A stretch of 64,000 bases of DNA from Streptomyces sp. Tu6071. GTDB taxonomy: Bacteria > Actinomycetota > Actinomycetes > Streptomycetales > Streptomycetaceae. The notes below the pieces were generated by a model, which was not told the DNA's origin, ran no database searches, and saw only the letters and a program-made list of their open reading frames with translations. The position numbers and the translations under genes are program-made. The stretch lies in NCBI RefSeq assembly GCF_000213055.1, contig NZ_CM001165.1:2005345-2069344 (forward strand), in the 5' to 3' direction. Shown here piece by piece: positions 1 through 64,000 of this stretch (position 1 is its first letter; the number at the start of each line of letters is the position of its first letter).

Positions 1-321
1 ATGGTCCAGGCCCAGTTCCTCGGCGATCGTGAGGAATCTGCGGTTGTGGTAGCGGCCGGCGCGGGAGGTGTCGCGAACACCCCGGGCGGCGGCGAGACCG
101 TGAACCGCCTCGTGCAGCAGTCGTTCGAAGGAGAGTTCGTGTCCGCAGGCGGACGAGGACTCCCCGATCAGGGACTCGGGCGCGGCAAGATCCGGCAGGT
201 CGGGGTGGTACCGCTGAATGTCGGCCCACGCCTGTGCCAGCTCTGCGGCGAGAACAGGTGGTGTCGTGCTCACGTCGTGACCAACGAGCCGCGCGCGCGG
301 CGTGTTCCTATTCCGGGCCAT
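1..321 (-). CDS. SprT-like zinc metallopeptidase family protein (3' end beyond left edge)
   Basis: This is the N-terminal 107 codons of a minus-strand gene that runs off the left edge with no stop. The translation carries HEAVH inside the stretch ERLLHEAVHGLAAARG, an HExxH zinc-hydrolase signature, followed by RYHNRRF and AEELGL. That arrangement is typical of small SprT-like or putative metallopeptidases common in Streptomyces, often near mobile elements. ATG at 321 gives the longest frame. A GTG at codon 17 (reading MSTTPPVLAAEL) is an alternative start that fits homologues as I remember them, and no strong ribosome binding site precedes ATG 321. Function is unknown; the peptidase role is inferred only from the motif. 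Confidence 0.7.
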   Translation of the reverse strand, partial: MARNRNTPRARLVGHDVSTTPPVLAAELAQAWADIQRYHPDLPDLAAPESLIGESSSACGHELSFERLLHEAVHGLAAARGVRDTSRAGRYHNRRFLTIAEELGLDH

Positions 322-971
322 CCCAAATAATTTGCTCGTACCCGCCAGTTGGCCGTGATGCGTCCGGAGGAGGGCGGGTGCGTCGATGTGCGGAGAACCC
401 GTCACAGCTCCCCGCAAGACGGTACGTAGCGCCGCTACGCACAGCGCCCGGCGACACGGTCGGCGGGGGCGGCGCCGGGGACCGCGCGGGGGGAGAGGCG
501 GCGGCCGACCCGGCCGTGTGCCACCTCGGGCGGTGTCCCGCGTCGCGCGACGGGGCGACGTTATCGCGCGGCGCGGGAGGCGTTCGCGGCGGGGTACGGG
601 GCGCCGGTGCGGGCGACGTCGCGCGTGCCGCCGACGCGACATCCCCGCGACGTCGCGGCGCGGGACCCGCGTCGCGCATCCGGCGCGACGTCGCGCGGCG
701 CTCCTCGTCCGGTGGCGTGAAGGTGGCGCCGCCCGGGGCAAACCGGGACGCGGACAGCGCACGGGAGCGCGGAAGGTGGCACGCAAGCATTGGCCGACAA
801 GCCCCGGGCCTCCCCTGGACGGCACGGCGCGGTCGGAGTTTCCTGGCACACGGGAGAGGGAGCACGCGCGGACGAGCGACGGCTCACGCCGCGCACGAGG
901 GCGGCACGGGCCGCACGGGGGCGGACTGCAGACAGGCACCACACACCTCTGGGCCGATAGGGGCGCCATCC
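322..971. other. 650-bp intergenic region with degenerate ACGTCGCG repeats
   Basis: This region holds no convincing gene: every open frame across it is the usual high-GC artefact. It lies between two divergent genes and must contain both promoters, but I could not pick a convincing -35/-10 pair. From about 590 to 720 it contains several copies of the gacgtcgcg-type near-palindrome that recurs through the window. Confidence 0.6.
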
Positions 972-1946
972 ATGACATCCATGCTCGTGCGGGAACCACG
1001 TCGCGGGGCTGCGGGCTCCCGGCGCGCACACGACGAGGAACGTGCCGCCCTGGACTGGGCGGAGATCCAGGAACGCATGCTCGTCCCGCTCTACGCGGCG
1101 GTGTACGAGCGCCTTGAGATCGGCCCCGGCGCGCGCCTGCTCGGGCTGGGCTGCGGGGCGGGGCTCGCACTGGTGCTGGCGCGGGCGCGGGGCGCCTCGG
1201 TGACCGGCGTGGACGAGGGGCCTCGGGCACGGCTGACGCTCGCCGCGGAGCGCCTCGGCTGCTCCGTGGCCGGGGCGGGGTCGTCGCGGGAGCCGGTACC
1301 CCCGCCTGGGGCGTCGGTGCCGCGCCGCGACGTCGCGGCGCGTGGCGTGGCCGCCGCCACGGAGGACGTCGCGACGCCGCGTCTCCTGCACGGCTCACCC
1401 GCCGTCCTGCGCGGCGTGGACGCGCCGCCGTACACGGTCGTGACCGCCTTTCAGCCCGCAGGCGCGACGGCGGGTGACTACGAGACCCTCACGGCGCGAC
1501 TGCGCGCGGCGCTGCCCTTCACGGCACACGGCGCGACCGTCGTGGTGGCCGGCTGGGGGCCGCCCGAGCGGTGCGCCGCGTCGACGGTGCTGCGCGTCGC
1601 GACACGGCTCGCGGACACCGACGCGTCGCTGCCCTTCGGCCCCGGTGAGCTGGGCGCGGGCGGGGGCTGGCGGCCGGAGCGCAGGGACGACCTGGAGGCG
1701 GTCGCCGCGCGGGCGGGTCTGCGGCTGCTGGGCTCGGGACGCGTGGCCTGCCCCTTCGGGTACGCGGGGACGGCGGGCGCGGTGCGGGGTCTGCTGTCGA
1801 CCGGACTCTTCGACGCCGCGATCGAGGCGACGGACGCCGCGCAGGTGGACAAGGAACTGCGCGAGGCCCTGCACCCGTACACGCGGCAGGACGGCACCGT
1901 CTGGATGCCGAACGTCTTCCGCTACGTCGTCGCACGGCGGGACTGA
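972..1946 (+). CDS. SAM-dependent methyltransferase
   Basis: The 324-aa product has a class I methyltransferase motif I (LLGLGCGAG, residues about 57-65), an acidic motif II (VTGVDEGPRARL) and a C-terminal domain ending HPYTRQDGTVWMPNVFRYVVARRD. It is likely a small-molecule or natural-product-type methyltransferase; the substrate cannot be told. The ATG at 972 sits just before the conserved DWAEIQERMLVPLYAAVYERL segment, which fits family N-termini, but the ribosome binding site is weak. Residues about 114-137 (nt 1310-1385) contain two DVA-coding gacgtcgcg units in a linker, so the intergenic repeat seems to have entered the gene. It is convergent with ftsH. Confidence 0.8.
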   Translation: MTSMLVREPRRGAAGSRRAHDEERAALDWAEIQERMLVPLYAAVYERLEIGPGARLLGLGCGAGLALVLARARGASVTGVDEGPRARLTLAAERLGCSVAGAGSSREPVPPPGASVPRRDVAARGVAAATEDVATPRLLHGSPAVLRGVDAPPYTVVTAFQPAGATAGDYETLTARLRAALPFTAHGATVVVAGWGPPERCAASTVLRVATRLADTDASLPFGPGELGAGGGWRPERRDDLEAVAARAGLRLLGSGRVACPFGYAGTAGAVRGLLSTGLFDAAIEATDAAQVDKELREALHPYTRQDGTVWMPNVFRYVVARRD

Positions 1947-2452
1947 CGGGGCAGGCTCGGCGCGGTGCGGCAGAACGGCGCGTGGCGAGGACGCGGGCGA
2001 GGCGTCACACGCGCTACGTCGCGCGGGCCCCGTACCGCTGCCCACGCCGCGCGGGCGTCGCGACGTGGCGCGCGCGGACGGACAAGCGGACCACGCCGCG
2101 TCCTCGCGTTACCGCTCACGTCGCGTCCCGGCCGACGTGGCGTCCGGCCGATGTCGCGTCCTCGTCGACGTCGCGTCCCTACCAACGCCACTTCCGGCCG
2201 ACGTCGCGTCCCCGCCGACGTCGCGTCGTGCCCGGTGCGTAGCCGCCCCGCACGCGACGTCGCATATGCCACGTCGCGTCAGCCGTCGTCGCCCGCAGCG
2301 CCCCGTCCCGCACGCGGACGTCGCGTCGTCGGCGCGACGTGTCGTACCCCGGTCGGCCGCGGCGTCTGCGCGCGGCATCCGCCACGCGGCGTATCCCTGC
2401 GTCGCGACAGGGGCGGTTTCGGCCACGCCAGGACCGACGACCGCATCCCGGT
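1947..2452. repeat. Repeat-dense intergenic region between convergent genes
   Basis: About 500 bp between the methyltransferase and ftsH stop codons is packed with variants of CGCGACGTCGCG (for example around 2010, 2055, 2115-2240 and 2318) and includes one copy of the 28-bp palindrome at 2252-2279. No coding sequence or classic terminator was recognised; the repeat arms may themselves form the terminator hairpin for both genes. Confidence 0.7.
2252..2279 (+). repeat. 28-bp CATATG-centred palindrome, copy 1
   Basis: Near-perfect palindrome: arms ACGCGACGT and ACGTCGCGT flank a GCATATGC centre, with a C:C mismatch each side of the centre. The plus strand reads gtcGCATATGCcac, as in the other four copies. 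It lies in the gap between the convergent methyltransferase gene and ftsH. Confidence 0.85.
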
Positions 2453-4369
2453 TCAGTCGTTCTTGGAGAGGCGGGGGATGCCGGCGGCGTGGTAGGCGTC
2501 GGCCTCGTCGAGGGTCTCGCTCTCCAGGAGGGCGTCGGCGAGGGCGTCGAGCTGGGCGCGGTGCTCCTGAAGGGTGCGCAGGGCGTGGGCGTAGCACTCG
2601 TCGACGATGCGGCGCATCTCCTCGTCGATGGTGTCGAGCGTCGCGGGCGCCGCGGCGAGACCGTAGGGCTGCTGGCCGTCGTTGGGGAGGGCGGAGAGCC
2701 TGCCGACGCGTGCGCTCATGCCCCAGCGGCCGACCATGCCGCGCGCGAGGTTGGTGACCTGTTCGAGGTCGCTCTCCGCGCCGGTCGTGATGACGCCGAA
2801 GACGAGTTGTTCGGCCGCCATGCCGCCGAGCGCGCCGATGATGCGGCCCCGCAGGTACTCCTCCGTGTAGGCGTACTTGTCGGCGTCCGGGGTCGAGAGG
2901 GTGACGCCGAGGGCGCGACCGCGCGGCACGATCGTGATCTTGCGGACCGGGTCGGCGCCGGGTTGCAGCATGCCGAGGAGGGCGTGGCCGCTCTCGTGGT
3001 AGGCGGTGCGGCGGCGTTCCTCGCCCGGCATGACGAGGCTGCGTTCGGCACCGAGCTGGACCTTCTCCAGGGCGCCGGTGAAGTCGGGCATCGTGACGTC
3101 CTGCTTGCGGCGTTTGACGGCGAGGAGGGCGGCCTCGTTGGCGAGGTTGGCGAGGTCCGCGCCGGTCATGCCGGGGGTGATGCGGGCGACCTGGGCGAGG
3201 TCGACGTCGGGGGCGAGCGGGATGCCGCGGGTGTGGATGCGGAGGATCGCCTCGCGGCCCTCGCGGTCCGGCGGGCTGACCACGACGGTGCGGTCGAAGC
3301 GGCCCGGCCGGGTGAGGGCGGGGTCGAGGACGTCGGCGCGGTTCGTCGCGGCGATGACGACGACTCCCTCGGAGCCGGAGAAGCCGTCCATCTCGGTGAG
3401 GATCTGGTTCAGGGTCTGCTCGCGCTCGTCGTGGCCGCCGAGGCCGGAGCCGCCGCCTCGCGCGCGACCGATCGTGTCGATCTCGTCGATGAAGATGATC
3501 GACGGCGCGACCTTGCGCGCCTCCGCGAACAGCTCCCGCACGCGGCTCGCGCCGACGCCGACGATCATCTCGATGAACTCGGAGGCCGAAGCGGAGAAGA
3601 ACGGCACGTTCGCCTCACCGGCCACGGCGCGCGCGAGCAGCGTCTTTCCCGTGCCGGGCGGTCCGGTGAGCAGGACGCCGCGCGGCATCTTCGCGCCCAT
3701 GGCGCGGTAGGCGTCGGGGTGCTTGAGGAAGTCGACGACATCGTTCAGCTCCCCCTCGACCTCGTCGATGCCCGCGACGTCGGCGAAGGTGGTGCGTTTG
3801 CCGCCCTCCATCTCGATCGGTTTGGGCGGCTGCTTGCGGCCGAGCATCCCGCCGGCGCCCCCGAGGCCGGAACTCACCCGGCGCGCGATGAACAACCACA
3901 GCACGATGATCAGGATCATCGGCGCCAGCGAGATGAGCAGATTGGTCAGCAGGCTGCGTTCCTGCACGACGGGCCGCGCGGTGACGGTGACCTTGTGGCG
4001 TTCGAGATCGGCCCAGATCTTGTCATCGGCGAACGAAGGGCGCTGCGTCGTGAACTTCTTGTAGTCCCCGTCGCCGTCGGCGTCCTTCGGTTTCGGCTTG
4101 GACTTGCGCAGCTCGCCCTGGATCGAGTCGCCCTTGGAGTAGATCTTGTCGACGTTGTCGTCAGCGACCTGCTTACTGAACTCGGTGTACGAGATCGTGG
4201 TGTCGTCGTCGTGATTGACCAGCGTGAGGACCAGGTTGGTCAGGAGGTAGACGACGAGCGCGGCGATGATGATCCGCCCCCACGGCGGCTTCCGTTTCGG
4301 CGGCGGCGGTGCCCCCTCCGAGCGCCACGGCTGGTCCGTCCGGTCGCGCGGGGGTACGGGATTGCTCAC
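2453..4369 (-). CDS. ftsH: ATP-dependent zinc metalloprotease FtsH
   Basis: The 638-aa membrane AAA+ protease degrades misassembled membrane proteins and some regulators. Visible parts in order: cytoplasmic N-tail, TM1 (about 31-52, [16 protein letters not shown]), extracytoplasmic domain, TM2 (about 140-162), Walker A GPPGTGKT (236-243), Walker B IIFIDEID (291-298), the second region of homology ending RPGRFDR, and the zinc site HESGH (458-462). The GTG at 4369 was chosen because AAGGAG lies at ideal spacing; an upstream in-frame ATG at 4408 has none. Length fits the family. It is transcribed alone, divergent from nothing nearby, and is separated from ffh by a 550-bp repeat-rich gap. Confidence 0.96.
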
Positions 4370-4854
4370 GCGTGCTCCTTCGCCGCCGGAACGGGTCCTC
4401 CCCCGCATGCCTTGATCCGGACATTAACGGAGGTATGCGACGGCAGCCCCCCGGCTTCGGCCGGACAGGGGGCGGGCGAGGGAGGCGGGGGGCTCGGGGG
4501 AAGAGAGGGGACGTGGCGGGCGTACGGGGCAACGAGGGCGTTGCGCAGGCGACGTGTTCGTCCGGGGCGGCGCGACGTCGCGTGCGTTTGACGTGTACGT
4601 ACGGGACGACGCGTGCGCGGCGTGCACGTGCGGAACGACGTGACGTCGCGTAAGGGCCCCGACGGCGCGCGCCGTCACGCGACGTGGCATCGGGATGCTC
4701 GGTACGTACGGCGCGGCGACGTCGCGAGGACCCGTAGCGCCGCGCATCGCCCCGAACCCGCCGTACGTCGCGTCCCTGCCGCGCACCGCCCGCCCCATCA
4801 CCCGGCGCCGTGGCTGGCGTGGCACCGAACGCGGCGTTCTACGAAGTCGCCGCA
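4370..4854. repeat. Repeat-rich spacer upstream of ftsH
   Basis: The gap upstream of ftsH contains no supported gene. Between about 4520 and 4760 it has many gacgtcgcg-like units mixed with acgtacg and cgtacgg words. The ftsH promoter must lie in the part proximal to 4370, where the only AT-richer stretch is around 4408-4440. Confidence 0.55.
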
Positions 4855-4903
4855 TACGTGAGGCGGGGCGCCCCCTTTTTCAGGGGGCACCCCGCCTCAC
4901 GTA
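4855..4903 (-). terminator. Strong hairpin terminator downstream of ffh
   Basis: A 21-bp inverted repeat with 20 matching pairs (left arm 4855-4875, right arm 4883-4903) around a 7-nt loop starts 18 bp past the ffh stop codon. The stem is very GC-rich and has no U tract, as is common for Streptomyces terminators. Confidence 0.85.
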
Positions 4904-4920
4904 CGACAATCCGAGGACGG

Positions 4921-6462
4921 TCAGCCCATGAACTTCTTGAACTCGTCCGGCAGCTCGAAGGCGCCGCCGCCCTGCGGCGCGTCGTCCTGGCCGCCGGCCG
5001 CGGCCTGGGCGCGGCGTTCGGCGGCGGCCTGCTCCTCGGCCTTGCGCTTCATCGGGTTGCCGCTGCGGCGCTTGCCCTTGGCCTGCTTCTGCTGCTTCTT
5101 CTGGCGCCCCGGGCCACCGCCCATGCCCGGCATGCCGGGAAGGCCGGGCATGCCACCGCCCTGCGCCATGCGCGACATCATCTTGCGGGCCTCGAAGAAG
5201 CGCTCCACGAGGTTCTTCACCGCGCTGACCTCGACGCCGGAGCCCTTGGCGATACGGGCACGGCGCGAGCCGTTGATGATCGTCGCGTCGGCGCGCTCGG
5301 CCGGTGTCATCGACTTGATGATGGCGGCGGTGCGGTCGACGTCGCGTTCGTCGAGGTTGTTGATCTGGTCCTTGATCTGGCCCATGCCGGGCAGCATGCC
5401 GAGCAGCTTGGAGATGGAGCCCATCTTGCGGACCTGCTCCATCTGGGCGAGGAAGTCGTCGAGCGTGAACTCCTTCGGGCCCTTCTGCAGCTTGCGGGCC
5501 ATTTCCTCGGCCTCTTGCTGGCTGAAGGTCCGCTCGGCCTGCTCAATGAGCGTGAGTACGTCGCCCATGTCGAGGATGCGCGACGCCATGCGGTCCGGGT
5601 GGAACGCGTCGAAGTCCTCGAGCTTCTCGCCGTTGGAGGCGAACATGACCTGCTTGCCGGTGACGTGCGCGATGGAGAGCGCCGCACCGCCTCGCGCGTC
5701 ACCGTCGAGCTTCGAGAGCACGACGCCGTCGAAGCCGACCCCGTCGCGGAACGCCTCGGCGGTGTTCACCGCGTCCTGGCCGATCATCGCGTCGACGACG
5801 AAGAGGATCTCGTCCGGGCTGACGGCGTCGCGGATGTCCGCGGCCTGCCGCATCAGCTCCTGGTCGATGCCGAGTCGCCCGGCGGTGTCGACGATCACGA
5901 CGTCGAACTGCTTCGTCCGCGCGTACTCGACGGAGTCCTTCGCGACCTGGACGGGGTCGCCGACGCCGTTGCCGGGCTGCGGCGCGTAGATGCCGACGCC
6001 GGCGCGTTCGGCGACGACGCTGAGCTGGTTGACCGCGTTGGGACGCTGCAGGTCGCAGGCGACGAGCAGCGGCGAGTGGCCCTGCCCCTGCAACCAGCGG
6101 CCGAGCTTGCCCGCGAGGGTCGTCTTACCGGCACCCTGCAGACCCGCGAGCATGATCACGGTCGGGGGCTGCTTCGCGAAGCGGAGGCGTCGCGTCTCGC
6201 CACCGAGGATGCCGACGAGCTCCTCGTTGACGATCTTGATGACCTGCTGCGCGGGGTTGAGCGCCTTGGAGACCTCTTCGCCGAGAGCGCGCTCCTTGAC
6301 CTTCTTGATGAAGGCGCGCACGACGGGAAGCGCGACGTCGGCTTCGAGGAGCGCGATGCGGATTTCCCGCGCGGTGGCATCGATGTCCGCCTCGGACAGC
6401 CGCCCCTTGCCACGGAGGCTCTTGAAAGTCGCTGAGAGGCGATCGGAGAGGGTATCGAACAC
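4921..6462 (-). CDS. ffh: Signal recognition particle protein Ffh
   Basis: The 513-aa SRP54 homologue binds 4.5S RNA and signal sequences and docks ribosomes to FtsY at the membrane. It shows the N domain (1-95), the G domain with GLQGAGKTT (107-115), DTAGR (192-196) and LSKLDGDARGG, then a methionine-rich M domain with LLGMLPGMGQI and a GMPGLPGMPGMGGG stretch, and a basic KKQQKQAKGKRR tail. It starts with GTG in the sequence matching the family MFDTLSDRL start; a weak GAGG lies upstream. The length is that of streptomycete Ffh. Its receptor gene ftsY is 9 kb away in the same orientation. Confidence 0.97.
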   Translation of the reverse strand: MFDTLSDRLSATFKSLRGKGRLSEADIDATAREIRIALLEADVALPVVRAFIKKVKERALGEEVSKALNPAQQVIKIVNEELVGILGGETRRLRFAKQPPTVIMLAGLQGAGKTTLAGKLGRWLQGQGHSPLLVACDLQRPNAVNQLSVVAERAGVGIYAPQPGNGVGDPVQVAKDSVEYARTKQFDVVIVDTAGRLGIDQELMRQAADIRDAVSPDEILFVVDAMIGQDAVNTAEAFRDGVGFDGVVLSKLDGDARGGAALSIAHVTGKQVMFASNGEKLEDFDAFHPDRMASRILDMGDVLTLIEQAERTFSQQEAEEMARKLQKGPKEFTLDDFLAQMEQVRKMGSISKLLGMLPGMGQIKDQINNLDERDVDRTAAIIKSMTPAERADATIINGSRRARIAKGSGVEVSAVKNLVERFFEARKMMSRMAQGGGMPGLPGMPGMGGGPGRQKKQQKQAKGKRRSGNPMKRKAEEQAAAERRAQAAAGGQDDAPQGGGAFELPDEFKKFMG

Positions 6463-6856
6463 GGCGCTCGTCGGTCCTCGGGGTCGGGGGCAGGGGTAAT
6501 CGCTGTCTAGGGTATCCGCCCTGCCGGGGAGGAAAGCCGTCGCGGGGGAACGGGGGCTCTGATCCGGTACGGGGCGGGGGCGACGCGACCGTCGCCGGGG
6601 GGCACGACGCGGGGGCTGGAACGCGGCGTCGCGCCGGGCGTGGGACGTGACGTCGCGCCGGTGTCGCGCGTGCGGGACGTCGGCGACGTCGCGTGGTGGA
6701 GGCGCGACGTCGCGTACGGGGCGGGGCGACGTCGCGTGCGCTTGACGTCGCGCGCACCGCGTGGACGTCGCGGCGTCGCGCCATGCGCGTGGTCCCCGGC
6801 CGCGACGTCACGCACCTTGGCACAGGACGTCGCGGCCTCGTTGCCTCGTCTGCGCC
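6463..6856. repeat. Repeat cluster between ffh and glnD
   Basis: No gene is present. Seven exact gacgtcgcg units lie between about 6645 and 6835, several arranged as full CGCGACGTCGCG palindromes, interspersed with gtacggggcg words. The ffh promoter must be in the 6463-6600 part, where the stretch around 6500-6520 (gtctagggtatc) is the least GC-rich. Confidence 0.7.
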
Positions 6857-9361
6857 TCAGCCCAGCGTGCGTTCCAGTTCGGACGCCAGTGCCGACGCGA
6901 CGTCGGGGGCGAGGGGGCCGCCGTCGGGGCCGGTGACGTAGAAGGCGTCGACGGCGTTGGCGCCGAGGGTGCTGGCGTGGGCGCTGCGTACTCGTACGCC
7001 CGCGTTCTCCAGCGCCTGGCCGAGACGGTGCAGCAGGCCGGGGGCGTCCTGGGCGCGGACCTCGATGACCGTCGCGCTGTGGGACGCGGCGGGGGCGACG
7101 CGTACTCGGGGCGGGGGTACGGAGAGTCCCTTGCGGCGCGGGTACGCCGCGTCGCGTTCGGCGAGGCGGCCCCGGATGTCGAGGCTGCCGTCCAGGGCGC
7201 GGACGAGGTCGGCGCGCAGCCGCGTCGCCTGGGGCAGCGAGCCGTACGCGGCGGACACGCGCCAGTCCAGGACGAGAACGGCCGTGGCGTCGCCCGCGCG
7301 CGCCCCGCCGGACGCGACGTCGCGCGGAACGTCGGGTGCCGTGCGCAGTTCCCCGGGGATCTCCGTGCCCCGGAATTCGGCGGTGCGAACCGTGAGCCGG
7401 TGCATCGCGAGGACACCGGCGACGGCGGGCAGGACGCCGGGCTGGTCCGGCACCGCGACGAGCAGTTCGACGCCCACAGGCGCCTGCGCGTCCGCCTCGG
7501 CGTCGCCCGGCTCTCCCTCGTGGCGGGTGCGGAGGGTCAGGACGGGGCCGGCAGTGCGGTACGCCTCGACGGCGAGCCGTTCCTGCTCGGCCGTGAGCGC
7601 CGCGGCCTCCTCCGGCTCCGGGGGCTCGGCACCGGAGAGCGCGGCGGCGACGCGGGCGGCGAGGTCGTCGACGAGCGAGGCGCGCCAGGCGGACCACGCG
7701 GCGGGGCCCGTCGCGAGGGCGTCGGCCTCCGTGAGGGCGTGCAGCAGTTCCAGCGTCGCGATGTCGCGCACAGCGTCGGCGACGCCGCGCACCGTCGCGG
7801 GATCGTCCAGGTCACGTCGCGTCGCGGTCTCGACGAGCAGCAGGTGGTGACGCACGACGGTCGCGAGCGTCGCGACGTCCGTGGCGTCGAAGCCGATGCG
7901 TGCCGCGACGTCGCGCACGATGATCTCGCCCGCCACCGAGTGGTCGCCGGGCCACCCCTTGCCGAGGTCGTGGAGCAGCGCCGCGACGAGCAGCAGGTCG
8001 GGGCGGGAGACGCGACGCGTGAGCGCGGCGGCGCGTACGGCCGTCTCCACGAGGTGGCGGTCGACTGTCCAGGTGTGGACGGCGTTGCGCTGCGGGCGGC
8101 ACCTTACGCGTTCCCAGTCGGGCAGCAGTCTGGTGACGAGCCCGCCCGCCTCCAGCGCCTCCCACACCTCGACGGTGGGGCGTCCCGCGCCGAGCAGAGT
8201 GACGAGTTCCTCGCGGGCCTCGGCCGGCCACGTCGTCGGGAGCGGCGGGCAGGCGGTCGCGAGGCGGCGTACGGCGTGGGGGGACAGCGGGAGGGCTGCC
8301 TGCGCGGCGGCCGCGGCGGCGCGCAGGGGCAGGACGGCGTCGCGTTCGGGGCGCGCCGTCCGGGCGAGGACGGCTTCACCCTCCTGCTCGACGACACCGT
8401 CGGCGAGCGGCGTGCGCTCCGGCGCACCGCGCCCGGCGCCGAAGACGGCGCGCAGTCGGGGCCGCAGCGAGCGGGCGCGCAGGACACGCTGCACCTCGCG
8501 CCACGTGACGTCGCCCGCGTACGCGAGGGTGCGCGCCGCTTCGTAGACCTGGCGGAGCAGCGCGTCGGCGTCGAGCAGGCCGAGGTGGGCGGCGACCTGG
8601 TCCTGTTCCTGGAGGGCGAGGCGGTCGGTGGCGCGCCCCGTCGCGAGGTGGAGCGCGTCGCGCACGTCGAGGAGGGTGCGGCGCGCTTCGTCGAGCCCGG
8701 CACGCGGGGCGTCGGCGAGCCACGACGCGGCGACGGCGCGCAGGGCTGTCGCGTCGCGCAGGCCGCCGCGGGCCTCCTTGAGGTCGGGTTCGAGGAGGAA
8801 CTGGAGCTCGCCGTGGCGCTCCGCGCGTTCGACGCACAGGTCGTGGAGGGCCGGCAGGCGCTTGGGGGCCTGGTTGCGCCAGTCGGCGAAGACGGTGGAG
8901 CGCAGGGCGGTCGTCAGCCCGAGGTCGCCCGCGACGTGGCGGGCGTCGAGGAGACCGAGGTGGACCTTCAGGTCCTCTCCGGCGGTCTTGCGCGCCTCGT
9001 CCGGGGTGCGCACGGAGTGGTCGAGATCGAGACCGAGGTCCCACACGGGGTACCAGACGCGATCGGCGACGGCCGCGATGGCGCGCGGTTCCGCACGGCC
9101 GTCGTGGAGGAGCAGGAGGTCGAGGTCGCTGCGCGGGGAGAGTTCGCCACGTCCGTAGCCGCCGACCGCCACGAGGGCGACGCCGCGTGGCGCCGCGGCG
9201 GCGTCGAACAGCTCGGCGAGCCAGGAATCGGTGAGGGTGGCGAGCGCCTGCCTGCGGGCGCGGCCGTCCTCCGCGTTCTCGTGCAGCAGGCGCAGTCGCG
9301 CCGCCGCGTAGCCCCCCGGCTCGGCGTCTTCGGTTTCCTGGCGTTGGTCGAGGCTCGTCAC
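6857..9361 (-). CDS. glnD: PII-modifying nucleotidyltransferase GlnD
   Basis: The 834-aa enzyme modifies and demodifies PII (GlnB/GlnK) in response to nitrogen status; in Streptomyces the modification is adenylylation rather than uridylylation. The nucleotidyltransferase motif GGYGRGELSPRSDLDLLLL is at 67-85, the HD phosphohydrolase motif LLHDLGKG near 462-469, and two ACT-like domains form the C-terminus. The GTG at 9361 is preceded by AGGAG at good spacing. A short linker before the first ACT region (PDVPRDVASGGARAGDA, nt about 7290-7345) carries the window's repeat unit in frame. Unlike the tight amtB-glnK-glnD arrangement I recall in S. coelicolor, 786 bp separate it from glnB. Confidence 0.95.
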   Translation of the reverse strand: MTSLDQRQETEDAEPGGYAAARLRLLHENAEDGRARRQALATLTDSWLAELFDAAAAPRGVALVAVGGYGRGELSPRSDLDLLLLHDGRAEPRAIAAVADRVWYPVWDLGLDLDHSVRTPDEARKTAGEDLKVHLGLLDARHVAGDLGLTTALRSTVFADWRNQAPKRLPALHDLCVERAERHGELQFLLEPDLKEARGGLRDATALRAVAASWLADAPRAGLDEARRTLLDVRDALHLATGRATDRLALQEQDQVAAHLGLLDADALLRQVYEAARTLAYAGDVTWREVQRVLRARSLRPRLRAVFGAGRGAPERTPLADGVVEQEGEAVLARTARPERDAVLPLRAAAAAAQAALPLSPHAVRRLATACPPLPTTWPAEAREELVTLLGAGRPTVEVWEALEAGGLVTRLLPDWERVRCRPQRNAVHTWTVDRHLVETAVRAAALTRRVSRPDLLLVAALLHDLGKGWPGDHSVAGEIIVRDVAARIGFDATDVATLATVVRHHLLLVETATRRDLDDPATVRGVADAVRDIATLELLHALTEADALATGPAAWSAWRASLVDDLAARVAAALSGAEPPEPEEAAALTAEQERLAVEAYRTAGPVLTLRTRHEGEPGDAEADAQAPVGVELLVAVPDQPGVLPAVAGVLAMHRLTVRTAEFRGTEIPGELRTAPDVPRDVASGGARAGDATAVLVLDWRVSAAYGSLPQATRLRADLVRALDGSLDIRGRLAERDAAYPRRKGLSVPPPRVRVAPAASHSATVIEVRAQDAPGLLHRLGQALENAGVRVRSAHASTLGANAVDAFYVTGPDGGPLAPDVASALASELERTLG

Positions 9362-9438
9362 CCGGCAGCTCCTGGCCCCCGCGGGAGCGGGGTTCGTGGT
9401 CGGTCAGCGGTGTCAACGGCGAAGGGTCGGGGGTGGTC

Positions 9439-9515
9439 GGGTCCCGGGTCCCGGGTCCTGGGTCCTGGGTCCTGGGTCCTGGGTACTGGGTACTGGGTAC
9501 TGGGTACTGGGTCCT
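9439..9515. repeat. Heptanucleotide tandem repeat, 11 units
   Basis: Eleven perfect-length 7-bp units in register: two GGGTCCC, four GGGTCCT, four GGGTACT and one GGGTCCT. The block ends 78 bp upstream of the glnD start codon. The variants occur in runs, as expected for slipped-strand growth. Confidence 0.95.
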
Positions 9516-9592
9516 GATGAGTCTTTCGTGGTTCCTACAGTTTTCGACGGTCTACAGGGGCGGCGCGACGTCGCGGTAAAGGTGCAGGTCGC

Positions 9593-9620
9593 ACGCGACG
9601 TCGCATATGCCACGTTGCGT
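9593..9620 (+). repeat. 28-bp CATATG-centred palindrome, copy 2
   Basis: Same element as at 2252, with one C-to-T change in the right arm (ACGTTGCGT). Arms extend by two more pairs (gc...gc). The left flank (taaaggtgcaggtcgc) resembles that of copy 3. It lies between glnD and glnB. Confidence 0.85.
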
Positions 9621-9896
9621 GCGAAGCCGAGGGCGGGACGCGACGTCGCGTCTGGGGTGAGGCGTCGGTGGAAGGGGGACGGCGCGGGGCGGCACTTCGT
9701 CGTGCCCGCCGCGTCGCGCGGGAGGACGCGGCGTCGTCATGCGACGTCGCGCACGGCTTGCGTCGCATCGCGTCGCCTCCTGTCCAGGGCGCGAGGGTCC
9801 CGTTCCCGGCGCCTCGTCGCGCGTCGTCCTGCGGCCTCGCCGCACGCGTTCTCGTCCTGCGGCGTCGCGCGACATCGCGACAAAAGCCCAGGTCGC

Positions 9897-9924
9897 ACGC
9901 GACGTCGCATATGCCACGTCGCGT
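9897..9924 (+). repeat. 28-bp CATATG-centred palindrome, copy 3
   Basis: Exact match to copy 1 over all 28 bp, 304 bp from copy 2 and in the same orientation. The left flank (aaaagcccaggtcgc) is shared with copy 2, so the repeated element is longer than the palindrome itself, about 50 bp. Confidence 0.85.
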
Positions 9925-10147
9925 AGCACGACGCACCGCGCCCGCCCCGTCCCACCGGGCGGCTCCGGTCCCGCCCACGGCCGCGACGACCCTGGACCAA
10001 CCGCACCCGCCGCCCCGGCCTCCGCCGCGCGACGCCGCGCCCCGCCCCCGTCCCGTACCCCCGATACGCCCGTCCCCCGCCCTGTACGTCGCGTGGGCGG
10101 CGTGCGGGGCGGGGGACGTCGGGGGGTACGGGGCATGGTGGAGGGGG

Positions 10148-12501
<2,354 letters not shown>

Positions 12502-14022
12502 CTACACCTCCACGTCCCCGTCCTCCGGGAGCTGTCGCGCCATCTCGTCGCGCAGGTGGAGGACCTCGGGGACGGCGCCGTAGGCGCGGACGACCTGGTC
12601 GACCGTCGTGCGCAGGCGGTTGTTGAGGCGTTCGGAGCGGACCTTGCGTGCGATGCCGATGGCGGCTCCGGCGCGTTCGGCGCTCAGTTCGGGTTCCTTC
12701 TTGATCAGGTGGACGGTCGAGAGGCCGATGAGATTGAGCGCGTACGACCGGTGGTGTTCAAGGTCGCTGCCGAAGAGTTCGACGGCGCGCTCGATGCGCG
12801 GCTCCGCGAGCGCGGCGTGTTCCTTGTGGCGCCCGGCCGTGTAGACGAGGTCGCGGAAGGAGTGGCCGTTCTCGGCGTGCAGTTCGGCCTCGGTGAAGAA
12901 CCCGATCCAGTCCGGGTCCCGCTCCTCGCCGGAGGACTCCGTCGCCTCGGCGTACGTGTCCTCGGCGATGCGCACGGCGCGCTTGCACTTGCCCGGCTGG
13001 GCGAGGTTGGCGTAGGCGCGCGCCTCCATCGCGTAGAGCATGGCCTGCGTGCGCCCCGTCGCCTCGTGGCGGCTGCCGTACTGCGCGAGGTGGATGAGTT
13101 CGAGGGCGTCGTCGGGGCGGCCGAGGTGGATCATCTGGCGCGCCATGTTGGAGAGGATGTACGAGCCGAGGGGCCGGTCCTCGGCCTCCTTCGCGGCGTG
13201 CAGGGCGAGGACGAAGTACTTCTGGGCCGCGGGCTGGAGGCCGATGTCGTAGCTCATCCAGCCGGCCAGCTCGCCGAGTTCGGCGGCGACGCGGAAGAGG
13301 CGGCGGCCGGTCTCGGCGGTCTGCGGCTCCTGGAGCAGGTCGGTGACCTCGTGGAGTTGCCCGACGACCGCTTTGCGACGTAGACCGCCCCCACTCTGCG
13401 CGTCCCACTTGCGGAACATGATCGTTGTTGATTCGAGGAGGGAGAGTTCGGGCTCGGACAGGCGCCGTGCGGTGCGGTTGGGCGTGGCGATGTCGGCGAG
13501 GGTGGGCAGGCGTTCGCCGTGTGCGGGCTGGAGCCAGCGCTGCATCGGCTCGACGAGGGCGGCGCCCGCCGTCAACGCGAGGGAACCGCCGAGGAAGCCG
13601 CGACGCGCGAGCATGAGGTCGCTGCGCGAGAACTCACTCATCAGGGCGACGGCCTGGGGCGCCGTCCAGGGAAGGTCGATGCCCGCCGTGGACGGCGTCT
13701 GGTGGACGGGGCGCAGTCCGAGGTCCTCGACGCTGACGGCACAGCCGAAACGTTCCGAGAAGAGCGCCGAGAGCAGCCGCGGGATCGGGTCGCGCGGCTG
13801 CTCCCCGTCGAGCCAGCGACGTACCCGCGAGGTGTCGGTCGAGATGTGCACGGCGCCGAGCTGACGTGCCCTGCGGTTGACCTGCCGGGCGAGTTCGCCC
13901 TTGGACCAGCCGCTGCGGACGAACCAGGATTCGAGGAGGGCGTTGGGCTTCTTGTCGACGCCTTCGCCGGCGCCGTAGTCGGTCTCGCTGTGCGTTCCGC
14001 CGAACCCCCGGCTCATGTCCAT
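12502..14022 (-). CDS. nsdA: NsdA, negative regulator of differentiation
   Basis: The 506-aa protein matches the streptomycete regulator whose loss raises sporulation and antibiotic production in S. coelicolor. The N-terminus contains SWFVRSGWSKGELARQVN and TDTSRVRRWLDGEQPR, a helix-turn-helix-like segment. It is followed by SRSDLMLARRGFLGGSLAL, which resembles a Tat or hydrophobic anchor motif but is internal, and then a long helical TPR-like region to the end. The ATG at 14022 and another two codons later (14016) are both possible; neither has a strong ribosome binding site. It is divergent from the primase-like gene and downstream-adjacent to amtB. Confidence 0.9.
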   Translation of the reverse strand: MDMSRGFGGTHSETDYGAGEGVDKKPNALLESWFVRSGWSKGELARQVNRRARQLGAVHISTDTSRVRRWLDGEQPRDPIPRLLSALFSERFGCAVSVEDLGLRPVHQTPSTAGIDLPWTAPQAVALMSEFSRSDLMLARRGFLGGSLALTAGAALVEPMQRWLQPAHGERLPTLADIATPNRTARRLSEPELSLLESTTIMFRKWDAQSGGGLRRKAVVGQLHEVTDLLQEPQTAETGRRLFRVAAELGELAGWMSYDIGLQPAAQKYFVLALHAAKEAEDRPLGSYILSNMARQMIHLGRPDDALELIHLAQYGSRHEATGRTQAMLYAMEARAYANLAQPGKCKRAVRIAEDTYAEATESSGEERDPDWIGFFTEAELHAENGHSFRDLVYTAGRHKEHAALAEPRIERAVELFGSDLEHHRSYALNLIGLSTVHLIKKEPELSAERAGAAIGIARKVRSERLNNRLRTTVDQVVRAYGAVPEVLHLRDEMARQLPEDGDVEV

Positions 14023-14190
14023 GAGCACGCCCCCATCCGTCACCCATCGCACCGCGCCTCTGCCGTACGCGGCCCCGACCCTCTCAGCATGCGCGACGTC
14101 GCGTGCGCCCACGCACCATCGCGCCGACCCATCGTCGCGCCCGCCCGGCGTCGCGGCGCCGGTGCGCGGCACCGCGCCGTCACCCTCGAC

Positions 14191-14214
14191 GTCACCGTCA
14201 CCGTCACCGTCACC
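14191..14214. repeat. GTCACC hexanucleotide repeat, 4 units
   Basis: Four perfect tandem copies of GTCACC, flanked by two further partial units (caccctcgac before, gcgcgg after). It is located upstream of nsdA, about 170 bp from its start. Confidence 0.9.
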
Positions 14215-14532
14215 GCGCGGCGTCGTCGCCGCGGACGCACGCGCCGTGCGACGCCTCCTCGTCAACACCCGAGGCGGTGCGCCACACTGCCGGAGTCTGT
14301 CCCGTGAAGGTAGGGCGTCCCTCACGCGCGCACGAGCCCGTCCCCGGAAACGCCACCTTTCGCCACCCCCGCGCCAATAACTCGCCCTGGACTTCACACG
14401 ATTGACTGACGGAAGACGAACGGGGACCAGCGCATCGAAGCGCGCCGGGGCGCACTCGGAGATACACACGCCCCCTCCGTACGCCACACGCTACACACGG
14501 AGCGTCACTCCAGCGGTTCAGCGCGTAACCGG

Positions 14533-14559
14533 TGGAGCGTCAACGCGTTGGACGCTCCA
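14533..14559. promoter_or_regulatory. Inverted repeat just upstream of the primase-like gene
   Basis: Perfect 9-bp arms TGGAGCGTC and GACGCTCCA surround a 9-nt centre containing AACGCGTT. The right arm ends nine bases before the GGAGG ribosome binding site of the gene at 14577, so it could be an operator or a leader hairpin. A further half copy (ggagcgtcactcca) lies at about 14500. Confidence 0.6.
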
Positions 14560-14576
14560 GACACGTTGGAGGGGGC

Positions 14577-15230
14577 ATGGGTTTCACGATCGGCGGCATC
14601 CGGGAGAAGCGCGAAGGCGTGCGGCGCCGTGGACGCTCCTCGGAGTGCACCGCGGTGGCCGAGTTCACGGGGCTGTGGGGCTGGGACGTCGCGCCGGGGG
14701 CGCGGATCGAGGCGGGCGGTTGCTCCTGCGGCGACGCGGCGTGCGGGGCCCCGGGCGCGCATCCGCTGCGCCGCGCGCGTCCGGTACGGGCCGGTGCCAC
14801 GCTCGCCGACGCGACCGCGGCGTGGTCCCGCTGGCCGGGCGCCGCGCTCATGCTGCCGGTCGGCTCCGCCTTCGACGTGCTCGACGTCGCGGAGCGCGCG
14901 GGCCGCCACGCCCTCGCGCGCTTGGAGCGCATGGGCCTCCCCCCCGGCCCCGTCGCCCTCACCCCCCAGGGCCGCGCGCAGTTCTACGTCGCGCCGGGCT
15001 CCGCCGCGGCCCTCCCCCGCCTCCTCGCCCGCGCGGGCTGGGACGACGCGCGCCTCGACCTCCGCGCGCTCGGCACGGGCGCGTACGTCACCGCGCCGCC
15101 CTCCGACCGCGGCGGACGCGGCCCGGTGAGCTGGCTGCGCGCGCCCTCGCTCGACACGGCGCTGCGCCCGCCGGAGGTGCGCCTGCTGCTCGGGACGCTC
15201 GCGTACGTCGCCCACCGGGTCCAGGGATAG
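14577..15230 (+). CDS. Bifunctional primase/polymerase N-terminal-domain protein
   Basis: The 217-aa protein has the CSCGDAACGAPGAHPL segment (about residues 51-66), matching the cysteine-rich motif of actinobacterial prim-pol N-terminal-domain proteins, followed by the conserved LPVGSAFDVLDV segment. These stand-alone proteins are common in Streptomyces; a role in nucleic acid metabolism is only inferred from the domain. The ATG at 14577 has an excellent GGAGG at short spacing. It is divergent from nsdA and convergent with ftsY, sharing the hairpin at 15383-15415. Confidence 0.85.
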   Translation: MGFTIGGIREKREGVRRRGRSSECTAVAEFTGLWGWDVAPGARIEAGGCSCGDAACGAPGAHPLRRARPVRAGATLADATAAWSRWPGAALMLPVGSAFDVLDVAERAGRHALARLERMGLPPGPVALTPQGRAQFYVAPGSAAALPRLLARAGWDDARLDLRALGTGAYVTAPPSDRGGRGPVSWLRAPSLDTALRPPEVRLLLGTLAYVAHRVQG

Positions 15231-15382
15231 CGGCCCCGTACAGCGCGGGCTTGGCGGACGCGTGGGTGAGCCCGCGCGGGGTGGCGGCCCCGTGCCCGTA
15301 CCGGAAAGTCCCGCAGGGGCCGACGCCATGGCAGGAGAAACCCCAAACCCCGGGGCGGGTGGCTCTTCGCGGGCGGACAGCG

Positions 15383-15415
15383 GAAAGGCCCCGTGGAGGT
15401 GCCACGGGGCCTTTC
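15383..15415. terminator. Bidirectional terminator between prim-pol gene and ftsY
   Basis: A perfect 14-bp stem (GAAAGGCCCCGTGG and its complement) with a 5-nt loop lies between two convergent genes. The ends are GAAA/TTTC, giving a short U run in either direction. Confidence 0.85.
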
Positions 15416-15464
15416 GTCGCGGGGGCGCGGCCGGGGCTCGTGGGAGTCGCGGCGGCGGGGGCGG

Positions 15465-16688
15465 TCAGTCGCCGATGAGGGCGTCCACGAAGGCGCCGGG
15501 TTCGAACGGGGCGAGGTCGTCCGCGCCCTCCCCGAGCCCGATGAGCTTGACCGGGACGCCGAGTTCGCGCTGCACCGCGATGACGATGCCGCCCTTGGCC
15601 GTACCGTCCAGCTTCGTGAGCACGATGCCGGTGATCGACACGACCTCGGCGAAGACGCGCGCCTGGACGAGACCGTTCTGGCCCGTCGTCGCGTCGAGCA
15701 CGAGGAGGACCTCGTCGACCGGCGCCTGCTTCTCGACGACGCGCTTGACCTTGCCCAGCTCGTCCATGAGGCCGGTCTTGGTGTGCAGGCGGCCCGCCGT
15801 GTCGATAAGGACCGCGTCGGCCTTCTCGGCGATGCCCTCCTTGACCGCGTCGAAGGCGATCGACGCCGGGTCTCCGCCCTCGGGGCCGCGCACGGTGCGT
15901 GCGCCGACGCGCTCGCCCCAGGTCTGGAGCTGATCCGCCGCGGCGGCGCGGAAGGTGTCGGCCGCGCCGAGCACGACGCTCTTGCCGTCCGCGACCAGGA
16001 CGCGCGCGAGCTTGCCCGTGGTGGTGGTCTTGCCGGTGCCGTTGACGCCGACGACCATCACGATGCCCGGCTTGTCGGGCGCGGCCTCGGTGTGCACGGT
16101 GCGGTCCGTGTCGGCGCCGACGAGCGTGAGGAGTTCCTCACGGAGCAGCGTGCGCAGCTCGTCGGTGGTGCGGGTGCCGAGCACGCGGACGCGCTCGCGC
16201 AGCCGCTCGACGAGTTCCTGCGTCGGCGCGACGCCGACGTCGGCGGTGAGGAGCGTGTCCTCGATCTCCTCCCACGTGTCCTCGTCGAGGTGCTCGCGCG
16301 AGAGCAGGGTCAGCAGGCCCTTGCCCAGGGCGTTCTGGGAGCGCGAGAGACGGGCCCGCAGGCGCACCAGGCGCCCGGCGGTGGGCTCGGGCACCTCGAT
16401 CTCGGGCTGCGGGGGCAGCGCGACGACCGGGTCCTCGACGGCCTCGGGCGTCGATGTCGCCGTCTCCGCGTCGGGAAGCGATACCTCCTCGATCGTGCGG
16501 CGCTGCTCGTCGCGCGGTTTCTCGGCCTCGTCCCCGACGTGCGGTTCGGCCTCCGGGGCGGTGACGCTCGGCGTGCGCTCCGGCGGCGTGGGGGGGAGCC
16601 GCTTCTTGCGGCGTCCGCTCACCACCAGACCGCTGATCGCACCGATCACGACGACCGCGATGATGATTGCAAGGATGACGATGTCCAT
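15465..16688 (-). CDS. ftsY: SRP receptor FtsY
   Basis: The 407-aa GTPase receives SRP-ribosome complexes at the membrane. Unlike many FtsY proteins it begins with a real TM segment (MDIVILAIIIAVVVIGAISG, residues 1-20 or so), followed by a basic stretch and an acidic, variable A region to about residue 110. The NG domain has GVNGTGKTTTTGKLA, DTAGRLH and TKLDGTAKGG. The N-terminal anchor is typical of Streptomyces. ATG 16688 follows a G-rich ribosome binding site. It lies downstream of smc in the same orientation, but a 391-bp repeat-rich gap separates them. Confidence 0.96.
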   Translation of the reverse strand: MDIVILAIIIAVVVIGAISGLVVSGRRKKRLPPTPPERTPSVTAPEAEPHVGDEAEKPRDEQRRTIEEVSLPDAETATSTPEAVEDPVVALPPQPEIEVPEPTAGRLVRLRARLSRSQNALGKGLLTLLSREHLDEDTWEEIEDTLLTADVGVAPTQELVERLRERVRVLGTRTTDELRTLLREELLTLVGADTDRTVHTEAAPDKPGIVMVVGVNGTGKTTTTGKLARVLVADGKSVVLGAADTFRAAAADQLQTWGERVGARTVRGPEGGDPASIAFDAVKEGIAEKADAVLIDTAGRLHTKTGLMDELGKVKRVVEKQAPVDEVLLVLDATTGQNGLVQARVFAEVVSITGIVLTKLDGTAKGGIVIAVQRELGVPVKLIGLGEGADDLAPFEPGAFVDALIGD

Positions 16689-17079
16689 AACGCCCCCCAG
16701 TATCGGCCATGCCCGGGACGGGGTCGGGGATTGCGTCTGGCGGGGGGCGAGGGAGCGGTGGCGGGGCGCGACGTGGGGGCGGGGTGGCGGGACGTCGCGA
16801 GGCGTCGCGGGGCACGGGGGTACGGGGCGGTGCGACGTCGCGTACGGGGTGGTGCGACGCCGCGGCGTGGGTACGGGGCGGTGCGGCGCCGCGCGGCGTG
16901 GGTACGTACGAGGCCGCGACGTCGCGGCTGTCACGCCCCGTACGACGCGACGTCGCCTTGCCGCACCCCGCACCCCGCACGACGCGACGCCGCCTTGTCG
17001 CGCCCCGTACGACGACGCGACGGCGCACGGTGCGACGCCCCGCGTGACGCGAGGACGCGACGTCCCCCGCGTCGCGCGC
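16689..17079. repeat. Repeat-dense gap between smc and ftsY
   Basis: No gene is supported. The region from about 16760 to 17060 is a mosaic of gtacggggcggtgcgacg and cgcgacgtcgcg words; similar approximately 36-bp blocks recur near 16818, 16848 and 16873. It probably contains the ftsY promoter near 16690-16740. Confidence 0.65.
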
Positions 17080-20000
17080 CTACTTCAGCCGCTGGCTGAT
17101 CACCTTCGAGACGCCGTCGCCCTGCATGGAGACGCCGTAGAGCGCGTCGGCGACCTCCATCGTGCGCTTCTGGTGCGTGATCACGATGAGCTGGGAACTC
17201 TCCTGGAGCTCCTGCATGATGCGGATGAGACGCTGGAGGTTGGTGTCGTCGAGCGCCGCCTCGACCTCGTCCATCACGTAGAACGGGCTCGGCCGCGCCT
17301 TGAAGATCGCGACGAGCAGCGCGACGGCCGTCAGGGAGCGTTCGCCGCCCGAGAGCAGTGAGAGCCGCTTCACCTTCTTGCCCGGCGGGCGCGCCTCGAC
17401 CTCGACGCCGGTGGTGAGCATGTTCTCGGGGTCGGTGAGCAGGAGCCTGCCCTCGCCGCCGGGGAAGAGCCGCGAGAAGACGCCCTCGAACTCGCGCGCC
17501 GTGTCGTGGTACGCCTCCGTGAAGACCTGTTCGACGCGCTCGTCGACCTCCTTGATCACCTGGAGCAGGTCGGCGCGCGTCTTCTTGAGGTCTTCGAGCT
17601 GTTCGGAGAGGAACTGGTGGCGTTCTTCGAGCGCCGCGAACTCCTCCAGGGCGAGCGGGTTGATCTTGCCGAGCCGCTGGTAGGCGCGTTCGGCCTCCTT
17701 GAGGCGCTTCTCCTGCTCGGCGCGGACGAAGGGACGCGGCTGGTTGCGGGGGTGCTCGGGGTCCTCGGGCAGTTCCTCGCCCTCGGCCGGCGGCGACGGC
17801 GGTACGAGGGTGCCGGGTCCGTACTCGGCGAGCAGGACGCTCGGCTCGACGCCGAGTTCCTCCAGCGCCCTGCCCTCCAGTTGCTCGATGCGCAGGCGCT
17901 TCTCGGCGCCGAGCACCTCGCCGCGGTGGACGGAGTCGGTGAGCTTGTCGAGTTCGGCCTTCAGCCCGCGACCGTTCTCGCGCTCGGCGGTCAGCTCGCG
18001 TTCGGCCTCCTCGCGGTACCGCTCCGCCTCGCCGCGCTCCTCCTCGGCGCGGCCCAGCGAGACCTCGACGTGCGCGAGGAGCTGCCGCGCCCCCGAGGCG
18101 ACGGCGCGTGCGACGGCCGCCTCGTGACGCAGCCGCGCGCGACGTCGCTCCGCGCGCTCCCGCGCCTCGCGCTCGGCGCGCGCGGCACGGTCGAGGCCGT
18201 CGGCACGGCCCGCGAGCGCCTTCACGCGTTCCTCGTGCGTACGGAGCTGGAGCCGGGCCTCCATCTCGGTCTGGCGGGCGTTGGCGCCGTCGGCGGCGAG
18301 GCGGTCGCGAACGGAGGTGTCGGGTTCCTCGTCGCCGTCCCACTCCCCCGCGTCGCCGAAGGGCGAGGACTCCTCCGCCACGGCGAGGCGCTCCTCCAGT
18401 TCGGCGGCCTCCGCCTCGGCGCGGTCGAGGGCGTCCTGGGCGCGCGCCGCCGCCGCGGCGGAGCGCTCCGCCTCGCCCGCGGCGCCCTTCGCCTGCCCGG
18501 CGAGCGCGCCGAGCCGCTGCGCGACGGCGGACTTCTCGCGGTCCGCGGTACGGCGCTCGCGCTCCAGCTCCTCCAGGACCGCCGCGGCGTCGGCGCGACG
18601 TGTCGCGGCGTCCTCCTGCGCCTCGGCGAGCGCGGCGCACCGTACGGACAGCTCCTCCAGCTCGGCGGTCGCCTCGTCCACGGACGCCTGCACCTCGATC
18701 AGGCTCGGCGCCCCGGCGGAACCGCCCTGCGCGAGGTGCGCGCCGAGGACGTCGCCCTCCGCGGTGACCGCGACGAGCGCGGGGTGCGCACGGACGAGGG
18801 CGAGCGCGTCGTCGAGCGTGCCGACCGCGACCATGCCGCGCAGCAGGCGGCGTACGGCGCGGAGCAGGTCTTCGGGGCCGCGCACGAGGTCGGCGAGGGG
18901 GCGGCCCGGGACGTCGAGGGGGGCGGGGAGGTCGACGGTGTCGGGGGCGTCGGTCGTCGCGGCGTCGCGGGAGTCGGGGGACGTCGCGACGCGGTGGGCG
19001 TCGTGGGGGGCGGGGGACGTCGCGGCGTGGTCGGAGCCGGAGGACGCGCCGTGGGGGATGTCGCGCGGGCCGGCGTCGCGTGTGCCGGATGTCCCCGTCG
19101 CGGCGGGGGCCCCGGGGACGTCGCGGGGCGCCGGTACGTCGCGCACCTCGGCACGCGACGTCGCGTCGTGTGGCGTGCCCGACGTCGCGCCCGCGCGCGA
19201 CGTCGCGACGTGGTCCGGCAGCGCGACGTCCTTCCCCGCCGCGTCCGCGAGGAGCAGCACGGCGCGGCCCGCTTCCTGTGCGCGCAGGAGGCGGAGGGCC
19301 TGGGCGGCAACTTCGGGGCCGTCGACGGCGAGGGCGTCGGCGGCTGTGCCGAGCCCGGCCGCGACGTGCGCCTCGTGGCCGGGGGCGACGCTGAGCAGTT
19401 CGGCCGCCGGTCCGAGCAGTCCGGTGAGCCGGTCGCCCGCCGCGAGGAGAGCGCCGGTGCCGTCCTTGCGGCGCAGGCCGAGCGCGAGGGCGTCGCGTCG
19501 CGCCTCGGTCGCGGCGCGGGAACGCTCCGCCGCCGCCGCGGCGTCGCGGGCGTCGTGGTGCGCGGCGTCGGCCTCGGCGCGGGCGCGGCGTGCCGCCTCG
19601 TAGCGCTCCTCGCGCGCGACGTCCCCCGCGTCGAGCCCGTCGACCTCGGCGCGCAGTCGCTCGTACTCCTCGTGCGCGACGTCGGCGCGTTCCCGGGCCT
19701 CGTCGCGCGACGTCGCGAGGCGTTCGATCTCGGCGCGCGCCGATGTCGCCCTGCCACGCGCGGCGGTCACCTGGCCCTGGAGGCGGGCGAGGCCCTCGCG
19801 GCGGTCGGCGAGGGCGCGGCTCACGTCGCGCAGGCGGCGCTCCTCGACGGCGAGCTGACGCTCCAGCTCGCCGCGGTGCGCGACGGTGTCCTCCAGGGCG
19901 CGTTCGGCGGCTTCGAGCGCCTCCGAGAGTTCCGCCTCCTGTTCACGGATGCGCGCCGCCTCGCGCTCCAGGTCCTCCGGGTCGCGTCCGCGACGTTCCT

Positions 20001-20958
20001 CGGCCGGTACGGACGTCGCGCTCGTGACACGTGCCTCGGCGAGGCTGACGGTGCCGCGGACACGCTCCGCGAGGCGCGACAGCTCGTACCACGTGTGCTG
20101 CGCGCTCTGGAGGCGCGGCGCCAGGGCGCGTACCGCCTCCTCCAGACGCGCCTCGCGGGCGAGCGCGGTCTTGAGCGCGCTCTCCGCCGCCTCCTTGCGT
20201 GCCTTGAGCGCGGCCTCGTCGGCGACTTCGGCGTCGAGCGCGCGGCGCAGCGTGACGAGGTCGTCGGAGAGCAGCCGCAGGCGCGCGTCGCGCAGATCGG
20301 CCTGGATGACGGCGGCGCGGCGCGCGACGGCGGCCTGGCGGCCGAGGGGTTTGAGCTGGCGGCGCAGTTCGTCGGTGAGGTCCTGGACGCGGGCGAGGTT
20401 GGCGCGCATCGCGTCGAGTTTCCGGAGCGCCTTCTCCTTGCGCTTGCGGTGCTTGAGGACGCCCGAGGCTTCCTCGATGAAGGCGCGGCGGCCCATCGGG
20501 TCGGCATGGAGGACGGAGTCGAGCTGCCCCTGGCCGACGATGACGTGCATCTCGCGGCCGATGCCGGAGTCGGAGAGGAGTTCCTGAATGTCGAGGAGGC
20601 GGCAGGTGTCGCCGTTGATCTGGTACTCGCTGCCCCCGTTGCGGAACATCGTCCGCGCGATCGTGACCTCGGCGTACTCGATGGGGAGGGCGCCGTCGCT
20701 GTTGTCGATCGTGAGCGAGACCTCGGCACGCCCCAGCGGCGGCCGGCCCGTCGTGCCGGCGAAGATGACGTCCTCCATCTTGCCGCCGCGCAGCGATTTG
20801 GCGCCCTGCTCGCCCATCACCCACGTCAGCGCGTCCACGACGTTGGACTTGCCGGAGCCGTTCGGCCCGACGACGCACGTGATCCCCGGCTCGAACCGCA
20901 GCGTCGTCGCGGAGGCGAAGGATTTGAACCCGCGCAGAGTCATGGCCTTGAGGTGCAC
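17080..20958 (-). CDS. smc: Chromosome condensation ATPase SMC with expanded hinge
   Basis: The 1292-aa protein organises chromosomes with ScpAB. It shows Walker A GPNGSGKS (31-38), two long coiled coils, a central hinge, and the C-terminal head with LSGGERS (about 1202-1208) and Walker B FYVMDEVEAALDD. GTG at 20958 reads MHLKAMTLRGFKSFASAT, the family start. Streptomycete SMCs as I recall are nearer 1190 residues; the excess is a hinge insertion at about residues 577-684 (nt 18905-19230). That insertion is rich in DVA, ATS, DAT and RDVP words encoded by the window's ACGTCGCG repeat. Both ATPase half-sites look intact, so the protein should be functional. Confidence 0.96.
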   Translation of the reverse strand: MHLKAMTLRGFKSFASATTLRFEPGITCVVGPNGSGKSNVVDALTWVMGEQGAKSLRGGKMEDVIFAGTTGRPPLGRAEVSLTIDNSDGALPIEYAEVTIARTMFRNGGSEYQINGDTCRLLDIQELLSDSGIGREMHVIVGQGQLDSVLHADPMGRRAFIEEASGVLKHRKRKEKALRKLDAMRANLARVQDLTDELRRQLKPLGRQAAVARRAAVIQADLRDARLRLLSDDLVTLRRALDAEVADEAALKARKEAAESALKTALAREARLEEAVRALAPRLQSAQHTWYELSRLAERVRGTVSLAEARVTSATSVPAEERRGRDPEDLEREAARIREQEAELSEALEAAERALEDTVAHRGELERQLAVEERRLRDVSRALADRREGLARLQGQVTAARGRATSARAEIERLATSRDEARERADVAHEEYERLRAEVDGLDAGDVAREERYEAARRARAEADAAHHDARDAAAAAERSRAATEARRDALALGLRRKDGTGALLAAGDRLTGLLGPAAELLSVAPGHEAHVAAGLGTAADALAVDGPEVAAQALRLLRAQEAGRAVLLLADAAGKDVALPDHVATSRAGATSGTPHDATSRAEVRDVPAPRDVPGAPAATGTSGTRDAGPRDIPHGASSGSDHAATSPAPHDAHRVATSPDSRDAATTDAPDTVDLPAPLDVPGRPLADLVRGPEDLLRAVRRLLRGMVAVGTLDDALALVRAHPALVAVTAEGDVLGAHLAQGGSAGAPSLIEVQASVDEATAELEELSVRCAALAEAQEDAATRRADAAAVLEELERERRTADREKSAVAQRLGALAGQAKGAAGEAERSAAAAARAQDALDRAEAEAAELEERLAVAEESSPFGDAGEWDGDEEPDTSVRDRLAADGANARQTEMEARLQLRTHEERVKALAGRADGLDRAARAEREARERAERRRARLRHEAAVARAVASGARQLLAHVEVSLGRAEEERGEAERYREEAERELTAERENGRGLKAELDKLTDSVHRGEVLGAEKRLRIEQLEGRALEELGVEPSVLLAEYGPGTLVPPSPPAEGEELPEDPEHPRNQPRPFVRAEQEKRLKEAERAYQRLGKINPLALEEFAALEERHQFLSEQLEDLKKTRADLLQVIKEVDERVEQVFTEAYHDTAREFEGVFSRLFPGGEGRLLLTDPENMLTTGVEVEARPPGKKVKRLSLLSGGERSLTAVALLVAIFKARPSPFYVMDEVEAALDDTNLQRLIRIMQELQESSQLIVITHQKRTMEVADALYGVSMQGDGVSKVISQRLK
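18905..19230 (-). repeat. In-frame repeat insertion in the SMC hinge
   Basis: Within smc, seven exact acgtcgcg units occur between about 18980 and 19210, in two reading phases that give D-V-A and A-T-S. The encoded peptide is low complexity, with no predicted helix breaks resembling the rest of the hinge, and it sits between ALLLADAAG and GRPLADLVRGPEDLL, segments that are close together in S. coelicolor SMC as I recall it. Confidence 0.8.
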
Positions 20959-21670
20959 GCCGCCGGACTCTACCGTCCCGCCTCCGCACGACGGCGGCCC
21001 ACGACGCGCACGGCGCGACGTGACGGGGAGCGACACAGAGTGACGCGGCGTGGGACGCCGCAACGTCGCGCTACGGGGCGGGGTACGTCACGCCGCGCGA
21101 CGCCGGTACGTAGCGCCGCGCGACGTCACGTGGTGTCACGTTGCGTCGTCGATGAAGCGTCCCGACATGTCACGTCGCGCCGTCGCGCCGCGTCGCCCCA
21201 CGCCACGTCACCCCGCCGCGCGGCGTCGCGTCCCGCGCCCCGTTGTGCACGCGCCGTAGCCCTCCGCGCGGAGATCACGCGACGTCCCGCGCACCGTCAC
21301 GGTTTCACCACGGAGCGCGCAGGGCAGATCAGACGGTAGACACGGCCGGGAGGGGCGGGAAACAGCGGGGAACGGGTGGGTGGGTGCGGTCGGCGGGTGG
21401 CCGCGGGGAGGGCGTACGGGCCCGGGTCCCGCGACCCGCGGCGATCCCGGCGGCGACGACGCCACGCGGACCGGGCCGCGAGAGAAACGGACGACGCGGA
21501 CAGCGAAGACGGCGGAAGCCGAGGGGGAGGGCGGGGCGGGGAAGGACGAGCGACGGAAAAAGAAAGGGACGCCGAAGCGTCCCTGGCGGTACCGGCGTGG
21601 CCGCGCGGTCCACCTGTCACACGCCCCTGCCCCGCCGCGAGAACGCGGCGGTGTGCGGCAGCGGCCTGGA
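20959..21670. other. 712-bp intergenic region upstream of smc
   Basis: No gene is supported on either strand. The smc-proximal part (21000-21260) has many cgcgacgtca and cgtcgcg words. The rest (21300-21640) is purine-rich on the plus strand (gggcggggaaggacgagcgacggaaaaagaaaggg), that is, pyrimidine-rich on the coding strand. It should contain the smc promoter unless smc is read from the 21880 gene. Confidence 0.5.
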
Positions 21671-21880
21671 TCAGGTGAGCGCGGGCTCCGCCTGCGGTAC
21701 GTCGATGCTCTCCAGGAGAGCGCCGCCGTGCTGAGAAGCGGCAGCCGCGAGCGCGTCGTTCTCCGTCTGAATCCGTACGAGCTCGGATTCGAGGTCCTGC
21801 ACGCGCTGCTGGAGCCGTCGCATCTCGGCGAGGAGTCGCGGGTCGGAGCCGCCGACGTAACCGAGAAGCGCCTTTGCCAT
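21671..21880 (-). CDS. Small coiled-coil protein, conserved in Streptomyces
   Basis: The 69-aa protein MAKALLGYVGGSDPRLLAEMRRL... has one continuous amphipathic helix with heptad leucines (about residues 15-50: LLAEMRRLQQRVQDLESEL and onward). It is probably dimeric. No enzymatic motif is present and I cannot assign a function. ATG 21880 is preceded by GGAGG at 11-nt spacing; upstream in-frame codons back to 21991 lack a signal. It lies between acyP and smc on the same strand, a position I recall as conserved. Confidence 0.8.
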   Translation of the reverse strand: MAKALLGYVGGSDPRLLAEMRRLQQRVQDLESELVRIQTENDALAAAASQHGGALLESIDVPQAEPALT

Positions 21881-22260
21881 GATGAGTGGTCCTCCACACT
21901 GAGTGACCGACCAGTACGGTGGTGGGTCGAGAGGGATTCGGTCCGCACCCGCGGTGTCCGGCAGCACTCCGTCCGTGACGTCGCCTGTCAAACAGTTAAG
22001 GTGCGCGGGGATTCCAGAGTCTCACCAAAAAGTTTGACGGTCAACACGATCAAGCCCCGGTGCGGCACGGCGGCGGGGCGCGCGGTGCTTCGGGCGACGG
22101 CGCGTGCACTCCCGCGAGCCGTGGGGGCGTGCGGGTCATCCTGTCGAGCGCCCGGTGGGGCGCGCAAGAGGGTCGCGGCAGTCACCAGCGGCTTTCCGCG
22201 GCGCCACCGAAGCACGCGGGGGAGCATCGGCGGCGCACGGCGGGGGCGCGTGCGGTGCTG
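21881..22260. other. 380-bp spacer, probable promoter of the coiled-coil gene
   Basis: No gene was seen. On the minus strand a TTGACC (about 22037-22042) followed by a relatively AT-rich stretch (gtcaaactttttggtgagactctggaat) and TTAACTGTTTGACAGG is the clearest promoter-like sequence in the area. It lies about 120-165 bp upstream of the 21880 start codon. A -10 box could not be fixed with confidence. Confidence 0.45.
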
Positions 22261-22542
22261 TCAGCGGATCGCGAATCCCTCGTAGCCGCCGCGAGGCGTG
22301 TCCCAGATCTCAGTGACGCCCTGGACGCTGCCGGGTGTGTCGCTCCCCCGCAGCCACTCCAGCAACTCCTCGCACGCCGCGCGCGGTCCCTCGGCGACGA
22401 CCTGGACGCGCCCGTCGCGCACATTGAGAGCAAAACCACTCAGTCCGCCGATCTCCAGCGCCCGTGCCCGCGTGAACCAGCGGAAACCCACGCCCTGAAC
22501 CGTTCCTCTGACCCACGCGGTCAGCCGTGCCTCGTCTTCCAT
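22261..22542 (-). CDS. acyP: Acylphosphatase
   Basis: The 93-aa enzyme hydrolyses carboxyl-phosphate bonds. It contains the family signature [18 protein letters not shown] with the catalytic Arg, and the [15 protein letters not shown] segment with the catalytic Asn. Full family length. ATG 22542 is used. In Streptomyces acyP commonly sits just upstream of smc; here the small coiled-coil gene lies between them. The gene upstream (CAP protein) is divergent. Confidence 0.95.
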
Positions 22543-22677
22543 GAGGGCACGCTAACCGGCCAATCCCTTCAGGCACACGTCGTCCCACGGGGCCATGGCG
22601 TAGGGTCCGCACCGCGGAGGACTCACTCGAACGGGTGAGTACGCCCGGGACAGTGGTGACGAGGGAAGGCCAGGACC

Positions 22678-23940
22678 ATGGGACGCCACCGACGCTCAGC
22701 CGCCGGCCGCGCCGAACCAGCGGCGGACTTTCCGGCCGGAACCCCCACGGGTCCCGGCCACGACGCGTACGACTACGACCGCGACGCCGCGTACGGCGAC
22801 CGCGCGACGTACGGGGGCCGGACGGCGTACCGCGACCACGCGGCGCACGGCGCCTACGTGTCGGCGCCCTACGCGACGCCCGCGCCCTACGAGCCGCCCA
22901 CGCCCTCCTCGACGCCCGGTCCATACGCGACCCCCGCGACGTATACGGCATCCCCGCCCCGCGCCCCCTACGCGACGCCCGAAACCGTCCCCGGCCTCTC
23001 CGCCGACTCCCACGACACCTACTACGCGCCCGACGCGCCCGACGCCCCCGACGCCCATGGCGCCGATCACGGCGGCGCGAGCGGGCATCGCCGGAAGCGG
23101 CGCGGCGCGCCCGTGCGCACCGGTCTGCTCGGGGTGTCGGCGGCGGTGGCGCTAGGCGCCGTCGCGGTCAGCACCGGGCTGTTGCCCGGTGGTGGCTACT
23201 CCTTCAGTGGGGGTCACGACGCGAAGGTCCGCGCGGCGGACGCGCCGTCCGGCGAGGGACAGGGCGACGAGGCGTCCGCCGCGGACCGTACGACGCCCGC
23301 GGCGAGCCGGGGCGCCACGCGTTCCGACGCGCCCTGGCGCGCGGCGTCCGCCTCGCCCCGCGAGAAGAAGAGCAAGGCCGCCGCGACGCCGAGCCCTTCC
23401 CGCTCCGTCACCACGGAACAGGGCGGCACGGGCACCGGGACGTCGCCCGGCGCGGGGACCACCCGGACGGCGACGCCGCCGAAGAGCGCGACGCCCGTCA
23501 GGACGAAGCCCGCGTCGCAGGCGCCCGCGCAGCCGCCCGTCGCGGCGGCCCCCAGCGGCGACGAGAGCGCGGCGGCGGCTGCCGTCCTCGCGCTCGTCAA
23601 CCAGGAGCGGGCCAAGGTGGGCTGCAGTGCGGTGCGCGCGGACGGCGCGCTCGCCTCGCTCGCCACGGCCTTCAGCGACGACATGGCCGCGCGCGGCTTC
23701 TTCGACCACACCGACCCCGACGGCGACACGCCCTGGGACCGCGCGGACCAGGCAGGGGTCGGAAACCTGGGCGGCGAGAACATAGCGCGCGGCCAGGCCG
23801 ACGCCGCCGCCGTCATGGAGTCCTGGATGAACAGCCCGGGGCACCGCGCGAACATCCTCAACTGCGACTACAAGACCCTGGGCGTCGGCGTGCACTTCGG
23901 CTCCGGCGGTCCCTGGTGGACGCAGGACTTCGGCTTCTGA
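22678..23940 (+). CDS. Secreted or membrane-anchored CAP (SCP) domain protein
   Basis: The 420-aa protein has a long N-terminal tail rich in Tyr, Ala, Pro and Asp (1-135), then a basic patch RKRRG and one TM segment (about 143-165, LLGVSAAVALGAVAVSTGLL). A Ser/Thr/Pro/Ala-rich linker to about 300 leads to a C-terminal CAP domain of about 120 residues. The CAP signature is visible as LVNQERAKVGC, FFDHTDPDGDTPWDR, GENIARGQ, WMNSPGHRANIL and WWTQDFGF. The CAP domain should face outside the cell. Function in bacteria is unclear. Codons 20-60 read Y-G-D-R-A-T-Y repeats. ATG at 22678 with an AGG upstream. Confidence 0.9.
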   Translation: MGRHRRSAAGRAEPAADFPAGTPTGPGHDAYDYDRDAAYGDRATYGGRTAYRDHAAHGAYVSAPYATPAPYEPPTPSSTPGPYATPATYTASPPRAPYATPETVPGLSADSHDTYYAPDAPDAPDAHGADHGGASGHRRKRRGAPVRTGLLGVSAAVALGAVAVSTGLLPGGGYSFSGGHDAKVRAADAPSGEGQGDEASAADRTTPAASRGATRSDAPWRAASASPREKKSKAAATPSPSRSVTTEQGGTGTGTSPGAGTTRTATPPKSATPVRTKPASQAPAQPPVAAAPSGDESAAAAAVLALVNQERAKVGCSAVRADGALASLATAFSDDMAARGFFDHTDPDGDTPWDRADQAGVGNLGGENIARGQADAAAVMESWMNSPGHRANILNCDYKTLGVGVHFGSGGPWWTQDFGF

Positions 23941-24258
23941 GGCACGGCGTACGCCGCGTCGCGCACGGCGCGCACGGCGCGCGGGCAGGGCCACGTCGCG
24001 TACGTACGCGACGCGACGTAGCGCGCACCGTCACGCCGGAACCGCGCGCATGCCGCGTACGACCGACACGTCGCGTGGCCCCGAAGGCCGCGCACGGCGC
24101 GACGCCCTGCACGTGGCGACGCCTCGCACGCCACAGCGTCGCGGCGGAGACCACCACACCGCCACGCCACACGCCGCCCCGACGTCACCCCCACCCCGTC
24201 ACCGCAACACCCCCGTGACCGCAACATCCCCGTCACCGGGGCGACGCCCTCCGCTCCG
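23941..24258. repeat. Spacer between convergent CAP gene and mutM
   Basis: No gene. The sequence contains scattered cgcgacg, acgtcgcg and gtacgtacgcgacg words (about 23990-24080) and C-rich runs such as caccgcaacacccccgtgaccgc near 24200. No T-tailed terminator was recognised for either gene. Confidence 0.55.
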
Positions 24259-25113
24259 TCACCCCCGCGCCCTACGCTGGCACTTCGGGCAGTAGTAGCT
24301 GGACCGGTTCATCCACGCGTCGCGCTGGATCGGCGTCCCGCAGCGCCGGCACGGTTCGCCCTCGCGGCCGTACGCGTCGAGGGAGCGGTCGAAGTAGCCC
24401 GACTCGCCGTTGACGTTCACGTACAGGCTGTCGAAGCTCGTGCCGCCGACGGCGAGGGCGGCGTTCATGACGTCGCGCACGTGGCCGAGGAGTTCGTCGG
24501 TGCGGGGGCGGGTGAGGCCCGCCGTGGGGCGGTCGTAGTGGAGGCGGGCACGCCACAGCGCCTCGTCGGCGTAGATGTTGCCGACGCCGCTGATGAGCGA
24601 CTGGTCGAGCAGCGCGCGCTTGATGGTGGTGCGCTTGCGGCGCAGCGCCGCGTGGAACGCCGCGTCGTCGAACAGCGGGTCGAGCGGGTCGCGGGCGATG
24701 TGGGCGATGACGTCGGGGACGCCGCCCTCGCCCGTCTCGTGGAGCGAGAGGCCGCCGAAGGTGCGCTGGTCGACGAAGCGGAGTTCGGTGCCGAGCGCGT
24801 CCTCGAAGCCGATGCGGACGCGCAGGTGCCTCTCGGCGGGCGCGGCGTGGGGCTGGACGAGGAGCTGGCCGCTCATGCCGAGGTGCGCGAGGACCGCCTC
24901 GGCGCCGCCGTCGAGCGGGAGCCACAGGTACTTGCCGCGTCGGCGCGGCGTCGCGAACGTACGTCCCTTCAGGCGCGCGGCGAAGTCCTCGCCGCCCGCG
25001 AGGTGCCGTCGTACGGAGCGCGGGTGGAGCACCTCCGTCGCGGCGACGGTGCGTCCGTCGATCCAGCGGGCGAGCCCCCTGCGGACGACCTCGACCTCGG
25101 GCAGTTCGGGCAC
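24259..25113 (-). CDS. mutM: Formamidopyrimidine-DNA glycosylase MutM (Fpg)
   Basis: The 284-aa base-excision enzyme removes 8-oxoguanine. It begins PELPEVE with the catalytic Pro2 and Glu3 after Met, has the [14 protein letters not shown] segment with the conserved Lys, the helix-two-turn-helix ([20 protein letters not shown]), and a C-terminal zinc finger with CRRCG and YYCPKCQ. The start is GTG preceded by AGGAG. It is downstream of rnc, separated by 299 bp that include a long hairpin; rnc-mutM order is common in actinobacteria. Confidence 0.97.
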
Positions 25114-25253
25114 GGTGCGGCTCTCCTGGGAGTGGGGAACGAAGCGGGGGAGGTACGGCGCGTCACCGCCGTACGCGGGGAGGGCGTCACCACCCGGACG
25201 CGGGACGCGTCACCGCCGTGCGCCGGAGGTACGTCACCACCCCCAACGACACC

Positions 25254-25317
25254 CACCCGGCACCCGCCGCCCCGGCTCCGTAACGCGTCACGGAGCGGGG
25301 GCGGCGGATACCGGGTG
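25254..25317. repeat. Long 28-bp-arm hairpin between rnc and mutM
   Basis: The arms 25254-25281 and 25290-25317 pair at 25 of 28 positions around an 8-nt loop AACGCGTC. It lies 96 bp downstream of the rnc stop codon in the transcribed direction. No U tract follows. It could be a terminator, an mRNA-stabilising or RNase III-cleaved structure, or a dispersed palindromic element. Confidence 0.8.
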
Positions 25318-25412
25318 GACCGACGAGCGGTGTCGCCGCAGGTCACGACGGTTCGCCACGGATGTCGTGACGAGAGTGCCGTCATGGCTCGTGGCGGGGG
25401 CGCCGTCGTGTG

Positions 25413-26240
25413 TCAGGCAGTGGAAGCGGAGCCGCCCTCGGGGACGACGTCGCCGGGCGAGAGGACCTCGCCCGCGGCGGCCTGCTCGGCCGCGCGCGCG
25501 TCGGCGGCGGCACGGATGGCGCGCCACGCCGACTCGGCGGCCTGCTGCTCCGCCTCCTTCTTGCTGCGGCCGGTGCCGGTGCCGTACGAGACGCCTCCGA
25601 CGCGGGCGGCAGCAGTGAAGGTCTTCTCGTGATCGGGGCCTTCCTCGGTGACGAGGTACTCGGGAACCCCGAGCCCCTCCATCGCGGTCAGCTCCTGGAG
25701 ACTGGTCTTCCAGTCCAGGCCCGCGCCGAGTTCCGCGGACTTCTCGATCAGCGGGTCGAAGAGGCGGTGCACGAGCTCCGCCGCCTTGTCGAGACCCTGA
25801 TCGAGGTAGACCGCGCCGATCACGGCTTCCAGTGTGTCGGCGAGGATCGATGCCTTGTCCCTGCCGCCCGTGCCCTCCTCGCCCCTGCCGAGCCTGATGA
25901 AGGCTCCCAGGTCGAGGCCCCGGCTCACCTCGGCGAGCGCGCGGGAGTTGACGACCGCCGCGCGCAGCTTCGCGAGCTGCCCCTCGGGGAGGTCGGGGTG
26001 GGTGCGGTACAGCGTGTCGGTGACCACCAGGCCGAGCACGGAGTCCCCGAGGAACTCCAGGCGCTCGTTGGTGGGCAGACCGCCGTTCTCGTACGCGTAC
26101 GAGCGGTGCGTGAGCGCACGCACCAGAAGGGCGGACTCCAGGTGATACCCGAGCCGCCCTTCCAGGAGCGTGTGGGACGAGGCCGCGGTGTCCGCCGAGG
26201 CGCCCGAGCGGGGCGCCTTCTTCTTGGGGGCGTTAACCAA
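25413..26240 (-). CDS. rnc: Ribonuclease III
   Basis: The 275-aa double-strand RNA endonuclease processes rRNA and mRNA; in S. coelicolor it is AbsB, needed for antibiotic production. The catalytic signature [13 protein letters not shown] is near 65-77, the second acidic site [13 protein letters not shown] near 140, and a dsRNA-binding domain spans about 180-250 ([33 protein letters not shown]). The start is uncertain: no ATG or GTG lies between the rpmF stop and the conserved domain except an in-frame TTG at 26240. It is in the operon DUF177-rpmF-rnc with 29 bp after rpmF. Confidence 0.93.
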
Positions 26241-26269
26241 TTCCCTCTCGGCCTTTCTCGCCTGTCTCG

Positions 26270-26443
26270 TCAGACCTCGAGGACCTGACGCTTGTTGTAC
26301 GTGCCGCAGCTCGGGCACGCGATGTGCTGGAGCTTGGGCTCGTGGCAGCGCTCGCACGCCACCAGGGTGGGGACCGCAGCCTTCCACTGCGACCGGCGGT
26401 GGCGCGTGTTGCTGCGCGACATCTTCCGCTTCGGAACAGCCAC
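26270..26443 (-). CDS. rpmF: 50S ribosomal protein L32 (bL32)
   Basis: The 57-aa protein [20 protein letters not shown]... has the C-terminal zinc ribbon [18 protein letters not shown], so it is the four-cysteine form. GTG at 26443 has AGGAG 12 bases upstream and lies 2 bp past the DUF177 stop codon, so the two are cotranscribed and probably translationally linked. Some streptomycetes also carry a cysteine-free paralogue elsewhere, regulated by zinc; this is the housekeeping copy. Confidence 0.97.
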
Positions 26444-26445
26444 GG

Positions 26446-27093
26446 CTACTTCTCCTGCTTCTCGTCGACGCCGGTCTCGGCGCCGTCCAGCTCGTCCTTC
26501 TCGCCGGCCGGCATGGTCCCGGCGAGTCCCTGCAAAGCCGCCCAACGTGCGTCGACGGCGTCATGGTGGTGCTCCGGGTCGTCCGCGAGCCGCGCACCGC
26601 AAACGGCGCACAGCCCCGGGCAGTCCTCCCGGCACACCGGCTGCATGGGCAGTGACAGCACCACCGCGTCACGCAGCACGGGTTCGAGGTCGAACATTCC
26701 GTCCTCAAGGGGGGTGATGCTCTCGTCCTCGTCCGAGTCCGCGTCGGTGCCCGCCATGCGGCGGTGGCGCTCCTCGGCCTCGGGGTACGAGAACATCTCC
26801 TGGAAATCCGCGGTGAGCTCGCGCTCCAGCGGTTCCAGACACCTTACGCACTCCCCCTCGGCGTGCGCACGGGCGGTGCCCGTGACGAGCACTCCGTCCA
26901 TCACCGATTCGAGGCGGAGATCGATCTCCACCGGGGAGTCCCCCGGGATGGCGATGACGTCGGCGATGCCGAAGACGTTGTCGCCGCCCGGGGCCTGGAC
27001 CGTCCGGGAGAGCTTCTGCATCGCACCAGGACGGCGCCCCAGCTCGTGCGTGTCGAACACGAGGGGGTTGCGGTGGTCGAGGCGGGCGTTCAG
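26446..27093 (-). CDS. DUF177 (YceD-like) protein
   Basis: The 215-aa protein belongs to the DUF177/YceD family, almost always encoded next to rpmF and linked to 23S rRNA or ribosome biogenesis. It has ECVRCLEPL near the middle and a C-terminal cysteine cluster [24 protein letters not shown] that may bind metal. The start is odd: the conserved N-terminus [20 protein letters not shown] is preceded by CTG with AGGAG five bases upstream, and no ATG, GTG or TTG is in frame nearby. I take CTG at 27093 as start; the far upstream ATG at 27201 is not credible. Confidence 0.9.
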
Positions 27094-27307
27094 AGCTGCT
27101 CCTGTGTTTCGGGTCCTGAGATCTGGGTCGGGGGCCTGCCGCGACGGCAGGCGGGCGCTCTGTCCGCGTTCACACGAGCCGTGCGTACGAGAGCCGCACA
27201 CACGAGTCGTGCGGGCACACGTCTGGGCAGAGACAAACCGAAACCCCAGGGTACTGGAGAGTGCGCGATCGGCCCAATCCGCCCCCGGCCCGGCCCCGCG
27301 GACGTCC

Positions 27308-28552
27308 TCAGCGCCCCTGTTCGTACGCCCGCAGTTGCTCCGCGCTGATCATCGTGGTGTCGAAGAAGCTCGTCTCGTCGAGCGCGCCACCGCCCTGGGG
27401 CTGCTGCGGCGCCTGCTGCTGCGGCCACGTCTGCGCGGGCTGCTGCTCGTAGCCCTGCTGCGGGTCGGGGTAGCCGTAGCCGTTCTGCGCCGCGTACGGG
27501 TCCTGCGGCTGCGGATAGCCGTAGGGGTCGGCGGGCGCGGCGTAGGGGTCGGTCTGCTGCGGGTAGCCGTACGCATCGGTCTGCGCGGCGTACCCGTACC
27601 CGTCGGTCTGCGCGGCGTAGGGCTGCTGCGCGGGGAGCTGCGGGGTCTGCTCGGGGAGCGCGGCGACGGCGGGCTCGGGGAGCGGCGGGAGGACGAGACC
27701 GCCCGACGTGCCCCCGCCGAAGGTGCCGTCCGAGGCACCGCCGCCGAAGGTGCCGTCCGAGGTGCCGCGGCCCCCGGTGCCGCCCGCCGGGTTGTCACCC
27801 CGGGTGGCGGTCTCGGGCGAGGCGTCGCGCGTCGCGGCGAGGTCGGCGAGGTAGTCGGAGTCGCTGCTGTACTGGCGTTCGCCGCCGTCCTCGCCGAGGG
27901 CGGCGAGGTCGTCGGTCGCGACGCGCCCGTGCAGCTTGTCGCGACCGCGTCCCACCGCGTCGAGGGTCTTGGCGAGCACGGCCTCGAAGGCACCGAGCTT
28001 GACGTCCACGTACTCGTCGGCGCGCCGGCGCAGCGTCTCGGGGTCGCCGCTGCGCTCGGGAGCCTCGGCGTAGTCGGGGTCCTCGTACCCCTGCGCGTCG
28101 AGACCGTCGCTCGTGCCGAGGAGCTTCTCGCGGCCCCGCCCGACGGAGCCGAGCGTCTTGGTGAGGACGACCTCGAAGTTGGCGAGCTTGCTGTCGACGT
28201 AGTCGTCGGCGTCGGCCTTGACCTCGGCCGCCTCGCGCCGCGCCTCGTTGAGGATGCGGTCCGCCTCGCCCTGCGACTGCCGCGCGACGGCGGTGTCCGC
28301 GACGAGGCTGCCGCGCTCGTCGTGCGCGCCGCGGATGATGCGCTCGGCCTCGGCGCGCGCCTCGCCGACCATGCGCTCGCGCTCCCCGATCAGCTCCTGC
28401 GCCTGGGCGAGCGAACCCGGCAGGGCCTCCCGTACCTCCTCCAGCATCGCGAGCAGGTCGGCGCGGTTGATCACGCAGGAGGCCGACATGGGCATGGACC
28501 TGGCCGCGTTGACGACCTCGACGATCTCATCGAGTTTCTTCTGCACGTCCAC
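27308..28552 (-). CDS. DivIVA-related cell division protein, SepIVA-like
   Basis: The 414-aa protein starts with a long helical, coiled-coil region (1-210, with RADLLAMLEEVREALPGSLAQAQELIGERERMV and two related copies of VDSKLANFEVVLTKTLGSVGRGREKL / VDVKLGAFEAVLAKTLDAVGRGRDKL). Its position upstream of DUF177-rpmF-rnc and next to coaD is that of SepIVA in mycobacteria. The last 110 residues are low complexity, Gln/Tyr/Pro-rich with repeated DPY and GYGY, ending in a conserved-looking FFDTTMISAEQLRAYEQGR. It probably acts in polar growth or division; the start is GTG at 28552. Confidence 0.85.
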   Translation of the reverse strand: MDVQKKLDEIVEVVNAARSMPMSASCVINRADLLAMLEEVREALPGSLAQAQELIGERERMVGEARAEAERIIRGAHDERGSLVADTAVARQSQGEADRILNEARREAAEVKADADDYVDSKLANFEVVLTKTLGSVGRGREKLLGTSDGLDAQGYEDPDYAEAPERSGDPETLRRRADEYVDVKLGAFEAVLAKTLDAVGRGRDKLHGRVATDDLAALGEDGGERQYSSDSDYLADLAATRDASPETATRGDNPAGGTGGRGTSDGTFGGGASDGTFGGGTSGGLVLPPLPEPAVAALPEQTPQLPAQQPYAAQTDGYGYAAQTDAYGYPQQTDPYAAPADPYGYPQPQDPYAAQNGYGYPDPQQGYEQQPAQTWPQQQAPQQPQGGGALDETSFFDTTMISAEQLRAYEQGR

Positions 28553-28933
28553 CGTGTGCTCGCCACTCTCTCGACTGATGGGGAGACGGACCGCTCGGCT
28601 GCTGCGGAGCCGGACGGGACGACTGTACGGCCACGACGCGGCGCGGCGACACCGGGTGACGTGACGTCATGCGGGGGCACGCGCGGCGACGTGACGCGAC
28701 ATGTCGCGCGGCGTGGGGCGACGTACGGGGGCAACGTCGCGGCGTACGGGGGCAACGTCGCGACGCGTGACGCCGCGACGTCGCGGCGTGTGGGGCGCGA
28801 CGTCGCGGCGTACGGGTCCCTCGACGCCGCCCACCGCGCGACGTCACGGCGCCGCGTACCGCACGGCGTGGCCTCCCCGCGCTCCTCCCCCGCGTCGTCC
28901 TGCGTCGCCCCGCTCCCGCTCACCGCTCTCCCG
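28553..28933. repeat. Repeat-rich spacer between coaD and the SepIVA-like gene
   Basis: No gene. A 21-bp period tandem pair (28723-28741 and 28744-28762, each gtacgggggcaacgtcgcg) is followed by several cgcgacgtcgcg palindromes to about 28850. The SepIVA-like gene promoter must lie in 28553-28640. Confidence 0.65.
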
Positions 28934-29413
28934 TCACTGCTCCGCGAGGCGTCGCGTGAGGGCGGTGTGGACGGTCGGCGGCAGGAGGTGGGAGACGTCG
29001 CCGCCCCACTGCGCGACCTCCTTGACGAGCGAGGAGGAGAGGAAGCTGTAGGTGGGGTTCGTCGGGACGAAGAGGGTCTCGACTCCGGAGAGGCCGTTGT
29101 TCATCTGGGCCATCTGCAACTCGTAGTCGAAGTCGCTGACGGCGCGCAGGCCCTTGACGATGGCGGGGATGTCGCGCTGCTTGCAGAAGTCGACGAGGAG
29201 CCCGTGGAAAGCCTCGACCTCGACGTTGCCGAACTCGGCGGTCACCTCGCGGATCAGTTCCATGCGCTCGTCGATCGTGAAGAGCCCGCGCTTGGACTTG
29301 TTGATCATCACGGCGACGTGCACGACGTCGTAGAGCTTGGAGGCTCGGGCGATGATGTCGAGATGACCGTTGGTGATCGGGTCGAAGGACCCAGGACAGA
29401 CGGCGCGGCGCAA
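28934..29413 (-). CDS. coaD: Phosphopantetheine adenylyltransferase CoaD
   Basis: The 159-aa enzyme makes dephospho-CoA from pantetheine phosphate and ATP. It has the nucleotidyltransferase motif [36 protein letters not shown], and [13 protein letters not shown] near the C-terminus. I chose the TTG at 29413 because GAGGGG lies at good spacing and the result has the usual 159 residues starting RRAVCPGSF. The alternative ATG at 29443 adds ten residues and overlaps the rsmD stop as ATGA but has no ribosome binding site. Either way it follows rsmD directly. Confidence 0.95.
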
Positions 29414-29439
29414 CGTGATCCCCTCGCTCTGCGGTCGAT

Positions 29440-30027
29440 TCATGGTGCGTTTTCGCACGTGGAGGCGGCGCGACCGTACCAAAAGGTCCCTTCGCCGTAG
29501 CGCCGGGACCGCAGTGCGCCGAAGCCGTCCGGCCAGCCGAACTCCCCGCCCCTGGTGCTGCGCTCCACGGTGACCAGCGCTTCGTCCGCGAGCCAGCCGC
29601 GAGTACGGAGTGTGATCAGAATCTCTCCGAGCTCGGCGTCGGAGACCGCGTAGGGAGGGTCGAGGAAGACGAGGTCGTACGGGGCCGACGGCGGCGGCCC
29701 GGCAACGATCTGCGCCGCTTTGCCCGGCCTGACCTCGGCGCCCGCGAGCCCGAGGTCGCGGACGTTGGCGCGGATGGTGCGTACGGCGCGGGCGTCGCTC
29801 TCGACGAGCAGCGCGTGCGCCGCGCCGCGCGAGAGGGCCTCCAGGCCCACGGCGCCGGAGCCCCCGTAGAGGTCGAGGACGCGTTCCCCGCCGAGCGGGC
29901 CGCCGAGGAGCGCCTCCCAGGTGGAGAAGAGGCCCTCGCGCGCCCGTTCGGAGGTGGGGCGGGTGCCGGTGCCTGGCGGTACGGCAAGGCGGCGGCCCCC
30001 GGCCGTCCCGGCGATCACGCGGGTCAT
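29440..30027 (-). CDS. rsmD: 16S rRNA (guanine966-N2)-methyltransferase RsmD
   Basis: The 195-aa methyltransferase has the N-terminal [19 protein letters not shown], motif [21 protein letters not shown], and the catalytic motif FLDPPY. It modifies 16S rRNA during 30S assembly. ATG 30027 matches the family start. It is followed immediately by coaD, the standard actinobacterial pairing, and sits downstream of recG with a 369-bp repeat-containing gap. Confidence 0.95.
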
Positions 30028-30396
30028 GGTGCTAGTCGGTCCTCGTCGCTCGGCCCTCGCCGGCGCCCGCCCCGGTGACCACGGCACACGCACACGCCGC
30101 CGGGCCTCCCGGCCGGACCCGGTCGGTACGTGTCCAGCGTAGGCGGCGGAAGGGAACACGCGCGCGGGGGCCTGCCCGTGGGACGGGCACGCAGGCAGTG
30201 GGCGCGGGGGCTGCCCGCCGGGGGTACGGGGGCAGTGGGGACAGGAGCTGCCCGCCGGGAGACGAGGGCAGCCCGGGGCAGGCCGCGTCGCGGCCCGACC
30301 CCGTACCAGCGCGGCCGGGGCGGCGTGCGTCGCGGCCCGCCCCGTACCCGCGCGGCCGGGGCGGCGTGCGTCGCGGCCCGCCCCTCGCCCGCGCCC
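30028..30396. repeat. Spacer with a 41-bp period tandem repeat
   Basis: Between recG and rsmD, two identical 35-bp segments (30309-30343 and 30350-30384) repeat with a 41-bp period, preceded by a partial third copy from about 30279. A second set of related words (ctgcccgccggg, near 30209 and 30249) recurs upstream. No gene is supported. Confidence 0.75.
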
Positions 30397-32724
30397 TCAC
30401 CCCTTCTCCAAGTAGCTCTCCCTCTCCTCGTCGAGCAGCGCGTCCAGGGCCGTGCGCAGTGCGGGGTGGGCCTCCAGGGCCGGGTCGGCGGCGACGACGG
30501 CCGTGGCCTCCTCGCGGGCCTCGGCGATGATCTGCTCGTCCTCGATGACGGCGAGCATCCGCAGCGACGAGCGGACGCCGGACTGCGCCTGCCCGAGGAC
30601 GTCGCCCTCGCGGCGTTGCTCCAGGTCGACGCGGGACAGCTCGAAACCGTCCAGCGTCGCGGCGACCGCGCCGAGGCGGGCGCGCGCCGGGCTCGCCTCC
30701 GGCATGTCCGTGACGAGCAGGCACAGTCCGGGCGCGGAGCCCCGGCCCACCCGGCCGCGGAGCTGGTGGAGCTGGGAGACCCCGAAGCGGTCGGCGTCCA
30801 TGATCACCATGGCAGTCGCGTTGGGCACGTTGACGCCGACCTCGATCACCGTCGTCGCGACGAGCACGTCCAGCTCGCCCGCGGCGAAGCGGCGCATCAC
30901 GGCGTCCTTGCCGTCCGGCCCGTCGGGCGCCATCCGCCCGTGGAGGATGCCGATGCGCAGCCCGGCGAGCGAACCCTCCGCGAGGCCGCGCGCGACATCG
31001 AGCACGGCGAGCGGCGGACGCTTGTCCCCGGCGGCCTCGGCACCGGCGTCCTCGTCCGCGCCGAACCCCGTACCGAGCCCCGCGCCGTCCGCGTCCTCCG
31101 CCGCCTTCGTACGTGAGGACTCGCCCTTCGCGCCCTTCGCCCCCTTCGCCGCGTCGGCTCCCGCCTTGACGCCCTTCTTGGCCCCCTTGGCCCCGGCGGT
31201 CTCCTCCTCGTCGCCGATGCGTGGGCAGACCACGTACGCCTGGTGGCCCGCCGCGACCTCCTCGCGGACGCGTTCCCACGCGCGTGCCAGGAAGTGGGGC
31301 TTGTCCTGGGCGGGGACCACGTGCGTCGCGATCGGGGAGCGCCCGGCGGGGAGCTGGTCGAGCACCGACGTCTCCAGGTCGCCGAAGACGGTCATGGCGA
31401 CGGTGCGCGGGATGGGGGTCGCGGTCATGACGAGGAGGTGCGGCGGCTGCGCGCCCTTGGAACGCAGCGCGTCGCGCTGCTCGACGCCGAAACGGTGCTG
31501 TTCGTCGACGACCACGAGCCCGAGGTCGTGGAACTTCACGACGTCCTCGATGAGCGCGTGCGTACCGATGACGACGCCCGCCTCGCCCGTCACGAGGTCG
31601 AGGAGGGCCTTGCGGCGCGCGGCGGCGCCCAGCGAACCGGTGAGCAGCACGACGCCCGTCGCGTGCTCCGCCGCGCCGAGCGTGCCGCCCGAGGCGAGGT
31701 CGCCCATCATCTCGGTGATCGAGCGGTGGTGCTGCTGCGCGAGGACCTCGGTCGGGGCGAGCATCGCCGCCTGGCCGCCCGCGTCGACGACGGCGAGCAT
31801 GGCGCGCAGCGCGACCATCGTCTTGCCCGAGCCGACCTCGCCCTGGAGGAGGCGGTGCATGGGGTGGTCGGTGGCGAGGTCGTCGAAGATCTCGCGCGAG
31901 ACCTTCTGCTGGCCCTCGGTGAGCGTGAACGGGAGGCGCGCGTCGAAGGCCGCGAGGAGCCCGTCGGGGGCGGGACAGCGGGGGACGGCGGGCAGTTGCG
32001 CGTCGGCGTGGCGACGGCGGGCGAGCGCGGTCTGGAGGACGAACGCCTCGTCCCACTTGAGGCGGTCGCGCGCCGCCTCCACCTCGGTCTTGCTCTGCGG
32101 CCGGTGGATCTTCACCAGGGCTTCGGGCAGGGGCAGCAGCCCGCGCCCCTCGCGCAGGGAGTCGGGCAACGGGTCCAGGGCCTCGTTCGCGCTCGGCAGC
32201 ACCGCGTCGACCGCCTTGGCGATCTTCCACGACTCCAGCTTCGCGGTGGCCGGGTAGATCGGCAGCAAGCTCGACGCCCATGTCCCCGCGGCCTCGCGCG
32301 CGTCGCTCTCCTCGGCGAGCAGTTCGTAGGCGGGGTGGGCGAGCTGGAGCTTGCGGTTGAAGACGGAGACCTTGCCCGCGAACATCGCGCGCGTGCCCGG
32401 GAGCAGGTCGTGCTGCGGCTTGTGCACGCCGCGCCCGAAGAACACCAGTTGCAGCCGGCCGCTGCCGTCCGTGATGGTCACTTCGAGGCGCTTGCCCCGG
32501 CCCGCGTTGAAGGTGTGCACTCGCGCGTCGGCGACGCGCGCCACGACCGTGACGTGCTCGTCGAGCGGCAACTCGGCGAGCCGCGTCAGCTCCCCGCGCT
32601 CGGCGTAGCGGCGCGGGTAGTGGTGGAGCAGGTCACCGACGGTGTGCAGGCCGAGGTGCTCGGCCATCACCTTCGCGGTGGGCGGTCCGAGCACCTTCTT
32701 CAGCGGTTCATCGAGCGTGGGCAC
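30397..32724 (-). CDS. recG: ATP-dependent DNA helicase RecG
   Basis: The 775-aa helicase reverses stalled forks and branch-migrates recombination intermediates. It contains the wedge/OB domain (VARVADARVHTF...VFFGRG), motif I GEVGSGKT, DEQHR, MTATPIPR, and RGRVGRG. Between motifs III and IV there is an unusually long Lys/Ala/Gly-rich insert (KGAKKGVKAGADAAKGAKGAKGE and following acidic part, nt about 31005-31200), longer than I recall in other streptomycetes. The GTG at 32724 matches the conserved LDEPLKKVLGPPTAKVMAEHLGL start, although GGGAGG lies too close to it. Confidence 0.95.
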   Translation of the reverse strand: MPTLDEPLKKVLGPPTAKVMAEHLGLHTVGDLLHHYPRRYAERGELTRLAELPLDEHVTVVARVADARVHTFNAGRGKRLEVTITDGSGRLQLVFFGRGVHKPQHDLLPGTRAMFAGKVSVFNRKLQLAHPAYELLAEESDAREAAGTWASSLLPIYPATAKLESWKIAKAVDAVLPSANEALDPLPDSLREGRGLLPLPEALVKIHRPQSKTEVEAARDRLKWDEAFVLQTALARRRHADAQLPAVPRCPAPDGLLAAFDARLPFTLTEGQQKVSREIFDDLATDHPMHRLLQGEVGSGKTMVALRAMLAVVDAGGQAAMLAPTEVLAQQHHRSITEMMGDLASGGTLGAAEHATGVVLLTGSLGAAARRKALLDLVTGEAGVVIGTHALIEDVVKFHDLGLVVVDEQHRFGVEQRDALRSKGAQPPHLLVMTATPIPRTVAMTVFGDLETSVLDQLPAGRSPIATHVVPAQDKPHFLARAWERVREEVAAGHQAYVVCPRIGDEEETAGAKGAKKGVKAGADAAKGAKGAKGESSRTKAAEDADGAGLGTGFGADEDAGAEAAGDKRPPLAVLDVARGLAEGSLAGLRIGILHGRMAPDGPDGKDAVMRRFAAGELDVLVATTVIEVGVNVPNATAMVIMDADRFGVSQLHQLRGRVGRGSAPGLCLLVTDMPEASPARARLGAVAATLDGFELSRVDLEQRREGDVLGQAQSGVRSSLRMLAVIEDEQIIAEAREEATAVVAADPALEAHPALRTALDALLDEERESYLEKG

Positions 32725-33129
32725 CCTCCCATTGCACACCACGCGACCGACAACCGACCGCGCACGCCTCGCGGGGGCGGTACGTCGCGGGGGTTGCGGG
32801 GGCGACGTCGGGTCGTGGGCACCTCGCGGGCCCGCACCGCGGCAGCGGAACAGGCGCATTCCCCGCCTCCCGGCCGAACCCGCCCAACGGGCCCGCGCCG
32901 CGGCAGCGGAACAGGTCCTGGCGGCGACGAGCGCCGGGGCGCGGGAAGAAAACGCCTGACGCCTGGCGGACGTGCGTACAGGACACCCGTATGGGACGGC
33001 CGTATAGAATCGTCGTCTTGCCGTCGCCCTGTACGCACGTCTCATACAGGCGTACAGACGCCTTGTACGCGTGTACAAGACGCGCGTACAAGCGTCCGCC
33101 CGTCGCGCGCCGTCGGGCGCCGCTCCGCC
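32725..33129. promoter_or_regulatory. recG upstream region with direct repeats and GTAC palindromes
   Basis: The 405-bp gap has no gene. A 27-bp direct repeat with one mismatch is at 32828-32854 and 32889-32915. From 32975 to 33090 six GTAC words occur, including a perfect CTTGTAC-GCGT-GTACAAG palindrome at 33062-33079 and a TATAGAAT at 33003-33010. This is the least G/C-monotonous part and probably holds the recG promoter or a regulator site. Confidence 0.55.
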
Positions 33130-34998
33130 TCACTCCACCCCGACGAGCAGGAGCGCCGCGTCGCGTCCTCCCTCGTAGACGACGGTGTCCACCGCGAGGT
33201 GGTGCGCGCGTACGTGCCGCTCCAGGTCGTCCGCGAGAGTTTCCGGGCAGTCCTCGCCGAGGACGAGCGTGACCATCTCGCCGCCCGCAGCGAGCATCCG
33301 GTCGAGAACGGTGCGGGCGATCGCGGCGACGTCCTGCCCGATGACCACGACGTCGCCGTCGATGAGACCGAGCACGTCGCCGGCCTGGCAGATGCCGACC
33401 GAGGTCCACGAGCGGTGCTCGGCCACCGCGAGTTCCGCGCAGCGCGTCGCGCCCGCGGCGCTCGTCATGGCGACGACGTCCTCGTCGAAGCGCCGCTCCG
33501 CCTCGTGCACGGCGAGCGCGGCGACGCCCTGCACGGCGGAGCGGGTGGGGATCACGGCGACGCGAACGCCCAGGTGGCGCGCGTCCCGTGCGGCGGCGGC
33601 AGCGGTGTGGTGGAGGGCGGCGTCGTTGGGCAGCAGGACGACTTCGTGGGCGTGCGCGCGGCGCACCGCCTCGGCGAGTTCACCGCTGCCGGGCAGCTCG
33701 CCCGGCCTGGCGGGCACGGTCGCCGCGCCCGCCTCCGCGTACAGCTCGGCGAGTCCTTCGCCCGGTACGACGGCGACGATGGCACGGGGTACGCGTTCAC
33801 CGCTCGCGGGGGCGGGTCGCGCGGCGTCGGAGGCGAAGTGCGTGATGCGGACGCGGTGCGGGCGCCCCGCCTCGATACCGGCCTCGACAGCGGCCCCCGC
33901 GTCGTCCACGTGCACATGGACGTGCCACAGGCCGTCTCCGCCCACGACGACGAGGGACTCACCCAGCGCGTCGAGCCGCGCGCGCAGGCGCGCCACCGCC
34001 TCGTCCTCGGCGTCGAGGAGATAGATCACCTCGTACCCGGGCCCGGACCCGTCCCACTCCTCGGTGTCCCGGCACGCGACGTCCCCGCTCCCCCGCCGCG
34101 CGACGTCGCGCGACGCCCCGTCGTCCCCGCGCGTCACGTCACCCCGCGCCACGTCTCCACCGCGCGCGACGTCACGCCCCGCGACGCCGCCCCCGCGCGC
34201 GACGTCCTCCCCGAACGCCGCGTCGTCCGCGTCCCTCCCGCCGCCCGCTCGCGCCCCGTCCCCGCCCCGCTCCATACGCGACGTCTCCGGATGACGCGGC
34301 TGCCAGCGCTCCGGCCGCGCGACGGGTCCCGCTGCGAACGGCTCCCCGCCCAACGCCGCGACCAGCGCGGCCAGGACGGCGACGAAGCCCCTGCCGCCCG
34401 CGTCGACGACGCCCGCGCGACCGAGCGCGGCGAGCTGTCCGGGGGTGCGCTCCAGGGCGTCGCGCGCGGCGTCGTACGCGGTGCGGGCGACGACGCGGCA
34501 GTCCGCCTCCTCCGACGGGCAGGCGTGCGCAGCGGCGGATGCGACGGTGAGGACGGTTCCCTCGACGGGGTGCGCCACGGCCTCGTACGCGGCCTCGGCG
34601 GCGCGGCGCAGCGCGGCGGCCAGGACGACGCCGTCGACCGCTTCGCCCGGCGCCTCGACGAGCACCTGCGCGGCGCCGCGCAGCAACTGGGCGAGGATGG
34701 TGCCCGAGTTGCCGCGCGCGCCGACGAGCGCGCCGTGCGCCATCGCGCGGGCGACTCCGTCGAGGCCGGGCCCCGCCGCCGGGGACGCGTCGTCCCCGTA
34801 CGCCTCGAAGACGGCCTCGACGGCGCGGAAGGCCGCCTCGCTCGTGAGGTAGAGGTTCGTCCCGGTGTCGCCGTCGGCGACCGGGTAGACATTGATGGAG
34901 TCGATCTCCTCGCGCGCCCGGCCCAGTGCGTCGAGGGCCGTCGCGCACCAGGCGCGGAGCGTGGTCGCGTCGAGGAGCCGTCCTTCGTTCCCGGACAT
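33130..34998 (-). CDS. DAK2 (DhaL) domain protein, FakA-like fatty acid kinase subunit
   Basis: The 622-aa protein has an N-terminal DhaL domain (INVYPVADGDTGTNLYLT with the Asp cluster for Mg-ATP; ARGNSGTILAQLL) followed by the YloV/FakA-type C-terminal domain (WHVHVHVDD, LGLIDGDVVVIGQDV, LVLGEDCPETLADDL). Family members phosphorylate fatty acids with DegV-type FakB partners; no fakB is seen here. A low-complexity linker between the domains (nt 34045-34290; DVARGGDVARGDVTRGD) is made of the window's repeat and looks like an expansion. The ATG at 34998 has GGAAGG upstream. It precedes recG, the usual Gram-positive order. Confidence 0.9.
   Translation of the reverse strand: MSGNEGRLLDATTLRAWCATALDALGRAREEIDSINVYPVADGDTGTNLYLTSEAAFRAVEAVFEAYGDDASPAAGPGLDGVARAMAHGALVGARGNSGTILAQLLRGAAQVLVEAPGEAVDGVVLAAALRRAAEAAYEAVAHPVEGTVLTVASAAAHACPSEEADCRVVARTAYDAARDALERTPGQLAALGRAGVVDAGGRGFVAVLAALVAALGGEPFAAGPVARPERWQPRHPETSRMERGGDGARAGGGRDADDAAFGEDVARGGGVAGRDVARGGDVARGDVTRGDDGASRDVARRGSGDVACRDTEEWDGSGPGYEVIYLLDAEDEAVARLRARLDALGESLVVVGGDGLWHVHVHVDDAGAAVEAGIEAGRPHRVRITHFASDAARPAPASGERVPRAIVAVVPGEGLAELYAEAGAATVPARPGELPGSGELAEAVRRAHAHEVVLLPNDAALHHTAAAAARDARHLGVRVAVIPTRSAVQGVAALAVHEAERRFDEDVVAMTSAAGATRCAELAVAEHRSWTSVGICQAGDVLGLIDGDVVVIGQDVAAIARTVLDRMLAAGGEMVTLVLGEDCPETLADDLERHVRAHHLAVDTVVYEGGRDAALLLVGVE
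34045..34290 (-). repeat. Repeat-derived linker inside the FakA-like gene
   Basis: In-frame stretch of gcgacgtc, cacgtcac and cgcgacgtcgcg units encoding Asp/Val/Ala/Arg/Gly repeats between the DhaL domain and the C-terminal domain. Bordering segments (ERWQPR and GYEVIYLLDAED) are normal in composition. Confidence 0.75.
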
Positions 34999-35153
34999 CA
35001 GGGCCTTCCCGGGCACCAGGGCCTCCTTGCGCAGCAGGACGAACGCAGCGTAGTCGCAGCTCGGACCGGGTACGGTCGGAGGCCGGGAACGGCCATGGCC
35101 GCGGTCATGGTAGTTTCGTAGAGCGGGAGTGGCCGCTGTATGCTGCTCCGGTT

Positions 35154-35230
35154 GCCCGATGAGAATCGGGCCATTCCCCCCGGCAACGCCAAATCAGGCA
35201 CTTCCGTCTCTGATCCCGGCCTGCCGGGAT
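35154..35230 (+). promoter_or_regulatory. rpmB leader with two hairpins
   Basis: Two perfect stem-loops lie in the rpmB 5' region: GCCCGAT-gaga-ATCGGGC (35154-35171) and ATCCCGGC-ct-GCCGGGAT (35213-35230). The second ends 36 bp before the GTG start. They may be leader structures for ribosomal protein control; a tgtatgct at 35137-35144 could be the promoter -10. Confidence 0.55.
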
Positions 35231-35266
35231 TCACTGTAAGTGCATCTGAAGTCTTTGGAGTGACCC

Positions 35267-35452
35267 GTGGCTGCCAACTGCGACGTCTGCGGCAAGGGGC
35301 CGGGCTTCGGCAACAACATTTCGCACTCGCACCGCCGTACGCCGCGTCGCTGGAACCCCAACATCCAGCGCGTGCGTGCCGTGGTCGGTGGAACGCCGAA
35401 GCGGCTCAACGTCTGCACCTCGTGCATCAAGGCCGGCAAGGTCTCGCGCTAA
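35267..35452 (+). CDS. rpmB: 50S ribosomal protein L28 (bL28)
   Basis: The 61-aa protein MAANCDVCGKGPGFGNNISHSHRRTPRRW... is the cysteine-containing (C+) form: CDVC at the N-terminus pairs with CTSC near the end to form a zinc ribbon. It starts with GTG after TTGGAG at ideal spacing. It stands alone, divergent from the FakA-like gene, with its own leader hairpins and a strong terminator. Confidence 0.97.
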   Translation: MAANCDVCGKGPGFGNNISHSHRRTPRRWNPNIQRVRAVVGGTPKRLNVCTSCIKAGKVSR

Positions 35453-35536
35453 GCGTGAGGCGGTCCCGTTTCACGACGGTACCGATCCGGTCTCGCGCTG
35501 ACGTAGTGCGGCGCGGCCACCTGGCTGGTTGCTGTG

Positions 35537-35568
35537 AGAGCCGGTCCGTCTTAGGGCGGACCGGCTCT
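35537..35568 (+). terminator. Terminator of rpmB
   Basis: Perfect 12-bp stem AGAGCCGGTCCG with its complement around an 8-nt loop, 84 bp past the rpmB stop codon, followed by TACG. Confidence 0.85.
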
Positions 35569-35995
35569 TACGTGTGCCCGGACACCGGAGCGTCGGCCTC
35601 CGGTGCGAGGCGGACTCCACGCACGCGGCCGGTCGCCACCGGCCGCCGCTTCCGGTGACCCCTGCTCCAGCCCTCGCCTTCAGCGCCACCACGTCGCGCG
35701 CCCCACGCCTCCGCCCCAACCACGTCGCGCGCCCCTCGCGGCCATGTCACGCATTCCATGCCCCCACGTCGCGCGCCTCGCGCCGCCACGTCGCGCACCG
35801 CGCCCCGTATCACCGCAGTTCACACGCGACGTCGCATATGCCACGTCGCGCGCACGCCGCGCCGCGTCACACCCCGCGGCGGCCCTCCCCACATCGCGAC
35901 GTGCAGAGGCGTCGGCGGCTTCCACGGCGTCACCACCACCCCCGCCAGCCCGCCTCAGCCGCCCGTCTCAGCCCCCTCAGCCCGCCTCAGTCCCC
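35569..35995. repeat. Repeat-dense gap between rpmB terminator and thiD
   Basis: Contains a run of ccacgtcgcgcgcc and ccatgtcacgc words (35690-35800), one copy of the 28-bp palindrome (35824-35851), and a Ser/Pro-like cctcagcccgcctcag tandem region (35950-36000) where a cagcccgcctcagtcccct unit recurs. No gene. Confidence 0.7.
35824..35851 (+). repeat. 28-bp CATATG-centred palindrome, copy 4
   Basis: Identical to copy 1 except the last base (C instead of T). The left flank (atcaccgcagttcac) is shared with copy 5. It lies between convergent rpmB and thiD. Confidence 0.85.
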
Positions 35996-36805
35996 TCAGC
36001 CCGCCTGCGCCCCCGCCCCCCGGAACCGCCACCCGTGGTCGACGGGGCCGATGCCCGCGCCGAGGGGGAAGCCCGCCGCGATGGCGCCGGTGACGTAGTC
36101 CTTCGCGGCGCGCACCGCGGTCGGGACGTCGTGGCCGAGGGCGAGGTGGGAGGCGACGGCCGAGGCGAGGGTGCAGCCGGTGCCGTGGGTGTGGCGGTTG
36201 TCGAGGCGGGGGGCGCGGAGCCAGTGCTCCTCGGTGCCGTCGGTGAGGAGGTCCACGGCCTCGCCCTCCAGGTGGCCGCCCTTGATCAGGGCCCAGCGCG
36301 GGCCGAGGGCGAGGACGGCCCCGGCCGCCTCGGGCAGGTCCTCGGGGCGCGTGACGTGGACGCCGGTGAGCTGGGCGACCTCGTCCAGATTGGGGGTCGC
36401 GACGGTGGCGACGGGGAGCAGTCGCGTACGTACGGAGTCGAGCGCGTCGGAGGCGAGCAGCGCGTCACCGTGCTTGGAGACGCCCACCGGGTCGACGACG
36501 GTCGGTGCGTCGGTCGTCGCGAGGAGCTCCGCGACCGTCTCGACGAGCGCGGCCGAGGAGAGCATCCCGGTCTTGACCGCATGGACGCCGATGTCGTCGA
36601 CGACGCTGCGGTACTGGGCGCGCACGGCCTCGACGGGGAGGTCCCAGGCGCCCTGCACACCGAGCGAGTTCTGCGCCGTGACGGCGGTGAGCACGCTCAT
36701 CCCGTGCACGCCCAGCGCGAGCATCGTCTTGAGGTCCGCCTGGATGCCGGCGCCACCGCCGGAGTCGGAACCGGCCACGGTCAGGACGCGCGGGGGTATG
36801 TGCAT
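35996..36805 (-). CDS. thiD: Hydroxymethylpyrimidine (phosphate) kinase ThiD
   Basis: The 269-aa ribokinase-fold enzyme phosphorylates HMP and HMP-P for thiamine synthesis. It has the start motif [39 protein letters not shown] and the anion-hole [15 protein letters not shown] 36805 fits the family start. No ribosome binding site is visible; TAGATT lies seven bases upstream of the ATG, so the mRNA could be leaderless. Its neighbour thiL acts later in the same pathway, on the same strand 263 bp upstream. Confidence 0.95.
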
Positions 36806-37068
36806 ACGCCCGAATCTACCGCCCCATCCGCGCCACGGCGCAGCCACGTCGCGCACCGCCCGCCCCGTCACCCCACGCGACACGACGCCGCACCCACGCA
36901 CCACGACGCCCCCCGTACGTGCACCAACGCGACGCGCCCCCACGCGCCGTGCACCTGGGCGCCATGCCCCCGCACACCACGCACCGCCGCGACGTGCGCC
37001 GACGCGACGTCCCTCCGCGCCACGTTCACCGACGCGACGTCCCCCGCGCCACGTTCACCCCCGCAACC

Positions 37069-38064
37069 TCACCCCCGCCCCGGCGTCTCGATCCCGTCGT
37101 CGCCCTCGTCCCCGCCGAAGTGGTCCCAGCCCCCCGCGCGCGTCCAGGGCGCGCCGTCGACGGTCACCTCGGGGCGTGCCGAGGGGTGAAGGACCTCGCC
37201 GATGACCTTCCAGCGTGCCGGCAGCTTCACGTCTGGCGGGAACGTCGCGACGATCGCGTGGTCCTCGCCGCCCGTCAGCACCCACTGGAGCGGGTCGACG
37301 CCGACCGCCTGCCCGATGTCGTACATCTGCGAGGGCACGTCGACCTTGCCGGAGACGAGGTTGATGCGGACGTTGCTCGCCTCGGCGATGTGCCCGAGGT
37401 CGGCGATGAGGCCGTCACTCACGTCGGTCATGGACGTCGCGCCGAGCGCGGCGGCGGCGGGGCCCGCGTGGTAGGGCGGTTCGGGCCTGCGGTGCGCCTC
37501 GACGAAGGCGCGCGGGGAGCGGAAGCCGCGCGAGAGGACGGCGTGCCCCGCGGCGGACCAGCCGAGCCAACCCGTGACGGCGACGACGTCGCCCGGCCGC
37601 GCCCCGGAGCGGACGACCGGCTCCTGGTTGCGCATGTCGCCGAGCGCCGTGATCGCGACGGTGATGGTGTCGCCGCGTACGAGGTCGCCGCCGACCACGG
37701 CAGCGCCCGCCACCTGGCACTCGTCGCGCAGCCCGTCCATCAGCTCGATCGCCCATGTCGCGGGCAGCGTCGCGGGCACGACGAGGCCGAGGACGAGGGC
37801 CGTGGGCACCGCGCCCATAGCGGCGATGTCGGCGAGGTTCTGCGCCGCGCCCTTGCGCCCGACGTCGTACGCGGTCGACCAGTCGCGGCGGAAGTGCCGG
37901 CCCTCCACGAGGACGTCGGTGCTCACCACGACGCGGCGGTCGGGCGCGGTCACCACCGCGGCGTCGTCCCCCGGGCCGAGCCGCACCGCCGGCGTCGTGG
38001 TGAGTCGTGACGTCATCTCCCTGATGAGCCCGAACTCGCCGAGTTCCCCCACAGTGCCCTTCAT
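37069..38064 (-). CDS. thiL: Thiamine-monophosphate kinase ThiL
   Basis: The 331-aa PurM-like kinase forms thiamine pyrophosphate from the monophosphate. Motifs: LGPGDDAAVV, STDVLVEGRHFRRDWS, GGDLVRGDTI, MTDVSDGLIADLGH and GGEDHAIVATF. ATG 38064 gives the conserved MKGTVGELGEFGLI start, with AAGGGG upstream. Divergent from the Lrp-like gene; same strand as thiD. The intergenic stretch to thiD is C-rich and repeat-bearing (gcgacgtccc words). Confidence 0.95.
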   Translation of the reverse strand: MKGTVGELGEFGLIREMTSRLTTTPAVRLGPGDDAAVVTAPDRRVVVSTDVLVEGRHFRRDWSTAYDVGRKGAAQNLADIAAMGAVPTALVLGLVVPATLPATWAIELMDGLRDECQVAGAAVVGGDLVRGDTITVAITALGDMRNQEPVVRSGARPGDVVAVTGWLGWSAAGHAVLSRGFRSPRAFVEAHRRPEPPYHAGPAAAALGATSMTDVSDGLIADLGHIAEASNVRINLVSGKVDVPSQMYDIGQAVGVDPLQWVLTGGEDHAIVATFPPDVKLPARWKVIGEVLHPSARPEVTVDGAPWTRAGGWDHFGGDEGDDGIETPGRG

Positions 38065-38285
38065 CCCTGTGCCCCTTCTGCGCCGTACCGTTCACGGCCG
38101 AGTGCCTTCGCCGCCGCGGGTACCGTCAAGTCTTGCCTGAACTTCCGTGCGCCGCGTCCCCCGGAAGCGGCACCACCGTACGGAGCGGGGCGCAGCACGC
38201 GCGGGGGGCTCCCCGCGGCGCGCGGCGACGCGATACCGTGGCGTCCCCTTTCCCCCATGATCCTCATGGCCGCCCTGGAGGTTCC

Positions 38286-38519
38286 GTGGTACAGGCGTAC
38301 ATTCTGATCCAGACGGAGGTCGGCAAGTCCTCCGCGGTAGCCGAACTCGTCGGCTCGTTCGACGGTGTGATACAAGCCCAGGACGTCACGGGCCCGTACG
38401 ACGTGATCGTGCGTGCCGAGGCGACGACGATGGACGACCTCGGTCGCATGGTCGTCGCGAAAGTGCAGCAGGTGGAGGGCATCACCAGGACCTTGACCTG
38501 CCCCGTCGTCCATCTGTAA
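38286..38519 (+). CDS. Lrp/AsnC ligand-binding domain protein (no HTH)
   Basis: The 77-aa protein is a stand-alone RAM/AsnC effector domain: VQAYILIQTEVGKSSAVAELV, GPYDVIVRAEATTMDDLGRMVV and VEGITRTLTC. It lacks the DNA-binding half of Lrp. Such proteins may bind amino acids and modulate full-length Lrp regulators, but this one's role is unknown. GTG 38286 has a perfect GGAGG five bases away. The DUF3515 gene follows after 21 bp, so they are probably one transcript. Confidence 0.93.
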   Translation: MVQAYILIQTEVGKSSAVAELVGSFDGVIQAQDVTGPYDVIVRAEATTMDDLGRMVVAKVQQVEGITRTLTCPVVHL

Positions 38520-38540
38520 CCCCCGTCTACGCTGGGCGGC

Positions 38541-39041
38541 GTGAACATCTCCGTGCTGCGGCGACTGCTCGTTCCCGCCGTCCTGCTCCCGCTGCTGACC
38601 GCCGTCGGCTGTTCGTCGCCGGACTCGGCGTCGGACTCCGCGGCGAAGGCCGCGGTCCCCGCACCGGACGCCGCCGCCGCGAAGGCGTGCCGGAAGCTGC
38701 ACCCGAAGCTTCCGGAGCGCGTGGACGGACTCGACAGGAACAACCCGGCTCCGAAGTCCGAACTGACGGCCGGATGGGGCGACCCGGCGATCATACTGCG
38801 CTGCGGAGTGCCCCGTCCGGCCGCGCTCGACGACCCGAAGACGGACGGCGTCGAGGTCGACGGCGTGGACTGGGCCATCGTCCACGAGGACGGTGGCCCC
38901 TACCGCCTCTACACGACGCTGCGCATCGCCTACGTCGAGGTGACGATCCCCGCCGCGCGCGCCGACAACGGACTCTCCCCCCTCACCGACTTCGCGAAGC
39001 CGGTCACGAGCGCCATCCCGAAGGGCATCGCGGAGGGCTGA
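38541..39041 (+). CDS. DUF3515 lipoprotein
   Basis: The 166-aa protein has a signal peptide with lipobox LTAVGCSS (Cys about residue 24), a short Ala/Asp-rich linker, and the DUF3515 domain with GWGDPAIILRCGVPRP, VDWAIVHEDGGPYRLYTTLRIAYVEVTIP. It is exported and lipid-anchored; function unknown, though the family is conserved across actinobacteria beside ddl and thiL. GTG start at 38541. Confidence 0.92.
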   Translation: MNISVLRRLLVPAVLLPLLTAVGCSSPDSASDSAAKAAVPAPDAAAAKACRKLHPKLPERVDGLDRNNPAPKSELTAGWGDPAIILRCGVPRPAALDDPKTDGVEVDGVDWAIVHEDGGPYRLYTTLRIAYVEVTIPAARADNGLSPLTDFAKPVTSAIPKGIAEG

Positions 39042-39573
39042 GCACCGCGCGGAACCCGCCGCGACGGTGGTACGGGAAGGGACAGCGGTACGAGGACGAC
39101 CCGCCCACCCGGGCCGGGCACACCACCCGCCGCACCACCCTCACGCAGCCGACGCCACGTCGCCGCAGACGCCACGTCGCACACACGCCACGTCGCCCGC
39201 AGACGCCACGTCGCGCGGACGCCACGCAGCCGACGCCACGTCGCGCGCCCACGTCGCGCCCACGCCCACACGCCGCGCGCATCACCGCAGGTCACACGCG
39301 ACGTCGCATATGCCACGCCGCGTGCGTCATCGCCGGCCCGCGCGACGAAGCGCACCCCACACCCCACAGCTCCGGCGCCACGACGCCCCCCGGGCACCCA
39401 CCGCGCCACGACGCGCCCCCCGGGCGCCCACCGCGCCACGACGCACCTCAACGGCCGGCCCGCCACACCCCCGCCACGAACGCCGCCACACTCCCCCAGC
39501 GCGACGCCCTCACCGCGAGGCCCGCGCCGAGAGCCCCGCCCCGGCCCCCGTCACGCGCCGCGAGCCCCGCGTC
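39042..39573. repeat. Repeat-dense gap between DUF3515 gene and ddl
   Basis: From 39118 to 39270 the sequence is a run of ccacgtcgc-containing 14-26 bp units (gacgccacgtcgc recurs at least six times). The 28-bp palindrome copy 5 follows at 39296-39323, then a 28-bp period tandem repeat around 39387-39442 (gccacgacgc and ccccccgggc words). No gene, no clear terminator. Confidence 0.75.
39296..39323 (+). repeat. 28-bp CATATG-centred palindrome, copy 5
   Basis: Matches copy 1 except one T-to-C in the right arm (ACGCCGCGT). The left flank (atcaccgcaggtcac) matches copy 4. Located between convergent DUF3515 gene and ddl. Confidence 0.85.
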
Positions 39574-40743
39574 CTACCGCAGCCCCGTCGACCGCCGCAG
39601 CGCCGCCTGGATGAGCCGGTCCACGAGTTCGGCGTAGCCGACGCCGCTCTTCTCCCACATCTGCGGGTACATCGAGATGGGCGTGAAGCCGGGCATGGTG
39701 TTGATCTCGTTGATCACGAAGCCGTCGTCGGTGAGGAAGAAGTCGGCGCGCACGAGGCCCTCGCAGGAGGTCGCCTCGAAGGCCGCGACGGCGAGGCGCT
39801 GGACCTCCGCCGTCTCCTCGGGCGTGAGCGGCGCGGGCACGAGCCCCGAGGCGGAGTCGATGTACTTCGCCTCGAAGTCGTAGTACGCGTGGTCGGTGAC
39901 CGGCGGGATCTCGGCGGGCACGCTCGCGCGCGGCCCGTCCTCGAACTCCAGGACCCCGCACTCGATCTCGCGGCCCTGGACGAGCGCCTCGATCAGGAAC
40001 TTCGGGTCGTGGCGCCGCGCCTCCGCGATCGCCTCGTCCAGGCCGTCGAAGCCGTCGACCTTGCTGATGCCGACGGAGGAGCCGCCGCGCGCGGGCTTCA
40101 CGAAGAGCGGCCAGCCGTGGTCGCCCGCGAAGTCGGCGATGCGGCGGCGGGCCGCGTCGGGGTCCTGCTCCCACTCGCGGGGGCGGATCACGAGATACGG
40201 GCCGACCGCGAGCCCGAACGAGGTGAAGATCCGCTTCATGTACTCCTTGTCCTGCCCGACGGCGGAGGCGAGCACCCCGGCGCCGACGTAGGGCGTCCCG
40301 GAGAGCTCCAGGAGGCCCTGGAGGGTCCCGTCCTCGCCGTAGGGCCCGTGGAGCATCGGGAAGACGACGTCGACCTCGCCGAGCGCCTTGGGGACCGAGC
40401 CCGGCTCGGTGTAGACGACCTCACGCACGGAGGGGTCGAAGGGCAGGACGACGCTGCCCTCCAGGGACTCCGCGAGGCTCTCGACAGTGGGCATCGCGCG
40501 GTCGGCGATGGCCATCCGGGCCGGTTCGTCGACGGCGAGGGCCCAGCGGCCCTCACCGGTGATGCCGATCGGCAGCACGTCGTACTTTTCCCGGTCGATG
40601 GCGCCGAGCACGGCACCGGCGGTGACGACGGAGACTCCGTGCTCGGAGCTTCGCCCGCCGAAGACGACGGCGACCCGCGGCTTGCGCGGCTCTCCCCCTT
40701 CAACGGGGGGAACAGGGCTCTGGGGGAGGTTCTGGCTGCTCAT
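39574..40743 (-). CDS. ddl: D-alanine--D-alanine ligase Ddl
   Basis: The 389-aa ATP-grasp ligase makes the D-Ala-D-Ala dipeptide of peptidoglycan. It has VAVVFGGRSSEHGVSVVTAG, HGPYGEDGTLQGLLEL, KPARGGSSVGISKV, and EINTMPGFTPISMYPQMW. The omega-loop region reads FEAKYID, retaining the Lys-Tyr pair of D-Ala-D-Ala ligases rather than the VanA-type depsipeptide sequence, so it should confer ordinary vancomycin-sensitive precursors. ATG 40743 has no clear ribosome binding site; TACCCT nine bases upstream suggests a possible leaderless start. Confidence 0.96.
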   Translation of the reverse strand: MSSQNLPQSPVPPVEGGEPRKPRVAVVFGGRSSEHGVSVVTAGAVLGAIDREKYDVLPIGITGEGRWALAVDEPARMAIADRAMPTVESLAESLEGSVVLPFDPSVREVVYTEPGSVPKALGEVDVVFPMLHGPYGEDGTLQGLLELSGTPYVGAGVLASAVGQDKEYMKRIFTSFGLAVGPYLVIRPREWEQDPDAARRRIADFAGDHGWPLFVKPARGGSSVGISKVDGFDGLDEAIAEARRHDPKFLIEALVQGREIECGVLEFEDGPRASVPAEIPPVTDHAYYDFEAKYIDSASGLVPAPLTPEETAEVQRLAVAAFEATSCEGLVRADFFLTDDGFVINEINTMPGFTPISMYPQMWEKSGVGYAELVDRLIQAALRRSTGLR

Positions 40744-40972
40744 ATCGCGATGAGGGTACCTGCTGCCCCCCGCCCCGTCAGCGCCCGGAGCCCGGCTTGT
40801 CGCCCACCCCCACCACCCGGCCGAACGCCACGACGCCGCGCCCCGGCACCGCACCGGCCATGTCGTGGAAGCCCCTCCGGCGTCCGCGGAGCGGGGCGTG
40901 GGGCGGAGCGTCGCACGTCCCGGCCAGCCCCGTCACACGCTCGGCGGCGAACGCACCGGCCCGCCCCGCCGC

Positions 40973-42004
40973 CTACCCCCGCTCGGACTTCGCGCTCCGC
41001 GACATCAGTTCCTCCAGCGCCACGAGCGGCGCCTTCCCCTCGTGGACGATGCTCACCACCGTCTCGGTGAGGGGCATGTCGATGCCGTGCCCGCGGCCGA
41101 GCGCGAGGACCGATTCGCAGGACTTGACGCCCTCGGCGGTCTGGTTGGTGACGGCGATGGTCTCGGCGAGGCTCATGCCGCGGCCGAGGTTGGTGCCGAA
41201 GGTGTGGTTGCGCGAGAGCGGCGAGGAGCACGTCGCGACGAGGTCGCCGAGCCCCGCGAGCCCGGAGAACGTCATCGGGTCCGCGCCCATCGCGAGGCCG
41301 AGCCGCGTCGTCTCGGCGAGCCCACGCGTGATGAGCGAGCCCTTGGTGTTGTCGCCGAGCCCCATGCCGTCGGCGATGCCGACCGCGAGCCCGATGACGT
41401 TCTTGACCGCGCCGCCGAGTTCGCAGCCCACGACATCGGTGTTCGTGTAGGGGCGGAAGTACGGCGTGAGACAGGCGTGCTGGATGCGCCGGGCGACGCT
41501 CTCGTCGCGGCAGGCGACGACGGCGGCGGCGGGCTGCCGCGCGGCGATCTCGCCCGCGAGGTTCGGCCCGGTGACGACGGCGACACGTTCCTGCGGCACC
41601 TTCGCGACGTCCTCGATGACCTCGCTCATCCGCATCTTGGAACCGAGTTCGACGCCCTTCATGAGCGAGACGAGCACGCTCTCGGGCCCGAACAGCGGCG
41701 CCCAGGCGGTGAGGTTCTCACGCAGCGTCTGCGAGGGGACCACGAAGAACACGTGGTCGGCACCGTCCGCGGCCTCGGCGGGGTCGCTCGTGGCGCGTAC
41801 CCGCTCGGGCAGGACCGTGCCCGGCAGATAGCCGGGGTTGGTGCGCGTCGTGTTGATCGCCTCCGCGACGTCGGGGCGCCTGGCCCACATCGTCACGTCG
41901 TTCCCGGCGTCGCCGAGGATCATGGCGAAGGCGGTGCCCCAGGAACCGCTGCCGAAGACGGCGGCTTTGGCGGGACGGTCGTTCCGGCCGGGCTGGCCTG
42001 TCAC
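40973..42004 (-). CDS. gpsA: NAD(P)H-dependent glycerol-3-phosphate dehydrogenase GpsA
   Basis: The 343-aa enzyme supplies sn-glycerol-3-phosphate for phospholipids. Motifs: GSGSWGTAFAMIL (Rossmann, 18-30), VSLMKGVE, GPNLAGEIA, the catalytic-Lys segment GGAVKNVIGLAVGIADGMGLGDNTKG, and GLAGLGDLVATCSSPLSRN. GTG 42004 overlaps the plsC stop as GTGA, so the two are translationally coupled: GpsA provides the substrate that acyltransferases use. Confidence 0.96.
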   Translation of the reverse strand: MTGQPGRNDRPAKAAVFGSGSWGTAFAMILGDAGNDVTMWARRPDVAEAINTTRTNPGYLPGTVLPERVRATSDPAEAADGADHVFFVVPSQTLRENLTAWAPLFGPESVLVSLMKGVELGSKMRMSEVIEDVAKVPQERVAVVTGPNLAGEIAARQPAAAVVACRDESVARRIQHACLTPYFRPYTNTDVVGCELGGAVKNVIGLAVGIADGMGLGDNTKGSLITRGLAETTRLGLAMGADPMTFSGLAGLGDLVATCSSPLSRNHTFGTNLGRGMSLAETIAVTNQTAEGVKSCESVLALGRGHGIDMPLTETVVSIVHEGKAPLVALEELMSRSAKSERG

Positions 42005-42867
42005 GTGGTGTGCTCCCCTGTCGCGTGCGTCGTGCTCTCGTCGCGCGAACGGCTCCCGTCCGCGTCGCGCGGACCGTTCCCGTCCGCGTCGTGCGCCTGG
42101 GCCGCGCCGTCCGGACCGACGGCACGCTTGGCCGCGGCCCGACGACGCTGTTCTATCCGGGCCCTGCGCGGATCGTAGATCTCCGCCGGCGCCTTCTCGC
42201 CCCGCAGCTCCTCCAGCAGGTCCGTGACGGCGCGCATCAGCACCTCCGTGACCTCGCGCAGGAGTTCGGGCGTGGGCTCCTTGCCGTAGTACGGGGAGAG
42301 GTCGACGGGCGGCCCGGCGAGCACCTGGAGCGTCTTGCGGGGCAGCAGCCGCAGCTTCTTCTCCCGCGCGTACGGCGGCATCGCGAGGTTGGCGCCCCAC
42401 TGCGCGACGGGGATCACGGGGCAGCGCGTCGCCAACGCGACGCGCGCCGCACCGGTCTTGCCGCTCATCGGCCACTGCTCGGGGTCCCGCGTGAGGGTGC
42501 CCTCGGGGTAGAAGGCGACGCACTCGCCCTTCTCGATCGCCCGCACGGCGCCGCGGAAGGCGTCCATCGCGTCGGTCGTCTCGCGGTAGACGGGGATCTG
42601 CTGGGTGCCGCGCATCATGGCGCCGACGATGCCGTGCCGGAAAAGGCCGTCCTTCGCGAGAAATCGCGGCAGCCGCCCGGTGTTGTACTGGTAGTGCGCG
42701 TACGACAGCGGGTCGATGTACGAATTGTGGTTGACGACGGTGATGAATCCGCCGTCCTCGGGCATGTGCTCCGCTCCGCGCCATTCCCGCTTGAAGAAGA
42801 CCAGCAACAGCGGCTTGAGCACCGCCGCGGCAAAGCGATACCAAAAGCCGATTTTACGGCGGGACAC
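42001..42867 (-). CDS. plsC: 1-acyl-sn-glycerol-3-phosphate acyltransferase (PlsC family)
   Basis: The 288-aa membrane-associated acyltransferase has the HX4D motif NHNSYID (His47, Asp52), the FYPEGTLTRDPEQWPMSGKTGAA motif and PVIPVAQWGA. The N-terminal FAAAVLKPLLLVFF is a likely membrane segment. The tail after about 245 is hydrophilic and variable, with a short repeated DADGNGPRDADGS element. GTG 42867 has AGGAAGG at good spacing. It is cotranscribed with gpsA and divergent from cofC. Confidence 0.93.
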   Translation of the reverse strand: MSRRKIGFWYRFAAAVLKPLLLVFFKREWRGAEHMPEDGGFITVVNHNSYIDPLSYAHYQYNTGRLPRFLAKDGLFRHGIVGAMMRGTQQIPVYRETTDAMDAFRGAVRAIEKGECVAFYPEGTLTRDPEQWPMSGKTGAARVALATRCPVIPVAQWGANLAMPPYAREKKLRLLPRKTLQVLAGPPVDLSPYYGKEPTPELLREVTEVLMRAVTDLLEELRGEKAPAEIYDPRRARIEQRRRAAAKRAVGPDGAAQAHDADGNGPRDADGSRSRDESTTHATGEHTT

Positions 42868-43068
42868 GCGTGCACCTTCCTGTTCGGCCCGACCCGGGCC
42901 AAAGATCACGTACTGCGCCTGGCAGGCCGCACAAGTGTGGACCCGCCTCCCCCGTCTGTCGAGAACACGGTACGCCCGCGCACTCCCCCGCGGCCGGTTC
43001 GCGCGCCCCCTTCCGCGCCCTCCGTGCCGCCGCACCGCCCCCTTCCCGCGCGGCGTCCACGGGCGACA

Positions 43069-43767
43069 ATGGCGCCGATGAACACTCCCGCCGGGCCCGC
43101 CGCGCCCCCACCATGGACCCTGGTCGTCCCGGTGAAGCCCCTCCCCCTGGCCAAGTCCCGGCTCGCCGGGCCGCTCTCGGCGCCGAGCCGTCGCCGCCTC
43201 GCGCTCGCCTTCGCGCAGGACACCGTCGAGGCCGCGCTCGCGTGTCCCGAGGTACGGGGTGTGGTGGTCGTCACGGACGACGCGCGGGGCGGCGCCGCCC
43301 TCGCCGCGCTCGGCGCGCGTGTGGTCCCCGACACTCCCGGGGCCGGCCTCAACGCCGCTCTCGCGCACGGGGCGCGCGCGGCACGGCGCGGCACTTCGCG
43401 CGGCGCCGTGGCCGCTCTCAACGCGGATCTGCCCGCTCTGCGCCCGGCGGAACTGTCCGCCGTGCTGCGCGCCGCCGCGCAATTCCCGCGTTCTTTTCTC
43501 CCCGACGCCGCGGAAATCGGCACGACATTTCTCGCCGCGCTTTCCGGTACGGAATTGAGCCCCCTTTTCGGCGGGCACTCGCGAAACCGGCACCGGGCCT
43601 CGGGCGCGGTGGAACTCGATGCGCGCGCGGTCGCCTCGGTGCGGCAGGACGTGGACACCGTCGCCGATCTGCGCGCGGCGCTGGCCCTGGGCGTGGGCCC
43701 GCACACCCGCCGCGCCGCCGCCGCACTCCCGGCGAGGGAACGCGTCGCGGGGAGCGCGGGTGCGTGA
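43069..43767 (+). CDS. cofC: Phospholactate/phosphoenolpyruvate guanylyltransferase CofC (FbiD)
   Basis: The 232-aa nucleotidyltransferase activates 2-phospholactate or PEP for coenzyme F420 synthesis. It shows WTLVVPVKPLPLAKSRL, VVVVTDDARGGAALAALGARVVPD, GLNAALAHGA and ALNADLPALRPAEL, then FLPDAAEIGTTFLAA. Two ATGs (43069, 43078) are possible and neither has a clear ribosome binding site. The C-terminal tail after RAALALGVGPHTRRA is longer than I expect. No other F420 gene is in the window. Confidence 0.9.
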   Translation: MAPMNTPAGPAAPPPWTLVVPVKPLPLAKSRLAGPLSAPSRRRLALAFAQDTVEAALACPEVRGVVVVTDDARGGAALAALGARVVPDTPGAGLNAALAHGARAARRGTSRGAVAALNADLPALRPAELSAVLRAAAQFPRSFLPDAAEIGTTFLAALSGTELSPLFGGHSRNRHRASGAVELDARAVASVRQDVDTVADLRAALALGVGPHTRRAAAALPARERVAGSAGA

Positions 43768-43821
43768 CCGCCGGGCCTCCCCACGCCGCGCCGGGGCCCC
43801 CGCCCCCGTTAAGGTCCCCCC

Positions 43822-44025
43822 ATGCAGGCAACGGCGTACACCTACGATCCCTCGGACCACAGCGGCAGCGTGCTGCTCGACGACGGCACCCCGGTGCCCT
43901 TCGACGGCGCCGCGTTCCTCGCGGGCGGCCTGCGGCTCCTGCGCCCCGGTCAGCGGGTACGGATCGAGACCGAGGGCGAAGCGGCGGGACTGCGCGTCAC
44001 GTTGGTGACCCTGCAAACGTTCTGA
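43822..44025 (+). CDS. Small conserved protein, possible beta-barrel
   Basis: The 67-aa protein MQATAYTYDPSDHSGSVLLDDGTPVPFDGAAFLAGG... is well formed, with AAGG ahead of its ATG. The pattern GSVLLDDGTPVPFDGAAF...LRPGQRVRIE is reminiscent of a small OB or cold-shock-like barrel, but the RNA-binding aromatic motifs are absent. I recall the same gene downstream of cofC in other streptomycetes. Function unknown. It is 54 bp after cofC and probably cotranscribed. Confidence 0.82.
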   Translation: MQATAYTYDPSDHSGSVLLDDGTPVPFDGAAFLAGGLRLLRPGQRVRIETEGEAAGLRVTLVTLQTF

Positions 44026-44381
44026 GTGACTGTCGGCGGCGCTCCCCTGGCGCGCACCCCGCACGGGAGCACCCGCCGGCCCCGGTCAGAGCCAAGGCAT
44101 CTCCGCGCACGCCGACCGACCCGCCGACGCCGCACGCCGAGCGACCCGCCGACCCCGTGCGCCAAACACACCCGCACACGCCGCGCGCCGGGGGCCCCTT
44201 CGCATCCCGCGCGCCAAACGCCCCGCACACGCCGCGGGCCGGGCTCCCCGAGGAGCCCGGCCCGACGCGTGGGTGCCGCGTCCCCCCCGGAGGACCGGAG
44301 GTCCGGCCGCGGCCGTGACGTCACTGCGTCCGGTGCGGAAGAAAGAGCGTCACCGCCGAAGGCGCACGACGTGCGGGAAGG
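44026..44381. other. Gap between convergent 67-aa gene and hupS
   Basis: No gene. Contains two imperfect direct repeats of about 33 bp (starting 44158 and 44210; shared words gcgccaaac and cgcacacgccgcg) and the terminator hairpin at 44236-44263. Typical acgtcgcg units are absent here. Confidence 0.6.
44236..44263. terminator. Bidirectional terminator hairpin
   Basis: Perfect 12-bp stem GGGCCGGGCTCC and its complement with a CCGA tetraloop, between convergent genes. No U tract. Confidence 0.8.
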
Positions 44382-45011
44382 TCACTTCTTGCGCGCCGTC
44401 GCCTTCTTGGCGGTCGTCGTGCGCGCCGTGCTCTTCTTGGCCGGGGCCTTCTTGGCGGTCGCCTTCTTCGCCGGCGCCGTCTTGGCCGTGGTCTTCTTCG
44501 CGGTCGCGGAGGTGCCCGTCGCCTTCTTCGCCGCCGGGGCGGCCTTCTTGGTCGTGGCCTTCTTCGCCGTGGCGGTGGTCTTCTTCGCCGGAGCGGCGGC
44601 CGTGGTGGCCTTCTTGGCGGCCGTCGCCTTCTTCGCCGTGGCCTTCTTCGCCGCCGCCTTGGCGGTGGTCTTGGTGCCGCCGGTGAGGCTGCCCTTGGGG
44701 GCCTTCTTCACCGCGACGTCGTTCTTCGGAAGCTTCTTGGTCCCCGCGACGAGGTCCTTGAAGCCCTGGCCCGCGCGGAAGCGCGGCACCGAGGTCTTCT
44801 TCACGCGGACCCGCTCCCCGGTCTGGGGGTTGCGGGCGTACCGGGCCGGACGGTCGACCTTCTCGAACGAGCCGAACCCGGTGACGGAGACCCGGTCACC
44901 GGCGACGGTGGCCCGGACGATGGCGTCCAGGACCACGTCCACGGCGTCGGCGGCGTTCTGCCGCCCGCCGAGCTTGTCGGCAATCGCTTCCACGAGCTGC
45001 GCCTTGTTCAC
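44382..45011 (-). CDS. hupS: HupS, HU with histone H1-like tail
   Basis: The 209-aa nucleoid protein has an N-terminal HU domain (1-95: MNKAQLVEAIADKLGG, GFGSFEKVDRPARYARNPQTGE, VPRFRAGQGFKDLV) and a lysine/alanine tail made of KKATAKKA, AKKTTA and PAKK repeats (about 105-209). This is the spore-associated HupS type of actinobacteria, which compacts DNA in spores. GTG start with GGGGAAG upstream. The promoter-proximal region to 45100 is AT-rich for this genome (gaatctgttcaagctttttcgcacg). Confidence 0.95.
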   Translation of the reverse strand: MNKAQLVEAIADKLGGRQNAADAVDVVLDAIVRATVAGDRVSVTGFGSFEKVDRPARYARNPQTGERVRVKKTSVPRFRAGQGFKDLVAGTKKLPKNDVAVKKAPKGSLTGGTKTTAKAAAKKATAKKATAAKKATTAAAPAKKTTATAKKATTKKAAPAAKKATGTSATAKKTTAKTAPAKKATAKKAPAKKSTARTTTAKKATARKK

Positions 45012-45164
45012 GTCTTCCCCTTCGGAGACATTGCCAGAACGAATCTGTTCAAGCTTTTTCGCACGCTAGGCGGATATATACCGCAAATCAAACACGAAAC
45101 GGGCTAATCACCCTTGTGCCGCAACACCCACTGGACCCGGGAGAGTCCCGCTCCACGGCTGGAT

Positions 45165-45392
45165 TCAGCCGTCACCGGGATAGCGTCCCTCGTCGATGTC
45201 CTTCAACAACCGGTCCAGGCGTGCCGCCGCACCTGCGAGATCGTGTTTGGCCGCGGCCGTAATGACCAGCAGCTTCCGGGTCAGCGCCATCCGTACGCTC
45301 TCCGGGACTTGCAGTGTGCGCACCCTTGTATGTGCTTCTTTGAGTCGGTCGGCGACCGCGCCGTAAAGCTGGAGTTGGCCGTCGCTTTCCAT
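45165..45392 (-). CDS. Small conserved helical protein
   Basis: The 75-aa protein MESDGQLQLYGAVADRLKEAHTRVRTLQVPESVRMALTRKLLVITAAAKHDLAGAAARLDRLLKDIDEGRYPGDG is predicted all-helical, charged and soluble. I recognise it as a conserved streptomycete gene between hupS and leuD but know no function. The ATG is preceded at six bases by cacaat, so a leaderless transcript is possible; GAGG is too close to serve as a normal ribosome binding site. Confidence 0.8.
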   Translation of the reverse strand: MESDGQLQLYGAVADRLKEAHTRVRTLQVPESVRMALTRKLLVITAAAKHDLAGAAARLDRLLKDIDEGRYPGDG

Positions 45393-45797
45393 GCCTCGAT
45401 TGTGCCATCTGGCCTGAGTTGTCGCCTGCGCAGGGGGTAACTACCGTCTGGGGCGGCCTCGTCGGCGGGCCGGGACAGTGCAGGCAGGGGCCATAATCGC
45501 AGGTCTTCTGCCTTGTGGGGCAAGGGAGTTGAGACCACCCGTTCGGCGGCGCCCCGGGCGCGTCGCCGACATCCGCAACACTGCGCCGACCGAGGGTTTT
45601 TGGCCAAGGCTCCGTGCCGCCCTCACCCCACGCCGCGCACCACGGCGCCGCCCCTCGTACGCCACGCCCACCCCACGCGGCACGCGACGCCGAACCCCGC
45701 GCCGCACGCGACACCGACCCCCCGCCCCACGCAAACACTCACCCGGCCGCAGACCGCAGCGACCCCACCCCATCCGCCCCCCGCCCCGCACACGACC
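45393..45797. other. Spacer upstream of the 75-aa gene
   Basis: No gene supported. It holds the promoter of the 75-aa gene near 45395-45440 and a C/A-rich stretch of cgccacgcccac and acgcgacaccgac words (45620-45760), related to but more degenerate than the acgtcgcg repeats. Confidence 0.5.
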
Positions 45798-45828
45798 GTG
45801 CCCCCGGTCGTCGTACGACCAGGGGCAC
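45798..45828 (-). terminator. Terminator of leuCD
   Basis: Inverted repeat GTGCCCC(c)GGTCGT / ACGACC(a)GGGGCAC with one mismatch, 66 bp beyond the leuD stop codon. Confidence 0.8.
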
Positions 45829-45893
45829 AGCTTGCGTTCCACGGGCGGGCTCGCGGGCGGCCGGTTCAGACCGGGCGGCGGTCCCGCCGCACG

Positions 45894-46487
45894 TCACACC
45901 GGCAGCGTGCGCGGCTTGAAGGCCGGCCGGCGCGCCTCGTACGCGGCGATCGCCTCGTCCTCGCGCAGCGTGATGCTGATGTCGTCGAGTCCGTTGAGCA
46001 GCCGCCAGCGGGAGTTCTCGTCCAGCTCGAAGTCCGCGGAGACGCCCTCGGCGCGCACCTGACGCTCCTGGAGGTCGACGGTGATCTCGGCCTGCGGGTC
46101 CTTCTCGACGAGTTCCTGGAGGGCTTCGACGATCTTCTGGTCGAGGACGACCGTCAGGAGACCGTTCTTGAGCGAGTTGCCGCGGAAGATATCGGCGAAG
46201 CGCGAGGAGATGACGGTCTTGAAGCCGTAGTTCTGGAGCGCCCAGACGGCGTGCTCGCGCGAGGAGCCCGTACCGAAGTCGGGGCCCGCGACGAGGACGG
46301 TGGCCCCGGCGCGCTCCGGTTTGTTCAGTACGAACTCCGGGTCTTTCCGCCATGCCTCGAAGAGGCCGTCCTCGAAGCCGTCGCGCGTGACCTTCTTGAG
46401 CCAGTGCGCGGGGATGATCTGGTCCGTGTCGACGTTGGAGCGCCGCAGCGGGACGGCGCGGCCGGTGTGGACGGTGAAGGCTTCCAT
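45894..46487 (-). CDS. leuD: 3-isopropylmalate dehydratase small subunit LeuD
   Basis: The 197-aa subunit carries the swivel domain: [50 protein letters not shown] and [11 protein letters not shown]. With LeuC it isomerises 2- and 3-isopropylmalate in leucine synthesis. ATG 46487 is six bases after the leuC stop codon, so the subunits are made together. Confidence 0.97.
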
Positions 46488-46493
46488 GGTGGT

Positions 46494-47915
46494 TCAGACT
46501 CCCGAGGGCGCGGTGGCGGTGAGGTCGGCGGGCGAGCCGAGGCGGCCCAGGACCGCCGTCGCGGCGGCCACCTTGGGCGAAACGAGGTGGGTGCGGCCCC
46601 CCTTGCCCTGCCGGCCCTCGAAGTTGCGGTTGGACGTGGACGCGGAGCGCTCGCCGGGGGCGAGCTGGTCCGGGTTCATGCCCAGGCACATCGAGCAGCC
46701 GGCGTGCCGCCACTCGGCCCCGGCCTCGGTGAAGACCTTGTCGAGCCCCTCCTCGACGGCCTGGAGCGCGACCCGTACGGAACCGGGGACGACCAGCATG
46801 CGGACGTCGTCGGCGACCGCGCGACCGCGCAGCACGTCGGCGGCGGCGCGCAGGTCCTCGATACGGCCGTTGGTGCACGAGCCGACGAAGACGGTGTCGA
46901 CGGAGATCTCGCGCAGCGGCTGCCCGGCGGCCAGGCCCATGTACTCCAGGGCCTTCTCGGCGGCGAAGCGTGCGGAGGGGTCGTCGAAGCTGGCCGGGTC
47001 GGGGACGTTCGCCGAGAGCGGCGCTCCCTGGCCCGGGTTGGTGCCCCAGGTGACGAAGGGGGCGAGCGCGGCGCCGTCGATGACGACCTCGGCGTCGAAG
47101 ACCGCGTCGTCGTCGGTGCGCAGCGTCTTCCAGTACGCGACCGCGTCCTCCCACTCGGGGCCCTGCGGCGCGTGCGGGCGGTCCTTGAGGTACGCGAACG
47201 TCGTCTCGTCGGGCGCGATCATGCCCGCGCGGGCACCGGCCTCGATCGACATGTTGCAGATGGTCATCCGGGACTCCATCGAGAGCTTCTCGATGGCGCT
47301 GCCCCGGTACTCCAGGATGTAGCCCTGGCCGCCGCCGGTGCCGATCTTCGCGATGACGGCGAGGATCAGGTCCTTCGCCGTGACGTCGGCGGGCAGTTCG
47401 CCCTCGACGGTGACGGCCATCGTCTTCGGGCGCGCGAGCGGCAGCGTCTGGGTGGCGAGCACGTGCTCGACCTGCGAGGTGCCGATGCCGAAGGCGAGAG
47501 CGCCGAAGGCGCCGTGCGTCGAGGTGTGCGAGTCGCCGCAGACGACGGTGGTGCCGGGCTGGGTGAGGCCGAGCTGCGGTCCCACGACGTGGACGACGCC
47601 CTGCTCGACGTCGCCGAGCGGGTGCAGCCGGACGCCGAAGTCCGCGCAGTTCTTGCGCAGGGTCTCCAGCTGGGCGCGCGAGACGGGGTCCGCGATGGGC
47701 TTGTCGATGTCGAGGGTCGGGGTGTTGTGGTCCTCGGTCGCGATGGTGAGGTCCAGCCGCCTCACCTGCCGGCCGTTCTGGCGGAGGCCGTCGAACGCCT
47801 GCGGGCTGGTGACCTCGTGCAGCAGGTGCAAGTCGATGTAGAGGAGGTCGGGCTCGCCCTCGGCGCGCCGGACGACGTGGTCGTCCCAGACCTTCTCCGC
47901 GAGTGTCCTACCCAT
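46494..47915 (-). CDS. leuC: 3-isopropylmalate dehydratase large subunit LeuC
   Basis: The 473-aa aconitase-family subunit has the 4Fe-4S ligands in [10 protein letters not shown] and [10 protein letters not shown], plus [21 protein letters not shown] and [16 protein letters not shown] 47915 was chosen for AAGGGA at good spacing; twelve upstream in-frame codons to 47951 lack support. Divergent from ndgR, whose IclR-type product activates leuCD in S. coelicolor; the shared 178-bp region has two candidate operators. Confidence 0.97.
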
Positions 47916-48045
47916 CGCTTTCCCTTCGGCCGGCGGCGATGCCTGGCCCAACTAGAGAGGTGAGTACCCGGCCGTCCCCTCGTGGGTGGCGGCGGTCCTG
48001 GGCCCGGTGGTCCTCGGGCCCGCTCGTACAGAGTGGCAACTTCCC

Positions 48046-48069
48046 GTGGAAATTGAACTTGCGTTTCAC
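48046..48069. promoter_or_regulatory. Candidate NdgR operator, leuC side
   Basis: Imperfect palindrome GTGGAAattg...gcgTTTCAC, centred about 142 bp upstream of leuC, in the leuC-ndgR intergenic region. The GTGnAA/TTTCAC arms resemble IclR-family operators. Confidence 0.5.
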
Positions 48070-48093
48070 AGAGTGAGACGCGAATATCGTTGC
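48059..48093 (+). promoter_or_regulatory. Leaderless ndgR promoter with internal operator
   Basis: TTGCGT (48059-48064), a 17-bp spacer, GAATAT (48082-48087), six bases, then the ndgR ATG at 48094, which would be the transcription start. The spacer is almost filled by a palindrome GCGTTTCAC-aga-GTGAGACGC (48061-48081, one mismatch), placing an operator between -35 and -10 as expected for autorepression. Confidence 0.6.
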
Positions 48094-48813
48094 ATGGACA
48101 ACTCTAGCGGCGTCGGCGTACTCGACAAGGCTGCTCTCGTTCTGAGCGCCCTCGAGTCCGGTCCGGCCACTCTCGCCTCCCTGGTCGGCGCGACAGGGCT
48201 CGCCCGGCCCACGGCACACCGCCTCGCCGTGGCACTGGAGCACCACCGCATGGTGGCGCGGGACATGCAGGGCCGTTTCATCCTCGGCCCCCGCCTCTCG
48301 GAACTCGCCGCCGCGGCCGGCGAGGACCGCCTGCTCGCCACGGCGGGCCCGGTGCTCACGCACCTGCGCGATGTGACGGGCGAGAGCGCGCAGCTCTACC
48401 GCAGGCAGGGCGACACCCGCATCTGCGTCGCGGCGGCGGAACGGCTGTCCGGACTGCGGGACACGGTCCCCGTCGGTTCGACCCTGACGATGAAGGCGGG
48501 TTCCTCGGCGCAGATCCTGCTCGCCTGGGAGGAGCCGGAGCGCCTGCACCGGGGGCTCCAGGGCGCGCGTTTCACGGCGACCGCGCTCTCGGGCGTACGG
48601 CGCAGGGGCTGGGCCCAGTCGATCGGCGAGCGCGAGCCGGGCGTGGCCTCGGTCTCGGCGCCGGTACGGGGTCCTTCGAACCGCGTCGTCGCCGCCGTCT
48701 CGGTCTCCGGGCCGATCGAGCGCCTCACGCGCCACCCGGGCCGGATGCACGCCCAGGCCATCATCGACGCCGCGGCCCGCCTGAGCGAGGCCCTGCGCCG
48801 CAACGGTGGCTGA
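48094..48813 (+). CDS. ndgR: IclR-family regulator NdgR
   Basis: The 239-aa regulator of leucine and other amino-acid genes is close to S. coelicolor NdgR as I recall it. The winged HTH is at about 8-60 (VLDKAALVLSALESGPATLASLVGATGLARPTAHRLAVALEHH) and the IclR effector domain follows (RLSGLRDTVPVGSTLTMKAGSSAQILLAWEEPE, SVSAPVRGPSNRVVAAVSVSGP). ATG 48094 has no ribosome binding site; the promoter position suggests leaderless mRNA. Divergent from leuCD, its best-known targets. Confidence 0.95.
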   Translation: MDNSSGVGVLDKAALVLSALESGPATLASLVGATGLARPTAHRLAVALEHHRMVARDMQGRFILGPRLSELAAAAGEDRLLATAGPVLTHLRDVTGESAQLYRRQGDTRICVAAAERLSGLRDTVPVGSTLTMKAGSSAQILLAWEEPERLHRGLQGARFTATALSGVRRRGWAQSIGEREPGVASVSAPVRGPSNRVVAAVSVSGPIERLTRHPGRMHAQAIIDAAARLSEALRRNGG

Positions 48814-48857
48814 CGTCCCGCACCCGCACGCGCGACCCCGTACCGCACGCTCCATCC

Positions 48858-48877
48858 CCCGTACCCGCCGGTACGGG
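48858..48877 (+). terminator. Hairpin downstream of ndgR
   Basis: Perfect 8-bp stem CCCGTACC/GGTACGGG with a 4-nt loop, 45 bp after the ndgR stop codon. Confidence 0.6.
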
Positions 48878-48947
48878 CGGGACGCCGACGAAGCCGCCCC
48901 GCCCGTCCGGACAAGCGCCCGCCGCGCGCCGCTCCGCGCACACCGAA

Positions 48948-48978
48948 AAGCCCCCCATCCGTGGAGGATGGAGGGCTT
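48948..48978 (-). terminator. Rho-independent terminator of the tRNA operon
   Basis: On the minus strand a 13-bp stem with one mismatch (AAGCCCTCCATCC / GGATGGGGGGCTT) and 5-nt loop ends in TTTT, just past tRNA-Glu. This is the clearest intrinsic terminator in the window. Confidence 0.9.
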
Positions 48979-48987
48979 AGCGAGAAG

Positions 48988-49060
48988 TACCCCCGACCGG
49001 ATTCGAACCGGCGCTACTGCCGTGAGAGGGCAGCGTGCTAGGCCGCTACACAACGGGGGC
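48988..49060 (-). tRNA. tRNA-Glu (CUC)
   Basis: The 73-nt cloverleaf starts GCCCCCG, has the anticodon arm CTGCC-CTCTCAC-GGCAG (anticodon CUC), T arm GCCGG-TTCGAAT-CCGGT, and ends CGGGGGT plus discriminator A. CCA is not encoded. It is 21 bp downstream of tRNA-Gln and shares its terminator. Confidence 0.95.
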
Positions 49061-49081
49061 GCGATCACGAGAAGTGATCAG

Positions 49082-49153
49082 CTGGGCTACCAGGACTCGA
49101 ACCTAGACTAACGGAACCAGAAACCGTCGTGCTGCCAATTACACCATAGCCCA
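49082..49153 (-). tRNA. tRNA-Gln (CUG)
   Basis: The 72-nt gene starts TGGGCTA, pairing with TAGCCCA and discriminator G, with anticodon loop TTCTGGT (anticodon CUG) and T arm around GGTTCGAGTCC. CCA is not encoded. It is first in a two-tRNA operon read away from gltX. Confidence 0.93.
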
Positions 49154-49235
49154 TTGATACGCAAGCCCTGGGGCCCGGTATCCGCTTCGCGCTTTCTTTC
49201 GGGCGTTCCTCCCGTCCGGCGGCGCAGGAAGAACA

Positions 49236-49976
49236 TTACCCGAAGGTCGACGGCGCTCCAAAACGGGTATCCCCCAGCAGCACCGGCAGCTCGGCGAGCC
49301 CGCCGATGCGGTGCACGCCCTCCGGGACCTCCTCGCGCGTGTGCCGCCCCGCGCGGTCGAGCCAGACGCCGACGAGGCCGGCGTCGACCGCGCCGCGTGC
49401 GTCGATCCAGGGTTCGTCGCCCACGTACGCGATCTCGGCCGGGGCGAGACCGAGGGCGCGCGCCGCGGCGCGGAAGGCGCCGGGATCGGGCTTGGAGACG
49501 CCGAGTTCGGCGGCGCACAGCAGGGTCTCGAAGCGGTCGCCGAGGCCGAGGGTCCCGAGCTTGGGGCCCTGCACGGTGACGGAGGAGTTGGAGAGGACGC
49601 CGTGGCGGTGGCTCGCGGCGAGGGCGTCGAGGGCCGGGAGGACGTCCGCGAAGAGCGTCCAGGCGGCTTCGTAGTGCCCGAAGTACGCCTCGAACCACGC
49701 GTCGGCCTCCGCGTCGCTCAGCGGCGCCTCCAGGAAGTCCCGTACGCGGTCCCTGCGCTGTTCCAGGAAGCCGACGCCGCCCTCGGCGAAGCGCCCCCAG
49801 TGGCGCCGGGTCAGCGTCCTCCAGCGTGCGAGCGCGGCCTCCGGGCCGCCGAAGCGCTCCAGGAGGCCCTCGGCGCGCAGGTGCGCCGCGAGACCCGCGG
49901 TATCGGCGCCCGTGTAGTCGAAGAGGGTGTCGTCCACGTCCCACAGGACGGCCTTGACCGCTGTATTCGCTGCCAC
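49236..49976 (-). CDS. HAD-superfamily hydrolase
   Basis: The 246-aa protein has motif I LWDVDDTLFDYTG (DxD nucleophile), motif II GVLSNSSVT, and motifs III/IV GVSKPDPGAFRAAARALG and AYVGDEPWIDARGAVDAG. The cap is helical, so it is a small-molecule phosphatase of the haloacid dehalogenase/phosphoglycolate type; the substrate is unknown. The GTG at 49976 gives a compact N-terminus; TATCCT seven bases upstream again hints at a leaderless start. It follows gltX on the same strand. Confidence 0.92.
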   Translation of the reverse strand: MAANTAVKAVLWDVDDTLFDYTGADTAGLAAHLRAEGLLERFGGPEAALARWRTLTRRHWGRFAEGGVGFLEQRRDRVRDFLEAPLSDAEADAWFEAYFGHYEAAWTLFADVLPALDALAASHRHGVLSNSSVTVQGPKLGTLGLGDRFETLLCAAELGVSKPDPGAFRAAARALGLAPAEIAYVGDEPWIDARGAVDAGLVGVWLDRAGRHTREEVPEGVHRIGGLAELPVLLGDTRFGAPSTFG

Positions 49977-50095
49977 GCCGCCGAGGATAGGCGCGGACCT
50001 GCGGGTACGCCCGAGGGGCGGGCGCCGGGAGGTGTCCCCGGCGTCCGCCCCTCGGGACGCGTGTCCCACGCGGTGGCGTCGCCGCGCCCGCGCGC

Positions 50096-51571
50096 TCAGG
50101 CGGCGAGCCTGGCCAGCGCCGCGTCGATGCGCGCGAGCGTCTTCTCGCGGCCCAGGATCTCCAGGGACTCGAAGAGCGGGAGCCCGATGGTGCGCCCGGT
50201 GACCGCGACGCGGACCGGGGCCTGCGCCTTGCCGAGCTTGAGGCCGTGCTCGGCGCCGGCCTCCAGGACCGCCTCCTTGAGCGCCTCGGCCTTCCAGTCG
50301 GCCTCGGCGATCTTGGCGCGGGCCGTGGCCAGGAGGGCGTCCGAGCCCTCCTTCATCGCCTTGTTCCACGAGGTCTCGTCGATCGCGGGCTCGTCGAGGA
50401 AGAGGAAGTCGACGTTGGCCGTGATGTCCGAGAGGACCGTGAGACGGGTCTGCGCGAGCGGCGCGAGCGCGGCGAAGGCGGCCGGGTCGAAGTCCTCCGG
50501 CGCCCAGGGCGCGAACGGCGCCCGGAGCCAGGGCGCGCAGCGGGCGGTGAAGTCCTCGACCGAGAGCATCCGGATGTGGTCGCCGTTGATCGACTCGGCC
50601 TTCTTCAGGTCGAAGCGCGCCGGGTTAGCGTTCACGTCGCCGATCTCGAACTTCGCGACCATCTGGTCGAGCGTGAAGATGTCCTCGTCCGGTGAGAAGG
50701 ACCAGCCGAGCAGCGAGAGGTAGTTGAGCAGGCCCTCGGGGAGGAAGCCGCGCTCGCGATAGAGGTTGAGGCTCGCCTGCGGGTCGCGCTTGGAGAGCTT
50801 CTTGTTGCCCTCGCCCATGACGTAGGGGAGGTGGCCGAAGGCGGGGATCTCCTTGGCGAGGTCCAGCTCGATGAGCGCCTCGTACAGGGCGATCTGCCGG
50901 GGCGTGGAGGAGAGCAGGTCCTCGCCGCGCAGGACGTGGGTGATCTCCATCAGGGCGTCGTCGACGGGGTTGACGAGCGTGTAGAGCGGGGCGCCGTTGG
51001 CGCGGACGATGCCGTAGTCCGGGACGTTCTCCGGCGCGAAGGTCAGCTCGCCGCGCACGAGGTCCGTGAAGGTGATCGCCTTGTCCGGCATGCGGAAGCG
51101 GACGATGGGCTTGCGGCCCTCGGCCTCGTAGGCGGCGACCTGCTCGGCGCTCAGGTCGCGGCAGTGGCCGTCGTAGCCGGAGGGGCGGCCCGCGGCGCGC
51201 GCGGCCTCGCGGCGCGCGTCCAGCTCCTCGGTCGTGCAGTAGCAGCGGTAGGCGTGCCCGGACTCCTCCAGGCGGCGCGCGACGTCGCGGTAGACGTCCA
51301 TGCGCTGCGACTGGCGGTACGGGGCGTGCGGGCCGCCGACCTCGGGGCCCTCGTCCCAGTCGAGGCCGAGCCAGCGCAGGGAGTCGAGGAGCGCCTCGTA
51401 GGACTCCTCGGAGTCGCGGGCCGCGTCGGTGTCCTCGACGCGGAAGACGAGGGTGCCCTGGTGGTGCCGCGCGAAGGCCCAGTTGAACAGGGCGGTGCGG
51501 ACGAGACCGACGTGGGGGTTGCCGGTCGGGGAGGGACAGAAACGTACGCGGACGGTGCCGTCGTTAGCCAC
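50096..51571 (-). CDS. gltX: Glutamyl-tRNA synthetase GltX
   Basis: The 491-aa class I synthetase has [19 protein letters not shown] (HVGL for HIGH), [15 protein letters not shown], the zinc-region-like CYCTTEEL segment, and KLSKRD (KMSKS). In actinobacteria it is non-discriminating and also charges tRNA-Gln with Glu for GatCAB; both cognate tRNAs lie 1 kb away. GTG 51571 overlaps the FAH-hydrolase gene end by 8 bp, so translation is coupled. Confidence 0.97.
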
Positions 51572-52340
51572 GCTTGATCACCTTGTTGGTGAGAGTGCCG
51601 ATGCCTTCGATGTGGACGGCGACCTCGTCGCCGACGCTGAGCGGGCCGACCCCTGCCGGGGTGCCCGTGAGGATGACGTCGCCCGGGAGCAGGGTCATGG
51701 CCTCGGTGACGTGGACGACGAGGTCCTCGACCGAGCGCAGCATGTCGCTCGTGCGCCCGAGCTGGCGTTGCTCGCCGTTCACCGTGCACTGGAGCGTGAG
51801 GTCGGCCGGGTCGAGATCCGTCTCGATCCAGGGGCCGAGCGGGCAGGCGCCGTCGAAGCCCTTGGCGCGGGCCCACTGCTGCTCGCGGCGCTGGGCGTCG
51901 CGGGCGGTGACGTCGTTGGCACAGGTGTAGCCGAGGATCACGTCCTTGGCGCGTTCGCGGGGCACCTCGCGGCACATGCGGCCGATCACGACGGCGAGTT
52001 CCGCCTCGTACGACAGCTCCTCGGTGAAGGAGGGGTACGGGATCGGGTCGCCGGGGCCGCTCACGGAGGTGGAGGGCTTGAAGAAGGTGACCGGGTGCTC
52101 GGGGACCTCGTTGCCCATCTCCTTGGCGTGCTCCGCGTAGTTGCGGCCGACGGCCACGACCTTGCTGGGCAGCGTGGGCGGCAGCAGGCGGACCTTGTCC
52201 AGGGGGACCTTGGTGCCGGACAGCTCGAACTCGGCGAACGGGATGCCCTTGATGATGTCGAGGACGAGCCCGTCCGGGTCCTCGCCCTCGACGGCTCCGA
52301 AGGCCACATTGCCGTCGATGGAGAATCTGGCGATGCGCAC
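51564..52340 (-). CDS. Fumarylacetoacetate hydrolase (FAH) family protein
   Basis: The 258-aa protein belongs to the FAH fold: [31 protein letters not shown] (metal-binding Glu residues), [34 protein letters not shown] and [14 protein letters not shown]. It may be an oxaloacetate decarboxylase or acylpyruvate hydrolase; the substrate cannot be read from sequence. Always next to gltX in streptomycetes as I recall. The GTG at 52340 gives [11 protein letters not shown]. Confidence 0.92.
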
Positions 52341-52959
52341 GGCTGGCGGGTGCCCCTCTGTTGGTCCGGGTCGTGGGTTCGGCCTGCCGTCCCGCGGGTA
52401 TGACCGCCGGTAACGGGGCACAGACGCGACACGGAGAACCGCCTCCCCAGGCTAACGCGTACGGCCCCCCTCCCCCTCCACCACAACCGGCACACGACCT
52501 CCCCATGTGATTTTGCTCACGAGTGACGCGCGAAACCGGGGCATAACGTGCTGCCGTCGCGCGGCGGGGAATCGGTCATCCGGGTACGGACTCAGGCATT
52601 CCGCCCGTCGCCTCGCGCTCACGGGTGTGGGCGGGGTGTGGGCGGCGAATGCGGATCGGACCCGTATGCCCGTAATGTTCAAGATCGTTTCGCACTCCTC
52701 GTGTTGCGCCCGGCACACGCGGTCACAGGCTTCGGCGAGGGCTCTTCGGACCTTGTTGGAGATCCCCGGCTGTGCTGGAATTCCCGGGACCGCCGCGGGA
52801 TTCGGCCGGCACGCGAGGGCGCAACGCAGCGCCGAGCGGCGGTCAAGGGGAGACGCGCCGGTCACTACGACCACCCGGGGGTTCACGGACCTCCACGACT
52901 CGACACCGTCCCGAGCGCCACCGGCGTGAGGGGCGCCTGGTCCAGAGGTTGCGACGCTA
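52341..52959. other. 619-bp divergent region upstream of cvnA (first conservon)
   Basis: No gene is convincing; a 140-codon plus-strand frame (52507-52929) has no homology I recognise and an unusual composition. The region must hold promoters for the FAH gene and the first conservon. A TGTGA-n6-TCACG sequence is at 52506-52521. The stretch 52676-52700 (gtaatgttcaagatcg) is AT-rich for this genome and a promoter candidate. Confidence 0.5.
52506..52521. promoter_or_regulatory. CRP-like site
   Basis: TGTGA, six bases, TCACG: one mismatch from the classic CRP palindrome and containing GTG-n8-CAC as in Streptomyces Crp sites. It lies between FAH gene and cvnA, about 170 bp upstream of the former. 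Confidence 0.4.
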
Positions 52960-55900
52960 GTGCAGGGACGTTTCAAGAGGGATGGCAGTGCTCCGGCCGA
53001 GCCGGAGCCGAACGGCGCCACTGACCGCGGCGCCGCTGCCCCGCACGCACCGCAGCAGGGGCTGAGCACCGCGGGCCACGAGGAGCAGGGCCCCGAGGGC
53101 GAGGCCCCGCGCGACAAGGGCGACAAGCCGGGGAAGGCCGACAAGGCGGAGAAGAAGGCGAAGACGAAGACGGGCCCGAGCGGGCCCGGCTCGCGAATAG
53201 CCCTGCGCAACTGGCGCATCTCGACCCGTCTGGTCTCGCTCCTGGTGCTCCCGGTGGCGGCGGCGACCACCCTCGGTGGCATCCGCATCAGCGACTCCCT
53301 CGACGACATCCAGCAGCTCGACAACATGAAGCTGCTCACCGACATGACGAAGCAGGCCACCGAGCTGGCCGCCGCGCTCCAGGACGAGCGCGACCAGTCG
53401 GCCGGGCCGCTCTCGCACAAGGTCAAGGCGACCGACTACTCGGTCGCGAGCTGGCGGCAGAAGACGGACCGCCAGGTCGCCACGTTCCTGCAGAACACCA
53501 AGGACATCACCGGCAACAACGAGCTGAACGGTGTCCGCAGCAACCTCGACGCGATCACCAAGCGCGTCGCCCAGCTCAAGGCGATCCGCCGCGACGCCTA
53601 CGCCGACGACGCCTCGATCACGCAGACCGTCGACGCCTACAGCCAGCTCATCGACCAGTTGCTCAGCCTCTCCCAGGAGATGGCGCAGGCGACGTCGAAC
53701 CCCGAGATGGTCCAGCGCACCCGCGCGCTCGCCGCGTTCTCCTCGGCGAAGGAGTACGCCTCGATCCAGCGCGCCGTGCTCGCCGCCGCGCTGCCCCCGA
53801 ACAAGTCGCAGTTCGGCAAGCTCTCCGAGACCGATCGCCGCTACGCCCTCAACGCCCTGAGCAACGAGGACGACGAGATCAACCAGTTCAAGGAGATCTA
53901 CGGCGCCTACGCGGGCGACCCGGAGGACCTGCTCAAGCCGATCGACCCGGACGAGCAGCCCACCATCAAGGGCGCGCGCGACTACGCCCAGGGCTCCCTG
54001 AGCACCCAGGGCGGCATGGAGCTGCGCGCCAAGCGGTCCTACAAGGACTGGACGGACTCGGCGTCCGAAGAGATCAACCAGATGAAGACCATCGAGCTGA
54101 CACTGCTCGGCCAGATGGAACAGAAGGCCCGTGAGCTGCGCCAGAGCGCCGAGCGCGACGCCATCATCAACGGTGCGCTGATCATCCTCGTCCTCGGTGT
54201 CTCGCTCGTCGGCGCCTTCGTCGTCTCGCGCTCCATGATCCGTTCGCTGCGGCGACTGCAGGACACCGCGACGAAGGTCGCCCAGGAGCGACTGCCCGAA
54301 CTCGTCGGCCAGCTCTCCGAGTCGGACCCGCAGGACGTGGACCTCTCGGTCGAGTCCGTCGGTGTCCACTCGCGCGACGAGATCGGCCGCGTGGCCACGG
54401 CCTTCGACGACGTGCACCGCGAGGCCGTCCGCCTCGCCGCCGAGCAGGCCATGCTGCGGGGCAACGTCAACGCGATGTTCACGAACCTCTCGCGCCGCAG
54501 CCAGGGCCTCATCCAGCGTCAGCTCTCGCTCATCTCCGAACTGGAGTCCCGCGAGGCCGACCCGGACCAGCTCTCCTCGCTCTTCAAGCTCGACCACCTC
54601 GCGACCCGTATGCGCCGCAACGGCGAGAACCTCCTCGTCCTCGCGGGCGAGGAGCCGGGACGCCGCTGGACGCGCCCCGTGCCGCTCGTCGACGTGCTGC
54701 GCGCCGCGGCCTCCGAGGTGGAGCAGTACGAGCGCATCGAACTCTCCGCCGTGCCCTCGACCGAAGTCGCCGGACGCGTCGTCAACGACCTCGTCCACCT
54801 CCTCGCCGAGCTGCTGGAGAACGCGACGTCGTTCTCCTCGCCGCAGACCAAGGTCAAGGTGACCGGGCACGCGCTGCCCGACGGGCGTGTGCTCGTCGAG
54901 ATCCACGACACCGGCATCGGCCTCTCGCCCGAGGACCTCGCGGCGATCAACGAGCGCCTCGCGGCGCCGCCCACCGTGGACGTCTCGGTCTCGCGCCGCA
55001 TGGGCCTCTTCGTGGTCGGCCGCCTCTCGCAGCGCCACGGCATCCGCATCCAGCTCCGCCCCTCCGACTCCGGCGGCACGACGGCGCTCGTCATGCTGCC
55101 CGTCGACGTCGCGCAGGGCGGACGCAAGGTCCCGGGCAAGCCCGGCGCGCCCACCGGCCAGGGCGGCCCCGCCGCCGCGCAGGCCGCGGCGGGTGCCGCG
55201 GCGGCCCGCCGCGCTCCCGCGGGGGCGCTCGGCGGCGGCCAGGGCGGGCCCGGTCAGGGCGGGCCCGGTCAGGGCGGGCCCGGTGGCAAGCGGCTCGGCG
55301 CCGCGCCCGAGCGCGGCCAGGTCGGCCCCGGCGGCGCCCCGCGCGCCGCGCTGCCCGCTCGCGGCAACGCCCCGCAGGCCCCGACGGGTCGCGACGCCTT
55401 CCCGCCGGTCGGCGGCGGACGGCCGCCGCAGGGCCCCGGCAACCTCTTCGGCGACACGCGGCAGGGCCCGCCCCCCGGCGGCGCCCGCCCCGTGCCCCCG
55501 CAGGACAACCGGCAGGACGCCTTCGGCGGCGGCCGGACCGCGCCGATCCCGCCGCAGCGCCGCGCTCCGCAGGGCGAGGGCCAGGACGGCCGCCCGCAGC
55601 TCCCGCCGCGCGGCGGCCCGCGCGCCGAGCTGCCCGGCGGCCCGCCGCAGCCGCAGCACCCCGCGCCCGCCGACCGGCAGCAGCCCGCGGCGCCGTGGGA
55701 GCCGCAGGCCCAGGACGCCCCGCGCGGCCACGACGAGCCGCGCGGCCCGCGCCAGAACTTCGCCGCGCCCCGCAACGACAGCGGCCCCGGCTCGACGGCG
55801 CAGTTCCCCGCGATCACTCCCGACATGCCCGCCCCCGAGGGCATCGGGCGCTACGAGGCGCAGGGCGACCCCGCCTCGACCGGCGCGTTCCCGGCCGTGG

Positions 55901-57279
55901 ACCCCGCGAACGCGCGGGGCCCGCAGGGCGGCTACGGGGCGGAGGACACCGGCTCCTGGGCACGCCCGCAGGAGGGCTACGCCCCAGGCGGCCAGGGCCA
56001 GGACGGCGGCTACCCGCCGCACCAGGACCAGCGTCAGGACCAGCACCGCGAGCAGCGCCACCCCCAGCAGGACCAGGGCCAGGGTGCCCCCGGCCGTCAG
56101 GGCCAGCAGGGCTACGGCTACGACGACGCGCGGCAGCAGGGCGGCTGGTCGCCGCAGGAGACCGGGCAGTTCCCCGCGCCGGGCGGCGCCCCGGCCCCGT
56201 ACGGGCAGGCGAACGGCTACGACAGCGGCCAGTACCCGGCGGGCTCCGACACGGGTCAGTTCCCCGCGGCCTCCCCGCAGCAGGGGCAGTACCAGGGCGA
56301 GCCGTACCAGGGAGCCTCCGGGACCGGGCAGTTCCCCGCGCCGTCGCAGCAGCCCGGCCCGTACCAGGACACCTCGCAGACCGGCCAGTACCCGGCCCCC
56401 TCGCAGACGGGCCAGTTCCCGGCCGCCTCGCAGACCGGCCAGTTCCCCGCGCCCCCGTACCCGCAGGACGGGCGCCCCGGCGCCTACGCCGAGGGGCCGA
56501 ACGCGCAGCAGCCCCGCGGCCCGCGACAGGCGGGCCCCCAGGGGCCCCAGGGCCCGCAGGCGCCGCAGGGTCAGGGCGGGTTCGCGGTCAGCGAGACCTC
56601 CTCCTTCCCGGTGAACACCGGGTACGAGCCGCCCAGGGCGCCGCGTCCCGACGGGCCGCCCGCGCGCGAACTCCCGCGCCGCGGCCCCGCCGAGAACGCG
56701 CTGCCCCCGGCCGGTCCCGGCGACGGCCGCACCCCGCTGTACGACACGCTGGAGACGAGCTGGTTCCGCGGCCCGCAGCCCGGCGGGCAGGAGCAGCCGC
56801 CGGAGCAGCCCGAGCCGCCGCACGCGGCCGAGCCGCCCCGTACCGGCGCTTCCCAGCGGTCCGCCGAGGAGACCCGTTCGCCCGCCGCCGCGCCCGAGGG
56901 CGGGGAGGAGACCGCGGGACAGGGCCCCGGCGCGCTGCCCGCGCAGGTCGGCCAGGAGACCTGGCGCGCTTCGCCCAACGACGAGTTGGTGCGGCAGGCG
57001 GAGCGGGTGCGGCAGCCCTCGGCGGGCGGCGTCACCACCTCCGGTCTCCCGCGCCGGGTGCCCCGCGCCAACCTGGTGCCGGGTACCGCTCAGCAGCAGC
57101 CGCAGCAGCAGACGGGTCCCCAGGTCTCCCGGGCGCCCGACGACGTGCGCGGCCGGCTGACCAATCTCCGCAGGGGCATCCAGCAGGGCCGCTACCAGGC
57201 CGGCAACAGTCTGCGTCCGTCCGGTGAGAACCGGCCGAACGAGGGCTACCCCCGCCCCTCTCACCAGCAGGAGCGCTAG
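52960..57279 (+). CDS. cvnA: Conservon sensor kinase-like protein CvnA (cvn copy 1)
   Basis: The 1439-aa protein has TM1 (about 91-108), an extracellular nitrate/nitrite-sensing-like domain, TM2 (about 403-424), HAMP, and a HATPase_c domain with N box ELLENA (about 616), G1 HDTGIGLSPED and G2 GLFVVGRL. The region before it, FKLDHLATRMRRNGENLLVLAG, replaces a normal His-phosphotransfer box. From about 720 to the end it is Pro/Gln/Gly-rich with GQFPA repeats, ending in the conserved PRRVPRANLV and VSRAPDDVRGRL motifs. CvnA acts with CvnB-D in a GPCR-like signalling complex. GTG start. Confidence 0.95.
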   Translation: MQGRFKRDGSAPAEPEPNGATDRGAAAPHAPQQGLSTAGHEEQGPEGEAPRDKGDKPGKADKAEKKAKTKTGPSGPGSRIALRNWRISTRLVSLLVLPVAAATTLGGIRISDSLDDIQQLDNMKLLTDMTKQATELAAALQDERDQSAGPLSHKVKATDYSVASWRQKTDRQVATFLQNTKDITGNNELNGVRSNLDAITKRVAQLKAIRRDAYADDASITQTVDAYSQLIDQLLSLSQEMAQATSNPEMVQRTRALAAFSSAKEYASIQRAVLAAALPPNKSQFGKLSETDRRYALNALSNEDDEINQFKEIYGAYAGDPEDLLKPIDPDEQPTIKGARDYAQGSLSTQGGMELRAKRSYKDWTDSASEEINQMKTIELTLLGQMEQKARELRQSAERDAIINGALIILVLGVSLVGAFVVSRSMIRSLRRLQDTATKVAQERLPELVGQLSESDPQDVDLSVESVGVHSRDEIGRVATAFDDVHREAVRLAAEQAMLRGNVNAMFTNLSRRSQGLIQRQLSLISELESREADPDQLSSLFKLDHLATRMRRNGENLLVLAGEEPGRRWTRPVPLVDVLRAAASEVEQYERIELSAVPSTEVAGRVVNDLVHLLAELLENATSFSSPQTKVKVTGHALPDGRVLVEIHDTGIGLSPEDLAAINERLAAPPTVDVSVSRRMGLFVVGRLSQRHGIRIQLRPSDSGGTTALVMLPVDVAQGGRKVPGKPGAPTGQGGPAAAQAAAGAAAARRAPAGALGGGQGGPGQGGPGQGGPGGKRLGAAPERGQVGPGGAPRAALPARGNAPQAPTGRDAFPPVGGGRPPQGPGNLFGDTRQGPPPGGARPVPPQDNRQDAFGGGRTAPIPPQRRAPQGEGQDGRPQLPPRGGPRAELPGGPPQPQHPAPADRQQPAAPWEPQAQDAPRGHDEPRGPRQNFAAPRNDSGPGSTAQFPAITPDMPAPEGIGRYEAQGDPASTGAFPAVDPANARGPQGGYGAEDTGSWARPQEGYAPGGQGQDGGYPPHQDQRQDQHREQRHPQQDQGQGAPGRQGQQGYGYDDARQQGGWSPQETGQFPAPGGAPAPYGQANGYDSGQYPAGSDTGQFPAASPQQGQYQGEPYQGASGTGQFPAPSQQPGPYQDTSQTGQYPAPSQTGQFPAASQTGQFPAPPYPQDGRPGAYAEGPNAQQPRGPRQAGPQGPQGPQAPQGQGGFAVSETSSFPVNTGYEPPRAPRPDGPPARELPRRGPAENALPPAGPGDGRTPLYDTLETSWFRGPQPGGQEQPPEQPEPPHAAEPPRTGASQRSAEETRSPAAAPEGGEETAGQGPGALPAQVGQETWRASPNDELVRQAERVRQPSAGGVTTSGLPRRVPRANLVPGTAQQQPQQQTGPQVSRAPDDVRGRLTNLRRGIQQGRYQAGNSLRPSGENRPNEGYPRPSHQQER

Positions 57280-57702
57280 TTGACCCCCATGAGCCAGGCG
57301 GCACAGAACCTGAACTGGCTGATCACCAACTTCGTGGACAACACCCCTGGGGTGTCGCACACGGTGGTGGTCTCCGCCGACGGACTCCTCCTCGCGATGT
57401 CCGAAGGCTTTCCCCGCGACCGCGCCGACCAGCTCGCGGCCGTGGCCTCCGGTCTCACCTCGCTCACCGCGGGGGCTTCCCGGATCTTCGAGGGCGGCAC
57501 CGTCAACCAGACGGTCGTGGAGATGGAGCACGGCTTCCTCTTCATCATGTCCGTCTCGGACGGCTCTTCCCTCGCCGTGCTCGCCCACCCCGAGTGCGAC
57601 ATCGGCCTCGTCGGTTACGAGATGGCCCTTCTGGTGGACCGGGCGGGGGCCGTGCTGACGCCGGACCTGCGTGCGGAACTCCAGGGCAGCCTGCTCAACT
57701 GA
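57280..57702 (+). CDS. cvnB: Roadblock/LC7 protein CvnB (copy 1)
   Basis: The 140-aa Roadblock/LC7 (MglB-like) protein reads MTPMSQAAQNLNWLITNFVDNTPGVSHTVVVSADGLLL... and contains RADQLAAVASGLTSL and GFLFIMSVSDGSSLAVLAHPECD. These proteins regulate the small GTPase CvnD. TTG at 57280, directly after the cvnA stop, has AGGAG six bases upstream; the ATG three codons later would be too far. The paralogue at 62616 has GTG at the same place. Confidence 0.95.
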   Translation: MTPMSQAAQNLNWLITNFVDNTPGVSHTVVVSADGLLLAMSEGFPRDRADQLAAVASGLTSLTAGASRIFEGGTVNQTVVEMEHGFLFIMSVSDGSSLAVLAHPECDIGLVGYEMALLVDRAGAVLTPDLRAELQGSLLN

Positions 57703-57799
57703 CGTCCGCTCAACGCCACCCCGCCCGGCCGCATTCAGCCCCCCACCGGCCACAGCCTGACGGCGCCGAGACCATCCGCTGTTCCGCCCGGAGGATTGC

Positions 57800-58210
57800 A
57801 TGACACCGCCCACCGCACCGCACGACCCGTACGGGAATCCGCCCTCCGCCGGCTACGCGGTCGAGGGTGACCAGCCCCTGGTGCGGCCCTACGCGATGAC
57901 GGGCGGCCGGACCCGGCCCCGTTACCAGCTCGCCATCGAGGCGCTGGTCAGCACGACGGCGGACCCGATGCAGATGTCGGGCCTGCTCCCGGAGCACCAG
58001 CGGATCTGCCACCTGTGCCGCGAGGTCAAATCGGTGGCGGAGGTCTCCGCGCTCCTGACGATGCCCCTCGGCGTGGCCCGGATTCTCGTCGCCGACCTGG
58101 CGGAGGCCGGTCTCGTCGCGATCCACCAGCCCGGCGGCGACGAGAACGCCGGCGGCCAGCCAGACGTGACACTGCTCGAAAGGGTGCTCAGTGGACTTCG
58201 CAAGCTCTAA
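57800..58210 (+). CDS. cvnC: DUF742 protein CvnC (copy 1)
   Basis: The 136-aa DUF742 protein has LVRPYAMTGGRTRPRYQLAIEALVSTT and a winged-helix-like C-terminus, LPEHQRICHLCREVKSVAEVSALLTMPLGVARILVADL. In conservons CvnC binds the other components. ATG with GGAGG upstream; 97 bp after cvnB; overlaps cvnD by 20 bp. Its N-terminal tail is much shorter than in the second copy. Confidence 0.95.
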   Translation: MTPPTAPHDPYGNPPSAGYAVEGDQPLVRPYAMTGGRTRPRYQLAIEALVSTTADPMQMSGLLPEHQRICHLCREVKSVAEVSALLTMPLGVARILVADLAEAGLVAIHQPGGDENAGGQPDVTLLERVLSGLRKL

Positions 58211-58772
58211 CGCCGAGGCGGGACGGTCGACGACCAGCGCGAAAATCGTGGTCGCCGGCGGCTTCGGTGTGGGCAAGACGACCTTCGTCGGCGCCGTCTC
58301 GGAGATCAACCCGCTGCGCACCGAGGCCGTCATGACGAGCGCGAGCGCCGGCATCGACGACCTCACCCACACCGGCGACAAGACCACCACCACCGTCGCC
58401 ATGGACTTCGGCCGCATCACCCTCGACCAGGACCTCATCCTCTACCTCTTCGGCACCCCCGGACAGGACCGCTTCTGGTTCATGTGGGACGACCTCGTCC
58501 GCGGCGCCATCGGCGCCATCGTCCTCGTCGACACCCGCCGCCTCGCCGACTGCTTCCCCGCCGTCGACTACTTCGAGAACTCGGGCCTCCCCTTCGTCAT
58601 CGCCCTCAACGGCTTCGAAGGACACCAGCCCTACACCCCCGACGAAGTCCGCGAAGCACTCCAGATCGGACCCGACACCCCGATCATCACCACCGACGCC
58701 CGCCACCGCGCCGACGCCAAATCCGCCCTCATCACCCTCGTCGAACACGCCCTCATGGCCCGCCTGAAGTGA
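58191..58772 (+). CDS. cvnD: Ras-like GTPase CvnD (copy 1)
   Basis: The 193-aa MglA-like GTPase has Walker A GGFGVGKTT (23-31), switch region ASAGIDDLTHTGDKTTTTVAMDFG, LFGTPGQDRFWFMWDDL (the DxxG equivalent is GTPGQ), and NGFEG in the place of NKxD. GTG 58191 lies inside cvnC (20-bp overlap). It is the signalling output of the conservon. Confidence 0.95.
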   Translation: MDFASSNAEAGRSTTSAKIVVAGGFGVGKTTFVGAVSEINPLRTEAVMTSASAGIDDLTHTGDKTTTTVAMDFGRITLDQDLILYLFGTPGQDRFWFMWDDLVRGAIGAIVLVDTRRLADCFPAVDYFENSGLPFVIALNGFEGHQPYTPDEVREALQIGPDTPIITTDARHRADAKSALITLVEHALMARLK

Positions 58773-58966
58773 GGGCGCGGGAGCCCCGCGGGGGCTCCGC
58801 GCGACGGGAGTGAAGGCCGCGGAACGGGGCCGGCGGGCCGCCCGGCGCGCCCGCCCGGCCCCGCTGTGTCCTTCGACACGGTGTCGACAGGCTTCATAAC
58901 GTTTCGACAGAGAATTGACCGCGCGCCACCACGCGCCGCGCCCGTGCGGTGCCGCTGCGCGCATAC
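58773..58966 (+). other. Post-conservon spacer with two GC-rich hairpins
   Basis: A hairpin at 58775-58802 (GCGCGG(g)AGCCCC / GGGGCTCCGCGC) follows the cvnD stop almost directly, and a second inverted repeat (ggggccgg...ccggcccc) is at about 58827-58862. Downstream, 58880-58920 has an AT-richer part (ttcgacacggtgtcgacaggcttcataacg) that could be a promoter. Confidence 0.6.
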
Positions 58967-58998
58967 GAGTCCCGGCTTTTGCCGGGGCTCGTTCTTTT
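58967..58998 (+). terminator. Intrinsic terminator between conservons
   Basis: A 10-bp stem with one G:U pair (GAGTCCCGGC / GCCGGGGCTC), TTTT loop, followed by GTTCTTTT. Rightward orientation; ends anything transcribed through cvn copy 1. Confidence 0.88.
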
Positions 58999-59194
58999 AT
59001 GCCCCTTTTATTAGCCTGGCGCGGCGTCCCGGGTGTCCGGAAGACCACTTCCGCAGAACGTTTGGCGGCGCACGGCGGAGCGTGCTGAAATCGCTGAACT
59101 GCCCAGTAGCAAGGGTGGTGAGCCGCCCGCTGTTGAGGGCCGGAAAACATCAGCGGCACGCGAGCGGTGCCGGCGCCGAGAGGTTGTTGGTCGA

Positions 59195-62100
59195 GTGAGG
59201 CGAAGCAAGAAGGGCTCAGGCCCGGCGGAGCGGGCCCGGGGTAACTTCACCCCGCTCGCGACCGCCGAGGCGCCGGCCGCGGTGCCGGAGAGCGGGAGCC
59301 CCACCTCCCCCTCCGCCCGCGGCAGCCGGCTGTCCCCCCGCAACTGGCGGGTCCCCACCCGGCTGAACGCGATCCTGCTCATACCCGTCATCGTCGGCCT
59401 CGTCATGGGCGGCTTCCAGGTGAAGGGGTCGATCGACACCTGGCGGGAGGCGGAGGACGCCGAGCACACGGCGCGCCTCGTGCAGGCCGCCATGACGTAC
59501 GGCAACCGGCTCATCGAGGAGCGCGACGTCAGCGCCGAGCCGCTGCTCAAGGGCGAGGGCGTCACCCCGGCGGTGACCAAGGCGCGTACGGCCACGGACG
59601 TCGCGGCCCGCGAGTTCACCGCGGCCGCCGCCGAGATGCCGCACACCGAGGGCCTCGACCGGCGCATGGCCGACTTCCGCAAGGTCGAGCCGGGGCTCGA
59701 CGCGCTGCGCAAGGCCGCGTACACGAAGAAGCTCTCCGGCGTGCGGACCGAGGAGGGCTACACCGAGGTCCAGCACCCGCTCATGGAGTTCGCCAACGAA
59801 CTCGGCCTCGGCACCGGCAACATCACGAGCTACGGGCGCACCGTCTACGCGATCTCGCTCTCGAAGGCGGCGCTCTCGCTCCAGCGCTCCATCGGCATGC
59901 ACCTGTGGGTCGCGCCGGGTCCCGACGCGGCGGGCGCCGCGAAGCAGCGCACCGCGCTGCCCACCTACGCCTACCTGGAGGGCATCGCCGTCGAGGAGTA
60001 CACCTCCGGCGGTACCCCCGCGGACGTCGCGGCGCTGGACGAGGCGATGAAGAAGCTCGCCGCGGACGGCAAGAAGGCGAACGCGCGCGCGGCCGTGGCC
60101 GCGAAGGAGGCGGGCAAGAAGTACGTGGCACCGCCCGACCAGGAGACGATGGTCGGCCTCCTCTCCCGGCCCGACGCGACGCAGGACCGGCTCACCGCGC
60201 AGGGCGTCACCCCCGCGAGCTGGTGGGCCACGACGACGCCGCGCTTCGACGCGTACCGCACGATCGAGTCCGATCTCACGCGGAAGGCCGTGACGGAGGC
60301 GGCGGGCATCGTCGACGACGCCAAGCGCGACACGCTCCTCGTCTCGGCGGCCGTCGTCGCCGCCCTGCTGCTCGCCTTCCTCATCGCGGGGATGATGGCG
60401 CGGCAGATGAGCAAGTCCATGCGGCGCCTGCGCACGGAGGCGTTCGGCATAGCGCAGAAGCGGCTGCCCGCCCTCGTCGACCAGCTCTCGCGCACCGATC
60501 CCGGCCGCGTGGACACGCGCGTCACACCGCTGCCGATCACCTCGACCGACGAGATCGGCGAGGTCGCCCGCGCCTTCGACCAGGTGCACCGCGAGGCGGT
60601 CAGGCTCGCCTCCGAACAGGCCCTCCTGCGCAGCAACATCAACGCCATATTCACCAACCTCTCGCGGCGCAACCAGTCCCTCATCGAGGGGCAGCTCACC
60701 CTCATCACGGACCTGGAGAACAACGAGGCGGAGCCCGAGCAGCTGGAGAACCTCTTCAAGCTCGACCACCTCGCGACCCGTATGCGCCGCAACGGCGAGA
60801 ACCTCCTCGTCCTCGCGGGCGAGGAGCCGGGACGCCGCTGGGACCAGCCGGTGCCGCTCGTCGACGTGCTGCGCGCCGCCTCGTCCGAGGTCGAGCAGTA
60901 CGAGCGCGTCGAGCTGTCCGGGGTGCCCGAGGCCGAGATCCACGGCCGCGCCGTGACCGACCTCGTGCACCTGCTCTCCGAACTGCTGGAGAACGCCACG
61001 ACGTTCTCCTCGCCGCAGACGAAGGTGCGGGTCACGGCGACGCGGATGCCGGACGGCCGCGTCGTGATCGAGATCCACGACAAGGGCATCGGCCTCAACG
61101 CCGAGGACTTCGCCGACATCAACCACCGGCTCGCCAATCCGCCGGTCGTGGACGCGGCGATCTCGCAGCGCATGGGCCTCTTCGTGGTCGGGCGGCTCTC
61201 CGACCGGCACGGCATCCGGGTCCAGCTCCGGCCCTCGGGCGAGCAGGCCGGCACGACCTCGCTCGTCATGCTCCCCGAGTCGATCACGCACGGCGGGGGC
61301 GGACAGGCCGGTCAGGAGAACGAGTTCACCGTCTCCTCGATGATCCCGGGGCAGCCGCACGCCGCACCGGGCGCGGGCCACGCGCCGCTGCGCACCGCCG
61401 CCGAACTCGGCTTCGACGACACCCGGTACGGGGCCGGGCAGCCCGCCCTGCCCGCGGGCGAGAACCCGGCCGGGCTCGACCCGGTGGGCCGCTCCCTGTT
61501 CCGCGAGGAGCGCCGCGCGGCCCTGGAGGCCCAGACGCACCCGCAGGAGCCCGCGCCGGAGCGGCACCAGGACGGGAACCGGCCGCTCTTCCGCGACCAG
61601 GCGGCGCCGGGCCCGTACGAGGGCGGCGGCCCGTACGGGAACGGCGGCACCGACGCGCCGTACGGCGGGAGCCCCGGCTACCCGGGGCAGGCCCCGCAGC
61701 CCTCCTACGGCAACGGCGGGGAGTACGCGCAGGGCTACCCGGCCCCGTACGGCAACGGTCCGGCCGGCTACGCGGGCGAGGGCGGGACCGCGCCCTACCC
61801 GGACGGGAACGCCTACGCTCCGCAGCCGCCGTACCCCGGCTTCACGCAGGGGGCGTACCCCGGCGCCGCGGCCGGGACACCGGGCGCCGAGGGCGGCTAC
61901 CCGGCGCGGGAACAGGACGAGTACGCCCCGCAGTCCGCCTATACGCCCTATGCGGAGCCCACGCACGCCCCGTACCCGCCGGACGCCGCCGGGACCGGCG
62001 GCTACCCGGCCGCCCCTCACCGGGAGGAGTGGCAGCACGGGCCCGCCCAGGGCGGCGCCCCCGGGGGTGAAGCGGAATCCCCCGCACGCGCTCCCCAGGA

Positions 62101-62614
62101 GGACGCCGACCGCGTAGGCTTCGGCCCGCACGGTGGCGCCGCCGAGCAGGAGGGCGGGGTGACCGAAGCAGGTCTGCCGCGCCGGGTTCCCGCCGCGGGG
62201 GCCGGTGAGGTGACGGACCGTCAGGGATGGGACAATGGCCCGAGCGGCACCCCGCCCCAGGACGGCACGCCCGCAGGCGAGCAGCCGCGGGCGGAGCAGG
62301 ACCCCGGTTCCTCGGCCCACGCGGCCAACGAGGACCGCGCTCAGCGCGCGAGCGGCCTGCGCCGCCCGCAGGCGGGCGGGGTCACCTCCTCCGGTCTGCC
62401 GCGCCGGGTGCCCAGGGCCAATCTGGTCGAGGGCGCGGCGGAGGAACAGAGCCCGCAGGGCGGCCCCCAGGTCTCCCGCGCTCCCGAGGACGTCCGCGGC
62501 CGGCTCAGCCGGCTCCGCAACGGCGTCGCGAGGGGCCGCACCGCGGGAAGCGACACGAATGGCACCAACGGCCGGGGTTCCGGCCCCGACAGCACCTACG
62601 ACCAGGAGCGTTAG
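59195..62614 (+). CDS. cvnA: Conservon sensor kinase-like protein CvnA (cvn copy 2)
   Basis: The 1139-aa paralogue of the protein at 52960 has TM1 (about 57-75), extracellular sensing domain, TM2 (about 378-400, LLVSAAVVAALLLAFLIAGMMA), HAMP, and HATPase_c with N box ELLENA (about 594-599), HDKGIGLNAED and GLFVVGRLSDRHG. The C-terminal low-complexity region differs (Tyr/Gly/Pro-rich rather than GQFPA repeats) but ends in the same PRRVPRANLV and VSRAPEDVRGRL motifs. GTG at 59195 (reading MRRSKKGSG) has AGAGG upstream; the longer frame from 59033 is not needed. Confidence 0.95.
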   Translation: MRRSKKGSGPAERARGNFTPLATAEAPAAVPESGSPTSPSARGSRLSPRNWRVPTRLNAILLIPVIVGLVMGGFQVKGSIDTWREAEDAEHTARLVQAAMTYGNRLIEERDVSAEPLLKGEGVTPAVTKARTATDVAAREFTAAAAEMPHTEGLDRRMADFRKVEPGLDALRKAAYTKKLSGVRTEEGYTEVQHPLMEFANELGLGTGNITSYGRTVYAISLSKAALSLQRSIGMHLWVAPGPDAAGAAKQRTALPTYAYLEGIAVEEYTSGGTPADVAALDEAMKKLAADGKKANARAAVAAKEAGKKYVAPPDQETMVGLLSRPDATQDRLTAQGVTPASWWATTTPRFDAYRTIESDLTRKAVTEAAGIVDDAKRDTLLVSAAVVAALLLAFLIAGMMARQMSKSMRRLRTEAFGIAQKRLPALVDQLSRTDPGRVDTRVTPLPITSTDEIGEVARAFDQVHREAVRLASEQALLRSNINAIFTNLSRRNQSLIEGQLTLITDLENNEAEPEQLENLFKLDHLATRMRRNGENLLVLAGEEPGRRWDQPVPLVDVLRAASSEVEQYERVELSGVPEAEIHGRAVTDLVHLLSELLENATTFSSPQTKVRVTATRMPDGRVVIEIHDKGIGLNAEDFADINHRLANPPVVDAAISQRMGLFVVGRLSDRHGIRVQLRPSGEQAGTTSLVMLPESITHGGGGQAGQENEFTVSSMIPGQPHAAPGAGHAPLRTAAELGFDDTRYGAGQPALPAGENPAGLDPVGRSLFREERRAALEAQTHPQEPAPERHQDGNRPLFRDQAAPGPYEGGGPYGNGGTDAPYGGSPGYPGQAPQPSYGNGGEYAQGYPAPYGNGPAGYAGEGGTAPYPDGNAYAPQPPYPGFTQGAYPGAAAGTPGAEGGYPAREQDEYAPQSAYTPYAEPTHAPYPPDAAGTGGYPAAPHREEWQHGPAQGGAPGGEAESPARAPQEDADRVGFGPHGGAAEQEGGVTEAGLPRRVPAAGAGEVTDRQGWDNGPSGTPPQDGTPAGEQPRAEQDPGSSAHAANEDRAQRASGLRRPQAGGVTSSGLPRRVPRANLVEGAAEEQSPQGGPQVSRAPEDVRGRLSRLRNGVARGRTAGSDTNGTNGRGSGPDSTYDQER

Positions 62615-62615
62615 C

Positions 62616-63038
62616 GTGAGCCCGATGAGCCAGGCGGCACAGAACCTGAACTGGTTGATCACCAATTTCGTGGACAACACCCCCGGGGTGTCGCACACGG
62701 TGGTCGTCTCCGCCGACGGTCTTCTCCTCGCGATGTCCGAGGGTTTCCCGCGCGACCGCGCCGACCAGCTCGCGGCCGTGGCCTCGGGTCTCACCTCGCT
62801 GACCGCGGGCGCGTCCCGGATCTTCGAGGGCGGCACCGTGAACCAGACGGTGGTGGAGATGGAGCGGGGATTCCTCTTCATCATGTCCATCTCGGACGGT
62901 TCCTCGCTCGCGGTCCTCGCCCACCCCGAGGCCGACATCGGCCTCGTCGGCTACGAGATGGCCCTGCTCGTGGACCGGGCGGGCTCCGTCCTGACGCCGG
63001 ATCTGCGGGCGGAACTCCAGGGTGGTCTGCTCAACTGA
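62616..63038 (+). CDS. cvnB: Roadblock/LC7 protein CvnB (copy 2)
   Basis: The 140-aa paralogue differs from the copy at 57280 at only a handful of residues (for example PEAD for PECD, MERG for MEHG, GGLLN for GSLLN). GTG at 62616 with AGGAG seven bases away reads MSPMSQAAQ. It starts one base after the cvnA copy 2 stop codon. Confidence 0.95.
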   Translation: MSPMSQAAQNLNWLITNFVDNTPGVSHTVVVSADGLLLAMSEGFPRDRADQLAAVASGLTSLTAGASRIFEGGTVNQTVVEMERGFLFIMSISDGSSLAVLAHPEADIGLVGYEMALLVDRAGSVLTPDLRAELQGGLLN

Positions 63039-63147
63039 CGCTTTTCTCAACCATCAGACAAGCGGTGCGTTTTCGCGTCCCGGGGCCGTAAGGTTTCGGG
63101 ACGCGGCTCCACACTGACGGCGCCCGGACAGCAGGAGGAGGAAGAAC

Positions 63148-63942
63148 GTGACGACACCCCCCGGTGGTTCGCCTGCCGACTGGTCCCACGGCCAGGGCGG
63201 GTACCAGGGTGACGGACCGGGTCCGCACTCCTTCCCAGGGCAGCAGCAGGACGAGCAGCGGCACGACGAGTGGCAGCAGTCCGAGTGGCAGTACGGGCAG
63301 CGGCAGGAGCCGGACCCCGGACAGCCGTACGGGCAGCGCCCGTCGTACGGGGAGCAGCAGCCGTACGGGGAGCAGCGCCCGTACGGCGAGCAGTCGTCGT
63401 ACGGGGACGAGCGGGACCCCTTCGACGCGTACCCGTACCCGCACCCCGGCCAGCAGCCGCAGCAGCCCCGGCCCGCGCAGCCGCGGCAGCAGCCGACGCA
63501 CCCGCGGCACCAGCGACAGCCCGTGCAGCCCACCGGGCCCCGTGCCCCCCTGCCGCGCCAGAACGCGCAGGACGCCTCCGGTGGTGGGGCCGGGCGCGGC
63601 CCGAGTCCGCTCGTGCGGCCGTACGCGATGACCGGTGGCCGGACCCGGCCCCGTTACCAGCTCGCCATCGAGGCGCTGGTCAGCACCACCGCTCAGCCTT
63701 CGCAGATGCAGGGGCAGTTGCCCGAGCATCAGCGGATCTGCAATCTGTGCCGGGAGATCAAGTCAGTAGCGGAGATCTCGGCGCTCCTTTCCATTCCCCT
63801 CGGCGTGGCCCGGATTCTCGTCGCCGACCTGGCGGAGGCCGGTCTCGTCGCGATCCACCAGCCCGGCGGCGACGAGAACGCCGGCGGCCAGCCAGACGTG
63901 ACACTGCTCGAAAGGGTGCTCAGTGGACTTCGCAAGCTCTAG
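63148..63942 (+). CDS. cvnC: DUF742 protein CvnC with long Gln/Tyr-rich N-terminus (copy 2)
   Basis: The 264-aa protein has the same DUF742 core as copy 1 (from about residue 150, LVRPYAMTGGRTRPRYQ) but carries about 130 extra N-terminal residues rich in Gln, Tyr, Gly and Pro, with PYGEQ and PSYGEQQ repeats. GTG 63148 has GGAGGAGG upstream. It overlaps the next gene by 20 bp, as in copy 1. Confidence 0.94.
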   Translation: MTTPPGGSPADWSHGQGGYQGDGPGPHSFPGQQQDEQRHDEWQQSEWQYGQRQEPDPGQPYGQRPSYGEQQPYGEQRPYGEQSSYGDERDPFDAYPYPHPGQQPQQPRPAQPRQQPTHPRHQRQPVQPTGPRAPLPRQNAQDASGGGAGRGPSPLVRPYAMTGGRTRPRYQLAIEALVSTTAQPSQMQGQLPEHQRICNLCREIKSVAEISALLSIPLGVARILVADLAEAGLVAIHQPGGDENAGGQPDVTLLERVLSGLRKL

Positions 63943-64000
63943 TGGCGAACCGGGACGGTCGACCACCAGCGCGAAAATCGTGGTCGCCGGCGGCTTCGGC
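63923..64000 (+). CDS. cvnD: Ras-like GTPase CvnD (copy 2), 5' end only
   Basis: The first 26 codons (reading MDFASSSGEPGRSTTSAKIVVAGGFG) are visible before the right edge cuts the gene at the Walker A motif. GTG is inside cvnC copy 2 (20-bp overlap). It is nearly identical to the start of copy 1. Confidence 0.92.
   Translation, partial: MDFASSSGEPGRSTTSAKIVVAGGFG

Follow-up and report, generated by a model that had tools for sequence, protein, structure and literature searches.

A 140-kb interval of the Streptomyces sp. Tu6071 chromosome dense in a short word and 28-bp palindromes: a candidate domain-organising site array

What is the role of near-identical 28-bp palindromes scattered between the genes of a Streptomyces chromosome? 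Five of them had been described in the window (the whole 64,000-nucleotide stretch of Streptomyces sp. Tu6071 analysed here), with a protein-binding site, a REP-like mobile repeat or a dual terminator proposed as roles. This preliminary description was right about the five palindromes and missed the 140-kb domain in which they lie, with its about 490 copies of their arm word, ACGTCGCG. Few site arrays are known to mark a single chromosomal domain, and behind each of them a protein was found that folds DNA or moves it.

Palindromes of the window and of the genome

The exact 18-mer GACGTCGCATATGCCACG is found at all five positions claimed, each time on the plus strand. A search of the window returned 10 rows, i.e. 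these five sites and the same five on the opposite strand with 2-3 mismatches, for 0.14 expected by chance; none of 100 shuffles reached 10. The five palindromes are real and far above chance. Two of the five 28-bp cores equal the consensus and three are one base off. As described, all are intergenic: those at 2252, 35824 and 39296 separate convergent genes, and those at 9593 and 9897 share one gap.

Palindrome 1, 2252..2279, plus strand: C1:2007596, core equal to the full consensus, convergent gap
Palindrome 2, 9593..9620, plus strand: C1:2014937, 27/28, glnD-glnB gap, left flank caggtcgc
Palindrome 3, 9897..9924, plus strand: C1:2015241, full consensus, glnD-glnB gap, left flank caggtcgc
Palindrome 4, 35824..35851, plus strand: C1:2041168, 27/28, between convergent rpmB and thiD, left flank atcaccgcagttcac
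Palindrome 5, 39296..39323, plus strand: C1:2044640, 27/28, convergent gap, left flank atcaccgcaggtcac, counterpart in SPB074 degenerate
glnD-glnB gap, 9362..10147, no strand: expanded to 786 bp where two outgroups have 25 and 27 bp, holds two palindromes
rpmB (ribosomal L28), 35267-35452, plus strand: left neighbour of palindrome 4, with thiD (minus strand) on the other side

Across the 7.36-Mb contig, the palindrome with at most one mismatch occurs at 10 places, all within C1:1,913,078-2,044,661. An element restricted to the window and not conserved had been named as the outcome speaking for chance or local duplication; copies are found outside the window and in other species. The C:C mismatch said to orient the element is real, but a fixed orientation fails genome-wide, with six plus and four minus copies among the 10; the four minus copies lie left and the six plus copies right of 1.9425 Mb. 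For polar fork-trap sites of the Tus-Ter kind, which would keep their orientation, the picture is mixed: compared with this genome, orientation is identical for 14/14 palindromes in two species, and 2/9 intact orthologous pairs are flipped in SPB074. The left flanks common to palindromes 2 and 3 and to palindromes 4 and 5 are as claimed, and a GGTC-type flank stands at 6/11 cores of this genome. Since several copies have a common left flank, the repeat unit can be about 44 bp, longer than 28 bp as had been suggested.

A sharply bounded word array

The arm word ACGTCGCG, often doubled to give the ACGT-centred palindrome CGCGACGTCGCG, is present in 491 copies, in genes and in gaps, in the 141 kb of the palindrome interval.

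Whole domain, about C1:1,905,000-2,045,000, no strand: ACGTCGCG dense, extends left past the window
Right-hand part of the domain, 1..39323, no strand: last dense ACGTCGCG cluster at 39208-39297
Outside the domain, 40001..64000, no strand: ACGTCGCG 11 times in 24 kb

Within the window it occurs 140 times in positions 1-40000 and 11 times in 40001-64000. Between 1.90 and 2.04 Mb each 20 kb holds 28-99 copies, against a mean of 2.97 and a maximum of 8 elsewhere (36 samples). At least three intergenic words per kb are found in 23 of the 28 5-kb bins inside the domain, whereas 28 of 36 bins outside have none. The edges of the domain, which makes up 1.9% of the chromosome, are sharp. The 12-mer GCGACGTCGCGC follows the same pattern, 70 of its 90 copies lying within 1,906,191-2,039,455 (1.8% of the chromosome). 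With genes taken from a simple custom caller that misses small ones such as rpmB, 206 of 497 ACGTCGCG copies lie within genes and the remainder in gaps. Intergenic copies number 289, versus at most 32 for words of the same composition outside its own registers and a Markov-1 expectation of 15.6; low complexity of CpG-rich DNA was rejected, as same-composition words are not enriched.

A blind 8-mer scan returned ACGTCGCG as top word in 7/7 bins between 1.90 and 2.04 Mb, with z 9.0-25.2. In 36 samples elsewhere, parS at oriC, the one other strong local array, scored 16.7 and 11.8 and the rest at most 8.9. Against the array reading, the weakest domain bin (z 9.0) does not exceed CCGTACGG (z 9.2) in a neighbouring bin at 2.06-2.08 Mb. 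Helical phasing of the words was not accepted, being not reproducible: the intergenic value of G000 was reached by 0.013 of 300 jittered sets, that of SPB074 by 0.137.

Conservation and taxonomic distribution

This genome has palindrome sites in common with Streptomyces sp. SPB074, NRRL F-5630 and SID11385. SPB074 carries the array with identical gene order, and of the 11 palindromes here nine have an intact counterpart there (at least 24/28) in the same gap or gene, one a degenerate one and one none. At 11 loci of two other species, 14/16 palindromes map onto palindromes of this genome; these loci were found via the palindrome, so that absences are not sampled. The cores of the 5/11 palindromes in the alignable set are identical at 123/140 positions (88%), versus 15443/21915 (70%) for other intergenic DNA. 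Single words behave differently: within genes (those with N in SPB074 being excluded) they are kept no better than control words (90/162 versus 1560/2824), and in 62 domain gaps, with those below 40 bp, above 3 kb or containing N left aside, slightly better (49/178 versus 188/897). Single words turn over, whereas palindrome cores are better kept than neighbouring intergenic DNA.

The outgroups hold the core block in the same gene order without the array, and an array in one clade set against such a block amounts to a natural before-and-after comparison. In stretches of two outgroups covering the syntenic block to the right of its leftmost domain part, the blind scan found nothing comparable except a CAGGGGCGCGGGGAAC-type repeat in G133.

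A survey for donors or parallel arrays counted the 12-mer GCGACGTCGCGC alone in 392 genomes of the genus and 296 of the class; with one word surveyed, a domain that carries some other word would go undetected. In the genus only this genome (90) and SPB074 (80) stand out, the next having 29 (reversed-word control 38). Some class genomes that are not close relatives have high counts (e.g. G431 99 against a control of 17, G550 77 against 32 and G462 69 against 42). Positions were dispersed for all copies in G416 (50) and G456 (52), as they were for the listed part, 48 of 99, in G431. Single near-copies of the palindrome in G009 and two unrelated MAGs were taken as chance, since there are 0-2 words per locus; viral contigs have 0 copies.

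A candidate protein-binding array and its rivals

Hundreds of words and palindromes in a sharply bounded stretch, common to related species, look like a landing strip for a candidate DNA-organising protein, a locally spreading repeat being the alternative. We tentatively favour the reading of the 140-kb interval as the binding-site array of one candidate centromere-like or domain-organising protein. One sequence-specific DNA-binding protein would organise, condense or anchor the interval, acting in the manner of a centromere or of the site array of a macrodomain. Its single site would be ACGTCGCG, often doubled as CGCGACGTCGCG, and its strong nucleation sites the about eleven 28-bp palindromes, with two arms facing across CATATG; the hundreds of single words may allow it to load, spread or bridge along the interval. 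The protein-binding role first proposed stays the preferred one, and the element does recur outside the window and across species; the RAYT-driven REP, the dual terminator and the fixed orientation found no support. It is possible, though doubtful, that the interval is more precisely a non-origin, centromere-like chromosome territory just inside the rRNA-operon border of the linear chromosome (the assembly has two 16S genes, and others may be collapsed), with hundreds of words in genes and gaps surrounding some dozen palindromes that serve for nucleation, acquired in a single Streptomyces lineage, and with selection acting on word density and not on single sites.

Among the genes encoded in the domain no binding protein was identified. 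Three of them (g091, g096 and g155) match SPB074 but lack a reciprocal match in both outgroups; by Pfam, g091 is a DUF1684 protein, and g096 and g155 have no convincing hit. At the left edge, a 1588-aa protein (C1:1912431-1917197) with a ParA/MinD-type ATPase domain, also present in an outgroup, contains 22 words and one palindrome.

One close likeness in form is to ParB-parS, the Streptomyces centromere array, where short ACGT-centred palindromes also cluster in one region in genes and gaps. The parS array is a separate one at oriC (12 exact copies of GTTTCACGTGAAAC in 40 kb, found by the same blind scan); its consensus is not matched by CGCGACGTCGCG or the 28-mer, and the domain differs from it in its word, its distance of about 1.8 Mb from dnaA, its about 490 single words and the lack of a known binder. 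MatP-matS likewise marks one macrodomain with a site array, with far fewer sites in a larger terminus region. In RacA-ram of Bacillus subtilis, a condensing and anchoring protein binds a short site whose numerous copies are dense around the origin and occur over the rest of the chromosome too (PMC6593407); our array resembles it in being dense in one region, but is confined to mid-arm, 1.905-2.045 Mb, with dnaA at 3.789 Mb. In SpdA-sps of Streptomyces plasmids the 12-bp palindrome CGTCACGTGACG, which is ACGT-centred and is also translated into protein sequence, affects plasmid stability; it is present in 2-3 copies and, according to the paper, rare on chromosomes (PMC4170104). The centre is the same and the word different. 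HIP1 of cyanobacteria is also an over-represented GC-rich palindrome of genes and gaps, genome-wide in these bacteria (PMC4390886), whereas here 70/90 12-mers lie in 1.8% of the chromosome.

The main rival, which we consider somewhat unlikely, is that a palindromic repeat of about 44 bp, MITE- or REP-like, has proliferated locally; it would copy itself preferentially to nearby places, decay to single arms and be tolerated in gaps and disordered protein linkers with no host function. Domain gaps between neighbour pairs present in both genomes compared exceed those of two outgroups in length by factors of 1.56 and 1.85, and this expansion suits a spreading repeat just as well. Word density is 4.1 per kb upstream of gene starts and 8.0 per kb downstream of stops, higher where regulation is least disturbed, as expected of tolerated junk. 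Both observations count against the array reading, and the one-sided flanks in common and the poor conservation of single words also suit a repeat. With N stretches of SPB074 included in the counts, 33/146 and 39/161 coding copies lie in alignment gaps relative to the outgroups (insertions or linkers); many others arose without gaps, some through silent changes (33/146 and 30/161), which counts against such a repeat. It also sits badly with the sharp confinement and with palindrome sites stable across species. Seven gaps aligned by eye showed no clean insertion flanked by a target duplication, in a pair of species too far diverged for insertions to be judged. Imperfect hairpins in gaps with a one-sided flank recall REP/RAYT systems, but the Y1_Tnp profile (PF01797) detected nothing in the two genomes while 5/14 control genomes were positive, and a single domain with hundreds of single arms differs from REPs. 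Spreading within 140 kb only would be a strongly local mode of bacterial repeat growth, of which literature searches found no description.

We consider it clearly unlikely that mutation, repair or gene conversion favours the word in this region, with the array left unselected. Such a bias would account for density retained while positions turn over, for word gains in coding DNA that alter amino acids and for the faster intergenic divergence of the domain (identity 0.763 versus 0.859 and 0.898 outside). A bias of this kind was proposed for the genome-wide iterated palindromes of cyanobacteria (PMC4390886). A genome-wide one would not end at sharp edges; domain codon usage equal to that of the rest of the genome and conserved palindrome cores also speak against a bias.

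Import of the block by recombination from a lineage with the word genome-wide is very unlikely: sharp edges and restricted taxonomic spread would suit it, but codon usage is native, divergence from the outgroups is the same within the block as to its right (medians 79.9 and 81.6% for G133, 80.8 and 79.3% for G175), no genus genome is word-rich, and the high class counts come from genomes not closely related, with copies dispersed among the matches listed.

A role as ordinary operators or as bidirectional terminators is highly improbable: the palindromes fold as DNA hairpins (-11.3 kcal/mol, z -3.05) and words are densest in convergent gaps (13.8 per kb, 9 gaps), but around 37 cores checked no intrinsic-terminator T-run directly follows the hairpin (longest run within 12 nt, 2), the elements were not found at the genome's other genes, words are depleted upstream of starts, and 206 of the 497 lie within genes.

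A confined array of words and palindromes

Five copies of a 28-bp palindrome, with two arms facing across CATATG, had been reported in the window by the preliminary description. The window spans C1:2005345-2069344. Each of the five 18-mers matches exactly where stated, compared with 0.14 expected matches, and that description is also correct as to the cores, the mismatch, the flanks and the positions. In the whole genome of Streptomyces sp. Tu6071, ten places carry the palindrome with at most one mismatch, all within 1,913,078-2,044,661 of the 7.36-Mb contig C1, which has dnaA near its middle; three places outside that interval have 2 or 3 mismatches. The ten comprise four on the minus strand at 1,913-1,942 kb and six on the plus strand at 1,943-2,045 kb. 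A looser threshold (24 of 28) raises the count to eleven, and a GGTC-type flank immediately adjoins the core in six of these.

The arm of the palindrome, ACGTCGCG (hereafter the word), is present in 497 copies in 1.90-2.05 Mb versus 87 copies in 220 kb of comparison DNA. The interval 1.905-2.046 Mb holds 491 copies, 144 of them within 72 perfect CGCGACGTCGCG palindromes. At least three intergenic words per kb were found in 23 of the 28 five-kb bins of 1,905-2,045 kb (the domain), and 28 of 36 bins outside it had none; outlier bins lie at 1,865-1,870 kb and 2,110-2,120 kb. The array is interrupted at 1,985-1,995 kb around rpsB-tsf-pyrH-frr, where about 3 kb of intergenic DNA contains no word. 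Pfam matches underlie the names glnD, glnB, rpmB, thiD, smc, ffh, ispG, rpsB, tsf and frr, and for pyrH support only an amino acid kinase; the remaining gene names, based on sequence and gene order, are presumptive.

Words of the same composition, taken from outside the registers of the motif itself, served as controls and gave at most 32 intergenic copies versus 289 for the motif. Elsewhere on the chromosome the word was counted 2.97 times on average per 20-kb sample (maximum 8, n = 36), and 0-4 times in eight pieces of the second contig (147 kb). When the 36 samples were scanned blindly for over-represented 8-mers, parS words at oriC led (z 16.7 and 11.8) and no other word exceeded z 8.9; as a positive control, 12 exact parS sites GTTTCACGTGAAAC were recovered in the 40 kb around dnaA (C1:3780001-3820000). 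ACGTCGCG was the top 8-mer in all seven domain bins (1.90-2.04 Mb, z 9.0-25.2), and adjoining the domain, at 2.06-2.08 Mb, CCGTACGG reached z 9.2.

Comparison with relatives

Among 392 genomes of the genus, the 12-mer GCGACGTCGCGC is commonest here (90 copies), followed by the sister genome SPB074 (80), with at most 29 copies in any other. SPB074 has 36-80 words per bin in seven bins of 1.54-1.68 Mb versus 1-7 in 12 samples elsewhere; the word ranks top in six bins, and a run of A leads the seventh. The genes of the domain are also present in two outgroups, G133 and G175, there with 0-3 words per 10 kb.

Nine of the eleven palindromes have an intact counterpart at the same place in SPB074; that of 2,044,640 is degenerate, and none was found for 1,931,984. 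Orientation is the same in seven of the nine pairs and flipped at 1,919,594 and 1,943,598, a flipped core between unchanged flanks being as would be expected from a putative hairpin-loop inversion. Palindromes peculiar to SPB074 lie at 1,568,157 and 1,679,801. In NRRL F-5630 and SID11385, 14 of 16 palindromes map (by interpolation) within 175 bp of one in Tu6071, all 14 in the same orientation, the 11 draft loci having been found via the palindrome itself, so that losses are unsampled. The cores are the better conserved, with 123 of 140 bases kept at five of the eleven sites; the figure is 108 of 160 for the adjoining flanks and 15,443 of 21,915 for the remaining intergenic DNA of the domain.

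Of 193 coding words compared with SPB074, 95 are common to both genomes, 29 fall in alignment gaps and the others differ, 18 silently and 51 with residue changes, some of which are due to N in SPB074. When genes with such N were excluded, 90 of 162 were common to both versus 1560 of 2824 control words; coding words are kept at the control level. Between genes, 49 of 178 words are common versus 188 of 897 control words. Intergenic DNA of the domain has an identity of 0.763 to SPB074 (62 gaps), compared with 0.859 (11 gaps) and 0.898 (14 gaps) outside.

Possible origins of the array

In the reading that we tentatively prefer, a protein would nucleate at the palindromes and spread or bridge along the single arms as weaker putative sites. 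This accords with an array that is confined and sharply bounded, and in which the palindromes are stable and the single arms in flux. That a small repeat is growing locally is rather unlikely, though it draws on the shared flanks, the poor conservation of single words and the expanded gaps: between the same neighbours these sum to 23,111 bp here versus 12,480 bp in G175 (74 gaps) and 20,706 versus 13,313 bp in G133 (66 gaps), and the glnD-glnB gap is 786 versus 25 and 27 bp in the outgroups. A regional mutation bias, which would have to account for the edges, is distinctly improbable. Import of the block seems very improbable, as its codon usage, that of the rest of the genome and unlike that of the outgroups, would need explaining. 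Least credible are operators or terminators, given word copies within genes and absent T-runs.

Among known systems, parS, ram and matS are examples of the site arrays that come nearest. The present one is without the parS word and not at the ram location, and is provisionally filed as a site array belonging to none of these families. Among the open-licence PubMed Central papers listed by the searches, none appeared to describe it; a passage of PMC8782336 concerns a CRISPR spacer.

Left edge and other repeats

The left edge of the domain, marked by its first 12-mer at 1,906,191, is separated by about 7 kb from a ribosomal RNA operon. Two features lie in this area:

C1:1,897,804-1,899,332, 16S gene, the leftmost of two found in the genome
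C1:1912431-1917197, gene at the domain's left edge whose 1588-aa product has a ParA/MinD-type ATPase domain

From the leftmost 16S to glnD is 148 kb in G133 (six 16S) versus 114 kb here, and the two operons may be the same; in G175 no 16S was seen near the syntenic block. PMC9723626 and PMC8410849 describe distal rRNA operons as marking the limits of the central compartment in Streptomyces. The ATPase-domain gene contains 22 words and one palindrome, and is only 58% identical to its SPB074 counterpart, most neighbours exceeding 90%.

Some 40 kb to the left of the domain, 16 ACGTCGCG words form a satellite cluster (C1:1866968-1869709), which contains a half palindrome together with its AGGTCAC flank. 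At C1:4500001-4520000 the palindrome GAACGTTC occurs 12 times in 20 kb (both strands counted, 0.8 expected), possibly another local site cluster. In G133 (C1:3140001-3320000) the intergenic DNA is enriched in a CAGGGGCGCGGGGAAC-type repeat, whose 10-mers reach 22 copies (both strands counted, about 1 expected). A class survey found GCGACGTCGCGC abundant in the non-Streptomyces actinobacteria G416 (50 copies; control count 2), G439 (57; 11), G456 (52; 4) and G431 (99; 17), dispersed in G416, in G456 and among the matches listed for G431. In genes of the domain such as C1:1922013-1923416 and 2002057-2002953, translation of the word yields repeated DATSR and RDVA peptides, which sit in protein linkers and N-termini.
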